Part shown: positions 1 to 64,000 of the stretch, in pieces
Numbering within the stretch: the stretch's first letter is position 1
Layout of the letters: each line of letters opens with the position of its first letter
DNA from: Nocardioides panacis
GTDB lineage: Bacteria; Actinomycetota; Actinomycetes; Propionibacteriales; Nocardioidaceae
Reading direction: 5' to 3'
Length of the DNA stretch: 64,000 nucleotides
NCBI RefSeq assembly: GCF_019039255.1
Contig: NZ_CP077062.1
Location: 2,294,001 to 2,358,000 of the forward strand
Notes under the pieces: model-generated
Seen by the model: only the letters and a program-made list of their open reading frames with translations
Told to the model about the DNA's origin: nothing
The model's database searches: none
Position numbers and translations under genes: made by a program

Positions 1-172
1 CGTCGCCGCGCTGGCGCAGACCTACGCCGGACGGGCGCCGCTCGACCTGGGACCCGGGGTGAGCCTGCTGGCGCTCGCCGGCGTGGCCCTCCTCGCGGCG
101 AGCTGGCTGGTCGCCGTCCGCCGGCTCACCACGTCGCTGCACCGGTCCCCCGACCCGTCCCACGGGACGTAG
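1..172 (+). CDS. C-terminal fragment of a membrane protein
   Basis: Open from the window edge in the frame that ends at the TAG at 170-172, leaving about 56 residues. It holds one clear hydrophobic segment (GVSLLALAGVALLAASWLVA) followed by a basic, Pro/Ser-rich tail, so it is the last membrane span of a longer protein. The family cannot be told from this fragment; an ABC-type permease end is possible but not shown. It converges on the MFS gene with only 26 bp between the two stops. Confidence 0.55.
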   Translation, partial: VAALAQTYAGRAPLDLGPGVSLLALAGVALLAASWLVAVRRLTTSLHRSPDPSHGT

Positions 173-198
173 TCGCAAGGACCGGCGCAGCCGTCGCG

Positions 199-1671
199 TC
201 AGGCGGCCTCGGCGGCCTCGGGGACCTCGGTGCGGGCGTCGGACCGGGACCCGGTCCGTGGGGTCCGCCGCACGCGGACGGTCCCCAGCACGGCGACCGC
301 GAGGGCGGTCAGCGCGAAGAGCGACGAGGTCAGGAACGCGTGGTCCGCGCCCGGGAGGAACCGGCCGGGCACCGCGCCGGCGGCGTACACCGACACGATG
401 ACGGCCAGGCCGATCGCGCCGCCGAGCTGCTGGAAGGTCTGCAGCAGGCCGGACGCGGAGCCGGCGTGCTCCGGCGCGACGCCGGACAGCACGGCCGAGG
501 TGGCCGGCATGAACACCAGGCCCGCGGAGAGCCCGTTGAGCAGCATCGGGCCGAAGGCACCGCTGAGGTAGGTGTCCCCCGCCGAGACCTGGCTCAGCCA
601 CGCGAAGCTCGCGGCCAGCCCGATCGTGCCGGTCACGAACATCGGGGTCCGGCCCCACCGGGCGAGCAGCCGCGGCGTGACCCGGGACATCGCGAAGATC
701 CCGAGGGTCAGCGGCAGGAACGCCAGGCCCGTGGTGAGCGGGCCGAAGCCGAGCTCGCCCTCGAGGTACTGCACGGCGAGGAAGAACATCGACATCTGGC
801 CGCCCACGACCAGGGCGATGATCGCCAGGCCGCTGAGCCGGCGGCGGCTGCGCAGCAGCACGGGCTGGATCATCGGGTGCGAGACGCGGGTCTCGGTGAC
901 GGCCAGCACCACCAGCAGCAGGGCGCCGAGCGCGAGGCCCCCGACGGTGCGGGCCGAGGCCCAGCCCTGCTCGGGCGCACCGATCAGGGCCCACACGATG
1001 GAGACGGCACCGAGCGTGGCGGACAGCGCACCGACCACGTCGAACCGGCCCGGCCGCAGCGGGGTCTCGTCGAGCACCCGGCGGGTCAGCGCGAGGACCG
1101 CGAGCCCGATCGGGATGTTGATGAACAGCGTCCAGCGCCAGGAGCCGAGGTCGGTCACGGCGCCACCGAGCAGCAGGCCGAGGGACATGCCGCCCGAGGA
1201 CACGGCGCCGAACAGCGCGAGCGCGCGGTTGCGGGCCGCCTCGTCGGGCGCGCTCGTGGTGAGCAGGGCGAGCACGCCGGGGGCGGCCAGGGCGGCGCCG
1301 ATGCCCTGGGCGCCACGGGCCGCCACCAGCCACTCCGGCGTCTGGGCCAGGCCGCCGGCCAGGGAGGCCAGCGTGAACACCGCCAGGCCGATCTCGAAGG
1401 TGCGGCGGCGGCCGAAGACGTCGCCGAGACGGCCGCCGAGGAGCAGCAGCCCGCCGAAGGCGAGCGTGTAGGCGTTGAGCACCCAGGACAGCCCGGCGGG
1501 GCCGAAGTCGAGGGCGTCGTCGATGTGCGGCAGCGCGACGTTCACCACGGTCGCGTCGAGGATCAGCATCAGCTGGGCCACGAGCACGATCGCGATGCCG
1601 GCGGCGGCGCGCCCGGCATTCGACGGGAGGTCGGCCGGCAACGGGCGCTGCGGGGTGAGGGTGTGGGACAT
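199..1671 (-). CDS. MFS drug exporter, DHA2 (EmrB/QacA) type
   Basis: About 490 residues with roughly 14 hydrophobic segments. The start of the first span reads LILDATVVNVALP, the motif D1 hallmark of 14-TM drug:H+ antiporters, followed by the loop motif GGRLGDVFGRRR. Such proteins export hydrophobic or cationic drugs across the inner membrane. The ATG at 1671 was chosen because residues before it are low-complexity Arg/Ser and lie in the divergent promoter region. It is divergent from a TetR regulator with two operator-like palindromes in between, the usual layout of a self-regulated efflux pair. Substrate unknown. Confidence 0.9.
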   Translation of the reverse strand: MSHTLTPQRPLPADLPSNAGRAAAGIAIVLVAQLMLILDATVVNVALPHIDDALDFGPAGLSWVLNAYTLAFGGLLLLGGRLGDVFGRRRTFEIGLAVFTLASLAGGLAQTPEWLVAARGAQGIGAALAAPGVLALLTTSAPDEAARNRALALFGAVSSGGMSLGLLLGGAVTDLGSWRWTLFINIPIGLAVLALTRRVLDETPLRPGRFDVVGALSATLGAVSIVWALIGAPEQGWASARTVGGLALGALLLVVLAVTETRVSHPMIQPVLLRSRRRLSGLAIIALVVGGQMSMFFLAVQYLEGELGFGPLTTGLAFLPLTLGIFAMSRVTPRLLARWGRTPMFVTGTIGLAASFAWLSQVSAGDTYLSGAFGPMLLNGLSAGLVFMPATSAVLSGVAPEHAGSASGLLQTFQQLGGAIGLAVIVSVYAAGAVPGRFLPGADHAFLTSSLFALTALAVAVLGTVRVRRTPRTGSRSDARTEVPEAAEAA

Positions 1672-1716
1672 GAGGGGGAAGTCCTGTTCTGGCCGAGCGG
1701 GCCGACGTAGACTAAT

Positions 1717-1765
1717 ATGGAGAGTGACTCCGGTTCGTGGTCCACGATACGGAGACTGTCTCCGT
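1717..1765. promoter_or_regulatory. Twin operator-like palindromes between MFS and TetR genes
   Basis: A perfect 17-bp palindrome with 8-nt arms, ACGGAGACTGTCTCCGT, lies at 1749-1765. A degenerate copy, ATGGAGAGTGACTCCGG, lies at 1717-1733 and matches it at 13 of 17 positions. The centres are 32 bp apart, close to three helical turns, so two dimers would sit on one DNA face. The position between divergent exporter and TetR genes makes them the best candidate operators for that regulator (inference). Confidence 0.65.
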
Positions 1766-1804
1766 TTATCAAGTGCCGATCGCCGCCCGTCCTGAGAGGT
1801 GCCC

Positions 1805-2356
1805 ATGCGTGCCGACGCGCAACGCAACCGCGACCGCATCGTCGAGGTCGCCCGCGAGGTCTTCCGCGAGCAGGGGTACGACGCCTCCCTCGACGAGGTG
1901 GCCAAGCGTGCGGGTGTCGGCGCGGGCACTCTCTACCGGCACTTCCCGGCGCGCGAGAACCTCCTGGACGCGATCATGCAGAGCTGGGTGGACCGGGTCG
2001 ACGAGGCCGTCGCCAAGACGCTGGCCCACGAGGGACCCCCGCGCGAGCTGCTCCTGCGGTGGTTCGCCGCGTACGTCGAGCTGATCAGCCTGCACAAGGG
2101 CGGCCCGGCCAAGATCACCTCGGCGCTGGGCGACCCGGCCTCGCCGATCGTGCACAAGTGCCAGGTGCTGACCGCGGCCAGCGACCGCGTGGTGGCGCGG
2201 CTGCGCGACGAGCACGCCCTGCGCCCGGACGTGGACACCGTGCAGATCTGCCGGCTCGTCGGCGGGGTCGCGGCGGTCGCCGACCAGGGTGGCCTCGACG
2301 AGAGCGCCGTCCGCCCGCTGCTCGAGGTCGTGGCCGACGGGCTCCTGACGTCCTAG
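1805..2356 (+). CDS. TetR/AcrR-family transcriptional regulator
   Basis: About 183 residues. The N-terminal helix-turn-helix is clear: RDRIVEVAREVFREQGYDAS, then LDEVAKRAGVGAGTLYRHF, the classic TetR recognition-helix pattern. The rest is an all-helical ligand-binding domain of ordinary length. The ATG at 1805 is preferred over the GTG at 1799 because GAGAGG (1794-1799) then has a 5-nt spacing. It probably represses the divergent MFS exporter and itself through the palindromes at 1717-1765. Its stop is 4 bp from the stop of the convergent amidohydrolase gene. Confidence 0.9.
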   Translation: MRADAQRNRDRIVEVAREVFREQGYDASLDEVAKRAGVGAGTLYRHFPARENLLDAIMQSWVDRVDEAVAKTLAHEGPPRELLLRWFAAYVELISLHKGGPAKITSALGDPASPIVHKCQVLTAASDRVVARLRDEHALRPDVDTVQICRLVGGVAAVADQGGLDESAVRPLLEVVADGLLTS

Positions 2357-2360
2357 TCCC

Positions 2361-3500
2361 TCAGCCGGCGGGCGGCAGGTAGCCGGTGGGCGCGTCGCCG
2401 AGGTCGACGATCGCCGCGACCGGGCCTCCCCCGTCGGGGCCCTGGTGGGCCGCCGAGACCGACACGAAGGCCGCCGGGTCACCGGTGACCGTCGCGGTCA
2501 CGCCGCCGACCGCGGACTTGATCTGCCGGTGCCAGTGCACGTCGGAGTCGTCGAGCATCGCGTTGCGCCGGCCGTGGACCTGGCCGTCCTGGCTGACCTC
2601 GCACTTGAGGAACACGTTGACCAGCCGGCCCTGCAGGTCCGAGGAGCGCGGGCGGTCCGGCAGCTCGAGCCCCGCGTCGGCGATCGCCTCCCAGATGCCG
2701 TCCGCGTCCAGGGCGTCGCGCATCACCGAGTGCCCGATCCGGTAGCGGCCGCCGATCCCCCGGGCGTTGCCGACCACCACGACCTGCGCCTGGTCGAGCT
2801 CGACGCCGCTCGAGCAGGACGCCACCGAGCTGAACAGCGACCGGTCGTGCATCACGTCCGCGTCCGTGGGCATCTCGATCTCGCCGAGCGCGACCGCGAC
2901 GCCGAGCGCCGTGCACCCGTTGGACAGGTCCATCGACTCGTGGGTGTGCTCGGTCCACACCGTCTTGCCGCGGCTCTTCGCGTCCCGGATCGTGTGGATG
3001 GTGAGCAGCGGGGTCTTGGTCTGGACGTAGTGCACGTCGGCGACGTCGGTGATCCCGGCCCGCTCCATCGCGGTCCGGACCGCGTCGGCGACCTTGGAGA
3101 CCATCGCGACCCGGCCGATGTCCTCGGGCAGCAGCACCTCGCTCATCGCGAAGCCCACCGTGAGCCGCGGCTCGTCGGTCTGCTCGACGGCATCGGCGGG
3201 CACGGTCGCGAAGATCGTCGCGTGCGGGCTGAGCACCCCGTCGGTGCCGCCGGACCAGACGATCGGCACCTGCTTGACGTCCTCGGCGCTGCGGGTCCCC
3301 TTGGTCACCAGCACCTCGCGGAACGCCCGGTCGGCGATGATCCGGGTGTAGTCGTTGACGCCGCCGTTCCCCTCGGTCTTGCCGATCACGGCCACCACCC
3401 GGTCGGCCTCCAGCACCCCGTCGTCGATCAGGTCGGCGAGGCCGCTCGCGTCGGAGACGGTCAGGATCGGGACCTTGCGTACTTCGATGGGCTCGGGCAT
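2361..3500 (-). CDS. Ring-opening amidohydrolase (cyanuric acid hydrolase/barbiturase family)
   Basis: 379 residues, the normal family length. Proteins of the AtzD/TrzD/barbiturase fold have three repeated domains, each giving a Ser-Lys pair around a trimeric active site; they open s-triazine or pyrimidine rings by hydrolysis. All three pairs can be placed: K41 in [14 protein letters not shown] with S83 in [13 protein letters not shown]162 in QTKTPLL with S231 in SCSSGVEL; K299 in VFLKCEVS with the Ser in [13 protein letters not shown] near 347-349. ATG with AAGGAGAG upstream. It is the last gene of an SDR - carbamate kinase - amidohydrolase operon, 12 bp after the kinase. Cyanurate and barbiturate specificity cannot be separated by eye; the nearby uracil-type permease and Mo hydroxylase favour a pyrimidine (inference). 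Confidence 0.88.
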
Positions 3501-3512
3501 CTGGCTCTCCTT

Positions 3513-4445
3513 CTAGGTGGGTACGACGACGGTGCCGGTCTCGCCGGCGACGGCGTCGAGGATGCGGTCCAGCGTGGTGATGACGGCGCGGGTGCCGCCC
3601 TGCTCGACGAAGCGGCAGACCGCCTCGACCTTGGGGCCCATGGACCCGCCGGCGAAGTGCCCCTCGGCGGCCAGCGCCCGCAGCCGGTGCACGGCGACGC
3701 GTCCGACCGGCTCCGCCTCGGGCGTGCCGAACCGCAGCACGGCGTGCGGCACGTCGGTCGCGACGACGAGCACGTCGACGTCCAGGGAGCGGGCGAGCAG
3801 CGCGGCCCCCAGGTCCTTGTCGATGACCGCCTCGACGCCGCGCAACCCGGACCCCTCACGGACCACCGGGATCCCACCGCCGCCGTTGGCGACCACGACG
3901 AACCCGGCCTCGACCAGCGCGTGCACCGCAGCGGCGTCCAGGATCTCGCGGGGCTCGGGCGAGGCGACGACCCGCCGCCAGCCCCGCTCGCCCCGGTCCT
4001 CCCAGGTCTCGCCGTGCTCGACCAGCACGGCGGCCTCGTCGGCGGGGAGGTAGCGCCCAATCGGCTTGCTGGGCCGGCGGAAGCCCGGGTCGTCCGGGTC
4101 GACGAGCGTCCGGGTGACGAGTGCCGCGCTCGGCCGCCGTACGCCCCGCTCGCGCAGCGCGTCGTCGAGGGCGTTCATCAGCACGAAGCCCAGCGTGGCC
4201 TGCGTCTGCGCGCCGCACCAGTCCAGCGGCACCGGGGGTACGACGGACGCGGCGATCTCGTTCTTCACCAGCAGGTTGCCGACCTGCGGGCCGTTGCCGT
4301 GGGTGACGACCACGTCGATGTCGCTGGCGACGAGCTCGGCCACGCTGCGCATGGCGACCTGGGCGGCGGCGATCTGCTCCTCGGGGCGTGCCCCGCCGTC
4401 GGGTCCGGTCATCGCGTTGCCGCCGAGGGCGAGCAGGACCCTCAT
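3513..4445 (-). CDS. arcC: Carbamate kinase
   Basis: 310 residues, full length for the family. Carries ALGGNAM at the N-terminus, THGNGPQVGNLL, GAQTQATLGF, the glycine-rich NGGGGIPV, IDKDLGAALLA, and the C-terminal FAGGSMGPKVEAV, all typical of ArcC/AllK kinases. Catalyses carbamoyl phosphate + ADP to ATP + carbamate, which decays to CO2 and ammonia. The start overlaps the upstream SDR stop (ATGA). There is no arginine deiminase or ornithine carbamoyltransferase nearby; the likely carbamoyl phosphate source is the FdrA/DUF1116/DUF2877 set at 21.7-25.2 kb (inference). Confidence 0.92.
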   Translation of the reverse strand: MRVLLALGGNAMTGPDGGARPEEQIAAAQVAMRSVAELVASDIDVVVTHGNGPQVGNLLVKNEIAASVVPPVPLDWCGAQTQATLGFVLMNALDDALRERGVRRPSAALVTRTLVDPDDPGFRRPSKPIGRYLPADEAAVLVEHGETWEDRGERGWRRVVASPEPREILDAAAVHALVEAGFVVVANGGGGIPVVREGSGLRGVEAVIDKDLGAALLARSLDVDVLVVATDVPHAVLRFGTPEAEPVGRVAVHRLRALAAEGHFAGGSMGPKVEAVCRFVEQGGTRAVITTLDRILDAVAGETGTVVVPT

Positions 4446-5164
4446 CGTCCACCTGCCACGCGCAGCGTCGCGCCGGTCGCGTAGGGGCAGGCGTCCGACA
4501 GCAGCCAGGCGATCGCCGCGGCCACCTCCTCCGGCTCGCCGACCCGCCCGACGGGAACCGCGCCGGCGACGCGATCGGGACGGCCGGGGTCACCGGCCGC
4601 GGCGTGGATGCCGGTGCGCACGATGCCCGGCGCCACGCCGTTGACCCGGATGCCGCGGGCCGCGACCTCCTGGGCGAGCCCGACGGTCAGCGCGTCGACA
4701 CCGGCCTTGGCTGCGGCGTAGTGGACGTACTCGTGCGGCGCCCCCAGGGTCGCGGCCGCCGAGGAGACGTTGACGATCGCGCCCCCGTCCGTCAGGTCCC
4801 GCACGGCTCGCCGCGCGACCAGGACCGCGCCGGTGAGGTTCACGTCGATGACCCGGCGGACCACCTCGACGGGGGTGTCGGCCAGGTCACCGAGGTGCAG
4901 CGTCGAGCCGGCGTTGTTGACCAGCCCGGTGACCCGGCCGACCCCGGCGGCGGCGTCGAACAGCGCGTCGACCTGGTCGGGGTCCGTCACGTCGGCCCGG
5001 ACGACCTCCACGCCGACACCGTTCGCCCGGGCCGTCGCGGCGGTCGCCTCCGCGGCGTCCCGGTCGGCGGCGTAGGACAGCACCAGGTCGTGACCGTCGC
5101 GGGCTAGCCGCAGGGCCGTGGCCGCCCCGATCCCCCGGCCGCCCCCGGTGATCACGGTCAGCAC
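4442..5164 (-). CDS. Short-chain dehydrogenase/reductase (SDR)
   Basis: 240 residues of a classical SDR: ITGGGRGIG (TGxxxGIG cofactor loop) at the N-terminus, NNAG, NVSS with the catalytic Ser, and the YxxxK pair in HYAAAKAG. The GTG at 5164 places the Rossmann strand at the very N-terminus, as usual for FabG-like enzymes. First clear gene of the operon with carbamate kinase and the ring-opening amidohydrolase, overlapping the kinase by 4 bp. It could reduce or oxidise an aldehyde or alcohol made after ring opening, but the substrate is not visible from sequence. Confidence 0.88.
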   Translation of the reverse strand: MLTVITGGGRGIGAATALRLARDGHDLVLSYAADRDAAEATAATARANGVGVEVVRADVTDPDQVDALFDAAAGVGRVTGLVNNAGSTLHLGDLADTPVEVVRRVIDVNLTGAVLVARRAVRDLTDGGAIVNVSSAAATLGAPHEYVHYAAAKAGVDALTVGLAQEVAARGIRVNGVAPGIVRTGIHAAAGDPGRPDRVAGAVPVGRVGEPEEVAAAIAWLLSDACPYATGATLRVAGGR

Positions 5165-5259
5165 CGGGGCCGGTCCACGTCGCCGCCGGTCGTCGCGGCC
5201 GCGAGGTCCGCGCGGCCCGGCAGGCCGTCGGTGCGCGGGCGGCGTACGACGAGGTCCAT
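5158..5259 (-). CDS. Possible 33-residue leader ORF or amidohydrolase remnant
   Basis: ATG at 5259, stop TGA at 5158-5160, overlapping the SDR start by 7 bp. The start of the peptide (MDLVVRRPRTDGLPGR) resembles the first strand of cytosine deaminase/hydantoinase-type amidohydrolases, but nothing follows. It may be a translated leader coupled to the SDR, a remnant of a lost amidohydrolase, or chance. No good Shine-Dalgarno sequence was seen. The rest of the 5260-5406 gap shows no other candidate gene. Confidence 0.25.
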   Translation of the reverse strand: MDLVVRRPRTDGLPGRADLAAATTGGDVDRPRC

Positions 5260-5406
5260 CGCGCGAGACTACGACGCGTCCCCCGGACGTGCACGCACAT
5301 CCGCGCCGCGCGCACCACGCGCGGCACGCCGCGTCCGCCCCGCACGGCGCTCGTCCCGCATACTGGGGCCCGACAGAAGCATCCGGACCAGCTCGGGGGG
5401 ACGCAC

Positions 5407-6480
5407 GTGCTCAGACGCAAGGTGGCGATCGCCGCGTGGTCGGCGGCGCTGACGCTGGTCGCAGGGTCGGCCGCGCCCGCCACCGCCGCCCGGACGAGTG
5501 CACCGCACGACCTCTACGTCTACGGGCACTCCTGGACGACCGGCTACGCCCTGCCCGACCCGTCGCAGGCCTACCCCCACCTCGTCGCGGCGGACCTGGG
5601 CGAGACGCTGCACAACCGCGGCCGGAACGGCCCGATGGTGCACCAGGTGGCGGACTACCTCCTCGGCGTCGGCGACGGCACCGGCACCTGGCAGGCCGGC
5701 ACGCCCGGCGACGTGCTGGTCCAGGCGGTCGCGAACACCGCCCGGGACCTCGGCGTGAACGCTCTCGCGCTGACCACCACCCGCAACGCGCTGCGCGTGA
5801 TGGTCGCGACCTTCTCGGCGTCGCGCCGGATCGAGGACGACGACCCCAGCCACCACTACCGCGGGGTGTGGCACACCAATCGGCTGTCCCACGTCTCCGG
5901 CGGCGCCCTGCACACCACCACGCGCAACGACTCCTACGTGCAGTTCCGGGCCGTGGGCGGGGAGTACCTCGTCCTGCGCGGCGTCAGCGGGACCGGGATC
6001 ACGGTGCGGCTCAGCGACCGCACGGCCGGCCACACGGTGACGCGGATCCGCACCGGGCACCAGGTGCACCCGTTGTACAGCCGCTCGGGGATCCCGCTGC
6101 TCTACCGGGTCCCGCGCACCATGGCACGGCACACGATCCGGCTCACCAAGGAGTCCGGCCGCGGCAGCCTCATGTTCGACACCCGGCTGCCGCAGGAGCG
6201 CGACCCGGACGAGGTGGTGCTGCTCAAGGAGCCGTACCTCCTCGACTACAGCCTCTCGACCGCTCACCCGCACGGCACCGACCACGTCCTCGACGTCTTC
6301 AACGCGGTCCTCGACCAGGTCGCCGCCGAGTTCCCGCACACGGTCGTGGTCGACCCCAACGCGCGCGGGTGGGACAAGCACACCATGCTGCTCACCGCCT
6401 CGACGCACCCCAACGAGGCCGGCAGCCGCTTCCTGGCCGACCTGATCGACCGGGCGCTGCGGGCCGCCCGCGCCGGCTGA
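5407..6480 (+). CDS. Secreted SGNH/GDSL-like hydrolase
   Basis: 357 residues. The first ~28 form a Sec signal peptide: basic start MLRRK, hydrophobic core, and an ATAA-type cleavage region. The mature part begins with YVYGHSWTTGYAL, a block I variant (GHS for GDS), and ends with ASTHPNEAGSRFLADLIDRAL, a typical block V with the catalytic His. The middle (~residues 150-260) looks like an inserted beta-rich domain. GTG start at 5407. Lies alone on the plus strand between two catabolic operons, so a link to them is uncertain. Likely an exported esterase or lipase-like protein. Confidence 0.7.
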   Translation: MLRRKVAIAAWSAALTLVAGSAAPATAARTSAPHDLYVYGHSWTTGYALPDPSQAYPHLVAADLGETLHNRGRNGPMVHQVADYLLGVGDGTGTWQAGTPGDVLVQAVANTARDLGVNALALTTTRNALRVMVATFSASRRIEDDDPSHHYRGVWHTNRLSHVSGGALHTTTRNDSYVQFRAVGGEYLVLRGVSGTGITVRLSDRTAGHTVTRIRTGHQVHPLYSRSGIPLLYRVPRTMARHTIRLTKESGRGSLMFDTRLPQERDPDEVVLLKEPYLLDYSLSTAHPHGTDHVLDVFNAVLDQVAAEFPHTVVVDPNARGWDKHTMLLTASTHPNEAGSRFLADLIDRALRAARAG

Positions 6481-6501
6481 GCGCGGCGTCCCGACGCACC
6501 C

Positions 6502-8421
6502 CTAGCCCACCCAGTCCACCTCGGCGCTGGTCGCCCCGGCGGCGAGGGTCGCGTAGCCCGGGCCGCGGTCGAAGAACGGCTGCGGGCCGCGACCGTCGCA
6601 GCGTGCCGCGCGCAGGGCGTCGCTGGCGGCCTCGTCGACGACCGGTGCCTGCGGCGGACCGCCGACGACCACGCCGTAGTCCTCCCGGGCACCCTCGACC
6701 GACACCTTGCCCCACAGCACGTCGCGGGCCACCTCGTCGTACGGCCGGTCCAGCGGGTCGCCCCAGCCGCCCCCGCCCGTCGTACGGATCCGGATGGTCT
6801 CGCCGGCCCGCACGGGCTCGGCGTCGGCCAGCGCGTCGACCACCCGCTCGTGCGGGCCGCCGGCTTCGATGGTCACCGAGAACGGCCGCCCGGCCCGGCC
6901 GCCCTTGACGCCCCAGCAGGACAGGATCGACCGGTCCGCGATGGACATGAAGTGCGCGTCGGCGAGCATCCGGATGTGCTTCTCGTAGCCCAGCCCGCCG
7001 CGGTGCCGGCCCGCGCCGCCGCTGTCGACGGCCAGCCCGAGCCGCTCGACGACGAACGGGAACCGCGACTCGGAGAACTCCGAGGGCAGGTTCCGGGAGT
7101 CCGGGACCACGTGGATGGTGTCCTCGCCGTCGGCGTAGTAGCGGCCGCCGGAGCCGCCGCCGAGCACCTCGCGCATGAGGTACGGCGCCCCGTCGAGGTC
7201 GTCGCCGTACACCCCCGTGTAGCGGATCGTCTCCTGGTCCGCCGGCATCCGGCCGTCGACCGCCTTGGCGACCACCCCGGCGAGCACGCCGAGCAGCCGC
7301 AGGATCACGAACGTGCGGGCGTTGGTGGGCGCCGGGAACACCGGGGTGAGCAGCGTGCCGGGCGGCGGGAACCGCATCTCGATCAGCGGCACGACGCCCT
7401 CGTTGACGTCCAGCTCGGCCATCCGCTCGGGGCTGTCCGCGAGGTTGCGCAGCACCGGCGCCAGCCACTTCTTGAGGAAGTTGCCGTCCGCGTAGTCGCC
7501 GCAGTGGTTGATCGGGCCCTTGGCCTGCGGGGCGGTGCCGTGGAAGTCCAGCACCAGCCGCTCGCCGCCCGGGTCGTCGGCGGCGGTGCGGGTCATCGTG
7601 ATCCGCTGCGTGTGCAGCCGCGGCGCGTCCACGCCGTCGTGCTCGGCGTAGTCCTCCCAGACGTACTCCCCCACCGGGATCTTGGAGAGGATCTCGCGCC
7701 GGAACGTCTCGGTCGTCTTGTCCAGGATCGCGTCGAAGCAGGTCTCCACCGTGGCGGTGCCGTAGCGCGCGAACAGCTCGGCCATCCGGCGGGCGCCCAT
7801 CAGGCAGGCCGAGCACTCGGCGTCCAGGTCGGCGGCCAGCGACTCGGGCATCCGCGAGTTGCGGGTCATGATCTTCAGCGCCGCCTCGTTGGGCACGCCG
7901 GCGTCCCACAGCCGGATCGGCGGCACCATCAGGCCCTCCTCGAAGACCGAGGTGGCGCTCGAGGGCATCGAGCCGGGTACGGCGCCGCCGATGTCGTCGT
8001 GGTGCCCGAACGCCTGCACGAACGCCACGACCACGCCGTCGTGGAACACCGGCGCCGTCACGCACAGGTCGGGCAGGTGCCCGATCCCGCCCTCGGAGAG
8101 GTAGACGTCGTTGTGGAAGAACACGTCGCCGGGCCTCATCGTGTCGATCGGGTAGTCCCGCACCACCGGGTGCACCAGCGCGGAGTACGAGCGGCCGGTG
8201 AGCTTGCGCAGCCGCCGGTCGTGGATCCCGGCCCGGTAGTCGTGGGCGTCGCGGATCATCGGGCTGCGCGACGTACGCCCGATGGCGGTCTCCACCTCCT
8301 GCTCGACGGAGGCGAGGTACCCCTCGACGATCTCCACGAGCACCGGGTCCGCCGCCCCCCTCCCCGAGTTGTCAGGCGGTGGGTCGGTCGGGGCCGCTTC
8401 AGCGCCTGACAACTCGGTCAT
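6502..8421 (-). CDS. hyuB: Hydantoinase B/oxoprolinase family protein
   Basis: About 639 residues, usual for HyuB. Recognisable segments are MRPGDVFFHNDVYL...GIGHLPDL near residues 90-115, the AFGHHDDIGG region, and the C-terminal TTGGGGWGDPLDRP. HyuB is the partner of HyuA in ATP-dependent cleavage of cyclic amides (N-methylhydantoin amidohydrolase, 5-oxoprolinase, caprolactamase). The start overlaps the hyuA stop (ATGA). Last gene of the long minus-strand catabolic operon, converging on the SGNH gene. The substrate cannot be deduced from sequence. Confidence 0.9.
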   Translation of the reverse strand: MTELSGAEAAPTDPPPDNSGRGAADPVLVEIVEGYLASVEQEVETAIGRTSRSPMIRDAHDYRAGIHDRRLRKLTGRSYSALVHPVVRDYPIDTMRPGDVFFHNDVYLSEGGIGHLPDLCVTAPVFHDGVVVAFVQAFGHHDDIGGAVPGSMPSSATSVFEEGLMVPPIRLWDAGVPNEAALKIMTRNSRMPESLAADLDAECSACLMGARRMAELFARYGTATVETCFDAILDKTTETFRREILSKIPVGEYVWEDYAEHDGVDAPRLHTQRITMTRTAADDPGGERLVLDFHGTAPQAKGPINHCGDYADGNFLKKWLAPVLRNLADSPERMAELDVNEGVVPLIEMRFPPPGTLLTPVFPAPTNARTFVILRLLGVLAGVVAKAVDGRMPADQETIRYTGVYGDDLDGAPYLMREVLGGGSGGRYYADGEDTIHVVPDSRNLPSEFSESRFPFVVERLGLAVDSGGAGRHRGGLGYEKHIRMLADAHFMSIADRSILSCWGVKGGRAGRPFSVTIEAGGPHERVVDALADAEPVRAGETIRIRTTGGGGWGDPLDRPYDEVARDVLWGKVSVEGAREDYGVVVGGPPQAPVVDEAASDALRAARCDGRGPQPFFDRGPGYATLAAGATSAEVDWVG

Positions 8422-10502
8422 GAGGTGCTCCTTCGGATCACGAGGTTGCCCCACCCGTCGACCCTCGCGGTGAAGCCCGGGTGCAGGGGCACGGTCGAGG
8501 AGAACTCCTCGAGCACGGCGGGCCCCTCCACGACGTCGCCGGCGCCGAGCCGGGCCCGGTCGTAGACGGTCGCCTCCACCCAGTCGTCGAAGAACACCGG
8601 CCGCGTCCCGGTCCTCGCCGCGCCCGCACCCGGGCCGGCGGCGACCTCGCGCAGCGACGGCTTGCGGATCGGGCCGACCCCGGTGACCCGCAGGTTCACC
8701 CACTCGACCTGCTGGCGCGGGTCGTCGCGGAAGTCGTAGCCGTAGAGCGCGCGGTGCTCGTCGTGGAACCGGTCCCCGACCGCGGCCACCAGCTCACCGG
8801 TCACCGGGCCGGCCGGGACGTCGACCCGCACCTCGTAGGCCTGCCCGAAGTAGCGCAGGTCCGCGGTGCGCACGAACACCCGCTCCGGCTCCGCGAACCC
8901 CTCGCGCGCCAGCGCCGCGTCGGCCCGGCCGCCCAGCGCGTCGTACACCCCCTGCACGTGGGCCACGTCGAGCGTGTCGGCGCGGACCACGGAGGTCTGC
9001 ACGTAGTCGTTGCGTACGTCGACCGTGAGCAGGCCGTAGGCCGAGAGGTTGCCGGGGTTGAGCGGCACCAGCACGCCGTCGAGGCCGAGGATGTCGACCA
9101 GCCGGCAGGCGAGCAGCGAGCCCGAGCCGCCGAACGTGACCATCGTGAAGTCGCGGACGTCCAGGCCGCGCTTGACGGTGACCTGCCGCAGCGCGTTGGC
9201 CTGGTTCCACGCGGAGATCTCCAGCACGCCCGTCGCGCAGCGCTCGCGGGTGAGGTCGAGCCGCTTCGCCAGCGCGTCCATGCCGCCGGCGGCCAGGTCC
9301 ACGTCGAGCGGCACCTCCCCGCCGAGCAGGTGCGGCGGGATGCGGCCGAGCAGCACGTGCGCGTCGGTGATCGTCGGCTCGGTGCCGCCGTGCCCGTAGC
9401 AGATCGGGCCCGGGTCGGCGCCCGCGCTCTGCGGCCCCACCTTGAGCGTGCCCTCCCGGGAGACCCAGGCGATCGAGCCGCCGCCGGCGCCGACGGTGAC
9501 CACGTCGATCATCGGGATCTTGCTGGGGTAGGCGCCGATCGTGCCCTCGGTGGTGAGCGCCGGCCGGCCGTCGATCACGACGGTCACGTCGGTCGACGTA
9601 CCCCCGCCGTCGCAGGTGACCACCTGCGGGAAGCCGGCCGCCTGCGCCACCACCGCCGCACCCAGCGCGCCCGCCGCCGGCCCGGACAGCACCGTGGTGA
9701 TCGGCTGGTGCACGACCTCCTCGGCGGACAGCACGCCGCCGTTCGACTTCATCACGTAGAACGGGACCGCATGCCCGCCCCCGGGTCGGCCGCCGGACAG
9801 GTCGGCGAGGTGGCCGGCGATGTTGGCGACGTAGGAGCGGATGTTCGGCTTGACGGCGGCGTCCACCAGGGTGGTGACGGCGCGCTCGTACTCGCGGTAC
9901 TCCCGCAGCACCTCGCTGCTGATCGACACGGTCGCGGCCGGGTGCTCGCGGGCCAGCACGTCGCGCATCGCGCGCTCGTGCGTGTCGTCGACGTACGAGT
10001 GCAGGAAGCACACGCCGATGCTGTCGATGCCGGCGTCGCGGAAGAACCGGGCCGCGGCGACGGCGGTCTCCTCGTCGAAGGGCCGGATCTCCTCGCCGGT
10101 GACCGACAGCCGGCCGCCGACGGTGCGGACCCGGTGGGCCGGCACGATCCGGTCGGGCTTCACCCAGAAGTAGGAGTTGCCGTAGCCGTCCGGGACCGAC
10201 TGCCGGGCGATCTCCAGGAGGAACTCGTAGCCCTCGGTGGTGACGAACCCGAGGTTCTGCACCTTGCCCTCGAGCAGCTTGTTGGTCGCCACCGTGGTGC
10301 CGTGGCTGACCGCGGTCACCGCGCTCCCGTCGAGGCCGAGCTCGTCGAGGAGCTTGTGCACGCCGGTCATGAACCCCTCGGCCGGGTCGCTCGGCGTGGA
10401 CGGCGTCTTGGTGACGACCAGCGCGCCGCTCTCCTCGTCGACCGCGACGACGTCGGTGAACGTGCCGCCGGTGTCGATCCCGATCCGGATCCGGCGGGTC
10501 AC
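8418..10502 (-). CDS. hyuA: Hydantoinase A/oxoprolinase family protein
   Basis: About 694 residues. The N-terminus RIGIDTGGTFTDVVAVD is the phosphate-binding motif of the ASKHA-like HyuA fold; VLSGPAAGALGA and CDGGGTSTDVTVV supply the remaining ATP-binding loops. It binds and phosphorylates the substrate during ATP-dependent opening of a cyclic amide, working with HyuB. GTG start overlapping the amidase stop (GTGA at 10499-10502). The open frame extends much further upstream, but that part lies wholly inside the amidase gene, so the GTG is preferred. Confidence 0.92.
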   Translation of the reverse strand: MTRRIRIGIDTGGTFTDVVAVDEESGALVVTKTPSTPSDPAEGFMTGVHKLLDELGLDGSAVTAVSHGTTVATNKLLEGKVQNLGFVTTEGYEFLLEIARQSVPDGYGNSYFWVKPDRIVPAHRVRTVGGRLSVTGEEIRPFDEETAVAAARFFRDAGIDSIGVCFLHSYVDDTHERAMRDVLAREHPAATVSISSEVLREYREYERAVTTLVDAAVKPNIRSYVANIAGHLADLSGGRPGGGHAVPFYVMKSNGGVLSAEEVVHQPITTVLSGPAAGALGAAVVAQAAGFPQVVTCDGGGTSTDVTVVIDGRPALTTEGTIGAYPSKIPMIDVVTVGAGGGSIAWVSREGTLKVGPQSAGADPGPICYGHGGTEPTITDAHVLLGRIPPHLLGGEVPLDVDLAAGGMDALAKRLDLTRERCATGVLEISAWNQANALRQVTVKRGLDVRDFTMVTFGGSGSLLACRLVDILGLDGVLVPLNPGNLSAYGLLTVDVRNDYVQTSVVRADTLDVAHVQGVYDALGGRADAALAREGFAEPERVFVRTADLRYFGQAYEVRVDVPAGPVTGELVAAVGDRFHDEHRALYGYDFRDDPRQQVEWVNLRVTGVGPIRKPSLREVAAGPGAGAARTGTRPVFFDDWVEATVYDRARLGAGDVVEGPAVLEEFSSTVPLHPGFTARVDGWGNLVIRRSTS

Positions 10503-11923
10503 GGCGTCGCCCCGACCTGCGGGCGGCGCTCGCCGACGCGGGTGGCCTGCTCGAAGGCGTGCGCGATCTCCAGCAGCCGCCGCTCGCCGCGCACCGGCCC
10601 GACCAGCTGGAGGCCGACCGGCCAGCCCTCCGGGGTGAACCCGGCCGGGACGGAGATCGCCGGGCAGCCGGTGACGGTGATGAGGTACGCCGACCGCATC
10701 CAGTCCAGGTAGGTCGCCTGGGCCTCGCCGTTGATCTCGGAGGGGTACTCCAGGTCGGCGCTGAACGGCGGCACCTGGCTCACCGGGAGCGCCAGGACGT
10801 CGTACGTCTCGAAGAACGCGCGCATCCGGTCGTGGATCGAGGTGAGCTGCTGGTAGGCCCGGGCGACGTCGCCGCCGGTCAGGTCGGCGCCGAGCAGGAT
10901 GTTGTCCTTGAGCGACTGCTTGAAGCCGTCGGGCCGCTTCTCCAGCAGGGTCCGGAACCGGGCCTGGAACAGCCACGCGCGCAGCGTCCGGAACGCCGCG
11001 TCGGCGCTGTGCAGCACCGGGTGCGCGTCCTCGACGGTGGCACCGGCGGCCTCGAGCACCTGCGCCTGCCGGCCGATCACGTCGGCGACCGAGTGGTCGA
11101 CGGTGAACGCGCCGCCGAGGTCGATGGAGAGCGCGACGCGTACGCCGGTCAGGTCGCCGACCAGCGGGGGCGCGAACGCCGAGCCGGGCGACTCCAGCGA
11201 CAGCGGGGCCCGGCGCGAGGGCCCGGCGATCACCGACAGCAGGAACGCGAGGTCCTCGACGCTGCGTGCCATCGGCCCGCCGACCGAGGTGAGCTCCCAG
11301 CCGTTGGTGGTCGGCCAGCCCGGGACCCGCCCGACGCTGGGGCGCAGGCCCACGACGTTGTTGAAGGAGGCGGGGTTGCGCAGCGAGCCGCCCATGTCGC
11401 TGCCGTCGGCGAGCGGCACCATCCCGCTGGCCAGGGCCGCCGCCGCACCGCCGCTCGAGCCGCCGGCGGACCGGGTCAGGTCGTAGGGGTTGCGGGTGGT
11501 GCCGAAGATCGGGTTGAAGGTGTGCGACCCGGCCGCCCACTCGGGCACGTTGGTGCGCCCGATCGGTACGACGCCGGCAGCCCGGATCCGCTCCACGAGA
11601 AGCTCGTCGCGCTTGGGCACGTAGTCGGCGCGCAACGGCGACCCGAACGTCGTGCGCCAGCCGGCCACCTCGTGGGTGTCCTTGAACGCGTGCGGCAGAC
11701 CGTGGAGCGGCCCGACCTGCTCCCCGCGGGCGAGCCGCTCGTCGGCCTCCGCGGCACCGGTCCGGGCGCGCTCCTCGTCGAGCGACACGACCGCGTTGAC
11801 CGCCGGGTTGACCTCGGCGATCCGGGCCAGGTGCAGCTCCATCAGCTCCCGGGCGGAGATCTCCTTGACGGCGGCCGCGGCCGCCATCGCCCGCGCGGAG
11901 GAGTACACGTCGAGGTCAGCCAT
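10499..11923 (-). CDS. Amidase signature family protein
   Basis: About 474 residues. The amidase signature core is intact: AFKDTHEVAG with the catalytic Lys, then TRSAGGSSGGAAAALASG and GSDMGGSLRNPASF with the Ser-Ser pair. The family includes malonamidase, ureidomalonase-type enzymes, AtzE/AtzF and allophanate hydrolase. ATG at 11923 overlaps the coxG stop by 8 bp (ATGGCTGA). Within this operon it is a good candidate for hydrolysing a linear amide released after ring opening, such as malonamate (inference). Confidence 0.9.
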   Translation of the reverse strand: MADLDVYSSARAMAAAAAVKEISARELMELHLARIAEVNPAVNAVVSLDEERARTGAAEADERLARGEQVGPLHGLPHAFKDTHEVAGWRTTFGSPLRADYVPKRDELLVERIRAAGVVPIGRTNVPEWAAGSHTFNPIFGTTRNPYDLTRSAGGSSGGAAAALASGMVPLADGSDMGGSLRNPASFNNVVGLRPSVGRVPGWPTTNGWELTSVGGPMARSVEDLAFLLSVIAGPSRRAPLSLESPGSAFAPPLVGDLTGVRVALSIDLGGAFTVDHSVADVIGRQAQVLEAAGATVEDAHPVLHSADAAFRTLRAWLFQARFRTLLEKRPDGFKQSLKDNILLGADLTGGDVARAYQQLTSIHDRMRAFFETYDVLALPVSQVPPFSADLEYPSEINGEAQATYLDWMRSAYLITVTGCPAISVPAGFTPEGWPVGLQLVGPVRGERRLLEIAHAFEQATRVGERRPQVGATP

Positions 11924-12629
11924 GCCGGCGCCTCGAGATCCAGGCACCCACCACGGCCCCCGCGAGCGCGGCCGCCGCCCCGACCAGCACCCCCTGCGCG
12001 AACGCCCCGCCCGGCTGCGCCGTCACGACGTTCCCCTTCGGCGCCGTGTAGACGGTCCCGGCGGCGGGCGACGGCCGGGTCGACGGCGGGGCGGCGGTGG
12101 ATGCGTCCGGCGGGAGGCGCGAAGCGCCGGATGGTCTCGCCGCCTCGTCGGCGGCGGCCACCCCGGCGGAGTCCGCGGCCGCGGCGCCAGCACCCGTCAT
12201 GACGTTCTCCACGTTGCGGAAGAACTCCTCCGCCATCCGCTTCGACACCCCCACCAGCATCCGCTGGCCGACGCCGCCGATCATCCCGCCGACCACGGCG
12301 TCCGCGTCGTAGGTCACCGACGCCCCGCCGGCGGCGGACTCCTCCAGCGTGACGAGCACGTCGGCCCCGATCGTGCCCGCGGCCCCGGCGCCCTGCGCGT
12401 GCATCCGGAACGAGCCGGGCTGCTGCTGGTCGGTGAGCCGCACCTGTCCGTCGTACACACCCTTGATCGAGCCCACCCCGGCCGCGACCGTCAGCGTGTA
12501 GGCATCGTCGCCGAGCGCCTCGAGCCGCTGGCAGCCGGGGATGCAGCGCACCAGCACGGCCGGGTCGTTCAGGGCCTGCCAGACGACCTCGGGGTCGGCG
12601 GCGAACTGGGCGTTGCCGATGATCTTCAT
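11916..12629 (-). CDS. coxG: CoxG-like SRPBCC protein, membrane-anchored
   Basis: About 237 residues. The N-terminal ~145 form an SRPBCC/CoxG domain: MKIIGNAQFAADPEVVWQAL, then CIPGCQRLEALGDDAY. A Ser/Pro/Ala-rich linker follows, then one C-terminal transmembrane helix (VLVGAAAALAGAVVGAWI) ending in RRRHG. CoxG recruits CO dehydrogenase-type Mo enzymes to the membrane or delivers electrons to quinones. The start overlaps the coxL stop (ATGA), so it is co-translated with the Mo hydroxylase large subunit. Confidence 0.9.
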   Translation of the reverse strand: MKIIGNAQFAADPEVVWQALNDPAVLVRCIPGCQRLEALGDDAYTLTVAAGVGSIKGVYDGQVRLTDQQQPGSFRMHAQGAGAAGTIGADVLVTLEESAAGGASVTYDADAVVGGMIGGVGQRMLVGVSKRMAEEFFRNVENVMTGAGAAAADSAGVAAADEAARPSGASRLPPDASTAAPPSTRPSPAAGTVYTAPKGNVVTAQPGGAFAQGVLVGAAAALAGAVVGAWISRRRHG

Positions 12630-15013
12630 GCGTCCTCCCGTGCTTGTCGAAGCGCGTGCAGCTCGCTGGGCGAGATCGGCATCCGGGTGATCGTGATGCC
12701 CTCGGCGTCCTCGATGGCCGCGGCGATGGCGGCCGACCCGGGGATCACGCCGGCCTCGCCGGCACCCTTGACGCCCAGCGGGTTCAGCGGCGACGGCGTG
12801 ACGAGGTGGTCGATCTCGATGTCGGGCACCTCCGAGGCGTAGGGCATCAGGAAGTCCATGAACGAGGCGTTCAGCAGCTGCCCGTCGGGGGCGTACTCCA
12901 TCCGCTCGTAGAGCGCCCCGCCGACGCCCTGGGCGACGCCGCCGTGGATCTGGCCCTCGACGATCATCGGGTTGATCAGGGTGCCGCAGTCGTGGACCAC
13001 GCAGTAGCGCAGGATCCGGGTCTCCGCGGTCTCCGGGTCGGTCTCCACGACGACCGCGTGCATGCCGTTGGCGAAGGTCGAGCGGGGCGGAGAGTAGTAG
13101 TCGGTGCCCTCCAGCCCCGGGGACTCCCCCGGCCCCACCGGCGGCCGCGACGGGTCCGCGGGCGCCGCGAACTGGGTGGCCCGGGCGGACGCCTCGTCGA
13201 AGGCGTAGCGCAGCGGGTTGGACAGCACCGCGACGGTGCCGAGGTCGATCTGGGAGAGCCCGCCGGCACCGGCGCCCCTGACCCGCACCACGCCGTCGAC
13301 GATCTCCAGGTCCTCGGGGTTCGCCTCCAGCGCCTGGGCCGCGATCGCCAGCGCCTTGGCGCGCACCCCGCGCGCGGTGACCGCCACGGCGCTCCCGCTC
13401 ATCACCGCGGTGCGCGAGGCGAACGTGCCCACGGCGTACTTGAACCGCCGGGTGTCGCCGGTGGTCACCGTGATCGAGCCGAACGGCACCCCGAGCTCGT
13501 CGGCGACGATCTGCGCGAGCATCGTCTGGTGCCCCTGGCCCTGCGAGGTCAGGCCGGTGGAGACCACCACGCTGCCGTCGGTCTCGACCCGGATGTGCCC
13601 GCCCTCGTAGGGGCCGACACCGGTGCCCTCGACGTAGCACGCGATCCCGATCCCGACCCGCCGGCCCTCGGCCCGCGCCCGCTCGCGGTACGCCGGGAAG
13701 CCGTCCCAGTCGACGAGCTCCTTGAGCCTGGCCAGCGAGGCCGGGAAGTCGCCCGAGTCGTAGATCAGCGGCCGGCCGTCCTGGAACACCAGGCCCTGGT
13801 CGTAGGGCATCTCCGTGGGCAGGATGAAGTTCCGCTCGCGTACGACGGTCCGGTCGAGGCCGAGGTCCGCGGCGATCGCGTCCATCACGCGCTCCATCAC
13901 GAAGCAGCCCTGCGGACGTCCGGCACCGCGGTACGGCGTCACGATCACGGTGTTGGTGTAGAGCGAGCGGAACTCGACGCGGTAGGGGCCGGTCCGGTAG
14001 GGCCCCAGCAGCTGGGTGCTGGTGATGATCGGCACGATCAGGCCGTAGGGGATGTAGGCCCCGTGGTCGTGCCAGAACTCCACCGAGAGCCCGCGCAGCC
14101 GCCCGTCGTCGTCGTACCCGACCCGCACGTGGTGCAGCTGCCCGCGCTCGTGGGCGCTGGAGGTGAAGTGCTCGCGCCGGTCCTCGGTCCACTTGACCGG
14201 GCGTCCGAGCCGCCGCGCGGCCCACGGCACGAGCACCTCCTCGGGCCACGGGTGCACGATCTTGACCCCGAACCCACCGCCGACGTCGGGCGTCACCACC
14301 TCGACCCGGTCGACCGGCAGGCCGAGCTTGGCCGCGATCGCCTGCCGCACGCTGGTCGAGGTCTGCGTCGAGGTGTGCACCAGCAGGGACTGGTCGTCCT
14401 CGTCCCAGCGCGCCAGGACCCCCTTGCCCTCCAGGGGCATCGACGCGCTGCGCTCGATCGCGAGGTCCAGCTCCAGCCGGTGCGGCGCCGCGTCGATCGC
14501 GGCCTCCGCGTCCCCGGTCTGCTGCACCATCAGCGCCGCGACGTTGCCGGGCACGTCGTCGTGCACCAGGTGCTCGGCCGCGCGGGCCGCCTCGACACCG
14601 ACCACCGCCGGCAGGTGCTCGTAGTCCACCCGGATCCGGTCCGCGACGTCCTCGGCGACGTACCGGTTCGTCGCCACCACCATCACGATCGCCTCGCCGA
14701 CGTGGTTCACCTCGTCGTGCGCCAGGGCGTACTGCGTCCGGCCGTGCGTCAGCGTCGGGTGCGGGATCAGCAGCGGCAGCCGCTCGCCGGTGCGGCCGTC
14801 CAGGTCCTCGTAGGTGAAGATCGCCACCAGCCCCTCGACGTCGAGAGCGCCGCTCACGTCGATGTCCAGGATCCGCGCGTGCGCGTGCGGGCTGCGCACG
14901 AACGCCGCCTCGAGCGCGTCGTGCCCCAGGTCGTCGAGGAACCGCCCGTTCCCGGTGACCAGCCGGGCGTCCTCCACCCGCGGCACCCGCTCGCCGAACA
15001 TCTTCGTCGTCAC
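12626..15013 (-). CDS. coxL: Molybdenum hydroxylase large subunit, form II CoxL-like
   Basis: 795 residues, full length. Xanthine dehydrogenase-family large subunit binding Mo-MCD: DVGGGFGVK, PYRGAGRPQG, TSQGQGHQT and the C-terminal GVKGAGEAGVIP with the catalytic Glu. The active-site loop is RGAGR, as in form II enzymes, not the AYxCSFR loop of true aerobic CO dehydrogenase, so the substrate is more likely an N-heterocycle or aldehyde. GTG start overlaps the coxS stop (GTGA). With CoxM (FAD) and CoxS (2Fe-2S) it should form the usual LMS enzyme. Uracil/thymine dehydrogenase is an attractive role given the neighbours (inference). Confidence 0.9.
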   Translation of the reverse strand: MTTKMFGERVPRVEDARLVTGNGRFLDDLGHDALEAAFVRSPHAHARILDIDVSGALDVEGLVAIFTYEDLDGRTGERLPLLIPHPTLTHGRTQYALAHDEVNHVGEAIVMVVATNRYVAEDVADRIRVDYEHLPAVVGVEAARAAEHLVHDDVPGNVAALMVQQTGDAEAAIDAAPHRLELDLAIERSASMPLEGKGVLARWDEDDQSLLVHTSTQTSTSVRQAIAAKLGLPVDRVEVVTPDVGGGFGVKIVHPWPEEVLVPWAARRLGRPVKWTEDRREHFTSSAHERGQLHHVRVGYDDDGRLRGLSVEFWHDHGAYIPYGLIVPIITSTQLLGPYRTGPYRVEFRSLYTNTVIVTPYRGAGRPQGCFVMERVMDAIAADLGLDRTVVRERNFILPTEMPYDQGLVFQDGRPLIYDSGDFPASLARLKELVDWDGFPAYRERARAEGRRVGIGIACYVEGTGVGPYEGGHIRVETDGSVVVSTGLTSQGQGHQTMLAQIVADELGVPFGSITVTTGDTRRFKYAVGTFASRTAVMSGSAVAVTARGVRAKALAIAAQALEANPEDLEIVDGVVRVRGAGAGGLSQIDLGTVAVLSNPLRYAFDEASARATQFAAPADPSRPPVGPGESPGLEGTDYYSPPRSTFANGMHAVVVETDPETAETRILRYCVVHDCGTLINPMIVEGQIHGGVAQGVGGALYERMEYAPDGQLLNASFMDFLMPYASEVPDIEIDHLVTPSPLNPLGVKGAGEAGVIPGSAAIAAAIEDAEGITITRMPISPSELHALRQAREDA

Positions 15014-15534
15014 GCCTGCGTCGCCTTGGTCGGGGTCGCGTCACCGGCCGGGCTCCCCGCGAGCAGCTCCGCCGCGCGACCGACCGCGGCGACGATGTTG
15101 ACGTACCCCGTGCAGCGGCAGAGATTGCCGGAGATCGCCTCGCGGGCCTCGGCGGGGGTGGGGTCGGGGTGGGTCTGCAGGAACGCCGCGACGGTGGTCA
15201 CGAAGCCGGGCGTGCAGAAGCCGCACTGCAGGGCGTGGCACTCGTGGAACGCCTGCTGCACCGGCCCCATGCCGCCGTCGGCCGAGCGCAGACCCTCGGT
15301 GGTGGTGATCGCCGCGCCGTCCAGCGACACCGCGAACAGCAGGCAGGACCGCACCGGGGCACCGTCGACCAGGACGGTGCAGGCGCCGCAGACGCCGTGC
15401 TCGCAGCCGACGTGGGTGCCGGTCAGCCGCAGGTCGTGGCGCAGGGCGTCGGAGAGCAGCCGGCGCGGCGGCACGTCGAGGTCGTACGGCGCCCCGTTGA
15501 CGGTGAACGACACGCGCACCACGTCGTCGCTCAT
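15010..15534 (-). CDS. coxS: Molybdenum hydroxylase 2Fe-2S small subunit
   Basis: About 174 residues. The plant-type ferredoxin cluster is in GCEHGVCGACTVLVDG with a further Cys in RSCLLFA; the second cluster is in QCGFCTPGFV and NLCRCTGY. This is the full eight-Cys set of xanthine dehydrogenase-family small subunits. It passes electrons from Mo to FAD. ATG at 15534 overlaps the coxM stop (ATGA). A C-terminal Ala/Thr-rich tail extends slightly beyond the usual end. Confidence 0.95.
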   Translation of the reverse strand: MSDDVVRVSFTVNGAPYDLDVPPRRLLSDALRHDLRLTGTHVGCEHGVCGACTVLVDGAPVRSCLLFAVSLDGAAITTTEGLRSADGGMGPVQQAFHECHALQCGFCTPGFVTTVAAFLQTHPDPTPAEAREAISGNLCRCTGYVNIVAAVGRAAELLAGSPAGDATPTKATQA

Positions 15535-16374
15535 GCCGCGCCCACCTCCGCCCGCGCCTCGCGCACCGCTCGCGCCACCAGCACGTGCGCGAGGTGGCGA
15601 CGGTAGTCGGCGCTGGCGTGGATGTCGCCCTCCGGATCGATCGTGTCGTCGACCAGGACGCGCGCGGCGTCCGGGTCGAGGGCGGAACCGTCGTAGGCGG
15701 CAGAGAGGTCGACCAGCACCGGCCCGTCCCCCATGCTCACCAGCGCCACCCGGACCGTGTCCGGGCCGACGACGGCACCCACGCCGCAGACGGCGTAGTC
15801 CCCCTGCCGGCGGGCCACCTCGACGAACGCCGATCCGCTGCCCGGCGGGGGCCGCCGGAACGTCGCGGAGACGGCCAGCTCGCCGGCCCGCGCGGCGCAC
15901 TCCATCGGCCCGGTGAAGAACGCCGCCGCCGGGACCTCGCGGGACCTCTCGACGCTGCGCAGCGTCACCGACCCGTCCAGCAGGAGCAGCACCGCGGGCA
16001 TCTCGGCGGCCGGGTCGGCGTGCACCAGGCTGCCGACGGTCGTGCCCCGGTTGCGGATCGTCGGGTGCGCCACCTGGCGCAGCGCCCGGCGCAGCAGCGG
16101 CACGGCGTCGTACGCCGCGGCGTCGTGCTCCACCCGGCTGTGCCGCGCCAGCGCCCCCACGTGCACGGCGTCGGCGTCCACCCGCACGCCGTCCAGGCCC
16201 GGCACGTGGTTGACGTCGACGAGGTGCTCGGGCGCCGAGAGCCGCATCGACATCAGCGGCACCAGGCTCTGCCCGCCCGCGAGCACCTTGCCGCGCTCCC
16301 CCAGCCCGGCGAGCACGTCGAGGGCCTCGTCCAGGCTGCGCGGCCGGTGGTAGGTGAACGGCGAGGGCTTCCAC
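15531..16374 (-). CDS. coxM: Molybdenum hydroxylase FAD subunit; start displaced by a 1-nt indel
   Basis: FAD-binding subunit (xanthine dehydrogenase FAD/CO dehydrogenase C-terminal fold). GGQSLVPLMSMRLSAPEHLVD and TIRNRGTTVGSLVHADPAAE are the two flavin-binding motifs. Family proteins begin M-K-P-x-P-F-x-Y-x-R-P. Here that segment reads WKPSPFTYHRPRSLDEAL in frame but has no start codon; the upstream GTG at 16372-16374 is one base out of phase (GTGGAAG where GTGAAG is expected). Either one G is inserted near 16371 or translation begins at the internal GTG at 16316, losing ~20 residues. First Mo-enzyme gene after the permease, 20 bp downstream of its stop. Confidence 0.85.
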
Positions 16375-16380
16375 GGGGCG

Positions 16381-16386
16381 AGACTA
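16381..16386 (-). promoter_or_regulatory. -10 element placed for a leaderless coxM mRNA
   Basis: TAGTCT on the minus strand, 6 nt before the GTG at 16374, with no Shine-Dalgarno sequence between. This is the spacing expected when transcription starts at the A/G of the start codon. It would give coxMSLG-amidase-hyuAB its own promoter inside the permease-led operon. Identified by pattern only. Confidence 0.45.
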
Positions 16387-16394
16387 TGCCCGGA

Positions 16395-17837
16395 TCACGC
16401 CCGGTGGGCCCCGTCGCCGGGCTCCGGTGAGGCGGGCTCGTCCTGGTGCAGGCCGGTCCGCCCGACCGCCATCATCGCGCCGTCGTCCCGCAGCTCCGGC
16501 TGGGCGACGGCCCGCGCCAGGTGGTAGCCGACCAGCGTCACGATGGTGCCGAACGCGATGCCGGACAGCGAGAAGTTGTCGGTGATCACCAGCGAGGTGT
16601 TGCCGATCGCGATGATGATGCCGGCGGCGACGGGCACCAGGTTGACGGGGTTGGCGAAGTCGACCCCGTTCTCCTTCCAGATCTTGGCGCCGAGCAGGCC
16701 GATCATGCCGTAGAGCACGACGGTGATGCCGCCGAGCACCCCGCCCGGGGTGGCCGACACGATCGCCCCGAACTTCGGGCAGAGGCCGAACAGGATCGCG
16801 ACGACCGCGGCCACGTAGTAGGCGGCCGTGGAGTACACCCGGGTCGCCGCCATCACGCCGATGTTCTCGGCGTACGTCGTGGTCGGCGAGCCACCGACGG
16901 CCGACGCGAGGATGGTGCCGAAGCCGTCGGCGGCGATCGCCCGGCCCATGACCGGGTCGAGGTCGCGGTCGGTCATCTCCGCGACGGCCTTGACGTGACC
17001 AGTGTTCTCCGCGATCAGAGCGATCACGGCCGGCAGCACGAGCAGCGCGAAGGTGACGCTGAAGGACGGCGCGTGCCACCCGGTGACGCCGTGGGCCAGG
17101 TCGCTGTGCGGCGGGAAGCCGACCCAGTCGGCCGCCTTCACGCCCGCCCAGCTCAGCCGGTCGTGGGTGTCGACCTTGCCGGTGCCCGCGTTGTAGGCGG
17201 TGATCGGGCCGAACACCGTGTCGAACAGCCAGGACACGAGGTAGCCGAAGACCAGCCCGAGGAAGATCGCGATCCGGCTCATGAACCCGCGCAGGCCCAC
17301 CGCCATCAGGATCACGACGGTCATCGTGAGCAGCGCGACCCACTGGTCCTGGGGCCAGTAGATGTCGGCCACCACCGGCGCGAGGTTGAAGCCGATCAGC
17401 ATCACCACCGCACCGGTGACCACCGGCGGCAGCAGGCGGTGCAGCACCCCGGAGCCCAGGAAGTGGATCAGCACGCCGACCAGCAGCAGCACGACGCCGG
17501 CGACCAGGATCGCGCCCGTCACGTCGGCGGAGTCCCCGCCCTGGGCCCGGATCGCCGCCACGCCGCCGACGAAGGAGGCCGAGGTGCCCAGGTAGCTGGG
17601 CACCTTGCCCTGCACGATGAGCAGGAACGCGATCGTCGCGATGCCGCTCATCATGATCGCGAGCTGCGGGTTCAGCCCCATGATCAGCGGGAAGACGAAG
17701 GTGGCGCCGAACATCGCGACCACGTGCTGGGCCCCGAGGCCGACCGTCCGGCCCCACGAGAGCCGTTCGTCGGGAGCCACGGCCGCGCCCGGAGGCGGGG
17801 TCTTGCCGTCGTAGACGAGTTTCCAACCAAGAGCCAT
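16395..17837 (-). CDS. NCS2 uracil/xanthine permease
   Basis: About 480 residues with 12-14 hydrophobic segments. The NCS2 signature is present as [16 protein letters not shown] near residue 310, and LIGFNLAPV and [10 protein letters not shown] are typical of UraA-like members. Imports uracil, xanthine or a related base by proton symport. ATG at 17837 chosen because GGGAGG lies 7 nt upstream and the preceding residues are low-complexity Arg/Gly. First gene of the minus-strand operon running into the Mo hydroxylase, which suggests its substrate is the starting compound of that pathway (inference). Confidence 0.92.
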
Positions 17838-18107
17838 GTCGGGCCTCCCAGCTCGGGCACCGCTCCGCCGACCGGTGCGACCAGTGCGACCCACGACGTG
17901 GACCGCGGACCCCCGAGGAGTCGGGTGACACTGTGCACCAACTGTCCCGCGCACGGTGGGAAGCGCGCCACACCCGGCGGGGCCCCTCGCAGGTCACGAA
18001 ACGGCCCAGAAATCGGTCGGGGGATGAAATATGGGGTGAACCGGCGGTGATCAGTTACTGTCACAGCCGACGACAACCGTTGAAACCACCGGGATTGGGG
18101 TGTCAAC
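17838..18107. promoter_or_regulatory. Divergent intergenic region between permease and ABC importer
   Basis: 270 bp separating the two divergent transport operons; it must hold both promoters. On the plus strand, TGGGGT (18096-18101) sits 6 nt before the GTG at 18108, a weak match to a leaderless -10. A/T-richer sequence around 18020-18080 is unusual for this DNA and is the likely control region. No clear operator palindrome and no small gene were found. Confidence 0.4.
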
Positions 18108-18824
18108 GTGAACGGTCTGCCGTTCTCCGAGTACCTGTCCGAGTACAGCTCCGAGATCATCCTCCGCACCCAGCAGCACGCGCTCCTCTCCTTCTACTGC
18201 ATCGCTGCCGCCACGGTCCTTGGCCTGCTCGTGGCCGTGGCCACCTACCGCTCGCCGCTGGCCGCGAACTTCAGCATCGCCACCGCCGCGGTCTTCTTCA
18301 CGCTGCCCTCGGTGGCGCTGTTCGGGTTCCTGGTCTCGGTCGTCGGCTACGGCCTGGTCTCGGTCTTCCCGGTCGTCGTGGGGTACGCGATGCTGCCGAT
18401 CATCCGCAACGGCATCGTCGGCCTGCAGTCCGCGGACCCCGCGGTGATCGACGCCGCCCGGGGCATGGGCGTGGGGTCGTTCCGGATGCTGTGGCAGGTG
18501 CGGATGCCGATCGCCTGGCCGGTGCTGCTGGCCGGCATCCGGGTCTCCGCCCAGCTCACCGTCGGCGTCGTCGCGATCGCCGCCTTCGTCGTGAAGCTCG
18601 GGCTCGGGCAGTACGGCTACTCCGCGCTGGACAACCTCGGCTCGGTGAACACCAAGAACCAGGCGCTCGTCTGCGTCCTGTTCGTCATCCTCGTCGCCCT
18701 GCTCTTCGACGCGATCTTCGTCGTCGTACGCCGATTCACCACCCCGAGGGGGGAGCCGTGCCTGACACCGCCACCACCGACACCCATCCGCAGCGCGGCG
18801 TGCCGATCGTCCTCACGGACCTGA
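18108..18824 (+). CDS. ABC importer permease, OpuCB/ProW type; 3' end frame-disrupted
   Basis: 238 residues as read. BPD-type permease with ~5-6 spans; the EAA loop reads [20 protein letters not shown]. It forms half of the channel of a glycine betaine/choline/proline-class importer. The C-terminus overruns the ATPase start by ~67 bp. If one G were removed from the G6 run at 18748-18753, the protein would end RFTTPRGSRA with a TGA at 18763-18765, overlapping the ATPase GTG by 8 bp and matching the TPRGIR end of the sister permease. The true end is therefore probably 18765 and the run carries an extra base. Confidence 0.82.
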
Positions 18825-19775
18825 CCAAGCACTACCCCCACCAGCCCAAGCCGGCCGTCGACGCGGTCAACCTGGAGATCGCCGCCGGTGAGCTCGTCGT
18901 GTTCGTCGGCCCCTCGGGCTGCGGCAAGACCACCACCATGCGGATGATCAACCGGCTCATCGAGCCGACGTCGGGGACGATCACCATCGGGGGGCGAGGA
19001 CGTCACCGGACTCGACGACGTGCAGCTGCGCCGCAAGATCGGCTACGTCATCCAGCAGGTCGGCCTGATCCCGCACCTGTCGATCGCGCAGAACGTCGCG
19101 CTGGTCCCCAAGCTGCTGAAGTGGGACAAGCAGCGGATCAAGGACCGGGTCGACGAGATGCTGACCGTGGTCGGGCTCGACCCGGGCGAGTACCGCGGCC
19201 GGTACCCCCGTCAGCTCTCCGGCGGGCAGCAGCAGCGGGTCGGCGTCGCCCGCGCGCTGGCCGCGGACCCGCCGATCATGCTGATGGACGAGCCGTTCGG
19301 CGCCGTCGACCCGATCACCCGCTCGCGCCTGCAGGACGAGTTCCTCTCCCTGCAGCAGACGCTGCGCAAGACGATCGTGTTCGTCACCCACGACTTCGAC
19401 GAGGCACTCAAGCTCGGCGACCGGATCGCGGTGCTGCGTGAGGGCTCGCACATCGCGCAGTACGACACCCCGGAGCGGATCCTCGCCGCCCCGGCCGACG
19501 ACTTCGTCGAGGGCTTCATCGGCGCCGGCGCGGCGCTCAAGCGGCTGCACTTCGAGCGGGTCGACTCCCTGGACCTGGGCGGCGAGCCGGACGTCCGCCC
19601 GTCCCACGACACCGTGGACGTGTCCTCCAGCCTGCACGCGGCCCTCGACCTGATGGTCGGCAAGGGCCTGGGCTCTCTGACCGTCGCCCGCGACGGCCGG
19701 CCGGTCGGCGCGGTGCGGATCGAGGACATCCTGAGCCGGGTGCACTCGGCCGGCGACCAGGTCGGTGCCGGGTGA
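18758..19775 (+). pseudogene. ABC importer ATPase (OpuCA/ProV type), frameshifted in a G run
   Basis: Frame 1 from the GTG at 18758 (after a GGGGGAG site) gives [20 protein letters not shown], the Walker A. The reading frame then breaks and resumes one base out, with [20 protein letters not shown] (signature), [13 protein letters not shown] (Walker B), [15 protein letters not shown], and C-terminal CBS-like sequence. The break lies at the G6 run 18989-18994, where five Gs would give [12 protein letters not shown], the expected family sequence. Total about 338 residues if repaired. Couples ATP hydrolysis to the two flanking permeases. Probably an assembly indel rather than decay, since both halves are fully conserved. 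Confidence 0.85.
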
Positions 19776-20572
19776 GCGTGGACACCGCGCCCCCCGTGGA
19801 GGCGGTGGACACCGGGGCGGCGCTCGGCGCCCCGGTCACGCACGGCAAGCCGATCCTCTCCCCGCGCGACCTGGTGATCCCGGTGATGGTCGTGCTGATC
19901 AGCATCGCGCTCTACCTCAACGTCCACCGGCAGCCGCTCGACAGCATCGAGGCCAACGTCCTCAGCTTCGACTCGCTGAGCCGGGCGACCGCCAAGCACG
20001 TCCGGCTGAGCTTCACGATCGCGCTGCTCGTGGTGCTGGTCGCCGTCCCGCTCGGGGTGCTGGTCACCCGGCCGCGGACCCGGCGGCTGGCTCCCCTGGT
20101 GCTCGCCTTCGGCAACGTCGGTCAGGCGGCCCCGAGCCTCGGCCTGCTCGCGCTGGTCGGCTACTACTTCATCGGCTTCTGGTCGGTCACCCTCATCCTC
20201 ACCGCGTACGCCGCCCTGTCGGTGCTGCGCAACACGATCGTCGGGCTCGACGGCGTCGACCGCGGGGTGATGGACGCCGCGCGCGGCATGGGCATGTCGC
20301 CGACCGCGATCCTGCTCCGCGTCGAGCTGCCGACCGCCGTACCCGTGATCGGGGCGGGCGTGCGCACCGCGCTGGTGCTCGCCGTCGGCACCGTCCCGCT
20401 CGGCTACGCGCTCGACGCCGGGGGCCTCGGCCTCCCGCTGTTCAGCGCGATCAAGACCAACCGGCCTCTCGTGACCCTCACCGTCGCGGTGATGATCGCC
20501 CTGCTCGCCCTGCTGCTCGACTGGCTCGGCGGCATCCTGCAGCGCGCCGCGACCCCGCGGGGCATCCGGTGA
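19772..20572 (+). CDS. ABC importer permease, OpuCB/ProW type (second)
   Basis: 266 residues with an N-terminal cytoplasmic stretch of ~35 residues, then 5-6 spans. The EAA loop reads DAARGMGMSPTAILLRVELP. GTG start overlaps the ATPase stop (GTGA). Pairs with the first permease to make a heterodimeric channel. Two dissimilar permeases, one ATPase and a separate lipoprotein match OpuC-like betaine/choline importers. The long 5' extension before the first span is a little unusual. Confidence 0.9.
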   Translation: MSVDTAPPVEAVDTGAALGAPVTHGKPILSPRDLVIPVMVVLISIALYLNVHRQPLDSIEANVLSFDSLSRATAKHVRLSFTIALLVVLVAVPLGVLVTRPRTRRLAPLVLAFGNVGQAAPSLGLLALVGYYFIGFWSVTLILTAYAALSVLRNTIVGLDGVDRGVMDAARGMGMSPTAILLRVELPTAVPVIGAGVRTALVLAVGTVPLGYALDAGGLGLPLFSAIKTNRPLVTLTVAVMIALLALLLDWLGGILQRAATPRGIR

Positions 20573-20624
20573 CGCCCGCACCTCCACCCGCACACCCGAC
20601 GCACGCCCACCCAAAGGGGATCTG

Positions 20625-21629
20625 ATGACCATGCACACGAACCTGCGAGGCAAGTGGGTCGCCGGAGCGGCCGCCACCGGCCTCGCCGCACTCGCGCTGA
20701 GCGGCTGCGGCAGCCTGAGCGAGTCCTCCTCGTCGTCCTCGGCGGCCGGCGGCGGCCCCTGCGAAGGCGTCGAGGCCGGCTCGGTCGACACGAAGGCGCT
20801 GGACGGCGTCACCGTCAAGGTCGGCTCGAAGGAGTTCGACGAGCAGCTGGTGCTCGGCCAGCTCACGATCAAGATGATGTGCGCCGCGGGCGCCACGGTG
20901 AAGGACGAGACCAACACCAAGGGCAGCACGCAGACCCGCAAGAAGCTCATCGACGGCGTCAGCGACGTCGTGTGGGAGTACACCGGCACCGGCTGGATCA
21001 ACTACCTCGGCCACACCAAGCCGATCAGCGACCCGCAGGCGCAGTACGACGCGGTGAAGAAGGAGGACCTCGCCAAGAACAAGCTGGTGTGGGGCCCGCT
21101 CGCGCCGTTCAACAACACCTACGCGTTCGCCGTCACCGACGAGTTCGGCAAGAAGCACAACCTCGAGACGCACTCGGACATGGCCGCCTACATCAAGGCC
21201 AACCCGGACTCGACGGTCTGCGTCGAGTCCGAGTTCGCGGCCCGCCCCGACGGGTACCCCGGCTTCAAGAAGACCTACGGGATCACCGGCGGCAAGCTGA
21301 AGAGCCTCGGCACCGGCGTCGTCTACACCCAGCTGGACAAGGGCAACTGCGACTTCGGCGAAATCTTCACGACCGACGGCCGGCTGGCCGCGCTGGGCCT
21401 GCAGATCCTCGACGACGACAAGGGCTACTTCCCGCTCTACAACGGCGTCACGGTGACCCGGGCCGACTTCGACAAGGCGCACCCGGAGATGCTCGAGGTG
21501 CTCAAGCCCCTGGCCGACGTGCTCGACACCGAGACGATGACCCAGCTGAACAAGAAGATCAGCTCCGACGGGCTCCCGGCCGACAAGATCGCCGAGGACT
21601 ACCTCACGGAGAAGGGCTTCCTCAAGTAG
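20625..21629 (+). CDS. Substrate-binding lipoprotein of OpuC/ProX-type importer
   Basis: 334 residues. A lipoprotein signal peptide ends LALSGCG, so Cys near residue 28 would be lipidated, followed by a Ser-rich linker. The body begins VKVGSKEFDEQLVLGQL, typical of OpuAC/ProX ligand-binding domains (type II periplasmic fold). ATG preceded by AAAGGGGA. Ligand for the family is betaine, choline, proline or related zwitterions; here the placement beside the allFGH-like genes suggests a ureido or quaternary nitrogen compound (inference). Followed by a strong terminator. Confidence 0.9.
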   Translation: MTMHTNLRGKWVAGAAATGLAALALSGCGSLSESSSSSSAAGGGPCEGVEAGSVDTKALDGVTVKVGSKEFDEQLVLGQLTIKMMCAAGATVKDETNTKGSTQTRKKLIDGVSDVVWEYTGTGWINYLGHTKPISDPQAQYDAVKKEDLAKNKLVWGPLAPFNNTYAFAVTDEFGKKHNLETHSDMAAYIKANPDSTVCVESEFAARPDGYPGFKKTYGITGGKLKSLGTGVVYTQLDKGNCDFGEIFTTDGRLAALGLQILDDDKGYFPLYNGVTVTRADFDKAHPEMLEVLKPLADVLDTETMTQLNKKISSDGLPADKIAEDYLTEKGFLK

Positions 21630-21645
21630 CACCCCGAGAACCTCC

Positions 21646-21680
21646 ACGAGGCCCGCGTGCGCTCTGCACGCGGGCCTCGT
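21646..21680 (+). terminator. Terminator after the ABC importer operon
   Basis: A perfect 15-bp GC-rich stem, ACGAGGCCCGCGTGC with its complement, and a 5-nt loop (GCTCT), starting 17 bp after the binding-protein stop. No T tract follows, which is common in actinobacterial terminators. It separates the importer from the DUF2877 operon. Confidence 0.8.
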
Positions 21681-21688
21681 CGGCGGTC

Positions 21689-21694
21689 TAGGGT
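21689..21694 (+). promoter_or_regulatory. -10 element for a leaderless DUF2877-fdrA-DUF1116 mRNA
   Basis: TAGGGT lies 7 nt before the ATG at 21702 with no Shine-Dalgarno sequence between, just after the terminator hairpin. This is the pattern of leaderless actinobacterial transcripts and would give the allHFG-like genes a promoter of their own. Confidence 0.6.
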
Positions 21695-21701
21695 CGGGCC
21701 C

Positions 21702-22409
21702 ATGACCTCCCGCGTCCTCCCCGCCGCAGCGTCCTGCCTGCTGGCCGGGCTGCTCGACGAGGGGGCCGACCTGGTCGAGGTGGCCCGCACCCGGGTCAGC
21801 GTGCACTACGAGACGGGCCGCGCCGACGTCCCGGTGCTCTGCGTGTGCACGCCCGACGCGGTCCGGCTGCCCGGGTCGGTGGTGACGTCCGTCGTACCCA
21901 CGCAGGCGGTGCGGGCCCGGCACGGCGCCCTGGTCGGCGCCTCCGGAACGTGGCGGGTCGGCCGGTGGTGGCGGCCGCCCCGGCCCCGCGGGCTGACCGC
22001 GCCGGCGCTGCCGCCCGCGGCTCCTGGCGTCGACGTCCCCGGCACCGTCCGGCCGCACGACCTGCTCGGCGCGGGTCCCGGGCTGACGCCCAGCGGCGAC
22101 GACGTGCTCGCCGGGCTGCTCGTCGCCGCGCACGCGGTCGACGACCCGCGGCTGGCGGCCTGGCAGGCGCAGACCCGCGCCGCCCTGCGCGACCGGGCCA
22201 CCACCGCGGTCTCCCGCGGCCTGCTCGCCCACGCGCTGGACGGCTGGGCCACCCCGGAGCTCGCCGGCTTCGTCACCGCCGCCTGCGCCGGCGACGTCGG
22301 CACCGCGCTGCCCGTCCTGCTCGCCGTCGGGCACACCTCCGGTGCCGCCCTGGCCGCCGGCGCGCTGCACGTGCTCGGCACGTCGTCCGCCCTGAGAGGA
22401 GCCGCATGA
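21702..22409 (+). CDS. DUF2877 protein, AllH-like oxamate carbamoyltransferase subunit
   Basis: About 235 residues. The family hallmark GPGLTPSGDDVLAG lies near residues 124-137. E. coli YlbF (AllH) of this family acts with FdrA (AllF) and YlbE (AllG) in oxamate carbamoyltransferase, which phosphorolyses oxalurate to oxamate and carbamoyl phosphate. The three genes are together here, overlapping by 4 bp each. ATG at 21702 is supported by the leaderless -10; the frame extends upstream only into the terminator hairpin. Substrate identity is inferred from family and context. Confidence 0.85.
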   Translation: MTSRVLPAAASCLLAGLLDEGADLVEVARTRVSVHYETGRADVPVLCVCTPDAVRLPGSVVTSVVPTQAVRARHGALVGASGTWRVGRWWRPPRPRGLTAPALPPAAPGVDVPGTVRPHDLLGAGPGLTPSGDDVLAGLLVAAHAVDDPRLAAWQAQTRAALRDRATTAVSRGLLAHALDGWATPELAGFVTAACAGDVGTALPVLLAVGHTSGAALAAGALHVLGTSSALRGAA

Positions 22410-23860
22410 GGTCCGTCCAGCTGCGCCGAGGCACGTACGTCGACTCGGTGACCCTGATGCAGGTCAGCCGCCGCGTCGCCGCCCTCGACGGCGTCACGTC
22501 CGCGCTGGTCGCGATGGCCACCGAGCTCAACCTCGACCTGGCCGCCGGCATGGGCTTCGAGGTGCCGCCGGCCTCCCCCAACGAGCTGCTCGTGGCCGTC
22601 GAGGCCGTCTCCGTCGACGCGGCCCTCGCGGAGGTCGACCTGGCCCTCCTCGAGGCGTCCCGCCCGGCCCCGTCGGGCTTCGGCAGCGCCCCCGCCCCGG
22701 TGACCGTCCGCTCGGCCGCGGCCCGCTCGGGGGCCACCGTCGCCCTCGTGTCCACCCCCGGCCAGTGGGCCTTCGCCGACGCCGTGGACGCCCTCGACGC
22801 CGGCCTGCTGACCATGGTCTTCAGCGACAACGTGCCCCTCGAGCAGGAGGTCGCCCTCAAGGAGCACGCCGCACGCGCCGGGCTGCTGGTGATGGGGCCC
22901 GACTGCGGCACCGCGGTCGTCGGCGGTGTCGGACTGGGGTTCGCCAACGTCGTGCGTCCCGGACCGGTCGGGATAGTGGCGGCCTCCGGGACCGGCGCCC
23001 AGCACCTGATGGCGCTGCTCGACGGCGCCGGGGTCGGCGTCTCGCACTGCCTGGGCGTCGGCGGCCGGGACCTGTCGGCCGAGGTCGCCGGCCGCTCCAC
23101 GCTGCGGGCGCTGGACCTGCTGGACGCCGACGAGGCCACCGAGCTGGTCGTGGTGGTCTCCAAGCCGCCGGCCCCCGAGGTCGCCGAGGCCGTGCGGGCA
23201 CGGGCCGCGAGCCTGGGCACGCCGGTGCTGTTCGGCCTGCTCGGCGCCGGCCGGCCCGACCTGACCGAGACCGCGGCCGCGGTGGTGCAGGCCGCCGGGG
23301 GCCGCTGGGCCGCCCCCGAGCACTGGGCTGGCCAGGTCCCCGCCGGCCGGCCGGGTGGCGCGCTGCGTGGGCTGTTCGTCGGAGGCACCCTCTGCGACGA
23401 GGCGATGCTGGTCGCGTCGGCCGCGCTCGGCCGGGTCAGCTCCAACATCCCGCTGGACCCGGCCTGGGCCGTGGGCGACGACCTCGCCTCCGACGGGCAC
23501 ACGATGCTCGACTTCGGCGACGACCGGCTGACCCGCGGGCGCCCGCACCCGATGATCGACGGCGCCCTGCGGGTCGAGCGGCTGCGGGCCGAGACCGAGG
23601 ACCCCACCACGGGCGTGCTGCTCCTCGACGTGGTCCTGGGGCTCGGCTCGGCCGACGACCCCGCCGCCGAGCTGGTGCCCGCCCTGCACGCGGCCCGCGC
23701 CGCCGGCGTCCCCGTCGTGGTCTCGGTGACCGGGACCCGCGACGACCCCCAGGGGCTGCGCGGGCAGGTCGCCGCGCTGCACGGCGCCGGCGCCTGGGTG
23801 CACCTGTCCAACGCGGCCGCCGCCCGGTGCGCCCTCGACCTGCTCGGAGACCCGGCGTGA
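22406..23860 (+). CDS. fdrA: FdrA family protein, AllF-like carbamoyltransferase subunit
   Basis: About 484 residues. Resembles FdrA/acyl-CoA synthetase (ADP-forming)-like proteins: YVDSVTLMQVSRRVA near the N-terminus, MVFSDNVPLEQEVALKEHA, LLVMGPDCGTA, IVAASGTGAQHLM and the C-terminal DFGDDRLTRGRPHPMID. MGPDCGT and the GASGTG-type loop are the nucleotide/phosphate-binding regions of the succinyl-CoA synthetase alpha-like fold. It lacks roughly the last 40 residues found in the E. coli protein. ATG overlaps the DUF2877 stop (ATGA) and its stop overlaps the next GTG. Expected to form carbamoyl phosphate with its two neighbours. Confidence 0.88.
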   Translation: MRSVQLRRGTYVDSVTLMQVSRRVAALDGVTSALVAMATELNLDLAAGMGFEVPPASPNELLVAVEAVSVDAALAEVDLALLEASRPAPSGFGSAPAPVTVRSAAARSGATVALVSTPGQWAFADAVDALDAGLLTMVFSDNVPLEQEVALKEHAARAGLLVMGPDCGTAVVGGVGLGFANVVRPGPVGIVAASGTGAQHLMALLDGAGVGVSHCLGVGGRDLSAEVAGRSTLRALDLLDADEATELVVVVSKPPAPEVAEAVRARAASLGTPVLFGLLGAGRPDLTETAAAVVQAAGGRWAAPEHWAGQVPAGRPGGALRGLFVGGTLCDEAMLVASAALGRVSSNIPLDPAWAVGDDLASDGHTMLDFGDDRLTRGRPHPMIDGALRVERLRAETEDPTTGVLLLDVVLGLGSADDPAAELVPALHAARAAGVPVVVSVTGTRDDPQGLRGQVAALHGAGAWVHLSNAAAARCALDLLGDPA

Positions 23861-25245
23861 ACCTCTCGACTCCCCCGGCCGTCGTCACCGCCGGCGCCTC
23901 CCTGCTCGCCGACGCCCTGCGCGCCCAGGCCGTCGACGTCTCCGAGGTGCTCTGGCAGCCACCGGCCGGCGACCCCGCGGCCCTGGCCGCCGTGATGGGC
24001 GACCCGCGCCGGGTGCCGGCCAACGCGCGCGCGCTGACGGCAATGCTGGCCGCGGAGGCGCACCTGGTCGACGTAGTCCCGGCGGCGGAGGCGCTCGGCC
24101 TCGGCCCCGGGGAGTTCCTGCACGCCGGTCCGCCGGTGGAGTGGGACCGGGCGTCCGGGCCGATGCGCGGCGCGCTGGTCGGGGCGATGCTGTTCGAGGG
24201 CCTGGCCGCGACACCGGAGGACGCCGAGCGCCGGCTCGCCGCCGGCGACGGGGTGAGCTGGGCGCCGTGCCACAGCCGGGGCGCGGTCGGGCCGATGGCG
24301 GGCCTGATCACCCCGTCGATGTGGGTGTTCTGCCTGCGCGACCCGAGCACCGGGCACGAGTCGTGGTGCTCGCTGAACGAGGGCCTCGGCAAGGTGCTCC
24401 GCTACGGCGCCTACGGCCCCGAGGTGATCGAGCGGCTGCACTGGATGACCGCCGTGCTCGGGCCGATGCTGCAGCACGCCGTGCGTGCCGGGGACCCGGT
24501 CGACGTGAAGGCGATCGTCGCCCAGATGATCCAGATGGGCGACGAGGGGCACAACCGCAACCGGGCCGGGACGCTGATGTTCCTGCGCGAGGTGCTGCCG
24601 GCGATGATCGACTCGGACTTCGCCCAGGCCGACGTCGCCGCCGCGGTGCGGTTCGTCTCCGGCAACGACCACTTCTTCCTGAACCTCGTGATGCCCGCCT
24701 GCAAGCTCCAGGCCCGGGCCGCCGCGGAGATCCCCGGCTCCACGGTGGTGACCGTGATGGCGCGCAACGGCACCGACTTCGGCATCCAGACCGCCGGCAC
24801 CGGCGACACCTGGTTCACCGCTCCCGCGAACACCCCGGAGGGGCTGTTCCTGGGGTCCTACGGCCCCGACGACGCCAACCCCGACATCGGCGACTCCGCG
24901 ATCACCGAGACGGCCGGCATCGGCGGTCTGGCGATGGCGACGGCCCCCGCGATCGTCCGGTTCGTGGGCGGCTCGGTGCCCGACGCCCTGGCCACCACCC
25001 AGCGGATGTACGACATCACCGTCGGCGAGAACCCCGCCTACGGCATCCCGATCCTGGAGTTCCGGGGAACGCCCACCGGCATCGACGTGACCGCCGTCGT
25101 GCGCAGCGGCGTGCTCCCGCAGATCAACACCGGGATGGCCGGCCGGGTCGCCGGCACCGGCCAGGTCGGCGCCGGCCTCGTCACACCCCCGATGCCCTGC
25201 TTCACCCAGGCCCTGGAGGCCCTGGCGGCCCGGTCCGCCCGGTGA
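23857..25245 (+). CDS. DUF1116 protein, AllG-like carbamoyltransferase subunit
   Basis: About 462 residues, the full family length. Characteristic segments are HAGPPVEWDRASGPMRGALVG, IVAQMIQMGDEGHNRNRAGT, VSGNDHFFLNL and VMARNGTDFGIQ. E. coli YlbE (AllG) belongs here and is a subunit of oxamate carbamoyltransferase. GTG at 23857 overlaps the fdrA stop. Last gene of the three-gene unit; carbamoyl phosphate made here could feed the carbamate kinase at 3.5-4.4 kb. Confidence 0.9.
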   Translation: MNLSTPPAVVTAGASLLADALRAQAVDVSEVLWQPPAGDPAALAAVMGDPRRVPANARALTAMLAAEAHLVDVVPAAEALGLGPGEFLHAGPPVEWDRASGPMRGALVGAMLFEGLAATPEDAERRLAAGDGVSWAPCHSRGAVGPMAGLITPSMWVFCLRDPSTGHESWCSLNEGLGKVLRYGAYGPEVIERLHWMTAVLGPMLQHAVRAGDPVDVKAIVAQMIQMGDEGHNRNRAGTLMFLREVLPAMIDSDFAQADVAAAVRFVSGNDHFFLNLVMPACKLQARAAAEIPGSTVVTVMARNGTDFGIQTAGTGDTWFTAPANTPEGLFLGSYGPDDANPDIGDSAITETAGIGGLAMATAPAIVRFVGGSVPDALATTQRMYDITVGENPAYGIPILEFRGTPTGIDVTAVVRSGVLPQINTGMAGRVAGTGQVGAGLVTPPMPCFTQALEALAARSAR

Positions 25246-25246
25246 C

Positions 25247-25296
25247 CCGGCCTCGGTCGAGGCCGATCCGGGCCTCGGTCGAGGCCGACCCGGGCC
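25247..25296. repeat. Tandem 21-22 nt repeats with internal palindrome
   Basis: Two near-identical units (25247-25267 and 25268-25289), each containing GGCCTCGGTCGAGGCC, which can fold as a 7-bp hairpin. A third partial unit, CCGGGCCTCAG, runs into the stop of the DUF4188 gene. Each unit begins CCGG(G), as in the second array at 25851-25929. May act as a terminator between the convergent genes or as an intergenic repeat element. Confidence 0.7.
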
Positions 25297-25779
25297 TCAG
25301 CCCGTCGTACGACGCTTGAGCCGGCCACGCGCCGAGAGACCCTCGGCCATCGTCACCAGGGAGGACGCCTTGCCGAGCCCGAAGGGCGGCATGTTGCCGT
25401 AGATCGCCTCGTACTCCCCCGCCCGGACGAGGTAGGTCTCGTGCCAGATGCCCGTGCGGGTGTCGCTGCCGACCCGCCGCCAGTAGTTGCGCCAGGCCGC
25501 GACGTGCGGGTCGGCGACGTCGTTGGCGAACCGCTCGAGGTGCTCGAACGAGCGCCAGTACTGCACGATGATGCCGCCGAACATGGACATCTCGTAGCCC
25601 AGCAGGCCCTTCTCCGGGTGCGCCGACAGGTGCTGCAGCATGTGCAGCATCCCGCGGCGACCACCCAGGTCGCGCAACGACCGGATCAGCCTGCGCTTGT
25701 CGGGCCGTGCACCGATCAGGAACACCACGAAGTCGCCGTCGATGTCGGCCATCCACCGGCCGGCCTTCACCTCGGACAT
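25297..25779 (-). CDS. DUF4188 domain protein
   Basis: About 160 residues. Contains VFLIGARPDKRRL, then GYEMSMFGGIIVQYWRSFEHLERFA and HETYLVRAGEYEAIYGNMPPFGL, which match the DUF4188 family, distantly related to dimeric antibiotic-monooxygenase-like barrels. ATG at 25779 is preceded by AAGGG; the longer frame upstream is Arg/Gly-rich and unconvincing. Function unknown; a single-gene unit flanked on both sides by 22-nt tandem repeats. Confidence 0.78.
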   Translation of the reverse strand: MSEVKAGRWMADIDGDFVVFLIGARPDKRRLIRSLRDLGGRRGMLHMLQHLSAHPEKGLLGYEMSMFGGIIVQYWRSFEHLERFANDVADPHVAAWRNYWRRVGSDTRTGIWHETYLVRAGEYEAIYGNMPPFGLGKASSLVTMAEGLSARGRLKRRTTG

Positions 25780-25850
25780 GCAGCCACCCTTCTCCTCGTC
25801 CCCAAAGTCGTACGACCGGCCCCGGCCCGCAATAGCCCGAAGGCGCCAGA

Positions 25851-25929
25851 CCCGGCTCGACATGATCCATGCCCCGGGTCGACATGAACTTGGGCCCGGG
25901 TCGGGCTTGCGCCAGGCCCGGGTCGGCGG
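25851..25929. repeat. 22-nt tandem repeat array, 3.6 units
   Basis: Units start exactly every 22 nt at 25851, 25873, 25895 and 25917. All share CCCGG(G/C)TCG at the 5' end; the remaining 13 nt vary (two carry ACATGA). The array ends at the stop codon of the PH-domain gene. Similar in period and 5' core to the array at 25247-25296 on the other side of the DUF4188 gene. Not CRISPR: the conserved core is only 9 nt. Confidence 0.75.
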
Positions 25930-26379
25930 TCAGACGGAGTGCTGGGCGATCAGGGCGCGGAGGCGGCGGACCTGCGCGGTGGCACGGGGACCGTCGGAGC
26001 CCTGGATACCCATCGCCGCGACGGTCGTGCCGTCGGCGACGTCGAGCACGGCCCACGGGCTGCCGGGGCGCAGCGTCACCTCGACCACCTCGGCCCAGGC
26101 GAAGCGCCGGCTCCGGTAGCCGTTGACGACCGTCAGCCCGTCCTCGCGCGCGACCAGCCGGCTGCGGGCCAGCGCGAACCCGCCGGCGTAGAACATCAGC
26201 CCGAGCCCGATCACGGTGCCCCGCTGGAAGTAGGTGAACTGGTCGCGGATCTCCTGCGGGAACGCGAACCAGGTGACCCCGACGACCAGCACCAGCAACC
26301 CGCCGGCGACGTAGATCGCCATCCGCACCCCGAGCGGCCGGAACGTCTGCGGCAGCGTCAGGTCAGAGTCGGCAGGCAT
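25930..26379 (-). CDS. PH domain membrane protein
   Basis: 149 residues. Two transmembrane helices near residues 20-65 are followed by a small bacterial PH domain, LTVVNGYRSRRFAWAEVVEVTL to the C-terminus, like mycobacterial CFP-6. It starts 17 bp inside the end of hisG, a pairing common in actinobacteria. Function unknown; the repeat array begins directly at its stop. Confidence 0.82.
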   Translation of the reverse strand: MPADSDLTLPQTFRPLGVRMAIYVAGGLLVLVVGVTWFAFPQEIRDQFTYFQRGTVIGLGLMFYAGGFALARSRLVAREDGLTVVNGYRSRRFAWAEVVEVTLRPGSPWAVLDVADGTTVAAMGIQGSDGPRATAQVRRLRALIAQHSV

Positions 26380-27220
26380 GGATGTCCGTCGACAGGATGC
26401 CGCGCGCGCCGAGGTCCCACAGCTCGTCCATCACTCGCTGGGCGGTGTCGCGCGGCACCATCGAGCGCACGGCGACCCACCCCTCGCGATGCAGCGGGGA
26501 GACGGTCGGGCTCTCGATCCCGGGGGTGAGGGCGACTGCCTCCTCGACCCGCTCGGTGCGGATGTCGTAGTCCATCATCACGTAGGACCGGGCGACCAGG
26601 ACGCCCTCGACCCGGCGCCGGAACACCTCGAACCCGGCCGGCGGCTGAGCGCCGGCGCGGGTGATCAGCACCGCCTCGGACTCCAGGATCGGGTCGCCGA
26701 AGACCTCGAGCCCCGCGTTGCGCAGGGTGCTGCCGGTCTCCACCACGTCGGCGATCACGTCCGCGACGCCGAGCTGCACGCTGCTCTCCACGGCACCGTC
26801 GAGCCGGGTGACCGTGGCCTCGACGCCGTGGTCCTCGAGGTGCCGCTGGACCACGCCGGCGTACGACGTGGCGATCCGCTTGCCGGCCAGGTCGCCGACC
26901 GAGGACGCCGTGCCGGGCGGGGCCGCGAAGTGGAACCGGGACCGGCCGAAGCCGAGCGTCAGCACCTCCTCGGCCTTCGCGCCGGAGTCGAGCAGCAGGT
27001 CGCGCCCGGTGATCCCGACGTCCAGGGTGCCCTCGCCGACGTACAGCGCGATGTCGCGCGGGCGCAGGTAGAAGAACTCCACGCCGTTCTCGCCGTCGGT
27101 GAGCGTGAGCCGCTTGGCGTCGGTGCGCTGCTTGTAGCCGGCCTCGCGCAGGATGTCGGTCGCGGACTGGGACAGCGAGCCCTTGTTGGGGACCGCCAGC
27201 CGCAGGAGCTTGTCGGGCAC
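26363..27220 (-). CDS. hisG: ATP phosphoribosyltransferase, long form
   Basis: 285 residues. First enzyme of histidine synthesis, joining ATP and PRPP. LRLAVPNKGSLSQSA at the N-terminus, DVGITGRDLL, the PRPP-binding region ADVIADVVETGSTLRNAGL, and a C-terminal ~75-residue ACT-like regulatory domain (LTPGIESPTVSPL) typical of long-form, His-inhibited HisG. GTG start. Downstream of hisE, as in other actinobacteria. Confidence 0.95.
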   Translation of the reverse strand: MPDKLLRLAVPNKGSLSQSATDILREAGYKQRTDAKRLTLTDGENGVEFFYLRPRDIALYVGEGTLDVGITGRDLLLDSGAKAEEVLTLGFGRSRFHFAAPPGTASSVGDLAGKRIATSYAGVVQRHLEDHGVEATVTRLDGAVESSVQLGVADVIADVVETGSTLRNAGLEVFGDPILESEAVLITRAGAQPPAGFEVFRRRVEGVLVARSYVMMDYDIRTERVEEAVALTPGIESPTVSPLHREGWVAVRSMVPRDTAQRVMDELWDLGARGILSTDIHACRL

Positions 27221-27278
27221 GGGCTGCCTCTCGGATGTGTCTGAAGGGTGTGTCAGGAGGGGGTGGCTGCGGGAAGGG

Positions 27279-27542
27279 TCAGAGGTGCGCGTAGACGTCG
27301 TCGAGGGTCAGCCCGCTCGCGATCATCAGCACCTGCGCGTGGTACAGCAGCTGGCTGAGCTCCTCGGCGGTCCGCTCCGGCCCCTCGTGCTCGGCCGCCA
27401 TCCAGGACTCGGCGGCCTCCTCGACCAGCTTCTTGCCGATCGTGTGCACGCCCGCGTCGAGCTCACGGACCGTGCCGGAGCCCTCCGGTCGGGTCTGTGC
27501 CTTCTCGTTGAGCTCGGTCCAGAGCTCCTCGAACGTCTTCAT
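27279..27542 (-). CDS. hisE: Phosphoribosyl-ATP pyrophosphatase
   Basis: 87 residues, all-helical MazG-like fold. [18 protein letters not shown] and [14 protein letters not shown] carry the conserved acidic residues that bind Mg2+. Catalyses the second step of histidine synthesis. ATG at 27542; the longer open frame upstream is Arg/Pro-rich. Lies 58 bp before hisG and 85 bp after ribH. Confidence 0.93.
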
Positions 27543-27627
27543 CACGTGCTTCCTGGTCAGGGGCGGGGCGGTCCCAGGGTACGGCGTACGACGGGCCCGC
27601 CGGCCCGCGGTGCGGGCGCCGGACGGC

Positions 27628-28125
27628 TCAGGAGCCGTCCGTCTCGTACCCACGGCGGATCCGGCGCAGCGTGCGGGCCGTGACCAGGGCCGCCGCCGTC
27701 GCTTCGTACCCCTTGTCCTCGCTGGACCCCTCGAGCCCCGCGCGGTCCAGGGCCTGCTCCTCGGTGTCGCAGGTGAGCAGCCCGAAGCCGACCGCCGCGC
27801 CGGTGCTCACCGCGATCTGGGAGAGGCCGTTGGTGGCCGCCGAGCAGACGTACTCGAAGTGCGGGGTGCCGCCACGGATCACCACGCCGAGGGCGACGAC
27901 CGCCTCGTAGCCGTGCTCGGCCAGCGCCCCGGCGACCACCGGCAGCTCGAAGGAGCCGGGCACCCGCACGATGCTCGGCGCCTCGACCCGGTAGTCGACG
28001 AGCGCACGCCGGGCGCCGGCGAGCAGGCCGTCCATGACCTGCTCGTGCCAGCTGGCGGCGACCACCGCGACCCGCAGGTCGTGGCAGTCGACGGGCTTCT
28101 CGTCGGGCGATCCTGCTCCACTCAT
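27628..28125 (-). CDS. ribH: 6,7-dimethyl-8-ribityllumazine synthase
   Basis: 165 residues. [12 protein letters not shown] and [17 protein letters not shown] hold the active-site residues, including the His. Condenses ArP and dihydroxybutanone phosphate. ATG overlaps the ribBA stop (ATGA). Last gene of the riboflavin operon controlled by the riboswitch at 31797-31912. Confidence 0.96.
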
Positions 28126-29372
28126 GAGGAGGCTCCTTCCGGGACGGTGCCGGACAGGCCGGGCAGCTGGTGCCCCATCCGGTCACGCTTGGTCATCAGG
28201 TACTGCAGGTTGTGGTCGTTGGGGCGGGTGGTCAGCGGCACCCGCTCGGCGACCGGGACGCCGTAGTCCGCGAGGCTGCTGACCTTGTCGGGGTTGTTGG
28301 TCAGCAGCCGGACGGAGCCGACCTCGAGGTCGCGCAGGATCTGGGTCGCGGTGCCGTAGTGCCGGGCGTCGGCCGGCAGGCCCAGGTCGATGTTCGCGTC
28401 GACGGTGTCCCGCCCGCCGTCCTGGAGCTGGTAGGCCTGCAGCTTGGCGACCAGCCCGATCCCCCGGCCCTCGTGGCCGCGCAGGTAGACGACCACGCCA
28501 CGGCCCTCGGCGGCGATCTGCTGCAGCGCCTCCTCGAGCTGCGGCCCGCAGTCGCAGCGCTTGGAGCCGAACACGTCACCGGTCAGGCACTCGGAGTGCA
28601 CCCGGGTGAGCACCGGCTCGTCGCCGGAGAGGTCACCGCGGACCAGGGCCACGTGCTCGGACCCGTCGATGGTGATCCGGTAGCCGTAGGCGGTGAAGTC
28701 GCCGTGCGCGGTGGGCAGCCGGGTCTCGGCGACCCGCACGACGTGCGTCTCGTGGCGCCGGCGGTGGTGGATCAGCTGCTCGATCGAGATCATCGACAGG
28801 CCGTGCTCGTCGGCGAAGTCACGCAGCTGCTGGCCGCGCTTCATCGTGCCGTCGTCGTTGACGATCTCGGAGATCACCCCGGCCGGCTCGAGACCGGCGA
28901 GCCGGGCCAGGTCGACCGCGGCCTCGGTGTGCCCGGGACGCACCAGCACGCCACCCTCGTTGTAGCGCAGCGGGAACACGTGCCCGGGCTGGACGAGCTC
29001 GAAGGCCTCGGTGGCCGAGTCGATCAGGGTGCGCACGGTGTGCGAGCGGTCGGCGGCGGAGATGCCGGTGCTGATCCCGTCGCGGGCGTCCACCGAGACG
29101 GTGTACGCCGTGCGCATCCGCTCCCGGTTGTGCGGCGTCATGAGCGGGATCCCGAGCCGGTCCAGCGTCGGCGCCGTCACCGGCACGCAGATCACCCCGG
29201 AGGAGTACCGGATCGTGAACGCCATCAGCTCCGGCGTCGACTTGGCGGCCGCGAAGATCAGGTCGCCCTCGTTCTCGCGGTCCTCGTCGTCGACGACCAC
29301 CACCGCCTTGCCGGCGGCGATGTCGCCCACGGCCCGCTCGATGCTGTCCAGCCGGACCTGCGGGGCGCTCAC
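28122..29372 (-). CDS. ribBA: Bifunctional DHBP synthase/GTP cyclohydrolase II
   Basis: About 416 residues. The N-terminal DHBP synthase (1-205) has [15 protein letters not shown] and [14 protein letters not shown]. The C-terminal GTP cyclohydrolase II has the zinc Cys set in [17 protein letters not shown] and the GTP-binding [17 protein letters not shown]. It makes both riboflavin precursors. GTG start overlaps the ribM stop (GTGA). Confidence 0.96.
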
Positions 29373-30070
29373 ACGCCCACCTGCTCGCGCTCGGGCTCGG
29401 GCTCGACCTTCGACGCCTTCAGCCACACGAAGAAGCCCCAGACCACCAGGGCGCCGTACACCACGAAGAGGATCGCGGTCGGGTAGTACTGCGAGTGCCA
29501 CAGCAGCGGGACGCCGACCAGGTCGACGGCGATCCAGGCCAGCCAGAAGTCGTTCCACCCCCGGGCCATGGCGTACGTCGCCACCATCGAGCCCACGAAG
29601 ATCCACGCGTCGCACCAGTAGTACCAGCGCGGCGCGGGCCAGCCGGCGCCGATCTCGCTGAACACCCACTGGAGCACCAGCACCCCGGCCGCCGCGGCGA
29701 CCAGGTAGGCCACACGTTCCCGCCCGGTGGCCCAGCGCGGCGTGATCGCCGGCTGGTCGCCCGACCCGCCGCGCGCCTTGCGCACCTCGTGCCAGCGGTA
29801 CCACCCGTAGATGCTGGTGAGGATGAAGAACACCTGCCGGCCGGCCTGGCCGAACAGCGGCACCTGCGCGTCGGCCTCGAAGGTCGCGGCGATGAAGACG
29901 GTGAACAGCAGCACGTTGCCGACGATGCCGACCGGCCAGGCCCAGACCCGGCGACGCAGGCCGCCGACGGCCGAGGCGAAGCCGAACCCGTTGCCGAGGA
30001 TCTCCCGCCAGGTGATCGGGTGGCCGGCGATGGTCAGGTGGGCGTCGTAGAGCTGGGTGGCGAGGCTCAT
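29369..30070 (-). CDS. ribM: Riboflavin transporter of the PnuC/RibM family
   Basis: About 233 residues with 7 or so membrane spans. [15 protein letters not shown] matches the PnuC signature WxxWxxxxK region. Inside a riboflavin operon, PnuC-family proteins (RibM) import riboflavin by facilitated diffusion in Corynebacterium and Streptomyces. It lies between ribE and ribBA with ATGA/GTGA overlaps on both sides and is controlled by the same FMN riboswitch. Nicotinamide riboside transport is the alternative but fits the context poorly. Confidence 0.85.
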
Positions 30071-30669
30071 GCGGGGTCCTTGTCGTGAGTGAGCAGGCGT
30101 TCGACGTACTTCGCGATGACGTCGACCTCGAGGTTGACGGGGTCGCCGGGCTGCTTGAAGCCGAGCGTGGTGCGGGCCAGGGTCTCCGGGATCAGCGAGA
30201 CCGTGAAGCTCTCCCGGCCGACGCTCACCACCGTCAGCGAGATGCCGTCGACGGTGATCGAGCCCTTGTCCACGAGGTAGCGCGAGAGCCCGTCCGGCAG
30301 GGAGACCTCGACGAGCTCCCAGTGCTCCGAGGGCTCGCGCCGTACGACGGTCCCGGTGCCGTCGACGTGCCCCTGGACGATGTGCCCGCCCAGCCGGCTG
30401 GACGCCGTGACGGCGCGCTCGAGGTTCACCCGGGTGCCCGGCTCGAGCGCGCCGAGGGAGGTCTTGTCGAGGGTCTCGCGCATCACGTCGGCGGTGAACG
30501 TCTCGCCGTCGCGCTCGGCGACCGTGAGGCAGCACCCGTTGACGGAGATCGAGTCCCCGAGCCGGGCGTCGGCGATGACGTGCGGGGCACGCAGGGTGAG
30601 CCGCACGGCGTCGCCCTGGTCCTCGAGCGTCTCGACGGTGCCGAGCTCCTCGACGATGCCGGTGAACAT
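30067..30669 (-). CDS. ribE: Riboflavin synthase, alpha subunit
   Basis: 200 residues made of two lumazine-binding repeats. Repeat 1 is [13 protein letters not shown] to VNGCCLTV; repeat 2 starts [11 protein letters not shown] and includes [11 protein letters not shown]. Dismutates two lumazines to riboflavin. Its ATG shares one base with the ribD stop (TGATG). Confidence 0.96.
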
Positions 30670-31715
30670 CAGACGGTCTCCTTCAACGGGGTCAGGGTGA
30701 GCCGGACGTTGGTGTCCGCGCCGGCGCCGAGGGTGGTCACCTCGACCACGTCGAGGTGCAGCGCGTCGGTGAGGGTGGCCGCGCCCAGGTCGCCCACGGC
30801 GCTCAGCCCGGCCCCGAGCAGCATCGGCGCGACGTAGCAGACGACCTCGTCGACGAGGCCGGCCGCCAGGAAGGCCGCCGCGAGGGTCGGTCCGCCCTCC
30901 AGGAACACGTGCTGCCGGTCGCGGGCGCGCAGCGCGGCGAGCGCCTCGTGCGGGTCGCGGGTGCGCAGCAGCACGGTCTCGGCGGCGTCGTCGAGCACCC
31001 GCCGGGTGGGCGGCACGTCGCGCACTCCCATCACCGCGCGCAGCGGCTGACGGTCCCGCGGCAGCGGCCGGTCGTCCTCGTCGCGGACCGTGAGCTGCGG
31101 GTCGTCGACCAGCACGGTGCCGGTGCCGACCAGGATGGTGTCGCACAGTCCCCGGAGCCGGTGGGTGTCGCGGCGGGCGGGCGGTGAGCTGACCCAGCGG
31201 GAGGTGCCGTCGGCGGCGGCGCTGCGGCCGTCGAGGGTGGTGGCGAGCTTCCAGGTCACGAACGGCCGGCCGTGCTCGACCGCGAAGGTCCACACCCGGT
31301 TGACGGCGCGGGCCGCGTCGGCCAGCAGCCCGGCCTCGACGTCGACGCCCGCGGCGCGCAGCGTCCCGGCGCCCCCGGTCGCGACCGGGTTGCTGTCGGA
31401 CTGGGCGAACACCACCCGGGCCACCCCGGCGGCGACCAGCGCCTGCGCGCACGGCCCGGTGCGGCCGGTGTGGTTGCAGGGCTCGAGGGTGACCACGGCG
31501 GTGGCCCCGCGGGCCCGGTCCCCGGCGCGGGCCAGGGCGTCGGCCTCCGCGTGCGGCGAGCCGGCGCCGCGGTGGAACCCCTCGGCGACCGTCGTACCGT
31601 CCGGGGCGAGCAGCACGCAGCCCACCCGTGGGTTCGGGCCCAGCGGGACGCCCGGCGACGCGGCGAGCTCGAGGGCGCGCGTCATCGCCGTACGCTCGGC
31701 GGGGTGGCCGGTCAT
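30669..31715 (-). CDS. ribD: Bifunctional riboflavin deaminase/reductase
   Basis: 348 residues. The deaminase domain (1-145) has the zinc motif HAEADAL and EPCNHTGRTGPC; the reductase domain (from ~150) has LATTLDGRSA, DDPQLTVRD and FLEGGPTLAAAF. Converts the pyrimidine made by GTP cyclohydrolase II into ArPP. First gene after the FMN riboswitch, with a GAGAGG site before the ATG. Confidence 0.96.
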   Translation of the reverse strand: MTGHPAERTAMTRALELAASPGVPLGPNPRVGCVLLAPDGTTVAEGFHRGAGSPHAEADALARAGDRARGATAVVTLEPCNHTGRTGPCAQALVAAGVARVVFAQSDSNPVATGGAGTLRAAGVDVEAGLLADAARAVNRVWTFAVEHGRPFVTWKLATTLDGRSAAADGTSRWVSSPPARRDTHRLRGLCDTILVGTGTVLVDDPQLTVRDEDDRPLPRDRQPLRAVMGVRDVPPTRRVLDDAAETVLLRTRDPHEALAALRARDRQHVFLEGGPTLAAAFLAAGLVDEVVCYVAPMLLGAGLSAVGDLGAATLTDALHLDVVEVTTLGAGADTNVRLTLTPLKETV

Positions 31716-31765
31716 CGCGGGGAGCCCTCTCGTCCGTGCTCACGGACTCCGGGCGTCGAGAATGC

Positions 31766-31795
31766 CAGGTGCGCCGGCACGTGCCGGTCCACCTG
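31766..31795 (-). terminator. Hairpin downstream of the FMN aptamer (expression platform)
   Basis: CAGGTG and CACCTG arms enclose a CCGGCACGTGCCGG palindrome, giving a long stem directly after the aptamer and ~50 bp before the ribD ATG. Probably the regulatory hairpin of the riboswitch. It has no T run, so it may act as an intrinsic/Rho-type stop or by limiting translation. Confidence 0.5.
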
Positions 31796-31796
31796 C

Positions 31797-31912
31797 GTGC
31801 GCTTCCCATCCGGACTTTCACCGTCGGTCCAGGAGTTTCACCTGGTCAACCGGCTGCTGGCTGCAGCCGGGTCGCGGACTTTCACCGCCGGCTCGGAATT
31901 ACACCGACCCCA
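31797..31912 (-). ncRNA. FMN riboswitch (RFN element)
   Basis: On the minus strand the RFN consensus blocks can be read in order: GGGGTCGGTGTAATTCCGA, CCGGCGGTGAAAGTCCGCGA, GTGAAACTCCTGGACCGACG, GGTGAAAGTCCGGATGGGA. Outer helix pairing and the two GTGAAA-type loops are intact. Binds FMN and switches off the ribD-ribE-ribM-ribBA-ribH operon. Confidence 0.95.
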
Positions 31913-32002
31913 GAGCACGCGAGCTGTTCACTCGTTGCCCCAAGCCTGCCACACCGGGGGCAACCCGAACGTGTGAGCCCGGCCACCGGACGCCGGGTGG
32001 GG

Positions 32003-32662
32003 TCAGCGCGCCGCCTCGGCGGCCTTGCGCAGCGACTCGATCATCCTGTTCGGGTCGTCGGCCCCGAACACCGCGGAGCCGGCGACGAAGACGTCCGCGC
32101 CGGCCTCCGCGCAGCGCTCGACCGTCTCCAGGGACACGCCCCCGTCGACCTGCAGCCACACGTCCAGGCCGTGCTTGGCGACCAGCGCCCGGGTGCGCCG
32201 GATCTTCGGCAGGCACAGGTCGAGGAACGCCTGGCCGCCGAACCCGGGCTCGACGGTCATCACCAGCACCATGTCCAGCTCGGGCAGCAGGTCCTCGTAG
32301 GGCTCGATCGGGGTGCCCGGCTTGAGGCCCATCCCGGCCCGGGCACCCGCGGCCCGCAGCTCGCGGGCCAGCCGCACCGGGGCCGCCGCGGCCTCCACGT
32401 GGAACGTCACCGACCCGGCGCCGGCCTCGACGTACGCCGGCGCCCAGCGGTCCGGGTCCTCGATCATCAGGTGGCAGTCCATCGGCGTGGCCGACGCCTT
32501 GCCGAGCGCCTCCACCACCGGCAGCCCGAGCGTCAGGTTCGGCACGAAGTGGTTGTCCATCACGTCGACGTGCAGCCAGTCGGCGTCGGAGATCCGGGCG
32601 GCCTCGGAGGCCAGGTTGGCGAAGTCGGACGCGAGCATGCTCGGCGAGATCTGGATACCCAT
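32003..32662 (-). CDS. rpe: Ribulose-phosphate 3-epimerase
   Basis: 219 residues, TIM barrel. [38 protein letters not shown] and VDGGV carry the metal and phosphate ligands. Interconverts ribulose-5-P and xylulose-5-P in the pentose phosphate pathway. Begins 13 bp after a small Cys/His protein gene, in the operon def-fmt-rsmB. Confidence 0.96.
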
Positions 32663-32675
32663 GGTGGCGCCGATC

Positions 32676-32840
32676 CTAGGTCAACCGGCGGACCGCGACG
32701 CGCACCCCTGGGACCGGCGGCGGCTCGCAGGCACAGCTGTCCGAGCAGGCCAGGAAGGTGTGCACCGGGTGCCGGCAGCGCGGGCAGGACCGGTCGTGCG
32801 GCAGGTGCGCGCCGTGCCGGGTCTCCGCGGTGTCCCACAT
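32676..32840 (-). CDS. Small Cys/His-rich protein (54 residues), possible zinc ribbon
   Basis: ATG at 32840, TAG at 32676-32678. It carries CPRC plus further Cys and His residues ([15 protein letters not shown]), a pattern suggesting one bound Zn. GGGGAG precedes the start. It sits 13 bp before rpe and 67 bp after rsmB on the same strand, so it is probably co-transcribed. No function recognised. Confidence 0.6.
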
Positions 32841-32907
32841 GGTCCGCTCCCCTCTCCGAGCCTGGAGGGAGGAGCCGCCGGGAGCAGCCGGTGATACCGG
32901 GCGGGGC

Positions 32908-34308
32908 TCAGGAACGCCGCAGCAGCGCCAGGAACATCGCGTCGGTGCCGTGCCGGTGCGGCCACAGCTGCACGGTGCCGGGCAGCGGACCGGCGCAGTC
33001 CGGGACGCCGGGGAGCAGCCCGGCCGCCTCCTCGAGATGTACGTCGTCCCGGCCGGCGAGCACCGCCTCCACGACGCCGGAGGTCTCGGCGAGCACCGGG
33101 GAGCAGGTCACATAGGCCACCACGCCGCCGGGGCGCACCGCGTCGAGCGCGGAGGAGAGCAGCGCGCGCTGCAGCGGCACCAGGTCGTCGACGTCGGCCT
33201 GGGTGCGCCGCCAGCGGGACTCGGGCCGGCGGCGCAGCGCGCCCAGGCCGGAGCACGGCGCGTCGACGAGAACCCGGTCGAACGACCCGTCCCGCCAGGC
33301 CGGGCGGGTGCCGTCGGCGGCCACCACGCCCAGCAGCCCGGTGCCGGCCGTCGCGGTGGCGCCGGCGACCAACCCGGCCCGGTGCACCTGCCGCTCCGAG
33401 GCGAGCAGCCGGGCGCCCGCGGAGCCGGCCAGCGCGGCGAGCAGCGCGGACTTGCCGCCGGGCCCGGCGCAGACGTCCAGCCAGCGCTCGTCGCGGCCCT
33501 CGACCGCGGCCCGGGACAGCGCCACGGCGACCAGCTGGGAGCCCTCGTCCTGGACCCCGGCGCGGCCCTCCGCGACGGCGGCCACCCCGCCCGGGTCGCC
33601 GGAGTCCAGCGTCACGGCGTAGGGCGAGAGGCTCGACGCGGCGCCACCGGCGGCGACCAGCTCCTCGACGGTGGACAGCCCCGGGCGCGCGACCAGGGTG
33701 ACCTTGGGGGGCGCGTTGTCGGCGCCGAGCAGGTCGTCGAGCTCGTCGGCGCGGTCGCCGAGCGCGGTGGTGAAGGCGGAGACGACCCACCGCGGGTGCG
33801 AGTGCGCGACGGACGCGAAGCCGACCGGGTCGGAGGCGGGGTCCGGAGCCACCCGGCGCACCCAGCCGGACAGGTCGTGGGCGGAGATCTTGCGCAGCAC
33901 GGCGTTCACGAAGCCGGACGGCCCCGGGCCGACCTTGGCGCGCACCAGGTCCACGCTGGTGCCGACCGCGGCGTGCGAGGGCACCCGCATCGCGAGGAGC
34001 TGGTGGGTGCCCAGCCGCAGCGCGTCCAGGACGGCGGCGTCGACCTTGGCCAAGGGCCGGTCCAGGTTGGCGGCGATCACCGCGTCGTAGGTGCCCTGTC
34101 GGCGCACCGTCCCCGAGACCAGCTCGGTGGCGAACGCGGCGTCCCGGCCGGTCAGGCCGCGCGAGCGCAGCAGCGGCGGCAGCACGAGGTTGGTGTAGGC
34201 GTCCTTCTCCCGGATCGCGGCGAGCACGTCGAACGCCGCGGCCCGGGCCTGGTCGGCCGGGGTGCTGCGCGGACGCCTCCGCTGCGGCTTGGCGCGCGGG
34301 TCGCTCAT
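32908..34308 (-). CDS. rsmB: 16S rRNA m5C967 methyltransferase
   Basis: About 466 residues. An N-terminal NusB-like RNA-binding domain (~20-160, [19 protein letters not shown]) precedes a SAM methyltransferase domain: [35 protein letters not shown] and the catalytic Cys in YVTCSPV. ATG at 34308 overlaps the fmt stop (ATGA). Confidence 0.94.
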
Positions 34309-35228
34309 CCGAGCCGCCCGCCGGAGACGAGCCGGGCGCCGCGGGCCCAGTCGGCGGCCGGCATCTGCTTCTTCCCGAACGGCTGTACGGCGCCGAGGAG
34401 CACCGCGCAGGTGCCGGTCCCGACGTGCACGGCGTTCTTGGACACCTCGAGCACCCCGGGCTCCAGGCTCCGCTCGGGGTCCGGGCGCACGGGGCCGAGC
34501 TTGAGCCGCTCCCCGTCGTACGTCGACCAGGCACCCGGCGCGGGCGTGCAGGCCCGGACCTGCCGGTCGAGGGCGACCGCCGGCCGGGACCAGTCGACCT
34601 CGGCGTCGGCCACCTCGACCTTGGGGGCCAGGCTGACCCCCTCGGAGGGCTGCTCGCGCGCCTCGATGTCGCCGTCCTCGATGCCGTCGAGCGTGCGCAC
34701 CAGCAGCTCGGCACCGCCCTCGGCCAGCCGCTCGAGCAGGTCCCCGGAGGTGTCGGTGGGGCGGATCCGCTCGGTCATCACCCCGAACGTCGGTCCGGCG
34801 TCGAGGGCCCGCACGATCCGGAAGGTCGTGGCCCCGGTGACCTCGTCCCCGGCCCACAGCGCGTGCTGCACCGGCGCCGCGCCCCGCCACGCCGGCAGCA
34901 GCGAGAAGTGCAGGTTGACCCAGCCGTGCGGCGGGATGTCCAGCGCGCTCTGCGGGAGCATCGCGCCGTAGGCCACCACCGGGCAGCAGTCCGGGGCGAG
35001 CGCGCGCAGCTCGGCCTGGAAGTCCGGGTCGCGGGGGTGCTCCGGCTTGAGCACCGGCACCCCGAGCTCCGCGGCCCGCCGGGCCACGGGTGAGGCGACC
35101 AGCCGGCGGCCCCGGCCGGCGGGGGCGTCGGGGCGGGTGACCACGCCGACGAGCTCGTGCCGGCTGGCGGCCACCGCCTCCAGGGCGGGCAGGGCCGGCT
35201 CGGGGGTGCCGGCGAAGACCAGCCGCAT
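34305..35228 (-). CDS. fmt: Methionyl-tRNA formyltransferase
   Basis: 307 residues. [15 protein letters not shown] at the N-terminus and [20 protein letters not shown] with the catalytic Asn/His. The C-terminal OB-like domain is present. Formylates initiator Met-tRNA. Shares one base with the def stop. Confidence 0.96.
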
Positions 35229-35770
35229 CAGAGCCCGAAGCCGTTGGTCGGGTGCGGGGACACCTTGACGGTGGTGCCGGCGCCGAACCAGTCCGCCTCG
35301 CGGATCGCCTTCATCGCGGTCCGGCGGGTCTCCCGGTCGAGCCGGTCGATGAACAGCACCCCGTCGAGGTGGTCGGTCTCGTGCTGGATGGCGCGGGCCA
35401 GCAGCTCGTGGCCCTCGATGCTGACCGGCTCGCCGTGCATGTCGAAGCCCGTGGCCACGACCCGCATCGCCCGGACGCAGTCGAACGTCAGGTCCGGCAG
35501 GGACAGGCAGCCCTCGGCGCCGTCCTGCTTCTCCTCCGACAGGTCCAGGGTCGGGTTCACCAGGTGACCGAGCTCCCCGTCGACGTACCAGGTGAAGACC
35601 CGCAGGCCGACGCCGATCTGCGGGGCGGCCAGCCCGGCACCGGGAGCCTCCAGCATGGTGTCGGTCAGGTCGGAGACCAGCCGGCGCAGCTCCTTGTCGA
35701 AGGTCGTCACCGGGACGGCCGGGGTGCGCAGCACGGGGTCCCCGAAGAGACGGATCGGCTGGACGGGCAC
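35228..35770 (-). CDS. def: Peptide deformylase
   Basis: 180 residues. All three metal motifs are present: [18 protein letters not shown] with the metal Cys, and [11 protein letters not shown] with the HExxH pair. Removes the N-formyl group from nascent proteins. A TAGACT -10 element near 35810 on the minus strand and AGGAG before the ATG suggest this is the first gene of def-fmt-rsmB-rpe. Confidence 0.96.
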
Positions 35771-35831
35771 GGGGCAGCTCCTGGGACGGACCGGGGGAAG
35801 GACGACGACCCAGTCTACGGAGTCGCCGGGC

Positions 35832-37925
35832 TCACTCGAGGCCGACGGGGTCGACCTGCACCCGGACCGGGGGCAGCTTGCGGGCCGAGCGCACGCCCTG
35901 CATCTCCACCAGCGTCCGCGACAGGGCCGCGCCGGCGGCCCGGGGCACCCGGATCACCACCCGCAGCTGGGCCGGCGCCTCGGCGTCCGCGACCGGCCCG
36001 GTCACCACGACCGGCACCGGCCCGAGCACCTCGGCCCCCGGCGGCAGCGCCAGCACCTCGACCGCCGAGGCGAGGTCGGCCTCGGGGCCGGTCAGGGTGG
36101 CCAGCCGGGAGGCGGGCGGCAGGTGCGCGGACTGCCGGTCCTCGAGCTCGCGGCCGGCGAACCCGGTCGGGTCCCAGCGCACCAGCGCCTGCAGACCGGG
36201 CTCGGACGGCTCGCCGACCGCGACCACCCGGCCGCCCTCCCCCGCCGGTCGGGCCAGTGCGGCGGCCGCGAACCAGCGGCGCAGCGCCTCCTCGACGGTG
36301 CGCAGGTCGGTGCGGCCCAGCATCAGCCAGGTGTCCAGCAGCACGACGCAGGCGTAGCCGGCCTCGGCGACCGGCTCGGCGCCCGGGGTCGCCACCACCA
36401 GCGACGGCCGGTCCTCGACGGTGGCCAGCACCCGGTCGCCGGCCGAGGTGCGCACCGGCACCGACGGGAACGCCCGGCCGATCTCCTCGGCGGTCCGCTG
36501 GTCGCCCAGCACCGGCGCCCGCAGGCCGCGCCCACCGCAGACCGCGCACGCCCAGGCGTGGTCCTCCGCCCCGCACCAGCGGCACGACGGCGGCTGGTGC
36601 GCGGCGGTCTGCCGCAGCGGGCCGGTGCAGACCGCGCAGCGGGCCGGGGTCCGGCAGGTGTCGCAGGCCAGGGAGGTGGCATAGCCCTGCCGCGGGGTCT
36701 GCAGCAGCACCGGTCCCCGGGTCAGCCCGTCGCGGATCGCGTCGTAAGCGGTGCGGGGCAGCCGGGCGGTGCGGGCGTGCGGGTCGCGCTCGAGCTCCTT
36801 GTCGGTCGCGCCGGTGATCGACACCTGCGGGGCCGCGGCCCGCAGCGCCGATCGCTCGGGCTGCAGCGTCTCGGCCCAGCCGGTGCGGACGAGGTACTCC
36901 GCCTCGACCGTGCGGGCGAACCCGCCCAGCAGGACCCCGGTCGACTCCTCGTGGGCGCGGGTCAGCAGCACCTCGCGGGTGTGCGGGTAGGGGGCGCGGG
37001 GCTCGGCGTAGAGGTCGTCACCGTCGTCCCACAGCGCCACCAGGCCGAGGTCGTGGACCGGGGCGAACGCCGCCGCGCGGGTGCCGACCACGATGCGCAC
37101 GGCCCCCCGGGACACCGCCAGGAACGAGCGGTAGCGCTGCGCCGGCCCGCTGTCGGCGGTCAGCACCACGTGCCGCCCGGCGCCGAGCACCTCGGTGAGC
37201 GCGGCGTCCAGGCGCGCGACGTCCTTGTGGTCGGGGACGCAGATCAGGCTGCCCCGCCCCGAGGCGTACGTCGCGGCCGCCGCGTGCGCGATGAGGGCGG
37301 GCCAGGAGTGCCCCGGCGTCGCGGACCAGACCGCCCGCGGGGAGCCCCCGTCGGCGAGCCGGCGCGCGAAGGCTGCTCCCCCGTCGTACCCGGACCAGGC
37401 GGCCTCCGCGGCGCCGGTGTCCGGGTCCGCCGCGGGGGCGGGCACCGAGGCCTGCTTCTCGGTGGTCGCGTGCCGGCTGGGGACCGCCAGCCGGAGCACG
37501 TCGGACCGGGTGCCGGCGTAGCGCGCCGCGACCAGCTCGGAGAGCCGGGCCACCGCCGGAGAGAGCACCGGCTCGGCGCTGACCGCGCGGCGCAACGGCA
37601 TCAGCCGGCCCTCGTGCGCGCTGCTCGCCACCCGCTCGACCACGAAGCCGTCGACGTCCTGCCCGGCGAACCGGACCTTCACCCGGGTGCCGGCCGCGAC
37701 GCTCGCGTGCAGCTTGGCCGGGACGAGGTAGTCGAAGGGCCGGTCCAGGTGTGCGAGCGGCACGTCGACCAGCACCCGTGCGACCGGCAGCTCGGGGGCC
37801 GGGTCGACCGGGAGCGGTGCCGTGGCCTTGCGCGCCGCCTGCTGCTTCGCGGCGCGGGCCCGGGCGCGGGCGAGCTCGGGCATCAGCGCCAGCTGGCCCG
37901 ACTCCTCCTGCTCCTCGTCGCTCAC
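35832..37925 (-). CDS. priA: Primosomal protein N' homologue lacking helicase motifs
   Basis: About 697 residues. The N-terminal 3'BD reads VDVPLAHLDRPFDYLVP and the eight-Cys zinc-binding region reads CDTCRTPARCAVC with CRWCG and CAVCGG. The Walker A position reads SATPGHSWPALI instead of GxTGSGKT, and the DEEH box reads WDDGDD, so ATP-driven unwinding is unlikely. This is the degenerate form usual in actinobacteria. GTG start at 37925. Probably a structural replication-restart factor. Confidence 0.9.
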   Translation of the reverse strand: MSDEEQEESGQLALMPELARARARAAKQQAARKATAPLPVDPAPELPVARVLVDVPLAHLDRPFDYLVPAKLHASVAAGTRVKVRFAGQDVDGFVVERVASSAHEGRLMPLRRAVSAEPVLSPAVARLSELVAARYAGTRSDVLRLAVPSRHATTEKQASVPAPAADPDTGAAEAAWSGYDGGAAFARRLADGGSPRAVWSATPGHSWPALIAHAAAATYASGRGSLICVPDHKDVARLDAALTEVLGAGRHVVLTADSGPAQRYRSFLAVSRGAVRIVVGTRAAAFAPVHDLGLVALWDDGDDLYAEPRAPYPHTREVLLTRAHEESTGVLLGGFARTVEAEYLVRTGWAETLQPERSALRAAAPQVSITGATDKELERDPHARTARLPRTAYDAIRDGLTRGPVLLQTPRQGYATSLACDTCRTPARCAVCTGPLRQTAAHQPPSCRWCGAEDHAWACAVCGGRGLRAPVLGDQRTAEEIGRAFPSVPVRTSAGDRVLATVEDRPSLVVATPGAEPVAEAGYACVVLLDTWLMLGRTDLRTVEEALRRWFAAAALARPAGEGGRVVAVGEPSEPGLQALVRWDPTGFAGRELEDRQSAHLPPASRLATLTGPEADLASAVEVLALPPGAEVLGPVPVVVTGPVADAEAPAQLRVVIRVPRAAGAALSRTLVEMQGVRSARKLPPVRVQVDPVGLE

Positions 37926-37989
37926 CGGACCAGTCTCCCAGCCGCCACCCTCCGGCCCGCAGCCCCTCTCGCCGGCCTGTGGACGGTGC

Positions 37990-37995
37990 TTGGAT
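37990..37995 (+). promoter_or_regulatory. -10 element for a leaderless phosphatase mRNA
   Basis: TTGGAT lies 7 nt before the ATG at 38003 and no Shine-Dalgarno sequence is visible. The spacing fits a leaderless start; the hexamer is a weak match. Confidence 0.4.
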
Positions 37996-38002
37996 GGGTG
38001 CC

Positions 38003-38713
38003 ATGACGGTGCTGACCTGGAGCGGCTGCCGCAACGTGCGCGACCTCGGCGGCCTGCCCACGACCGACGGCGCCCGCACCCGTGACCGGGCCCTCGTGCG
38101 GGCGGACTCGCTGACCCGGCTGGACCGGGCCGGCCAGGAGGCCCTCGCGGCGTACGGCGTGAGCCGGATCGTCGACCTGCGGGCCGAGCACGAGACGGCC
38201 GATCCCCCGCACCCGTTCGCCGGGCAGGAGCTCTACCGGTCGGTCCCCTGGGTCGACGTGGACCGCGAGCCGGCGCGCGACCCGTCGGCGGAGCGCGGGC
38301 TGGCCGACATCTACCGCGACAGCCTGGACCGCAACGTGCGCCAGGTCGCCGCCGGCGTGCGCGCCTTCGTCGAGGCACCCCCCGGTCCGGTGGTCGTGCA
38401 CTGCGCGGGCGGCAAGGACCGGACCGGGATGCTCGTCGGGGTGCTGCTCGAGGCCGTGGGCGTGCCCCGGGCGGTGGTCGTCGAGGACTACGCGTCCAGC
38501 GCCGGGCACCTGGGCATCGCCGAGATCGTGGCGACGCTGGGGGACGCGGAGCGGGCCCGGGTGGAGACCTACGCCTGGTCGCACCCGGAGACGCTGACCT
38601 CCGCGCTCGAGCACCTGGACGCGACGTACGGCGGGGCGGGGTCCTACCTGCGCGAGGCCTGCGGGCTGGCCGGCGCCGAGGTCGAGGCGGTGCGCCGCCG
38701 GCTGGTGGGCTGA
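38003..38713 (+). CDS. Tyrosine-protein phosphatase, lipid/PTP family
   Basis: About 236 residues. The P-loop HCAGGKDRTGMLVG is the Cx5R active site of the Y_phosphatase3 (PtpB-like) family, and NVRDLGGLPTTDG near the N-terminus is typical of it. The ATG at 38003 is preferred to 37994 because of the family start and the leaderless -10. Only plus-strand gene in a 20-kb minus-strand block. Substrate unknown. Confidence 0.9.
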   Translation: MTVLTWSGCRNVRDLGGLPTTDGARTRDRALVRADSLTRLDRAGQEALAAYGVSRIVDLRAEHETADPPHPFAGQELYRSVPWVDVDREPARDPSAERGLADIYRDSLDRNVRQVAAGVRAFVEAPPGPVVVHCAGGKDRTGMLVGVLLEAVGVPRAVVVEDYASSAGHLGIAEIVATLGDAERARVETYAWSHPETLTSALEHLDATYGGAGSYLREACGLAGAEVEAVRRRLVG

Positions 38714-38724
38714 CCGGGAACGAC

Positions 38725-38753
38725 GGAGCGCCCCGCACGAGGCGGGGCGCTCC
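38725..38753. terminator. Bidirectional terminator between phosphatase and metK
   Basis: A perfect 12-bp stem, GGAGCGCCCCGC with its complement, around the loop ACGAG. It lies midway between two converging genes, 11-13 bp from each stop, so it can serve both strands. Confidence 0.85.
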
Positions 38754-38766
38754 GGTGGGGCTGGGG

Positions 38767-39960
38767 TCAGACGCCCGCGGCGGCCTTCAGCGCGTCGACG
38801 CGGTCGGTGCGCTCCCACGTGAAGTCCGGCAGCTCGCGGCCGAAGTGGCCGTAGGCGGCGGTCTGCGCGTAGATCGGCCGCAGCAGGTCGAGGTCGGCGA
38901 TGATCGCGGCGGGGCGCAGGTCGAAGACCTCCTGGACCGCCTTCTGGATCGTCGCGACCGGGACCGACTCGGTGCCGAAGCAGTCGACGTAGAAGCCGAC
39001 CGGCTGCGCCTTGCCGATCGCGTAGGCGATCTGCACCTCGCAGCGGCGGGCCAGGCCCGCGGCGACGATGTTCTTGGCCACCCAGCGCATGGCGTACGCC
39101 GCGGAGCGGTCGACCTTGGACGGGTCCTTGCCGGAGAACGCGCCGCCGCCGTGCCGGGCCATGCCGCCGTAGGTGTCGACGATGATCTTGCGGCCGGTCA
39201 GGCCCGCGTCGCCCATCGGGCCGCCGACCTCGAAGCGACCGGTCGGGTTGACCAGCAGCCGGTAGCCGTCCGAGGGGATGTCGAACTGGGCCAGGACGTG
39301 GTCCACGACGTGCTTCTTCACGTCGGGGGTCAGCATCGTGTCGAGGCTGATGTCCTTGGCGTGCTGGGAGGAGACCACGACGGTGTCGATGCGGACGGGG
39401 CGGTCCTCGTCGTCGTACTCGATGGTGACCTGGGTCTTGCCGTCGGGGCGCAGGTAGGACATCGTCCCGTCCTTGCGGACCTCGGAGAGCCGCTCGGCGA
39501 GCCGGTGCGCGATGGTGATCGGCAGCGGCATCAGCTCGGGGGTGTCGTCGCAGGCGTAGCCGAACATCAGGCCCTGGTCGCCGGCGCCCTGCTTGTCCAT
39601 CGGGTCGACCGAGCTCTCCCGGGACTCCAGGCCGGTGTCGACGCCCTGGGCGATGTCGCCGGACTGGCCGCCGATCGCCACCATCACGCCGCACGAGTGC
39701 CCGTCGAAGCCCTTGGCCGACGAGTCGTAGCCGATCGACAGGATGCGCTCGCGGACCAGCTCCTTGACGTCGACGTAGCCGGTGGTGGTGACCTCGCCGG
39801 CGACGACCACGAGCCCCGTGGTGAGCAGGGTCTCGACGGCCACCCGGCTGTGCGCGTCCTGCTTGAGCATCGCGTCCAGGACCGTGTCACTGATCTGGTC
39901 GGCGATCTTGTCCGGGTGACCCTCGGTCACGGACTCGGAGGTGAAAAGGCGTCCAGCCAC
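38767..39960 (-). CDS. metK: S-adenosylmethionine synthase
   Basis: 397 residues. [20 protein letters not shown], the [12 protein letters not shown] signature and the [19 protein letters not shown] loop are all present. Makes SAM from Met and ATP. GTG start with AAGGGG upstream. Follows coaBC on the same strand after 67 bp. Confidence 0.97.
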
Positions 39961-40001
39961 GTCGTCGTACCCCTTGGTGAGTGATGTGCTGCGGTCTGAA
40001 A

Positions 40002-40022
40002 AGTTTAGCCGCCGGGGAGACT
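40002..40022 (-). promoter_or_regulatory. Candidate metK promoter
   Basis: Between coaBC and metK the minus strand reads TAGTCT (40017-40022) and TAAACT (40002-40007), both fits to the actinobacterial TANNNT -10. The locally A/T-rich sequence stands out. No riboswitch fold was seen in this 67-bp gap. Confidence 0.45.
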
Positions 40023-40027
40023 ATGCC

Positions 40028-41299
40028 TCAGGCGGTCTCGAACCGGGCCACGACCCGGTCCCACACCGCGTGCGCCAGCGCCGACTTGGAGCCGCGCGGG
40101 ACGTGCTGCGGCTCCCCCGTCGCGTCGAGCAGCACCGCCTCGTTCTCGGTGCTGCCGAACACCTGCCCGCCGCTGACGTCGTTGACCACGAGCAGGTCGC
40201 AGCCCTTGCGGGCGAGCTTGGCGGTGGCCATCTCCAGCACGGAGGTCTCCGCGTCGCCGGTCTCCGCGGCGAAGCCGACCACGACCGAGCCGGGACGGGC
40301 CCGGTGCCGGGAGATCTCGGCCAGGATGTCCGGGTTCTGCTCCAGCGCGAGCGACGGCGCGGAGCCGTCGTCGGCCTTCTTGATCTTGGTGTCGCTGACC
40401 GCGCTCGGCCGGTAGTCGGCGGGAGCGGCGGCCATCACCACCGCGTCGGCGGTCGTGGTGCCGGCCAGCACGGCGTCGCGCAGCTGGGCGGTGGTCTCGA
40501 CGTGCACGACCTTGACCCCGGCCGGGTCCGGCAGCGTCACGTTCGCGGCGACCAGCGTGACCTCGGCACCGCGGGCCGCGGCGGCCCGGGCGAGCGCGTA
40601 GCCCTGCAGCCCCGAGGAGCGGTTGCCCAGGAACCGGACCGGGTCGAGGTACTCCCGGGTCCCGCCGGCGCTGACCAGCACGTGCCGGCCGGCCAGGTCG
40701 AGCAGGTTGGCGGCCCCGGCCCGGCCCATCACCTCGCGGGCGACCTCGAAGACCTCCGCGGGGTCCGGGAACCGGCCCTTGCCGGTGTCCGCGCCGGTCA
40801 GCCGGCCCTCGGCGGGCTCGATCACCAGCGCGCCCCGGCGGCGCAGCGTGGCGACGTTCTCGGCGGTGGCCGGGTGCTCCCACATCTCGGTGTGCATCGC
40901 CGGGGCGAACACCACCGGGCACCGGGCGGTGAGCAGGGTGTTGGTGAGCAGGTCGTCGGCGAGCCCGTGCGCGGCCCGGGCCAGCAGGTCCGCGGTGGCC
41001 GGGGCCACCACGACGAGGTCGGCGGTCTGCCCGATCCGGACGTGCGGCACCTCGTGCACGTCGGTCCAGACCTCGGCGGAGACCGGCTTGCCCGAGAGCG
41101 CCGCCCAGGTCGGGGCGCCGACGAACTCCAGCGCCGCCGCGGTCGGTACGACGGTCACGTCGTGGCCGGACTCGGTGAACCGGCGGAGCAGCTCGCACGC
41201 CTTGTACGCAGCGATGCCGCCGCTCACACCGAGGACCACGCGGGGCTTGCGTCCCGGGGGGTCGGCGTGAGGGCGGCTGTCGGCTGCGTCGCTCGCCAT
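40028..41299 (-). CDS. coaBC: Bifunctional phosphopantothenoylcysteine decarboxylase/synthetase
   Basis: 423 residues. The flavin-binding CoaC domain (1-190) has GVSGGIAAYKACEL, the catalytic HTEMW and PATA region; the CoaB synthetase domain (from ~200) has SAGGTREYLDPVRFLGNRSSG and AAPADYRP. Two steps of coenzyme A synthesis. Lies 11 bp after rpoZ. Confidence 0.95.
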   Translation of the reverse strand: MASDAADSRPHADPPGRKPRVVLGVSGGIAAYKACELLRRFTESGHDVTVVPTAAALEFVGAPTWAALSGKPVSAEVWTDVHEVPHVRIGQTADLVVVAPATADLLARAAHGLADDLLTNTLLTARCPVVFAPAMHTEMWEHPATAENVATLRRRGALVIEPAEGRLTGADTGKGRFPDPAEVFEVAREVMGRAGAANLLDLAGRHVLVSAGGTREYLDPVRFLGNRSSGLQGYALARAAAARGAEVTLVAANVTLPDPAGVKVVHVETTAQLRDAVLAGTTTADAVVMAAAPADYRPSAVSDTKIKKADDGSAPSLALEQNPDILAEISRHRARPGSVVVGFAAETGDAETSVLEMATAKLARKGCDLLVVNDVSGGQVFGSTENEAVLLDATGEPQHVPRGSKSALAHAVWDRVVARFETA

Positions 41300-41310
41300 G
41301 GTGAGGCGGC

Positions 41311-41613
41311 TCAGCCCTCGGTCGGGGTGTCGCCCTCGGCGTCGGGGTCGATGTCCTTGCAGGTGAGCAGGTCGGAGTTGATCTCGCGCAGCGCGATCGA
41401 CAGCGGCTTCTCCTGCACGTGGGTGTCCACGAGCGGGCCGACGTACTCCAGCAGGCCCTCGCCGAGCTGGGAGTAGTAGGCGTTGATCTGGCGGGCGCGC
41501 TTGGCGCTGTAGAGGACCAGCTTGTACTTCGAGTCCGTCTTGGTCAGCAGCTCGTCGATGGGCGGGTTGGTGATGCCCTCGGCGACAGGCAGGGTTCGAG
41601 ACACAGACGACAC
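41311..41613 (-). CDS. rpoZ: RNA polymerase omega subunit
   Basis: 100 residues. [20 protein letters not shown] and [15 protein letters not shown] are the conserved N-terminal helices; [10 protein letters not shown] follows. Assists folding of beta-prime. GTG start; a second GTG four codons on is possible. In the gmk-rpoZ-coaBC-metK order found across actinobacteria. Confidence 0.95.
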
Positions 41614-41677
41614 AGGTGCAGCCTCACAGATTCAGGGGTAGACAGCCCACGAGCAGGGCCACGGCTATCAGAGGCTC

Positions 41678-42241
41678 TCAGGAGCCCTTCATCAAGGTTA
41701 CCAACTCTTCCGCAGCGAGGTGAACTTCGGTGTTCACGACCGTCACGTCGAACTCCGACTCGGCGGCCAGCTCGCCCCGGGCGGTCTCCAGGCGGCGCTC
41801 CCGCTCCTCCTCGGTCTCGGTGCCGCGACCGACCAGGCGCCGGACCAGCTCCTCCCAGGACGGTGGCTTGAGGAACACGAACAGCGCCTCCGGCATGGTC
41901 GCCCGGACCTGCCGGGCGCCCTGGAGGTCGATCTCCAGGAGCGCGGGCCGACCGGCGGCGAGCGCCTCCTCGACCGGCTTGCGCGGGGTGCCGTAGCGGG
42001 CGCGCTTGTGCACGACGGCCCACTCGAGCAGGTCGCCGTGCGCGACCAGCCGGTCGAACTCCTCGTCGGAGACGAACCAGTAGTGCCGCCCGTGCACCTC
42101 GCCGGGACGGGGAGGACGGGTGGTGGCGGACACGGAGATCCACACCTCGGGGTGGTGGCTGCGGACGTACGCCGCCACGGTGCCCTTGCCGACCGCGGTC
42201 GGCCCCGCCAGGACCGCCAGCCGGCCCTGTCGATCGGTCAC
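41678..42241 (-). CDS. gmk: Guanylate kinase
   Basis: 187 residues. The P-loop reads [10 protein letters not shown] (usually GPSGVGKST), followed by [21 protein letters not shown] for GMP binding and [10 protein letters not shown]. Converts GMP to GDP. Starts just after mihF with a 3-bp gap. Confidence 0.95.
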
Positions 42242-42244
42242 AGG

Positions 42245-42565
42245 TCAGCCACGCGAACCGAACTCGCGCTCGAGGGCCGCGATCTGGTTGGCGCCCAGGC
42301 CGCGCACCCGGCGGCTCTCGGAGATGCTCAGCCGCTCCATCATCTGCCGGGCCCGGACCTTGCCGAGACCGGGCATCGACTGCAGCAGGTCGACGACCCG
42401 CATCTTGCCGATGACCTCGTTCTCCTGACCCTGCTGGAGCACGTCCACGATCGAGGCGCCCGAGTGCTTGAGCCGGTTCTTGATCGCGGCCCGCTCGCGT
42501 CGGGAGGCCGCCGCCTTCTCGAGGTTCGCCTGACGCTGTTCCGGCGTGAGTCGCGGCAGAGCCAC
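42245..42565 (-). CDS. mihF: Integration host factor, actinobacterial type
   Basis: 106 residues. Contains the helix-two-turn-helix region VVDLLQSMPGLGKVRARQMMERLSI with a basic N-terminus. An actinobacteria-specific nucleoid protein. GTG start; a TAGATT -10 lies at 42608-42613. Confidence 0.95.
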   Translation of the reverse strand: MALPRLTPEQRQANLEKAAASRRERAAIKNRLKHSGASIVDVLQQGQENEVIGKMRVVDLLQSMPGLGKVRARQMMERLSISESRRVRGLGANQIAALEREFGSRG

Positions 42566-42607
42566 TGTGGGACCTCGTCCTGTGCGTGGGGGCGGATGGT
42601 GATGCGA

Positions 42608-42613
42608 AATCTA
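42608..42613 (-). promoter_or_regulatory. -10 element of the mihF-gmk-rpoZ promoter
   Basis: TAGATT on the minus strand, ~43 nt before the mihF GTG, in a short A/T-rich patch between polA and mihF. A leader of ~35 nt would follow. Confidence 0.5.
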
Positions 42614-42677
42614 GTCATGGTGGCCGGGTGGTCGCAATGTCCGGGTGTGTCGTGGCGGTGTCGGCCTCGTCACCCGG

Positions 42678-45383
42678 TCAGTGCGCCGCCTCGTGCCAGC
42701 TCGCCCCGGTGCCGACCGACACGTCGAGCGGGACCGTCAGCTCGGCCGCGGCCCCCATCTGCTCGCGCACCAGCGCCTCGAGCGCGGCCGCCTCGCCGGG
42801 GGCCACCTCGAACACCAGCTCGTCGTGCACCTGGAGCAGCATCCGCGACTGCAGCGACGACGCGGTCAGCGCCCGGTCCACGTTGAGCATCGCGACCTTG
42901 ATGATGTCGGCCGCCGACCCCTGGATCGGGGCGTTCAGGGCCATCCGCTCGGCCATCTCGCGCCGCTGCCGGTTGTCGCTGGTGAGGTCGGGCAGGTAGC
43001 GCCGCCGGCCCATGATCGTCTCGGTGAAGCCGGTCCGGCGGGCCTCGTCGACGATCCCCGCGAGGTAGTCGCGCACCCCGCCGAACGTCTCGAAGTACTC
43101 CTCCATCAGCCCGCGCGCCTCGGCCGGGTCGATGCCCAGCTGGTTGCCGAGGCCGTAGGCGGACAGGCCGTAGGCCAGCCCGTAGTTCATCGCCTTGATC
43201 TTGGCGCGCATCGCGGACGTCACGTCGCCGGCGTCCACCCCGAAGACCCGGGCCGCGGTCACCGAGTGGAAGTCCCGACCGGAGCGGAACGCCTCGATCA
43301 GGAGCTTGTCCTCGGAGAGGTGCGCCATGATCCGCATCTCGATCTGGCTGTAGTCGGCGGTCATCAGCGACTCGTAGCCGGGCCCCACGACGAACGCCTC
43401 GCGGATCCGGCGGCCCTCCTCGGTGCGGACCGGGATGTTCTGCAGGTTGGGGTCGGTCGAGGACAGCCGTCCGGTCGCCGCGATCAGCTGGTTGAACGTG
43501 GTGTGGATCCGGCCGTCGGACGCGACCGTCTTGAGCAGCCCCTCGACGGTCTGCCGCAGCCGGGCCACGTCGCGGTGCCGCAGCAGCGCGTCGAGGAACG
43601 GGTGCGGGGACTTCACCGACAGCGCCGTCAGGGCGTCGGCGTCGGTGGTGTAGCCCGTCTTGGTGCGCTTGGTCTTCGGCATCTTCAGGTCCTCGAACAG
43701 CACCACCTGGAGCTGCTTGGGCGAGCCGAGGTTGATCTCCTTGCCGATCGCGGCGTACGCCGCGTCCGCGGCCAGCTTCACCTCGCCGGCGAAGTGCGAC
43801 TCGAGCGCCTCGAGGTTCTCGACATCGACGGCGACGCCGGTCCGCTCCATCGCCGCGAGCAGGTGCACCAGCGGCAGCTCCACCCCGGTCAGCAGCGCGG
43901 TGCCGCCGCGCTCCTCCAGCTCGACGTCGAGCGCCTCGGCGAGGTCCAGGACCGCCCGGGCCTGGAGCATCGCGGCGTCGCCGGCGGAGTCCTCCCCCAC
44001 CGTGTCGAGGGTGAGCTGGCCGTCGTCGGCGGGCGCGCCCGCCTTGAGCTCGCGCTTGAGGTAGCGCAGGGTCAGGTCGGCCAGGTCGTAGGAGCGCTGG
44101 TCGGGGCGGGCGAGGTAGGCCGACAGGGCGGTGTCCCGCTCCAGGCCGGCCAGCTCCCAGCCGCGTCCGGACAGCGCCAGCATCGGGCCCTTGGCGTCGT
44201 GCAGCACCTTGGCGACCGACGGGTCCGCCAGCCACTTGGCGAGCACCTCGTCGTCCTCGGGGGAGATCTGCTCGACGTCGAGCCAGGCCGCGGCCCCGTC
44301 ACCGCTGGCCAGGGCGATCGCGAACACGTCGCCGGTCCCGGCCCGCCAGGTGCCCTGCACCTGGACCCCGACCCGGTCCTGCCCGGACGCGTGCGCCGCC
44401 AGCCAGCCGGCGAGCGCACCGGCCTCCAGGCGGGTGCCGTCGAGCTCGAAGCCGCTGTCGTCGATCTCCTCCTCGGACTCCAGGGTCGCGAACAGCCGGT
44501 CGCGCAGCACCCGGAACTCCAGGCTGTCGAAGAGCGTGTGCACCTCCTGGCGGTCCCACGGCTGGACGGCCAGGTCGTCGGGCGTCGCGCTCAGGTCGAG
44601 GTCGCAGACCAGGGCGTTGAGCCGGCGGTTGCGGATCACGTCGCCGAGGTGCTCCCGGAACGAGTCGCCGGCCTTGCCCTTGATCTCGTCCGCGTGGGCG
44701 ATCACGTTGTCGAGGCCGTCGTAGGTGGTGATCCACTTCGCGGCGGTCTTGGGGCCGACCCCCGGGACGCCGGGCAGGTTGTCCGAGGTCTCCCCGACCA
44801 GCGCCGCGAGCTCGGGGTAGCGGTGCGGCGGGAGGCCGTACTTCTCCTCGACGGCGGCGGGGGTCATCCGGGCCATCTCGGAGACGCCCCGGCTCGGGTA
44901 GAGCACCGTGGAGGTCTCGCCGACGAGCTGGAAGGCGTCCCGGTCGCCGGTGCAGATCAGCACCTCGAAGCCCTGCGCGACGGCCTGGGTGGTGAGCGTG
45001 CCGATCACGTCGTCGGCCTCGAAGCCGTCCTTCTCGATCGTCACGATGCGCAGCGCCGCGAGCACCTCCTTGACCAGGGAGACCTGGCCGGAGAACTCGT
45101 CGGGCGACTTGGAGCGGTTGGCCTTGTACTCGACGTACTCCTCGGTCCGGAAGGTCTGCCGGGAGACGTCGAACGCGACGCCGACGTGGGTGGGCTTCTC
45201 GTCGCGCAGCACGTTGATGAGCATCGAGGTGAAGCCGTAGACCGCGTTGGTGTGCTGGCCCGTGGTGGTCGAGAAGTTCTCCACCGGCAGCGCGAAGAAC
45301 GCACGGTAGGCCAGCGAGTGGCCGTCGAGGAGGAGCAGGCGCGGACGGGCGGACGAGGCGTCGGAGGCAGGCTGGTCGGGCAC
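42678..45383 (-). CDS. polA: DNA polymerase I
   Basis: 901 residues. A 5'-3' exonuclease domain (1-~300) with LLLDGHSLAYRAFFALP and GDRDAFQLV, a degenerate 3'-5' exonuclease-like middle, and a polymerase domain with DYSQIEMRIMAHLS (motif A), the O-helix AKIKAMNYGLAYGLS, and LLQVHDELVFE (motif C). Repair and Okazaki-fragment processing. GTG start. Confidence 0.97.
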   Translation of the reverse strand: MPDQPASDASSARPRLLLLDGHSLAYRAFFALPVENFSTTTGQHTNAVYGFTSMLINVLRDEKPTHVGVAFDVSRQTFRTEEYVEYKANRSKSPDEFSGQVSLVKEVLAALRIVTIEKDGFEADDVIGTLTTQAVAQGFEVLICTGDRDAFQLVGETSTVLYPSRGVSEMARMTPAAVEEKYGLPPHRYPELAALVGETSDNLPGVPGVGPKTAAKWITTYDGLDNVIAHADEIKGKAGDSFREHLGDVIRNRRLNALVCDLDLSATPDDLAVQPWDRQEVHTLFDSLEFRVLRDRLFATLESEEEIDDSGFELDGTRLEAGALAGWLAAHASGQDRVGVQVQGTWRAGTGDVFAIALASGDGAAAWLDVEQISPEDDEVLAKWLADPSVAKVLHDAKGPMLALSGRGWELAGLERDTALSAYLARPDQRSYDLADLTLRYLKRELKAGAPADDGQLTLDTVGEDSAGDAAMLQARAVLDLAEALDVELEERGGTALLTGVELPLVHLLAAMERTGVAVDVENLEALESHFAGEVKLAADAAYAAIGKEINLGSPKQLQVVLFEDLKMPKTKRTKTGYTTDADALTALSVKSPHPFLDALLRHRDVARLRQTVEGLLKTVASDGRIHTTFNQLIAATGRLSSTDPNLQNIPVRTEEGRRIREAFVVGPGYESLMTADYSQIEMRIMAHLSEDKLLIEAFRSGRDFHSVTAARVFGVDAGDVTSAMRAKIKAMNYGLAYGLSAYGLGNQLGIDPAEARGLMEEYFETFGGVRDYLAGIVDEARRTGFTETIMGRRRYLPDLTSDNRQRREMAERMALNAPIQGSAADIIKVAMLNVDRALTASSLQSRMLLQVHDELVFEVAPGEAAALEALVREQMGAAAELTVPLDVSVGTGASWHEAAH

Positions 45384-45389
45384 CCGCCC

Positions 45390-45395
45390 ACCCTA
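45390..45395 (-). promoter_or_regulatory. -10 element for leaderless polA mRNA
   Basis: TAGGGT lies 6 nt before the polA GTG with no ribosome-binding site between, so transcription likely starts at the start codon. Confidence 0.6.
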
Positions 45396-45433
45396 GTAGG
45401 CGGCGCCCCCAGCGGGACCCCGGACCGGACGGG

Positions 45434-46027
45434 CTAGGAGGGCCGGGCCTGGGAGCGGCGCAGCGAGCGGCGCTGGGCGAGCACGGCGCCGACGTTGCGG
45501 TGGCTGCGGGTGCCCACCCGGGCGGCGGCCGGCGGCTCCACCGGCAGCTTGGCGCGCAGCGCCGGGACGGTCGCGCCGCGGACGACCGCGATCTGGGAGA
45601 GGCCGAGCCGGGCCATGTAGCGGTTGGCGTCGCGGGACGCCACCGAGGCCGCCGCGATGACGTGCTCGGTGTCCTTCTCCTCGGCCCAGGTGACGGTGGC
45701 CTCCAGGAGCGCGCGGCCCACGCCGTGCCGGCGGAAGGACTCGATGACATGGAGGTGCATGACGTAGATCGCGGTGTCGCTGTGCACCGGCGAGAGCGGT
45801 GCGCGCATCAGGTGCACGGCGCCCGCGACGGCGTCGTCGATGCGGGCCACGACCAGCCGCTGGTCCGGGTCGGCGGCGATCCGGGCGATCGCGGCGGCCG
45901 CCTCCTGGGTGGCGTGCGCGGTGGCCTGGTCCTGGTGGGGGCGCTCGGCGAGGGCGCCCCAGACCTCCACGAGGGCGGCGGCATCGCCGGGGGCAGCGTC
46001 GCTGAGGGAGACCGCGCAGCGGAACAT
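45434..46027 (-). CDS. GNAT-family N-acetyltransferase
   Basis: About 197 residues. The acetyl-CoA loop is RRHGVGRALLEATVTWAEE, preceded by MHLHVIESF and followed by ASRDANRYMARLGL. GAAAGG precedes the ATG at 46027. The last ~40 residues are basic and Arg-rich (RSLRRSQARPS). Substrate unknown. Divergent from the DUF554 gene. Confidence 0.85.
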   Translation of the reverse strand: MFRCAVSLSDAAPGDAAALVEVWGALAERPHQDQATAHATQEAAAAIARIAADPDQRLVVARIDDAVAGAVHLMRAPLSPVHSDTAIYVMHLHVIESFRRHGVGRALLEATVTWAEEKDTEHVIAAASVASRDANRYMARLGLSQIAVVRGATVPALRAKLPVEPPAAARVGTRSHRNVGAVLAQRRSLRRSQARPS

Positions 46028-46203
46028 GGGGACACCTTTCCCAGCCGGCGACCGGCGACGAGGAGTGCGACAGGATGCGTTGGACGGCCGGCTCGTCGGT
46101 GCCCCGCAACCTCGTGAACCTGACCGAGGTGAGAGATTACGCCTAGTACGACCCCGTTGGGTAGCCGGGATCTCCGGCCCCGTGCACACCGCGAGGAGAC
46201 GTG

Positions 46204-46956
46204 ATGTTCCCGGGCATCGGCACCGTCGTGAACATGGCCACGGTCCTGCTGGGCACCGCCATCGGCGTGCTCGTCGGGCACCGGCTCCGCCAGCGCACCC
46301 GCGACGTGGTCACCGACGGCCTCGGCCTGGTCACGCTGCTGATCGCCGGGTCCGCGGCGACGAGCATCGCCGACCCGGCCTGGTCCCGCGCGGTCGGGGA
46401 CAGCGCGCCGATGCTGATCGTGCTCGGCTCGCTGGTCCTGGGCGGCATCACCGGCTCGGTGCTCGGCATCGAGGAGCGCCTGGAGGGGTTCGGCGGGCGG
46501 CTCCAGCAGCTGCTGCAGCGGCGCTCCGGAGCAGGCGGTCCGGACCGGCAGCGGTTCATCGAGGGCTTCGTGACCAGCTCGCTGGTGTTCTGCGTCGGGC
46601 CGCTCACGGTGCTCGGCTCGCTCAACGACGGGCTGGGCAACGGTGCGGACCAGCTGTTCCTGAAGTCCGCTCTGGACGGGTTCGCGGCGATCGCGTTCGC
46701 GGCGTCGCTGGGCTGGGGCGTCGGCGCCAGCGTGCTCGCGCTGCTGGTCGTGCAGGGGTCGCTCACGGTGCTGGGCGCCGTCCTGGGCGACGTCATGCCC
46801 GCCGCCCAGGTCGCCGCGCTGACCGCGACCGGTGGCCTGATGCTGGTCGGGGTGGCCCTGCGGCTGCTGCGGATCAGACAGGTTCCGGTCGGCGACCTGC
46901 TGCCGGGACTGCTGTTCGCGCCGCTGCTGACCACGCTCGTGGCCGCGCTGCGCTGA
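46204..46956 (+). CDS. DUF554 membrane protein
   Basis: About 250 residues with 6-7 spans. IGTVVNMATVLLGTAIGVLVG at the N-terminus, SLVFCVGPLTVLGSLNDGL, and the C-terminal LLPGLLFAPLLTT are typical of the DUF554/YdfK family. The ATG at 46204 is preferred to the adjacent GTG at 46201 because AGGAG then has a 5-nt spacing. Function unknown. Confidence 0.88.
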   Translation: MFPGIGTVVNMATVLLGTAIGVLVGHRLRQRTRDVVTDGLGLVTLLIAGSAATSIADPAWSRAVGDSAPMLIVLGSLVLGGITGSVLGIEERLEGFGGRLQQLLQRRSGAGGPDRQRFIEGFVTSSLVFCVGPLTVLGSLNDGLGNGADQLFLKSALDGFAAIAFAASLGWGVGASVLALLVVQGSLTVLGAVLGDVMPAAQVAALTATGGLMLVGVALRLLRIRQVPVGDLLPGLLFAPLLTTLVAALR

Positions 46957-47157
46957 GCGTCGTACGACGGGCGGCGCGCCCGACTCGTTGGCGAATTGTT
47001 GCCTCAAACGTCGCCACCACCCCGACGTTGGTCCTAATGTGACGGCCAGGGGGACGAGCGGGAGCGGTCGGTGGTGAAACACCGCGGACTCACGCTGTCG
47101 CTATAGTCCCGCGTCACACCTGAGACAGACCGGCGAAGTACCCGCGACAGGAGTCCC
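46957..47157 (+). promoter_or_regulatory. Intergenic region with livH promoter
   Basis: 201 bp. TATAGT at 47102-47107 is an excellent -10, ~51 nt before the livH ATG, and AGGAG lies just before the ATG. The region around 46990-47040 is A/T-richer than its surroundings. No small gene found. Confidence 0.55.
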
Positions 47158-48540
47158 ATGCACGCCCGCCCCAGAAGCATCGCCGCCTTGCTGACCGCGC
47201 TCGCGGTCGCGGCGCTCGTGATGATCGGCAGCGGACCGGTGTCAGCGGCCCCGGTGCCGCACGTCGGCGAGTCCGCCTGCACCAAGCCCGCGCCGCGCAA
47301 CGACGACACCATCCACATCCAGGGGTGCCTGACCGACACCCGGGAGAAGCCGCCGAAGGCGGTCCCGGGCGTGAAGTTCACCGTCGTCGACGACCAGGGC
47401 AAGAACGTCGGCGAGGGCACCAGCAACGACAGCGGCGTCTTCGACATCGCGCTGCCCGGCAAGTCGATCGACGTCCTCGGCAACACCTACACGGTCAAGC
47501 TGGACAAGTCGTCCCTTCCGGAGGGTGCCGCGCTGCGCAACCCCAAGCAGCTCTCGTTGAAGGTCACCCCCAAGCTGAGTTCGGACGTCTACGTCACCTT
47601 CCCGATCGGCGACGCGACGGCCGCCAACGCCGGCAAGGCCACCCAGGCCCTGCAGCTCGCGGTCGGCGGCCTGGTGTTCTCGCTGCTGCTCGCGATGGCC
47701 GCCCTCGGCCTGTCGATGATCTTCGGTACGACGGGCCTGACGAACTTCGCACACGGCGAGCTGATCACGTTCGGGGCGCTGGTCGCCTACGGCGTGGACG
47801 CACTGCCGGGCACGATCACCATCGCCGGCACGAACGTGACGATCGCCGTCTCGATCATCGTCGCGGCCATCGCGTCCGCCGGGTTCGGCTGGCTCAACGA
47901 CCGCGCCCTGTGGCGGCCGCTGCGGCACCGCGGCACAGGCCTGGTCGCGATGATGGTCGTGAGCATCGGCCTGTCGATCTTCCTGCGCAACGTCTACCAG
48001 TACCTCGCGGGCGCCAGCACCCACCAGTACTCCCAGTTCTCCAGCCCGCGGCCGTACCACATCGGCCCGATCCTGGTCACCCCCAAGGACGTCTTCATCG
48101 TCGTCTTCTCCACGATCGTGCTGGTCGTGGTCGTCATCGCCCTGCAGCGCACCCGGCTCGGCAAGGCCACCCGCGCGGTCGCCGACAACACGGCGCTCGC
48201 CGCCGCCACCGGCATCAACGTCGACCGGGTCATCTCGGTCGTCTGGATCGTCGGCGCGATGCTGGCCGGCATGTCGGGCGTGCTGCTCGGGATGACCCAG
48301 GGCTTCGACTACCAGCTCGGCTTCAAGATCCTGCTGCTGGTCTTCGCCGCGACCGTCCTCGGCGGCCTGGGCACGGCGTGGGGCGCGATCGTCGGCGCCC
48401 TGGTGATCGGGCTCTTCGTCGAGGTCTCCACGCTGTTCATCCCGGCTGAGCTGAAGTTCGTCGGCGCACTCGTCGTACTCATCGTCGTTCTGCTGGTCAG
48501 GCCCCAGGGCCTGCTCGGCAAGGCCCAGCGGGTCGGTTAG
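47158..48540 (+). CDS. livH: Branched-chain amino acid/urea-type ABC permease with extracytoplasmic N-domain
   Basis: 460 residues against ~290 for normal LivH. Residues 1-30 are a signal sequence (ALVMIGSGPVSA); ~31-155 are a soluble segment with CLTDTREKPPKAVPGVKFTV and DSGVFDIALPGKS, resembling a carboxypeptidase-regulatory/SpaA-like beta sandwich. The permease proper starts near 165 with LSMIFGTTGLTNFAHGE, the LivH signature. First gene of livHMGF. Confidence 0.88.
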   Translation: MHARPRSIAALLTALAVAALVMIGSGPVSAAPVPHVGESACTKPAPRNDDTIHIQGCLTDTREKPPKAVPGVKFTVVDDQGKNVGEGTSNDSGVFDIALPGKSIDVLGNTYTVKLDKSSLPEGAALRNPKQLSLKVTPKLSSDVYVTFPIGDATAANAGKATQALQLAVGGLVFSLLLAMAALGLSMIFGTTGLTNFAHGELITFGALVAYGVDALPGTITIAGTNVTIAVSIIVAAIASAGFGWLNDRALWRPLRHRGTGLVAMMVVSIGLSIFLRNVYQYLAGASTHQYSQFSSPRPYHIGPILVTPKDVFIVVFSTIVLVVVVIALQRTRLGKATRAVADNTALAAATGINVDRVISVVWIVGAMLAGMSGVLLGMTQGFDYQLGFKILLLVFAATVLGGLGTAWGAIVGALVIGLFVEVSTLFIPAELKFVGALVVLIVVLLVRPQGLLGKAQRVG

Positions 48541-48550
48541 GAGCTAGCAC

Positions 48551-49549
48551 ATGGACTGGCACGCCATTCTCAGTCAGAGCATGCAACAGGGTCTGGGCCC
48601 GGTCGCCGCGGTGTACTGCCTCGCCGCCATCGGCCTGAACGTGCACTTCGGCTACACCGGCCTGCTCAACTTCGGCCAGGCGGGCTTCATGGCCGTCGGC
48701 GGCTACGCCGTCTCGTCGTTCGTCACGACCTGGGGGCTGTCGTTCTGGCTCGGCTGCGTGGTCGCGCTGCTCGCCTCGGCCGTCCTCGCGCTGCTCCTGG
48801 GCGTCCCGACGCTGCGGCTGCGCGCCGACTACCTCGCGATCGTGACGATCGCGGCCGCCGAGATCATCCGGCAGACGATCGGCTCGGTCACGCTGCTGAA
48901 GTACTTCGGCGGCCAGGACGGCCTCCAGGGGTTCAACAGCAGCTTCGCCGCCCTGAACCCGTTCAGCGGCCGGATCGGCATCCCCGGGGTGGTCACCTGG
49001 CGTCCCTACGACTTCTGGACGCTGCTGGTCTCTTGGGCGCTCGTCGCGCTGTTCTGCGTCATGGTCTGGGCGCTGATGCGCAGCCCGTGGGGCCGGGTGC
49101 TCAAGAGCATCCGCGAGGACGAGGACGCGGTCCGCAGCCTCGGAAAGAACGTCTACGCCTACAAGATGCAGTCGCTGGTCATCGGTGGCGTCATCGGTGG
49201 CGTCGCCGGCATCATGTCGGCGCTGCAGCACTCGGCGATCAACCCGTCGTTCTTCGCGACCGACACCACCTTCTTCGCCTACACCGTGCTGCTCGTCGGT
49301 GGCGCCGCCCGGGTGCTCGGCCCGGTCGCCGGAACCGTGATCTTCTGGTTCCTGATCAGCTTCCTCGACCTGTTCTTCGGGCAGGCCACCTCCGGCACCG
49401 ACCCGTCGATCCCCGCCGCCATCATGAACAGCAACCAGGCCAGCCTCATGCGCTTCATCTTCATGGGCCTCGCCCTGATGCTGCTGATGATCTACCGCCC
49501 GCAAGGAATCTTCGGGGACCGAAGGGAGCTGGCCCTCGATGCCCGCTGA
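48551..49549 (+). CDS. livM: Branched-chain amino acid ABC permease
   Basis: 332 residues, ~9 spans. GYTGLLNFGQAGFMAVGGYA is the LivM signature, followed by GVPTLRLRADYLAIVTIAAAE and the EAA-like SIREDEDAVRSLGKNVYAYK. Partner of LivH. Ends 11 bp into livG. Confidence 0.93.
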   Translation: MDWHAILSQSMQQGLGPVAAVYCLAAIGLNVHFGYTGLLNFGQAGFMAVGGYAVSSFVTTWGLSFWLGCVVALLASAVLALLLGVPTLRLRADYLAIVTIAAAEIIRQTIGSVTLLKYFGGQDGLQGFNSSFAALNPFSGRIGIPGVVTWRPYDFWTLLVSWALVALFCVMVWALMRSPWGRVLKSIREDEDAVRSLGKNVYAYKMQSLVIGGVIGGVAGIMSALQHSAINPSFFATDTTFFAYTVLLVGGAARVLGPVAGTVIFWFLISFLDLFFGQATSGTDPSIPAAIMNSNQASLMRFIFMGLALMLLMIYRPQGIFGDRRELALDAR

Positions 49550-50568
49550 CACCGTGACCAACCACGCCGAGACCGGCCCGGAGAAGGACGGTCCCGCGAA
49601 GGGCGGTCCCGCCAAGGTCGACGTCAACGCCGCCCGCGCGGCGCTGCGCGACGTCGCCCACGAGCCCGGCGCGAAGAAGCCCGACCCGATCGTGGTGGCC
49701 GACGGCATCCGCCGTACCTTCGGTGGCCTGACCGCCGTCGACGTCGACCACGTCGAGATCCAGCGCGGCGTGATCACCGGGCTGATCGGCCCGAACGGCG
49801 CCGGCAAGACGACGTTCTTCAACCTGCTCACCGGCTTCGACCGGCCCGACGCGGGCGACTGGTCCTTCAACGGCAAGAGCCTCCGCGGCGTCCCCGCCTT
49901 CCGGGTCGCCCGGCTCGGCATGGTGCGCACCTTCCAGCTCACCAAGGTGCTCTCCAGGCTGACCGTGCTGGAGAACATGCGGGTCGGCGCCACCGGCCAG
50001 CACGGCGAGAGCCTGCTCAAGGCGATGTTCGCGCCGTTCTGGCGTGGCCAGGAGACCGCGAACACCGAGCGTGCCGACGGCCTGCTCGAGCGCTTCCTGC
50101 TGATCAAGAAGCGCGAGGACTTCGCGGGCTCGCTGTCCGGCGGCCAGCGCAAGCTGCTCGAGATGGCCCGGGCGCTGATGGCCGACCCCGAGCTGGTGAT
50201 GCTCGACGAGCCGATGGCCGGGGTGAACCCCGCGCTCAAGCAGTCGCTGCTGGGGCACGTGGAAGTCGCTGCGCGACGACGGCCGGACCGTGCTCTTCGT
50301 CGAGCACGACATGGACATGGTCCGCGACATCTCCGACTGGGTCATCGTGATGGCCCAGGGCAAGGTGATCGCGGAGGGTCCCCCGGACTCGGTGATGGGC
50401 GACCAGCGGGTCATCGACGCCTACCTCGGCTCGCACCACGACCAGGACCTGAGCGAGGACATGGAGGAGCAGATCCTCTCCGAGGCCCAGGCCGAGATCC
50501 ACGACGAGCAGCACCACGAGACGCCGGTCCCGACCGCCGGAGAAGCAGAAGGAGACCAGCGTGTCTGA
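49539..50568 (+). pseudogene. livG: Branched-chain amino acid ABC ATPase, frameshifted
   Basis: Frame 1 from the ATG at 49539 has a ~50-residue hydrophilic N-terminal extension, then GLIGPNGAGKTTFFNLLTGF (Walker A), LSGGQRKLLEMARALMADPE and LVMLDEPMAGVNP. After LKQSLLGHV the frame breaks and resumes one base away with TVLFVEHDMDMVRDISDWVI. GTGGAAG at 50259-50265 should be GTGAAG for the expected HVKSLRDDGRTVLF. The C-terminus is extended and acidic/His-rich. Both halves are well conserved, so an assembly indel is likely; in that case ~342 residues. Confidence 0.87.
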
Positions 50569-51340
50569 GGCCTCGACCGACCAGACCTCGCGCAGCGAGC
50601 ACGTGAAGGCGGCCGAGGGCGCGGTGCTCCGTGCCGACGACCTGATCGCCGGCTACCTGCCCGGGGTGAACATCCTCAACGGTGCGGACCTGTACTGCAA
50701 GGAGAACGAACTGGTCGGCATCATCGGCCCGAACGGCGCCGGCAAGTCGACGCTGCTCAAGGCGCTGTTCGGCCTGGTGAAGATCAAGACCGGGACGGTC
50801 ACGCTCAAGGGCGAGGACATCACCAACCAGCGGGCCGACCACCTGGTCACCAAGGGCATCGGCTTCGTGCCGCAGACCAACAACGTGTTCCCGTCGCTCA
50901 CCATCCAGGAGAACCTGGAGATGGGCGTCTACCAGCGGCCGAAGTCGTTCAAGAAGCGCTTCGAGTTCGTGGGCGACCTGTTCCCCGCGCTGATCGACCG
51001 CAAGGCGCAGCGCACCGGATCGCTGTCGGGCGGCGAGCGGCAGATGGTCGCGATGGGCCGCGCGCTGATGATGGAACCGTCCGTGCTGCTGCTCGACGAG
51101 CCCTCCGCGGGTCTCTCGCCGGTCATGCAGGACGAGGTCTTCGTGCAGACCCGCCGGATCAACCGGGCCGGCGTCTCGGTGATCATGGTCGAGCAGAACG
51201 CCAAGCGCTGCCTGCAGATCTGCGACCGCGGCTACGTGCTCGACCAGGGCCGCAACGCCTACACCGCGAGCGGCCAGGACCTGATCAACGACCCGAAGGT
51301 GATCGAGCTGTACCTCGGGACGCTGGCGAAGAAGGACTGA
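50561..51340 (+). CDS. livF: Branched-chain amino acid ABC ATPase
   Basis: 259 residues. GIIGPNGAGKSTLLKALFGL (Walker A), LSGGERQMVAMGRALMMEPS (signature) and VLLLDEPSAGLSP (Walker B). A ~20-residue N-terminal extension precedes the family start. GAAGGAGA before the GTG at 50561. Overlaps the end of livG by 8 bp. Confidence 0.94.
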   Translation: MSEASTDQTSRSEHVKAAEGAVLRADDLIAGYLPGVNILNGADLYCKENELVGIIGPNGAGKSTLLKALFGLVKIKTGTVTLKGEDITNQRADHLVTKGIGFVPQTNNVFPSLTIQENLEMGVYQRPKSFKKRFEFVGDLFPALIDRKAQRTGSLSGGERQMVAMGRALMMEPSVLLLDEPSAGLSPVMQDEVFVQTRRINRAGVSVIMVEQNAKRCLQICDRGYVLDQGRNAYTASGQDLINDPKVIELYLGTLAKKD

Positions 51341-51371
51341 GCCTCCCCACTCGCTTCCGCACTCCCCCGCA

Positions 51372-51419
51372 CAGCACGAAGGGGCCCGACCTGGTGGTCG
51401 GGCCCCTTCGCTGTGCTGG
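51372..51419. terminator. Strong bidirectional terminator between livF and livK
   Basis: A 13-bp perfect stem, AAGGGGCCCGACC with its complement around loop TGGT, extended outward by CAGCAC/GTGCTG. It lies between two converging genes and works on either strand. Confidence 0.9.
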
Positions 51420-51424
51420 GTGGA

Positions 51425-52720
51425 TCAGATCACGCCGGTGACGTACTTGAGGTTCTTGTACGTGTTGGTGGCGTCGTAACTGAAGATGCCGATCGTGGCC
51501 TTGGTCGGGCTACCCGTGTCGCCCAGGTCGCACGGACCCGAGACACCCTGGTAGTCGATGTCCTCGCCCTTGTTCAGCAGGTCCGAGCACTCCTTGAAGG
51601 TCGAGCACTCGGTGCCGTCCTTCGAGACCTTGATGATGTCCGGGGCGAAGGTCGACGGGTCGTCCGACTTGGCCTCGATCGCCGCGAGGGCGATCAGGGT
51701 CGTGGCGTCGTACGACTCGGGACCGTAGGTGAAGTCCTTGAGCTTCGGGTCCGTCTTCCGCATCCGGTCCTTGAAGTCCGAGGTCAGCTCGGCGCCCGGG
51801 TAGGTCGCCTTGACGCCCTTCAGGGTGCCCTTCGGGAAGTCCGCGGAGTAGTCGGCGGTGTTGCCGTCCACGAAGTACGTCGGGACGTCCTGCGGCCCGA
51901 CGCCCTTGGCGATGAGCTGCGGGATGATCTTCTTGGTCTCGTCGAACGCGACCAGGACGATGGCGTCGGGCTTCGTCGCCGCGACGGCGTTCACCTCGGC
52001 GGTGAAGTTGGTCGCGTCGGCCGAGTAGAGCTTCTTGACCGCGACGTTGCCGCCACCGGCCTTGATGCCCTTGTCGATCTGGCCGGCGAGCAGCTCGCCG
52101 TAGGAGTCCTGGCGGGCCAGGATGGCCACGTTGTTGCGGCCGTCCTCGATCAGCGTGTTCGCCATCACGGCGCCCTGGAGGACGTCGGACGGGGCGGTGC
52201 GGAAGTACAGGTTCTTCGGGTCGGTCTTCGCGTCGTCCAGCGCCGGCGAGGTGTTCGCGGGCGAGAACTGCACGACACCGGCACCGGTGATCTTGTCGAT
52301 GACGCTCAGTGACACCGAGGAGGACGCGGCACCGACGATGGCGTCGGCGTTCGCGTCGAGCAGCTTGTCGGTCTGGGCACCCGCGATGTCCGGCGTGCCG
52401 TCACCCGAGTCGGCCTTGACCTGGACGACGTCCTTGCCGAGGACCCCACCGGCGCTGTTGATGTCGTCGATGGCGGTCTGGACGCCGGCGAACTCCGGCG
52501 GGCCGAGGAACGCGAGGTCGCCGGTCTGCGGGAGCAGGGTGCCGACCGTCAGCGTTCCGTCGCCCTTGGCGGGAGCGGCCGAGCTGCTCTCGCTCGGCGA
52601 GGACGACGACGAGGAGCCGGCACTGTTGCTGTCACTGTTGCTGCCACCACAGGCCGTCAGTGCGAGCGACGCCGTCGCGAGCACCACAGCCGTGCGCAGG
52701 GCGCGGTTTGGGCGAATCAT
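51425..52720 (-). CDS. livK: Branched-chain amino acid-type ABC substrate-binding lipoprotein
   Basis: About 431 residues. A lipoprotein signal ends SLALTACGG, followed by a long Ser-rich linker. The type I periplasmic fold begins LTVGTLLPQTGDLAFLGPPE and includes VGAASSSVSL and GPESYDATTLIALAAIEA. ATG at 52720 with GGAGG upstream. It is on the opposite strand to livHMGF, converging on it, so it has its own promoter. Most likely the binding protein of that importer. Confidence 0.9.
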   Translation of the reverse strand: MIRPNRALRTAVVLATASLALTACGGSNSDSNSAGSSSSSSPSESSSAAPAKGDGTLTVGTLLPQTGDLAFLGPPEFAGVQTAIDDINSAGGVLGKDVVQVKADSGDGTPDIAGAQTDKLLDANADAIVGAASSSVSLSVIDKITGAGVVQFSPANTSPALDDAKTDPKNLYFRTAPSDVLQGAVMANTLIEDGRNNVAILARQDSYGELLAGQIDKGIKAGGGNVAVKKLYSADATNFTAEVNAVAATKPDAIVLVAFDETKKIIPQLIAKGVGPQDVPTYFVDGNTADYSADFPKGTLKGVKATYPGAELTSDFKDRMRKTDPKLKDFTYGPESYDATTLIALAAIEAKSDDPSTFAPDIIKVSKDGTECSTFKECSDLLNKGEDIDYQGVSGPCDLGDTGSPTKATIGIFSYDATNTYKNLKYVTGVI

Positions 52721-52909
52721 TGAGCCTCCGTCATGAGGAGTGTGCGCGGAGTCCCCCCACCGGGTACCGATCGCGCATTCTGATGGTGCGAACCTAGCGC
52801 CAAACCCTTTGTCCCATGGCGGTCTGAGGACAATTGGTGGTGCTGTCGTTGCCATTTCGTGACCTGCGGGAGCTGCACCCCGACCGGCTGCCCGTTTTGC
52901 GGGCCGCCC

Positions 52910-52958
52910 GGGGCTGCTCCGGGCTGCTCCGGGACTGTCCCGGGCTACTCCGGGCTGT
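52910..52958. repeat. 10-nt tandem repeat, ~5 units
   Basis: Units of CGGGCTGCTC type repeat exactly every 10 nt (GGGCTGCTCC, GGGCTGCTCC, GGGACTGTCC, CGGGCTACTC, CGGGCTGTCG). The last copies overlap the final codons and stop of pdtaR. Probably a slippage-derived 3' UTR repeat; CCGGG...CCCGG pairing could help termination. Confidence 0.65.
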
Positions 52959-53562
52959 CGGTCCCGGTGACGGACGGCCCGTGGGTGAGCACGCCGTCGG
53001 CGACCTGGCGCATCGAGAGGCGCAGGTCCATGGCGGTCTTCTGGATCCACCGGAACGCGTCCGGCTCGCTCAGGTCGAGCTGGCGCTGCAGCACGCCCTT
53101 GGCGCGGTCGACCGACTTGCGGGTCTCCAGGCGCTCGGTCAGGTCGGCCACCTCGGCCTCGAGCAGCTGCACCTCGGCGAAGCGGCTCACCGCCATCTCG
53201 ATGGCGGGCACCAGGTCGGCCTTGTTGAACGGCTTGACGAGGTAGGCCATCGCGCCGGCGTCGCGGGCCCGGTCGACCAGGTCGCGCTGGCTGAACGCGG
53301 TGAGGATCACCACCGGAGCGATCCGCTGCTCGGCGATCCGCTGAGCCGCCGTGATCCCGTCCAGTTTGGGCATCTTGACGTCGAGGACCACCAGGTCGGG
53401 CCGGTGCAGCTCCGCGAGCTCGACGGCGGTCTGCCCGTCGCCGGCCTGCCCCACGACGTCGTACCCCTCCTCGGCGAGCATCTCGGCGAGGTCGAGGCGG
53501 ATCAGCGCCTCGTCCTCGGCGATGACGACGCGGCGTGCGGGGGCAGAGGGGTCCGGACTCAC
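52945..53562 (-). CDS. pdtaR: ANTAR-domain response regulator, PdtaR homologue
   Basis: 205 residues. The receiver domain has VVIAEDEALIRLDL, the phospho-acceptor Asp in LVVLDVKMPKLDG, and LVKPFNKADL. The C-terminal ANTAR RNA-binding domain includes KSVDRAKGVLQRQLDLSEPDAFRWIQKTA (residues about 148-176; two sub-motifs of this are AKGVL and RWIQ). It binds nascent-RNA hairpins to prevent termination. Homologous to M. tuberculosis Rv1626, next to polA/pyk there as here. Confidence 0.94.
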   Translation of the reverse strand: MSPDPSAPARRVVIAEDEALIRLDLAEMLAEEGYDVVGQAGDGQTAVELAELHRPDLVVLDVKMPKLDGITAAQRIAEQRIAPVVILTAFSQRDLVDRARDAGAMAYLVKPFNKADLVPAIEMAVSRFAEVQLLEAEVADLTERLETRKSVDRAKGVLQRQLDLSEPDAFRWIQKTAMDLRLSMRQVADGVLTHGPSVTGTDSPE

Positions 53563-53568
53563 GAGTGA

Positions 53569-53574
53569 AGGCTA
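53569..53574 (-). promoter_or_regulatory. -10 element for leaderless pdtaR mRNA
   Basis: TAGCCT on the minus strand, 6 nt before the pdtaR GTG at 53562, with no ribosome-binding site between. Confidence 0.55.
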
Positions 53575-53620
53575 GTACGACGAGCCGCCGGCCACCCCGT
53601 CGTCCCGCAGAGTCGACCCG

Positions 53621-53785
53621 TCAGGCGGACCGGTCGGTGGCGCCGCGGACCCGGGCGGCGTGCGCCTGCAGGAACAGCTCGACGTCCTCACGCTCCACCC
53701 GGCGCCGCGACAGGTGGCTGCAGGCGGTGCGGGCGTTCGCGATCGCGCGTTCCTGACCCACCAGTGCCTGCAGCAGTCGTCTCAT
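53621..53785 (-). CDS. Small hypothetical protein (54 residues)
   Basis: MRRLLQALVGQERAIANART at the start, then a helical, charged sequence with RRRVEREDVELFLQAHAARV. No family recognised. ATG at 53785 chosen; the frame could extend to a TTG at 53821. A TAGTCT -10 element lies at ~53822-53827 in an A/T-rich patch, which supports expression. Lies between pdtaR and the tRNA. Confidence 0.5.
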   Translation of the reverse strand: MRRLLQALVGQERAIANARTACSHLSRRRVEREDVELFLQAHAARVRGATDRSA

Positions 53786-53893
53786 GTCGTCCCACCGTCG
53801 GTTCCTCCGTGCCGGACTCAAAGACTATTTCTTTGATAGACAATGGCAAGCGGCGGTCCAGACCCTGGATCGGCTACCCTTCTCAGCGGTCGG

Positions 53894-53966
53894 GCCCCGG
53901 TAGTCCAACGGCAGAGACAATGGTCTCAAACACCATCCAGTGTGGGTTCGAATCCCACCCGGGGCA
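53894..53966 (+). tRNA. Anomalous tRNA, anticodon CAA (Leu) but class I variable loop
   Basis: 73 nt with a complete cloverleaf: acceptor GCCCCGG/CCGGGGC, T arm GTGGG/CCCAC with TTCGAAT, anticodon stem ATGGT/ACCAT and loop CTCAAAC, giving anticodon CAA. The D stem is only 3 bp (GTC/GAC). The variable region is 5 nt (CCAGT), whereas real bacterial tRNA-Leu has a long variable arm. Discriminator is A; CCA is not encoded. It looks like tRNA-Leu(CAA) with the long arm lost, so charging identity is uncertain. Confidence 0.8.
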
Positions 53967-54017
53967 CTCCTCCAACCTGTCGGTGGTCTGCGGCAGGGTC
54001 GTGCCGTGCACCCCGTT

Positions 54018-54759
54018 ATGCAGCGTCTCCGCGCCCTGCAGCTGCTCGCAGACGGAGGCTCGCTGAGCGACGTCAGCCGGGCCACCGGCGTCAGCCGCGC
54101 CAGCCTGCGCGAGTGGCGCGACCGAGGTCCGGGCGCACTTCCGGCCACCGGTGCCTGCTGGGTGTGCGAGGAGACCGTACCGGCGGCGTCGTCCGGGTAC
54201 GCCCGGCTGCTGGGCTACTACCTCGGCGACGGTTGCCTGTCCCGCGTCCGGTCCGTGCACGCGCTGCGAGTGTCCTGTGACCGCGCCTACCCCGGCATCG
54301 TCGAGGACGTCACCGCTGCCATCGGCGAGGTGCGGCCGGGTGCCCGGGTGCAGCACGTCCGGGCACCGGGAGTGGTAGTCGTGCAGAGCTACTGGAAGCA
54401 CTGGCCGTGCCTGTTCCCGCAGCACGGCCCCGGCCGCAAGCACGAGCGCACCCTGGTGCTCGCCGGCTGGCAGCGCGAGGTGGTCGAGCGGCACCCGGCC
54501 GACCTGCTGCGCGGGCTGTTCCACTCCGACGGCTGCCGGGCGAACAACTGGACGCGACGCCTGGTGGCCGGCGAGATGAAGCGCTACGACTACCCGCGGT
54601 GGCAGTTCACCAACAACTCCCCCGGACATCCGGCGCTGGTGCTGCGAGGCGCTCGACTTGGTCGACGTACCGTGGCGGCAGTCGAGCTGGAAGACGATCT
54701 CGGTCTCCACCCGCGCCGGGGTGGCCCGGCTCGACGAGCTGCTCGGGCTCAAGCGCTGA
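54018..54759 (+). pseudogene. HTH/LAGLIDADG-like homing-endonuclease family gene, frameshifted
   Basis: An N-terminal helix-turn-helix (GGSLSDVSRATGVSRASLRE) is followed by LLGYYLGDGCLS and LLRGLFHSDGCR, the two repeated motifs of LAGLIDADG-type proteins, and then KRYDYPRWQFTNNS. The frame breaks at the C5 run 54619-54623; with four Cs it continues as DIRRWCCEALDLVDVPW and ends with GLKR at the TGA 54757-54759, ~246 residues in all. Starts 52 bp after the tRNA. May be a mobile element tied to the tRNA or a domesticated regulator. Confidence 0.65.
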
Positions 54760-54765
54760 GCGCGC

Positions 54766-56214
54766 TCACTCCGGGCGTCGGTAGGCCGGGGCGACCCCGT
54801 TGATCGCGTCGCCCATCCGGTGGATGCGCAGCGCGTTCGTCGAGCCCGGGATCCCCGGGGGCGCACCGGCGATGATCACCACCAGGTCGCCCTCCTGCAC
54901 CTTGCCGACCCGCAGGAGGTGCTCGTCGACCTGGCGGACCATCTCGTCGGTGTGCTCGACCGGCGCCGCGAGGAACGTCTCGACGCCCCACGAGAGCGCG
55001 AGCTGGGAACGCACGACGGGCACCGGGGTGAACGCCAGCATCGGGATCGCGCCGCGGTAGCGCGACAGCCGCCGTGCCGAGTCGCCGCTCTGGGTGAACG
55101 CGACGAGGTACTTCGCCCGGACCCGGTCGGCGACCTCGGCGGCGGCCTTGGCGATCACGCCGCCGCGGGTGCGGGGCTGCCAGTCGATGGCCGCCATCCG
55201 GGCCAGGCCGTGGTCCTCGGTCGACGAGATGATCCGGGCCATCGTCTCGACGGTCTCGATGGGGAACTCCCCCACGCTGGTCTCGCCGGACAGCATCACC
55301 GCGTCGGCGCCGTCGAGCACCGCGTTGGCGACGTCCGAGGCCTCGGCCCGCGTCGGGCGCGGGGAGGAGATCATCGACTCGAGCATCTGGGTGGCCACGA
55401 TGACCGGCTTTGCGTGCCGGCGGGCGACCTCGATGACCTGCTTCTGCAGGAACGGGACGTCCTCGAGCGGGCACTCCACGCCGAGGTCGCCGCGGGCCAC
55501 CATGAAGCCGTCGAACGCGTCGACGATCTCCTCGATGTTGTCGATCGCCTGCGGCTTCTCGATCTTGGCGATGACGGGCAGGAAGATGCCCTCCTCGCGC
55601 ATGATCTTGCGGACGTCCTCCGCGTCGGCGGCGCTGCGCACGAACGACAGCGCGATGAAGTCGACGGTCAGGTGCAGCGCCCAGCGCAGGTCGTCGATGT
55701 CCTTCTCGGACATCGCCGGCACGGAGACCGCGACCCCGGGCAGGTTGATGCCCTTGTGGTTGCTGATCGGTCCGGCGACGCGCACGCGGGTGACGACGTC
55801 GGTCTCCCCCACCTCGACGACCTCGAGGCGCACCTTGCCGTCGTCGATCAGGATCGGGTCGCCGACGCGGACGTCGCCCGGGAGCCCCTTGTACGTCGTC
55901 GAGCAGATCGTGGCGTCGCCCGGCACCTCGCGGGTGGTGATCGTGAACGTCGCCCCCGCCACGAGCTGCACGGGGCCGCCGGCGACCTTGCCCAGCCGGA
56001 TCTTGGGGCCCTGCAGGTCCGCGAAGATGCCGACGCCGTGACCGCTCGCGTCGGAGGCCTCACGGACCATCCGGTAGACCTGCTCGTGGTCGGCGTACGA
56101 CCCGTGGCTGAGGTTCATCCGGGCGACGTCCATGCCGGCATCGACGAGGGCGCGGATCTTCTCGGGAGTGTTCACCGCGGGACCCAGGGTGCAGACGATC
56201 TTTGCTCTACGCAC
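54766..56214 (-). CDS. pyk: Pyruvate kinase
   Basis: 482 residues. KIVCTLGPAVNTPEKI and ARMNLSHG at the N-terminus, PVIAKIEKPQAIDNIEEI, MVARGDLGVECPLEDV, and ATQMLESMISSPRPTRAEASD in the active site, then a C-terminal allosteric domain. Converts PEP + ADP to pyruvate + ATP. GTG start. Converges on the LAGLIDADG-like gene with a 6-bp gap. Confidence 0.97.
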   Translation of the reverse strand: MRRAKIVCTLGPAVNTPEKIRALVDAGMDVARMNLSHGSYADHEQVYRMVREASDASGHGVGIFADLQGPKIRLGKVAGGPVQLVAGATFTITTREVPGDATICSTTYKGLPGDVRVGDPILIDDGKVRLEVVEVGETDVVTRVRVAGPISNHKGINLPGVAVSVPAMSEKDIDDLRWALHLTVDFIALSFVRSAADAEDVRKIMREEGIFLPVIAKIEKPQAIDNIEEIVDAFDGFMVARGDLGVECPLEDVPFLQKQVIEVARRHAKPVIVATQMLESMISSPRPTRAEASDVANAVLDGADAVMLSGETSVGEFPIETVETMARIISSTEDHGLARMAAIDWQPRTRGGVIAKAAAEVADRVRAKYLVAFTQSGDSARRLSRYRGAIPMLAFTPVPVVRSQLALSWGVETFLAAPVEHTDEMVRQVDEHLLRVGKVQEGDLVVIIAGAPPGIPGSTNALRIHRMGDAINGVAPAYRRPE

Positions 56215-56220
56215 GTCCCG

Positions 56221-56226
56221 ACCCTA
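56221..56226 (-). promoter_or_regulatory. -10 element for leaderless pyk mRNA
   Basis: TAGGGT lies 6 nt before the pyk GTG at 56214. The spacer (CGGGAC) holds no ribosome-binding site, so the mRNA probably begins at the start codon. Confidence 0.6.
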
Positions 56227-56294
56227 GCGGGCTACCGGCGGGTCACCCGAGCCGCCACCTCGATCGTTCCAGGATGCGGTCGCCCGCGCCCCGC

Positions 56295-57765
56295 TCACAC
56301 GACGAGCGGTCGCTCCGTCGGCTTGATCGGGGACGGCAGCGTCGTCGAGCCGGTGAGGTAGGTGTCCACCGCGGCAGCGGCCGCACGCCCCTCCGCGATG
56401 GCCCAGACGATCAGCGACTGACCGCGTCCGGCGTCCCCGGCGACGAACACGCCCGGCTGGCTGGACATGTAGGCCAGGTCGCGCACGATGTTGCCGCGGT
56501 CGTCGAGGTCGACACCCAGCTGGGCCACCACCCCGTCCTGCTCCGGGCCGGTGAAGCCCATCGCGAAGAGCACCAGCTCGGCCGGGATCTCCCGCTCGGA
56601 GCCCTCGACCTCGGCGAACCGGCCGTCCTTCATCTCCACGTCGACCAGGCGCAGCGCCCGCACGTGGCCGGACTCGTCGCCGAGGAACTCCTGGGTCGAC
56701 ACGGAGTACATCCGCTCGCCGCCCTCCTCGTGGGCCGAGGACACCCGGAACAGCATCGGGTACGTCGGCCAGGGCTGTCCCGCGGGACGGTCCTCGCCGG
56801 GCTGCGGCATGATCTCCAGCTGCGTGACGGACGCGGCCTGCTGGCGGTGCGACGTACCCAGGCAGTCCGCCCCGGTGTCGCCGCCGCCGATGATCACCAC
56901 GTGCTTGCCGGTCGCGGTGATCTGGTCCGAGCCGTCGGGTGTCGGGGCCTGGCCGAGCGAGGCCCGGTTGGACTGCGGGAGGAACTCCATCGCCTGGTGG
57001 ATGCCGCCGAGCTCGCGACCGGTGATCGGCAGGTCACGTGCCACCGTCGCGCCCATCGCCAGCACGACCGCGTCGAAGCGGTCGATCAGCTGGGGGCCCG
57101 TGACGTCGCCGCCGACGTCGACGCCCGAGCGGAACACCGTGCCCTCGCGGCGCATCTGGTCGATGCGCCGGTCGAGGTGCTTCTTCTCCATCTTGAACTC
57201 GGGGATGCCGTAGCGCAGCAGGCCGCCGGGCTTGTCCGCGCGCTCGTAGACCGCGACAGTGTGCCCGGCCCGGGTGAGCTGCTGGGCGGCCGCGAGGCCG
57301 GCCGGGCCGGAGCCGATGACCGCGACGGTCTTGCCCGAGAGCCATTCGGGGGGCTGGGGCCGGACCAGGCCGGTGTCCCAGGCGCGGTCGGCGATCGAGA
57401 CCTCGACGTTCTTGATCGTCACCGGGTCCTGGTTGATGCCCAGCACACAGGCGGTCTCGCACGGCGCCGGGCACAGCCGACCGGTGAACTCCGGGAAGTT
57501 GTTCGTCGCGTGCAGCCGCTCGATCGCGCCCTCCCAGTCGTCGCGCCAGACCAGGTCGTTCCACTCCGGGATGATGTTGCCCAGCGGGCAGCCCTGGTGG
57601 CAGAACGGGATGCCGCAGTCCATGCAGCGCCCGGCCTGCTCGGTGATGATCGGCAGCAGGGCGCGGCCCGCCCCCTCGGGGTAGACCTCGTTCCAGTCGT
57701 GCAGCCGCTCGTCGACGGGCCGGCGGGACGCGACCTCGCGCCCGGTCTTGAGGAAACCGCGGGGG

Positions 57766-57773
<8 letters not shown>
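56295..57773 (-). CDS. gltD: Glutamate synthase small subunit
   Basis: 492 residues. The N-terminal Cys clusters [17 protein letters not shown] bind 4Fe-4[19 protein letters not shown] binds [14 protein letters not shown] binds NADPH. Passes electrons from NADPH to GltB. ATG overlaps the gltB stop by 8 bp (ATGGCTGA). Confidence 0.97.
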
Positions 57774-62289
<4,516 letters not shown>

Positions 62290-62479
62290 GGGCCATCCCT
62301 CCCGTCGTCGTGGCACCCGAAATGGTCCGCGGGGGAGGCGGTCCGGGCGCTTTCTCATGCAAGTGACGCAGGGGACGACATTGGCCCAAGCATCGAGAAG
62401 ACTACAGCACGGTAACGTTCGGCAGCCCGGCCAGCGGGACGGGTGGCTCACACTCTGGACGGCGCCCCGGAGGGCCGGA
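62290..62479 (-). promoter_or_regulatory. gltB upstream region
   Basis: 190 bp between gltB and the VIT gene. TAGTCT at 62399-62404 (minus strand) is a fair -10, giving a ~100-nt leader; GGGAGG lies just before the ATG. No clear terminator, riboswitch or small gene was seen. Confidence 0.4.
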
Positions 62480-63214
62480 TCAGCCGATCCCGGCGCTCCC
62501 CACGAGGCTGCCGAACACGTACGTCAGGCCGGCCGCGGCGGCGCCCAGGACCATCTGCCGCGACCCGCCGTACCACCAGGACCTGCTGGTCACCTGGGTC
62601 ACCACGGCGCCGCAGACGAACAGCGCGAGCAGCGTCACCAGCATCCCGGGGACCAGGGTGTCCGCGCCGAGCAGATAGGGCAGCACCGGGATCAGCGCGC
62701 CCACGGCGAACGAGAGGAACGACGACACCGCCGCGACCATCGGCGAGGCCAGGTCGTCGGGGTCGACGCCGAGCTCCTCGCGCGCGTGCACCGCCACCGC
62801 GTTGTCCACGTTCGCGTGGATCTGCCGGGAGACCTCCGCGGCGAGCACCGGGTCGATCCCCTTCGCGACGTACATCTCGGCCAGCTCGCCGGCCTCGCCC
62901 TCCGGGTTGGCGATGATCTCGCGGCGCTCCTTGTCGATCTCGCGCTGGGCGGCCTCGGACTGGCTGGCGACCGAGGTGTACTCCCCCGCCGCCATCGAGA
63001 ACGCCCCCGCAGCCAGGCCGGCGAGCCCGGCGAGCACGACGGCGGCGGACCCGGTGTGGTCCCGGGTCCCGCCCGCGACCCCGGCGATCAGCGCCAGGTT
63101 GGAGACCAGGCCGTCCATCGCGCCGAACACCGCGGGACGCAGCCAGCCACCGGTGACGTCGGGGTGGTCGTGGGAGATCTCCGGAAGATCGGGAACGCGC
63201 GCGTCGGTGGTCAT
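62480..63214 (-). CDS. VIT/CCC1-family iron/manganese transporter
   Basis: About 244 residues, five spans. [21 protein letters not shown] opens the family domain, followed by [20 protein letters not shown] and the charged cytoplasmic helix [20 protein letters not shown] that binds metal. Likely moves Fe2+ or Mn2+ out of the cytosol. ATG at 63214 has a leaderless -10 upstream. Confidence 0.88.
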
Positions 63215-63221
63215 GGGCGCC

Positions 63222-63270
63222 AACCTAACCAAGCGGCGCCGGCATTTCACCGAAGGAAAGCCTCACCTGT
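63222..63270 (-). promoter_or_regulatory. VIT promoter with iron-box-like site
   Basis: TAGGTT (63222-63227) lies 7 nt before the ATG at 63214, a leaderless arrangement. At 63252-63270 the plus strand reads GAAGGAAAGCCTCACCTGT, matching the IdeR/DmdR1 variant TTAGGTTAGGCTCACCTAA at 12 of 19 positions, centred ~47 bp upstream of the start. The position would suit activation in iron-replete cells (inference). Confidence 0.4.
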
Positions 63271-64000
63271 CCTGGGGATCGTCCTCCGGCACCGGATGCT
63301 GGTCGGTGCCCCCTGGGTCACGTCTCGTCACCGTTGTCGGAGCACCCTCCACGGCGGCGGAGCTGGGTACGGCGGTCGCGTCGGCGTCGGACCCGGCGGC
63401 GGTGCCGTCGGTCCCGGCGGACGGGACGTAGCTGTCGCGGAACACCGACTCCTCGCGGCCGGGGTGCCGCCGGCCGACCACCACGAAGTACGTCGCGGCG
63501 AGCAGGAACACCACGATCGAGGTCCACACGTTCAGCCGCAGGCCGAACACGTCGTTGGCCTCGACGGCGTCGATCCGGAGGTACTCGATCCAGCCCCGGC
63601 CGGCGGTGTAGCCCATGACGTAGAGCGCGAACGCCCGGCCGTGGCCGAGCCGGAACCGGCGGTCGGCCCAGACGACCAGCGCCGCGACGCCGAGGTTCCA
63701 ACCGAACTCGTAGAGGTAGGTGGGGTGGAACGTCTCGTACTTCTGGTACTGCGGCGCGAGCGACGCCCGGTGCGCCGGGTCGATCTCCAGCCCCCAGGGC
63801 AGCGTCGTGGGCTTGCCGAACAGCTCCTGGTTGAACCAGTTGCCCCAGCGGCCGATCGCCTGGGCGACCACGATCCCGGGGGCCAGCGCGTCGGCCATCG
63901 GCGGCAGCTTGATGCCGTAGCGCCGGCAGCCGATCCAGGCGCCGACGCCGCCGAGCGCGATCGCCCCCCCAGATGCCCAGGCCGCCCTGCCAGACGTAGA
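63263..64000 (-). CDS. lgt: Prolipoprotein diacylglyceryl transferase, partial and frame-disrupted
   Basis: C-terminal part running off the window. VAQAIGRWGNWFNQELFG is the Lgt signature, followed by HPTYLYEFGWNLG and GRGWIEYLRID; the tail after the last span is long and Ala/Thr/Asp-rich. At the C7 run 63964-63970 one base is extra: six would give LGIWGAIALGG, the expected sequence. Transfers diacylglyceryl to lipobox Cys. Next to pyk/gltBD. Confidence 0.9.
   Translation of the reverse strand, partial: STSGRAAWASGGAIALGGVGAWIGCRRYGIKLPPMADALAPGIVVAQAIGRWGNWFNQELFGKPTTLPWGLEIDPAHRASLAPQYQKYETFHPTYLYEFGWNLGVAALVVWADRRFRLGHGRAFALYVMGYTAGRGWIEYLRIDAVEANDVFGLRLNVWTSIVVFLLAATYFVVVGRRHPGREESVFRDSYVPSAGTDGTAAGSDADATAVPSSAAVEGAPTTVTRRDPGGTDQHPVPEDDPQDR

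Follow-up and report, generated by a model that had tools for sequence, protein, structure and literature searches.

The oxidative pathway of pyrimidine catabolism is described as ending in urea and malonate (PMC3758960), and barbiturase as a rare enzyme of a pathway with urea as its end (PMC3758960, PMC4051656). The assayed example of AllFGH is the oxamic transcarbamylase of E. coli (PMC11326118), and our literature search found no AllFGH assays beyond that organism. Nor did it find any paper joining barbiturase to AllFGH or carbamate kinase, subscription papers lying largely outside its scope.

Gene Content of the Island

The window is a 64,000 nt stretch of the genome of Nocardioides panacis, and all coordinates are given in its numbering; "class" refers to Actinomycetes, the class of the window genome. 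The genes named in the initial annotation as a candidate catabolic island were all recovered with Pfam or NCBIfam models; those other than the ABC importer are as follows:

2361..3500, minus strand: barbiturase (group VI ring-opening amidohydrolase; PF09663, 479 bits)
3513..4445, minus strand: carbamate kinase (PF00696, AA_kinase)
4442..5164, minus strand: SDR oxidoreductase, accessory (PF13561; matched in 14 of 80 related loci)
6502..8415 (start approximate), minus strand: HyuB-type subunit (PF02538, 453 bits; 10 of 10 class islands)
8418..10500 (start approximate), minus strand: HyuA-type subunit (PF05378, PF01968, PF19278; 10 of 10 class islands)
10499..11947, minus strand: amidase, candidate malonamate amidohydrolase (PF01425, 361 bits)
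11916..12620 (start approximate), minus strand: CoxG-like protein (PF06240, in ORF 11916-15044)
12626..15013, minus strand: Mo hydroxylase large subunit, CoxL-like (PF02738, PF20256, PF01315)
15010..15530 (start approximate), minus strand: Mo hydroxylase small FeS subunit, CoxS-like (PF01799, PF00111)
15531..16316, minus strand: Mo hydroxylase medium FAD subunit, CoxM-like (PF00941, PF03450)
16395..17954 (longest frame, true start probably later), minus strand: NCS2-type nucleobase permease (PF00860)
21702..22409, plus strand: AllH-like subunit (DUF2877; PF11392, 75 bits over a cut-off of 25)
22406..23860, plus strand: AllF-like subunit (FdrA family; 234 bits to the solved FdrA 3dmy)
23857..25245, plus strand: AllG-like subunit (DUF1116; PF06545, 310 bits)

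The Pfam match of the AllH-like protein was taken on the longer frame 21657-22409, and its start at 21702 was read from the sequence. The SDR gene, which the initial annotation had included in the island, is present but accessory: it was rejected as a core enzyme, being seen in just 14 loci, one of them with a protein only 36% identical. The plus-strand ORF 5407-6480 has a weak GDSL match below cut-off and no match in any of the 80 related loci, and was not retained as part of the island.

The island probably specifies an oxidative route for pyrimidines that branches to carbamoyl phosphate and in which AllFGH would replace the ureidomalonase step. Uracil or a related pyrimidine would be imported by the nucleobase permease and converted to barbiturate by the CoxMSL Mo hydroxylase. 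Barbiturase, an activity known for the family and matched by the signature of the window protein, would then yield ureidomalonate. From the chemistry of AllFGH on oxalurate and from gene linkage, AllFGH is predicted to convert ureidomalonate and phosphate to malonamate and carbamoyl phosphate, in place of the step at which ureidomalonase releases urea in the known pathway. Carbamate kinase would turn carbamoyl phosphate into ATP, CO2 and NH3, and malonamate may be hydrolyzed to malonate by the amidase or, in relatives, by a nitrilase-family hydrolase. The islands of relatives also carry a CoA transferase III and an AccD/AccA-like carboxyltransferase, and there the CoA transferase and a decarboxylase-like protein may take malonate on to acetyl-CoA.

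The Ring-Opening Enzyme

The specificity residues published for group VI barbiturases are Asn195, His321, Lys325, Val345 and Ser/Ala346 in AtzD numbering (PMC3758960), and the window protein has all five (N194, H324, K328, V348 and S349). NHKVS or NHKVA was found in 92 of the 95 sequences examined, the remaining three being cyanuric-acid-hydrolase-like controls (L150-L152); in class genomes this check covered 10 islands, L149 and the window, out of 62 barbiturase genomes. The window protein scores 681 bits over 368 aa against the solved barbiturase 5hwe, twice its score against any solved cyanuric acid hydrolase (327 bits at most). Judged by its signature, the ring opener is a barbiturase and not a cyanurate enzyme.

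For the genome counts given below, a true barbiturase was taken as a PF09663 match above 450 bits, together with G209, where the match is split in two; a 25-residue fragment in G023 was left out. The initial annotation had also pointed to carboxybiuret (from cyanurate) as an isostere. In a rival reading the ring opener is a cyanuric acid hydrolase and carboxybiuret the substrate of AllFGH, and the window protein does match the NCBIfam equivalog NF052395, 'cyanuric acid amidohydrolase' (474 bits, cut-off 360). This reading was rejected, and is extremely improbable given the signature residues, the 5hwe score and the absence of AllG from all seven genomes with a best PF09663 score of 291-439 bits (the split match of G209 aside).

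Co-Occurrence of Barbiturase, Carbamate Kinase and AllFGH

Co-occurrence in other genomes, the check that the initial annotation had suggested, was found, and the linkage it had seen in a single island is real, the counts of co-occurrence and adjacency being far beyond chance. Among 296 class genomes, AllG is present in 60 of the 62 with barbiturase and in 12 of the 234 others (odds ratio 555), while by genus 29 have both, two barbiturase only, nine AllG only and 75 neither. Outside the class, where AllG was searched in 23 genomes with a PF09663 match and in 57 without, chosen by running number, it was found in 19 of 20 barbiturase genomes and in five of 60 others. Among the 80 loci of named genomes, 50 were submitted to the AllG search and 48 searched (L063 and L072 were left out); the named and class sets are not independent, since at least four genomes share match places (G126, G183, G019 and G075). 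AllG is lacking in two class genomes with barbiturase, G014 (72% complete) and G206 (100%), and in G519 (94%) from beyond the class; all three count against the preferred explanation.

The set of barbiturase, carbamate kinase and AllFGH recurs across genomes, often with its genes side by side. The kinase adjoins barbiturase in 54 of the 62 class genomes, on the same strand and with 29-216 bases between the matched stretches; in 73 of the 80 named loci it is no more than 2.5 kb away. Outside the class, 10 of 12 loci have barbiturase, kinase and AllFG on one and the same strand, and the fullest same-strand strings there, in L155 and L159, are of the type barbiturase, permease, kinase, AllF, AllG, CoxM, CoxS, CoxL, CoxG, amidase and HyuA, AllH being shown by Pfam in L159.

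The window kinase exceeds the cut-off of NF009007 (305 bits over 266) and falls below that of the equivalog TIGR00746 (332 under 358). Kinase searches used the window protein rather than a family model as query, so that "no kinase" means no match to that protein, and their barbiturase-free background was the 12 AllG genomes without barbiturase only. No kinase match was found in G200, G209 or G598, all of which have AllG and barbiturase, and in G241 and G131 the match is only 45-50% identical and on another contig. ATP formation is thus not universal, and the genomes without a kinase match would fit a scheme in which AllFGH acts on ureidomalonate but carbamoyl phosphate goes mainly to the biosynthesis of arginine and pyrimidines. 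We consider this unlikely in view of how regularly the kinase accompanies barbiturase in the class genomes and named loci.

The AllFGH Genes and the Source of Their Substrate

The AllH-AllF and AllF-AllG genes each overlap by four bases, so that the three subunits are adjacent in the window as in oxamic transcarbamylase. The AllF-like protein has a Ligase_CoA domain and scores 378 bits with NF004760, under the cut-off of 433. In a tree of 30 chosen rows, barbiturase-linked AllG forms one clade (support 99/98) with E. coli AllG outside, and the window AllG falls inside this clade and does not group with the characterized E. coli protein. Of the 60 class genomes that have both genes, 34, in the main those with the highest scores, are in the AllG trees, G051 and G020 not among them; the sole AllG of G051, at 202 bits, was counted as AllG. 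In three genomes without PF09663 that carry a sister AllG clade, a PF04199 gene lies in the same gene string. It is somewhat likely that the AllFGH family acts generally as acylurea phosphorylases, that the clade seen here is the ureidomalonate carbamoyltransferase of a widespread actinobacterial pyrimidine pathway with carbamoyl phosphate as its end, and that in some lineages barbiturase is replaced by an unrelated PF04199 hydrolase.

If AllFGH instead used oxalurate as in E. coli (PMC11326118), supplied from purines or five-membered ureides such as parabanate, the island would be a mixed purine-pyrimidine one, and the PucR-type regulators found in islands would agree with this. AllD-like matches below cut-off, seen in 17 of the 73 genomes searched, leave room for an unusual oxalurate maker, but AllD over cut-off was found in none of the 73, and the window genome has no AllD match at all. 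Allantoinase is linked to AllG only weakly (odds ratio 2.1 in class genomes), and no match over cut-off was found in 22 of the genomes that have both AllG and barbiturase, among them that of the window, which gives matches only below it. Supply through allantoinase and AllD was thus not found in the window genome, and these tests gave the purine route no support. Together with the separate AllG clade, they make oxalurate a very unlikely substrate here.

The Amidase and the Ureidomalonase Step

The window amidase could itself be a ureidomalonase, because NF005686 is common to it and to the barbiturase-adjacent amidase of Rhodococcus (481 and 713 bits, cut-off 465) and because of its distribution among loci. 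Of the 20 named loci extending as far as CoxG, 12 have an amidase of this type, and in L009 it is an immediate neighbor of barbiturase and kinase. Over all 80 named loci it was found in at least 17, such counts being lower bounds because many loci are truncated at a contig end or by the 10 kb flank. The classical route would then apply, with the amidase or a CN_hydrolase releasing the malonate and urea of the known pathway (PMC3758960), and with AllFGH and the kinase serving another substrate and being merely nearby. The amidase is patchy in the 10 class islands, whereas AllG is nearly constant among barbiturase genomes. Two islands have it at 69-70% identity and one more has a 30% relative; the others have a CN_hydrolase or neither, and in four (G102, G183, G241 and G158) a CN_hydrolase gene directly follows CoxG in its place. 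The window amidase gene lies among the Cox/Hyu genes, and in a quick tree its protein falls apart from the Rhodococcus amidases, which make up a clade of their own on long branches.

The urease search covered the large subunit alone, in 80 chosen genomes that took in 13 of the 19 from beyond the class. It gave no match in the window genome and matches in 21 of 73 genomes with barbiturase and AllG; weak matches of about 23 bits (G154 and G632) were not counted. With the common strand of barbiturase, kinase and AllFG outside the class, these results leave the classical route fairly unlikely.

Mo Hydroxylase, Transport and HyuAB

The CoxL-like protein scores 1500 bits with NF040766 and contains the motif PYRGAGR, which we take to mark a form II Mo hydroxylase. 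NCBIfam names the enzyme CO dehydrogenase group 5 (an exception model); CoxMSL is here a candidate uracil/thymine dehydrogenase. The best model for the permease is RutG, at 345 bits and below cut-off. An ABC importer counted into the pathway by the initial annotation probably does not belong to it: the binding protein is OpuAC, of the glycine-betaine type (the OsmF model scores below cut-off), and the importer was found neither in any of the 10 class islands nor in 12 further loci, some incomplete. It was therefore rejected as the substrate importer.

HyuA has as its nearest solved relative 7hk5, an 'N-methylhydantoinase' (480 bits). HyuAB-family enzymes commonly spend ATP, which may offset the gain expected from the kinase. 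HyuAB is conserved yet without a place in the proposed scheme, which counts against it.

Significance and Comparison with Known Systems

Of the ATP-conserving pyrimidine route first proposed, the core of barbiturase, carbamate kinase and AllFGH is supported by comparative genomics, and the cyanurate and ABC importer parts fell away. If the preferred reading is true, about one fifth of the sampled class genomes (60 of 296) would have a barbiturase-AllFGH route, by which carbamoyl nitrogen and ATP could be recovered with no need of urease. AllFGH would also gain a second substrate. Automated names hide such a pathway (cyanuric acid amidohydrolase, CO dehydrogenase, FdrA-type acyl-CoA synthetase). 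The island is further a source of candidates for the genes of uracil oxidation and of ureidomalonase.

Among the known systems closest to the island is the oxidative pyrimidine pathway of Rhodococcus erythropolis, with barbiturase and ureidomalonase. Locus L039 of that species shares with the window barbiturase, an NCS2-type permease, a CoxMSL-type Mo hydroxylase and HyuA, but also has PucR regulators, a CoA transferase III and a carboxyltransferase, all three missing from the window. In the four Rhodococcus-group genomes, an amidase and not a kinase stands beside barbiturase, AllG is absent (0 of 4) and urease is present (4 of 4), whereas the window has the kinase and AllFGH and its genome no urease match. 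The Rhodococcus-type contrast comes from one lineage.

Nitrifier triuret/biuret clusters with allFGHK, as presented in PMC12625717, likewise place AllFGH and a kinase beside ureide-hydrolyzing genes, but have isochorismatase-type hydrolases where the window has barbiturase. Similar layouts occur in L133 and L169, with AllG outside the barbiturase-linked clade. The E. coli cluster of AllFGH and AllK has the same three neighboring families and a carbamate kinase, its proteins being 43% (AllG), 39% (AllF) and 39% (kinase) identical to those of the window. Its AllG belongs to a separate clade, however, and its neighbors are AllC, AllD and AllE, whereas those of the window AllFGH are barbiturase and the Cox genes.

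Gene content of the window

The source genome is a single contig of 4.9 Mb, from which the window takes positions 2294001-2358000. The genes listed in the initial annotation were confirmed by Pfam and NCBIfam models. The minus strand carries a permease, the Mo hydroxylase subunits CoxM, CoxS and CoxL, then CoxG, an amidase, HyuA and HyuB, followed, beyond an unrelated plus-strand ORF that separates HyuB from the SDR, by the SDR, carbamate kinase and barbiturase genes. The plus-strand genes are an ABC importer followed by AllH (DUF2877), AllF (FdrA family) and AllG (DUF1116). Overlaps of 4 bases occur between AllH and AllF, AllF and AllG, kinase and SDR, and CoxL and CoxS, and 12 bases lie between kinase and barbiturase; for HyuA, HyuB, CoxG, CoxS and the permease the start positions are approximate.

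Features of the window
2361-3500, minus strand, ring opener (NCBIfam name: cyanuric acid amidohydrolase)
4036-4107, antisense within the carbamate kinase gene, ARAGORN tRNA-Ser (gct), probably a false call
6502-10500, minus strand, HyuA and HyuB
12626-15013, minus strand, CoxL (NCBIfam name: aerobic CO dehydrogenase)
18108-21629, plus strand, OpuAC-type ABC importer

The importer occupies the interval between AllH and the permease arm, a position that a PucR regulator takes in relatives; a search of the window for PucR gave no match.

Identity of the ring opener

Compared with the solved barbiturase 5hwe the ring opener reaches 681 bits; solved cyanuric acid hydrolases give no more than 327 bits. 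Five residues that set barbiturases (group VI) apart from cyanuric acid hydrolases are described in an earlier study (PMC3758960), and the window protein carries all five, as do 80 of 80 barbiturases from named loci of relatives, those of ten islands read in genomes of the class Actinomycetes, and that of locus L149; the signature is absent from three hydrolase-like controls. The NCBIfam name of the ring opener is probably wrong and misleading, and that of CoxL is probably misleading as well. In L149 (genome G206, which has no AllG), genes for a P450 and for a glutamine-synthetase-like protein lie near the barbiturase, which possibly has another role.

Co-occurrence of barbiturase and AllG

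Among 296 sampled genomes of the class, PF09663 was detected in 67 and AllG in 72. When only true barbiturases are counted (above 450 bits, plus G209, where the match is split in two), AllG is present in 60 of 62 genomes with the enzyme versus 12 of 234 without it, and the two co-occur in 12 families; of the genera, 29 contain both, 2 have barbiturase without AllG, 9 have AllG without barbiturase and 75 have neither. Genomes sampled from further classes of the phylum show the same pattern: AllG occurs in 19 of 20 barbiturase genomes, in none of three with a low-scoring PF09663 protein and in 5 of 57 without PF09663. The association of allantoinase with AllG is weak (odds ratio 2.1 versus 555 for barbiturase), and 22 genomes with AllG and barbiturase, including that of the window, have no allantoinase above cut-off. 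For AllD, which makes oxalurate, none of 73 genomes had a match above cut-off; 17 had matches below it and the window genome had none at all, while four of 14 controls matched (E. coli among them), one above cut-off.

Barbiturase-linked AllG sequences group together in a single clade in each of three trees built from chosen rows; E. coli AllG falls outside it, as do most AllG sequences from genomes that have no barbiturase. The exceptions within the clade are G108 (80% complete, no barbiturase) and G023 (barbiturase a 25-residue fragment), both excluded from the third tree (30 rows).

Conserved gene order

Kinase and barbiturase are immediate neighbors with one orientation in 54 of 62 class genomes, and the kinase lies within 2.5 kb of barbiturase in 73 of 80 named loci. 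In the other eight class genomes it is about 4 kb from AllG (G221), on the AllG contig (G007), represented only by distant relatives on other contigs (G241, G131, G206), or without a match (G200, G209, G014). In the ten class islands, from five families, AllF and AllG face an arm of permease, CoxMSL, CoxG, HyuAB, kinase and barbiturase. The kinase is missing from this arm in G241, and no permease was detected in G102, G183 and G019; AllH could be recognised in some of the islands only. All ten contain HyuAB, which falls outside the proposed scheme.

Outside the class, barbiturase, AllF and AllG share a strand in all 12 loci read, with the kinase between barbiturase and AllFG in ten (exceptions L161 and L162). 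CoxMSL come next on that strand in 7 of 12, a count for which the stretch ends too early in L156, L160, L163 and L164; L162 has a distant Mo hydroxylase, 28-45% identical to that of the window. The fullest locus, L159, holds barbiturase, amidohydrolase, a permease-like gene, kinase, AllH, AllF, AllG, CoxM, CoxS, CoxL, CoxG, amidase and HyuA.

AllG without barbiturase

Five genomes outside the class have AllG without PF09663: G355 (86% complete), G369, G373, G403 and G382. In the first three, AllG is sister to the barbiturase clade and a PF04199 gene lies in the same gene string.

PF04199 genes near AllG
L166, 5482-6279, PF04199 gene on a short contig with permease, AllF and AllG
L167, 4854-5660, PF04199 gene on a short contig with permease, AllF and AllG
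L168, 7523-8380, PF04199 gene followed on one strand by AllG, AllF, HyuB, HyuA, CoxL, CoxS and CoxM

CoxG lies further on, in L171. The three proteins (81% identity to that of L168) share the motif HVGTHLD, and the gene occurs in 3 of 172 sequences searched and in none of those with barbiturase. Solved relatives, at weak scores, include kynurenine formamidases and isatin hydrolases. The gene looks like an unrelated replacement of the ring opener, and is a candidate for that role with AllFGH retained.

In G403, a kinase and an isochorismatase adjoin AllFGH. L133 and L169 have AllFG and carbamate kinase beside an isochorismatase-type hydrolase and no barbiturase; these two sets probably belong to another ureide pathway, like the clusters of nitrifiers.

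Amide hydrolases and the proposed fate of malonate

The slot directly after CoxG, occupied by the amidase in the window, holds a CN_hydrolase gene in four of the ten class islands (G102, G183, G241 and G158); in G124 that gene lies about 1.4 kb further from CoxG. The window-type amidase is present in G045 and G219, a 30% relative in G019, and neither enzyme in G030 and G275; it also occurs in 12 of 20 named loci that reach CoxG. Two unrelated amide hydrolases sharing one slot fits conversion of malonamate to malonate. The amidase could instead be a ureidomalonase, a reading consistent with L009, where it directly adjoins barbiturase and kinase.

Malonate would be the carbon product. This fits a CoA transferase III, found in 45 of 80 named loci, and a carboxyltransferase resembling AccD/AccA, found in 20. 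The models they resemble most closely, none of which passes its cut-off, are those for dicarboxylate CoA transferases, acetyl-CoA carboxylase subunits and, with a weak match, malonate decarboxylase. The two lie near barbiturase in L114 (3148-5941) and L039 (4340-7296), were not found in the window, and as a pair are a possible module from malonate to acetyl-CoA.

Proposed pathway and comparison with known systems

The comparisons establish the identities of the genes, the barbiturase signature, co-occurrence, linkage and the clade structure. The gene set is real and recurrent, and is best explained as an oxidative pyrimidine pathway with a carbamoyl-phosphate branch. As the initial annotation had proposed, the Mo hydroxylase would oxidize uracil, ureidomalonate would undergo phosphorolysis and the carbamoyl-phosphate branch would yield ATP; the fate suggested for malonamate is equally conditional. 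Carbamoyl phosphate may go elsewhere in G200, G209 and G598, which gave no kinase match. All parts belong to known families; no description of their combination was found in the literature searched.

Urease was detected in 21 of 73 genomes with barbiturase and AllG, and a search of the window genome gave no match; the E. coli study remarks the same of most urease-negative enteric bacteria, one strain excepted (PMC11326118). In the Rhodococcus group, a single lineage, so that the contrast counts as one evolutionary event, an amidase instead directly follows barbiturase with no adjoining kinase (L030, L039, L051 and L060), and all four genomes lack AllG and have urease. One member, G298, has a kinase relative (44% identical) elsewhere in its genome. 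Ureidomalonase has reportedly been purified from R. erythropolis, and the amidase directly after barbiturase in the locus of that species (L039, 11233-12726) is a candidate for its gene.
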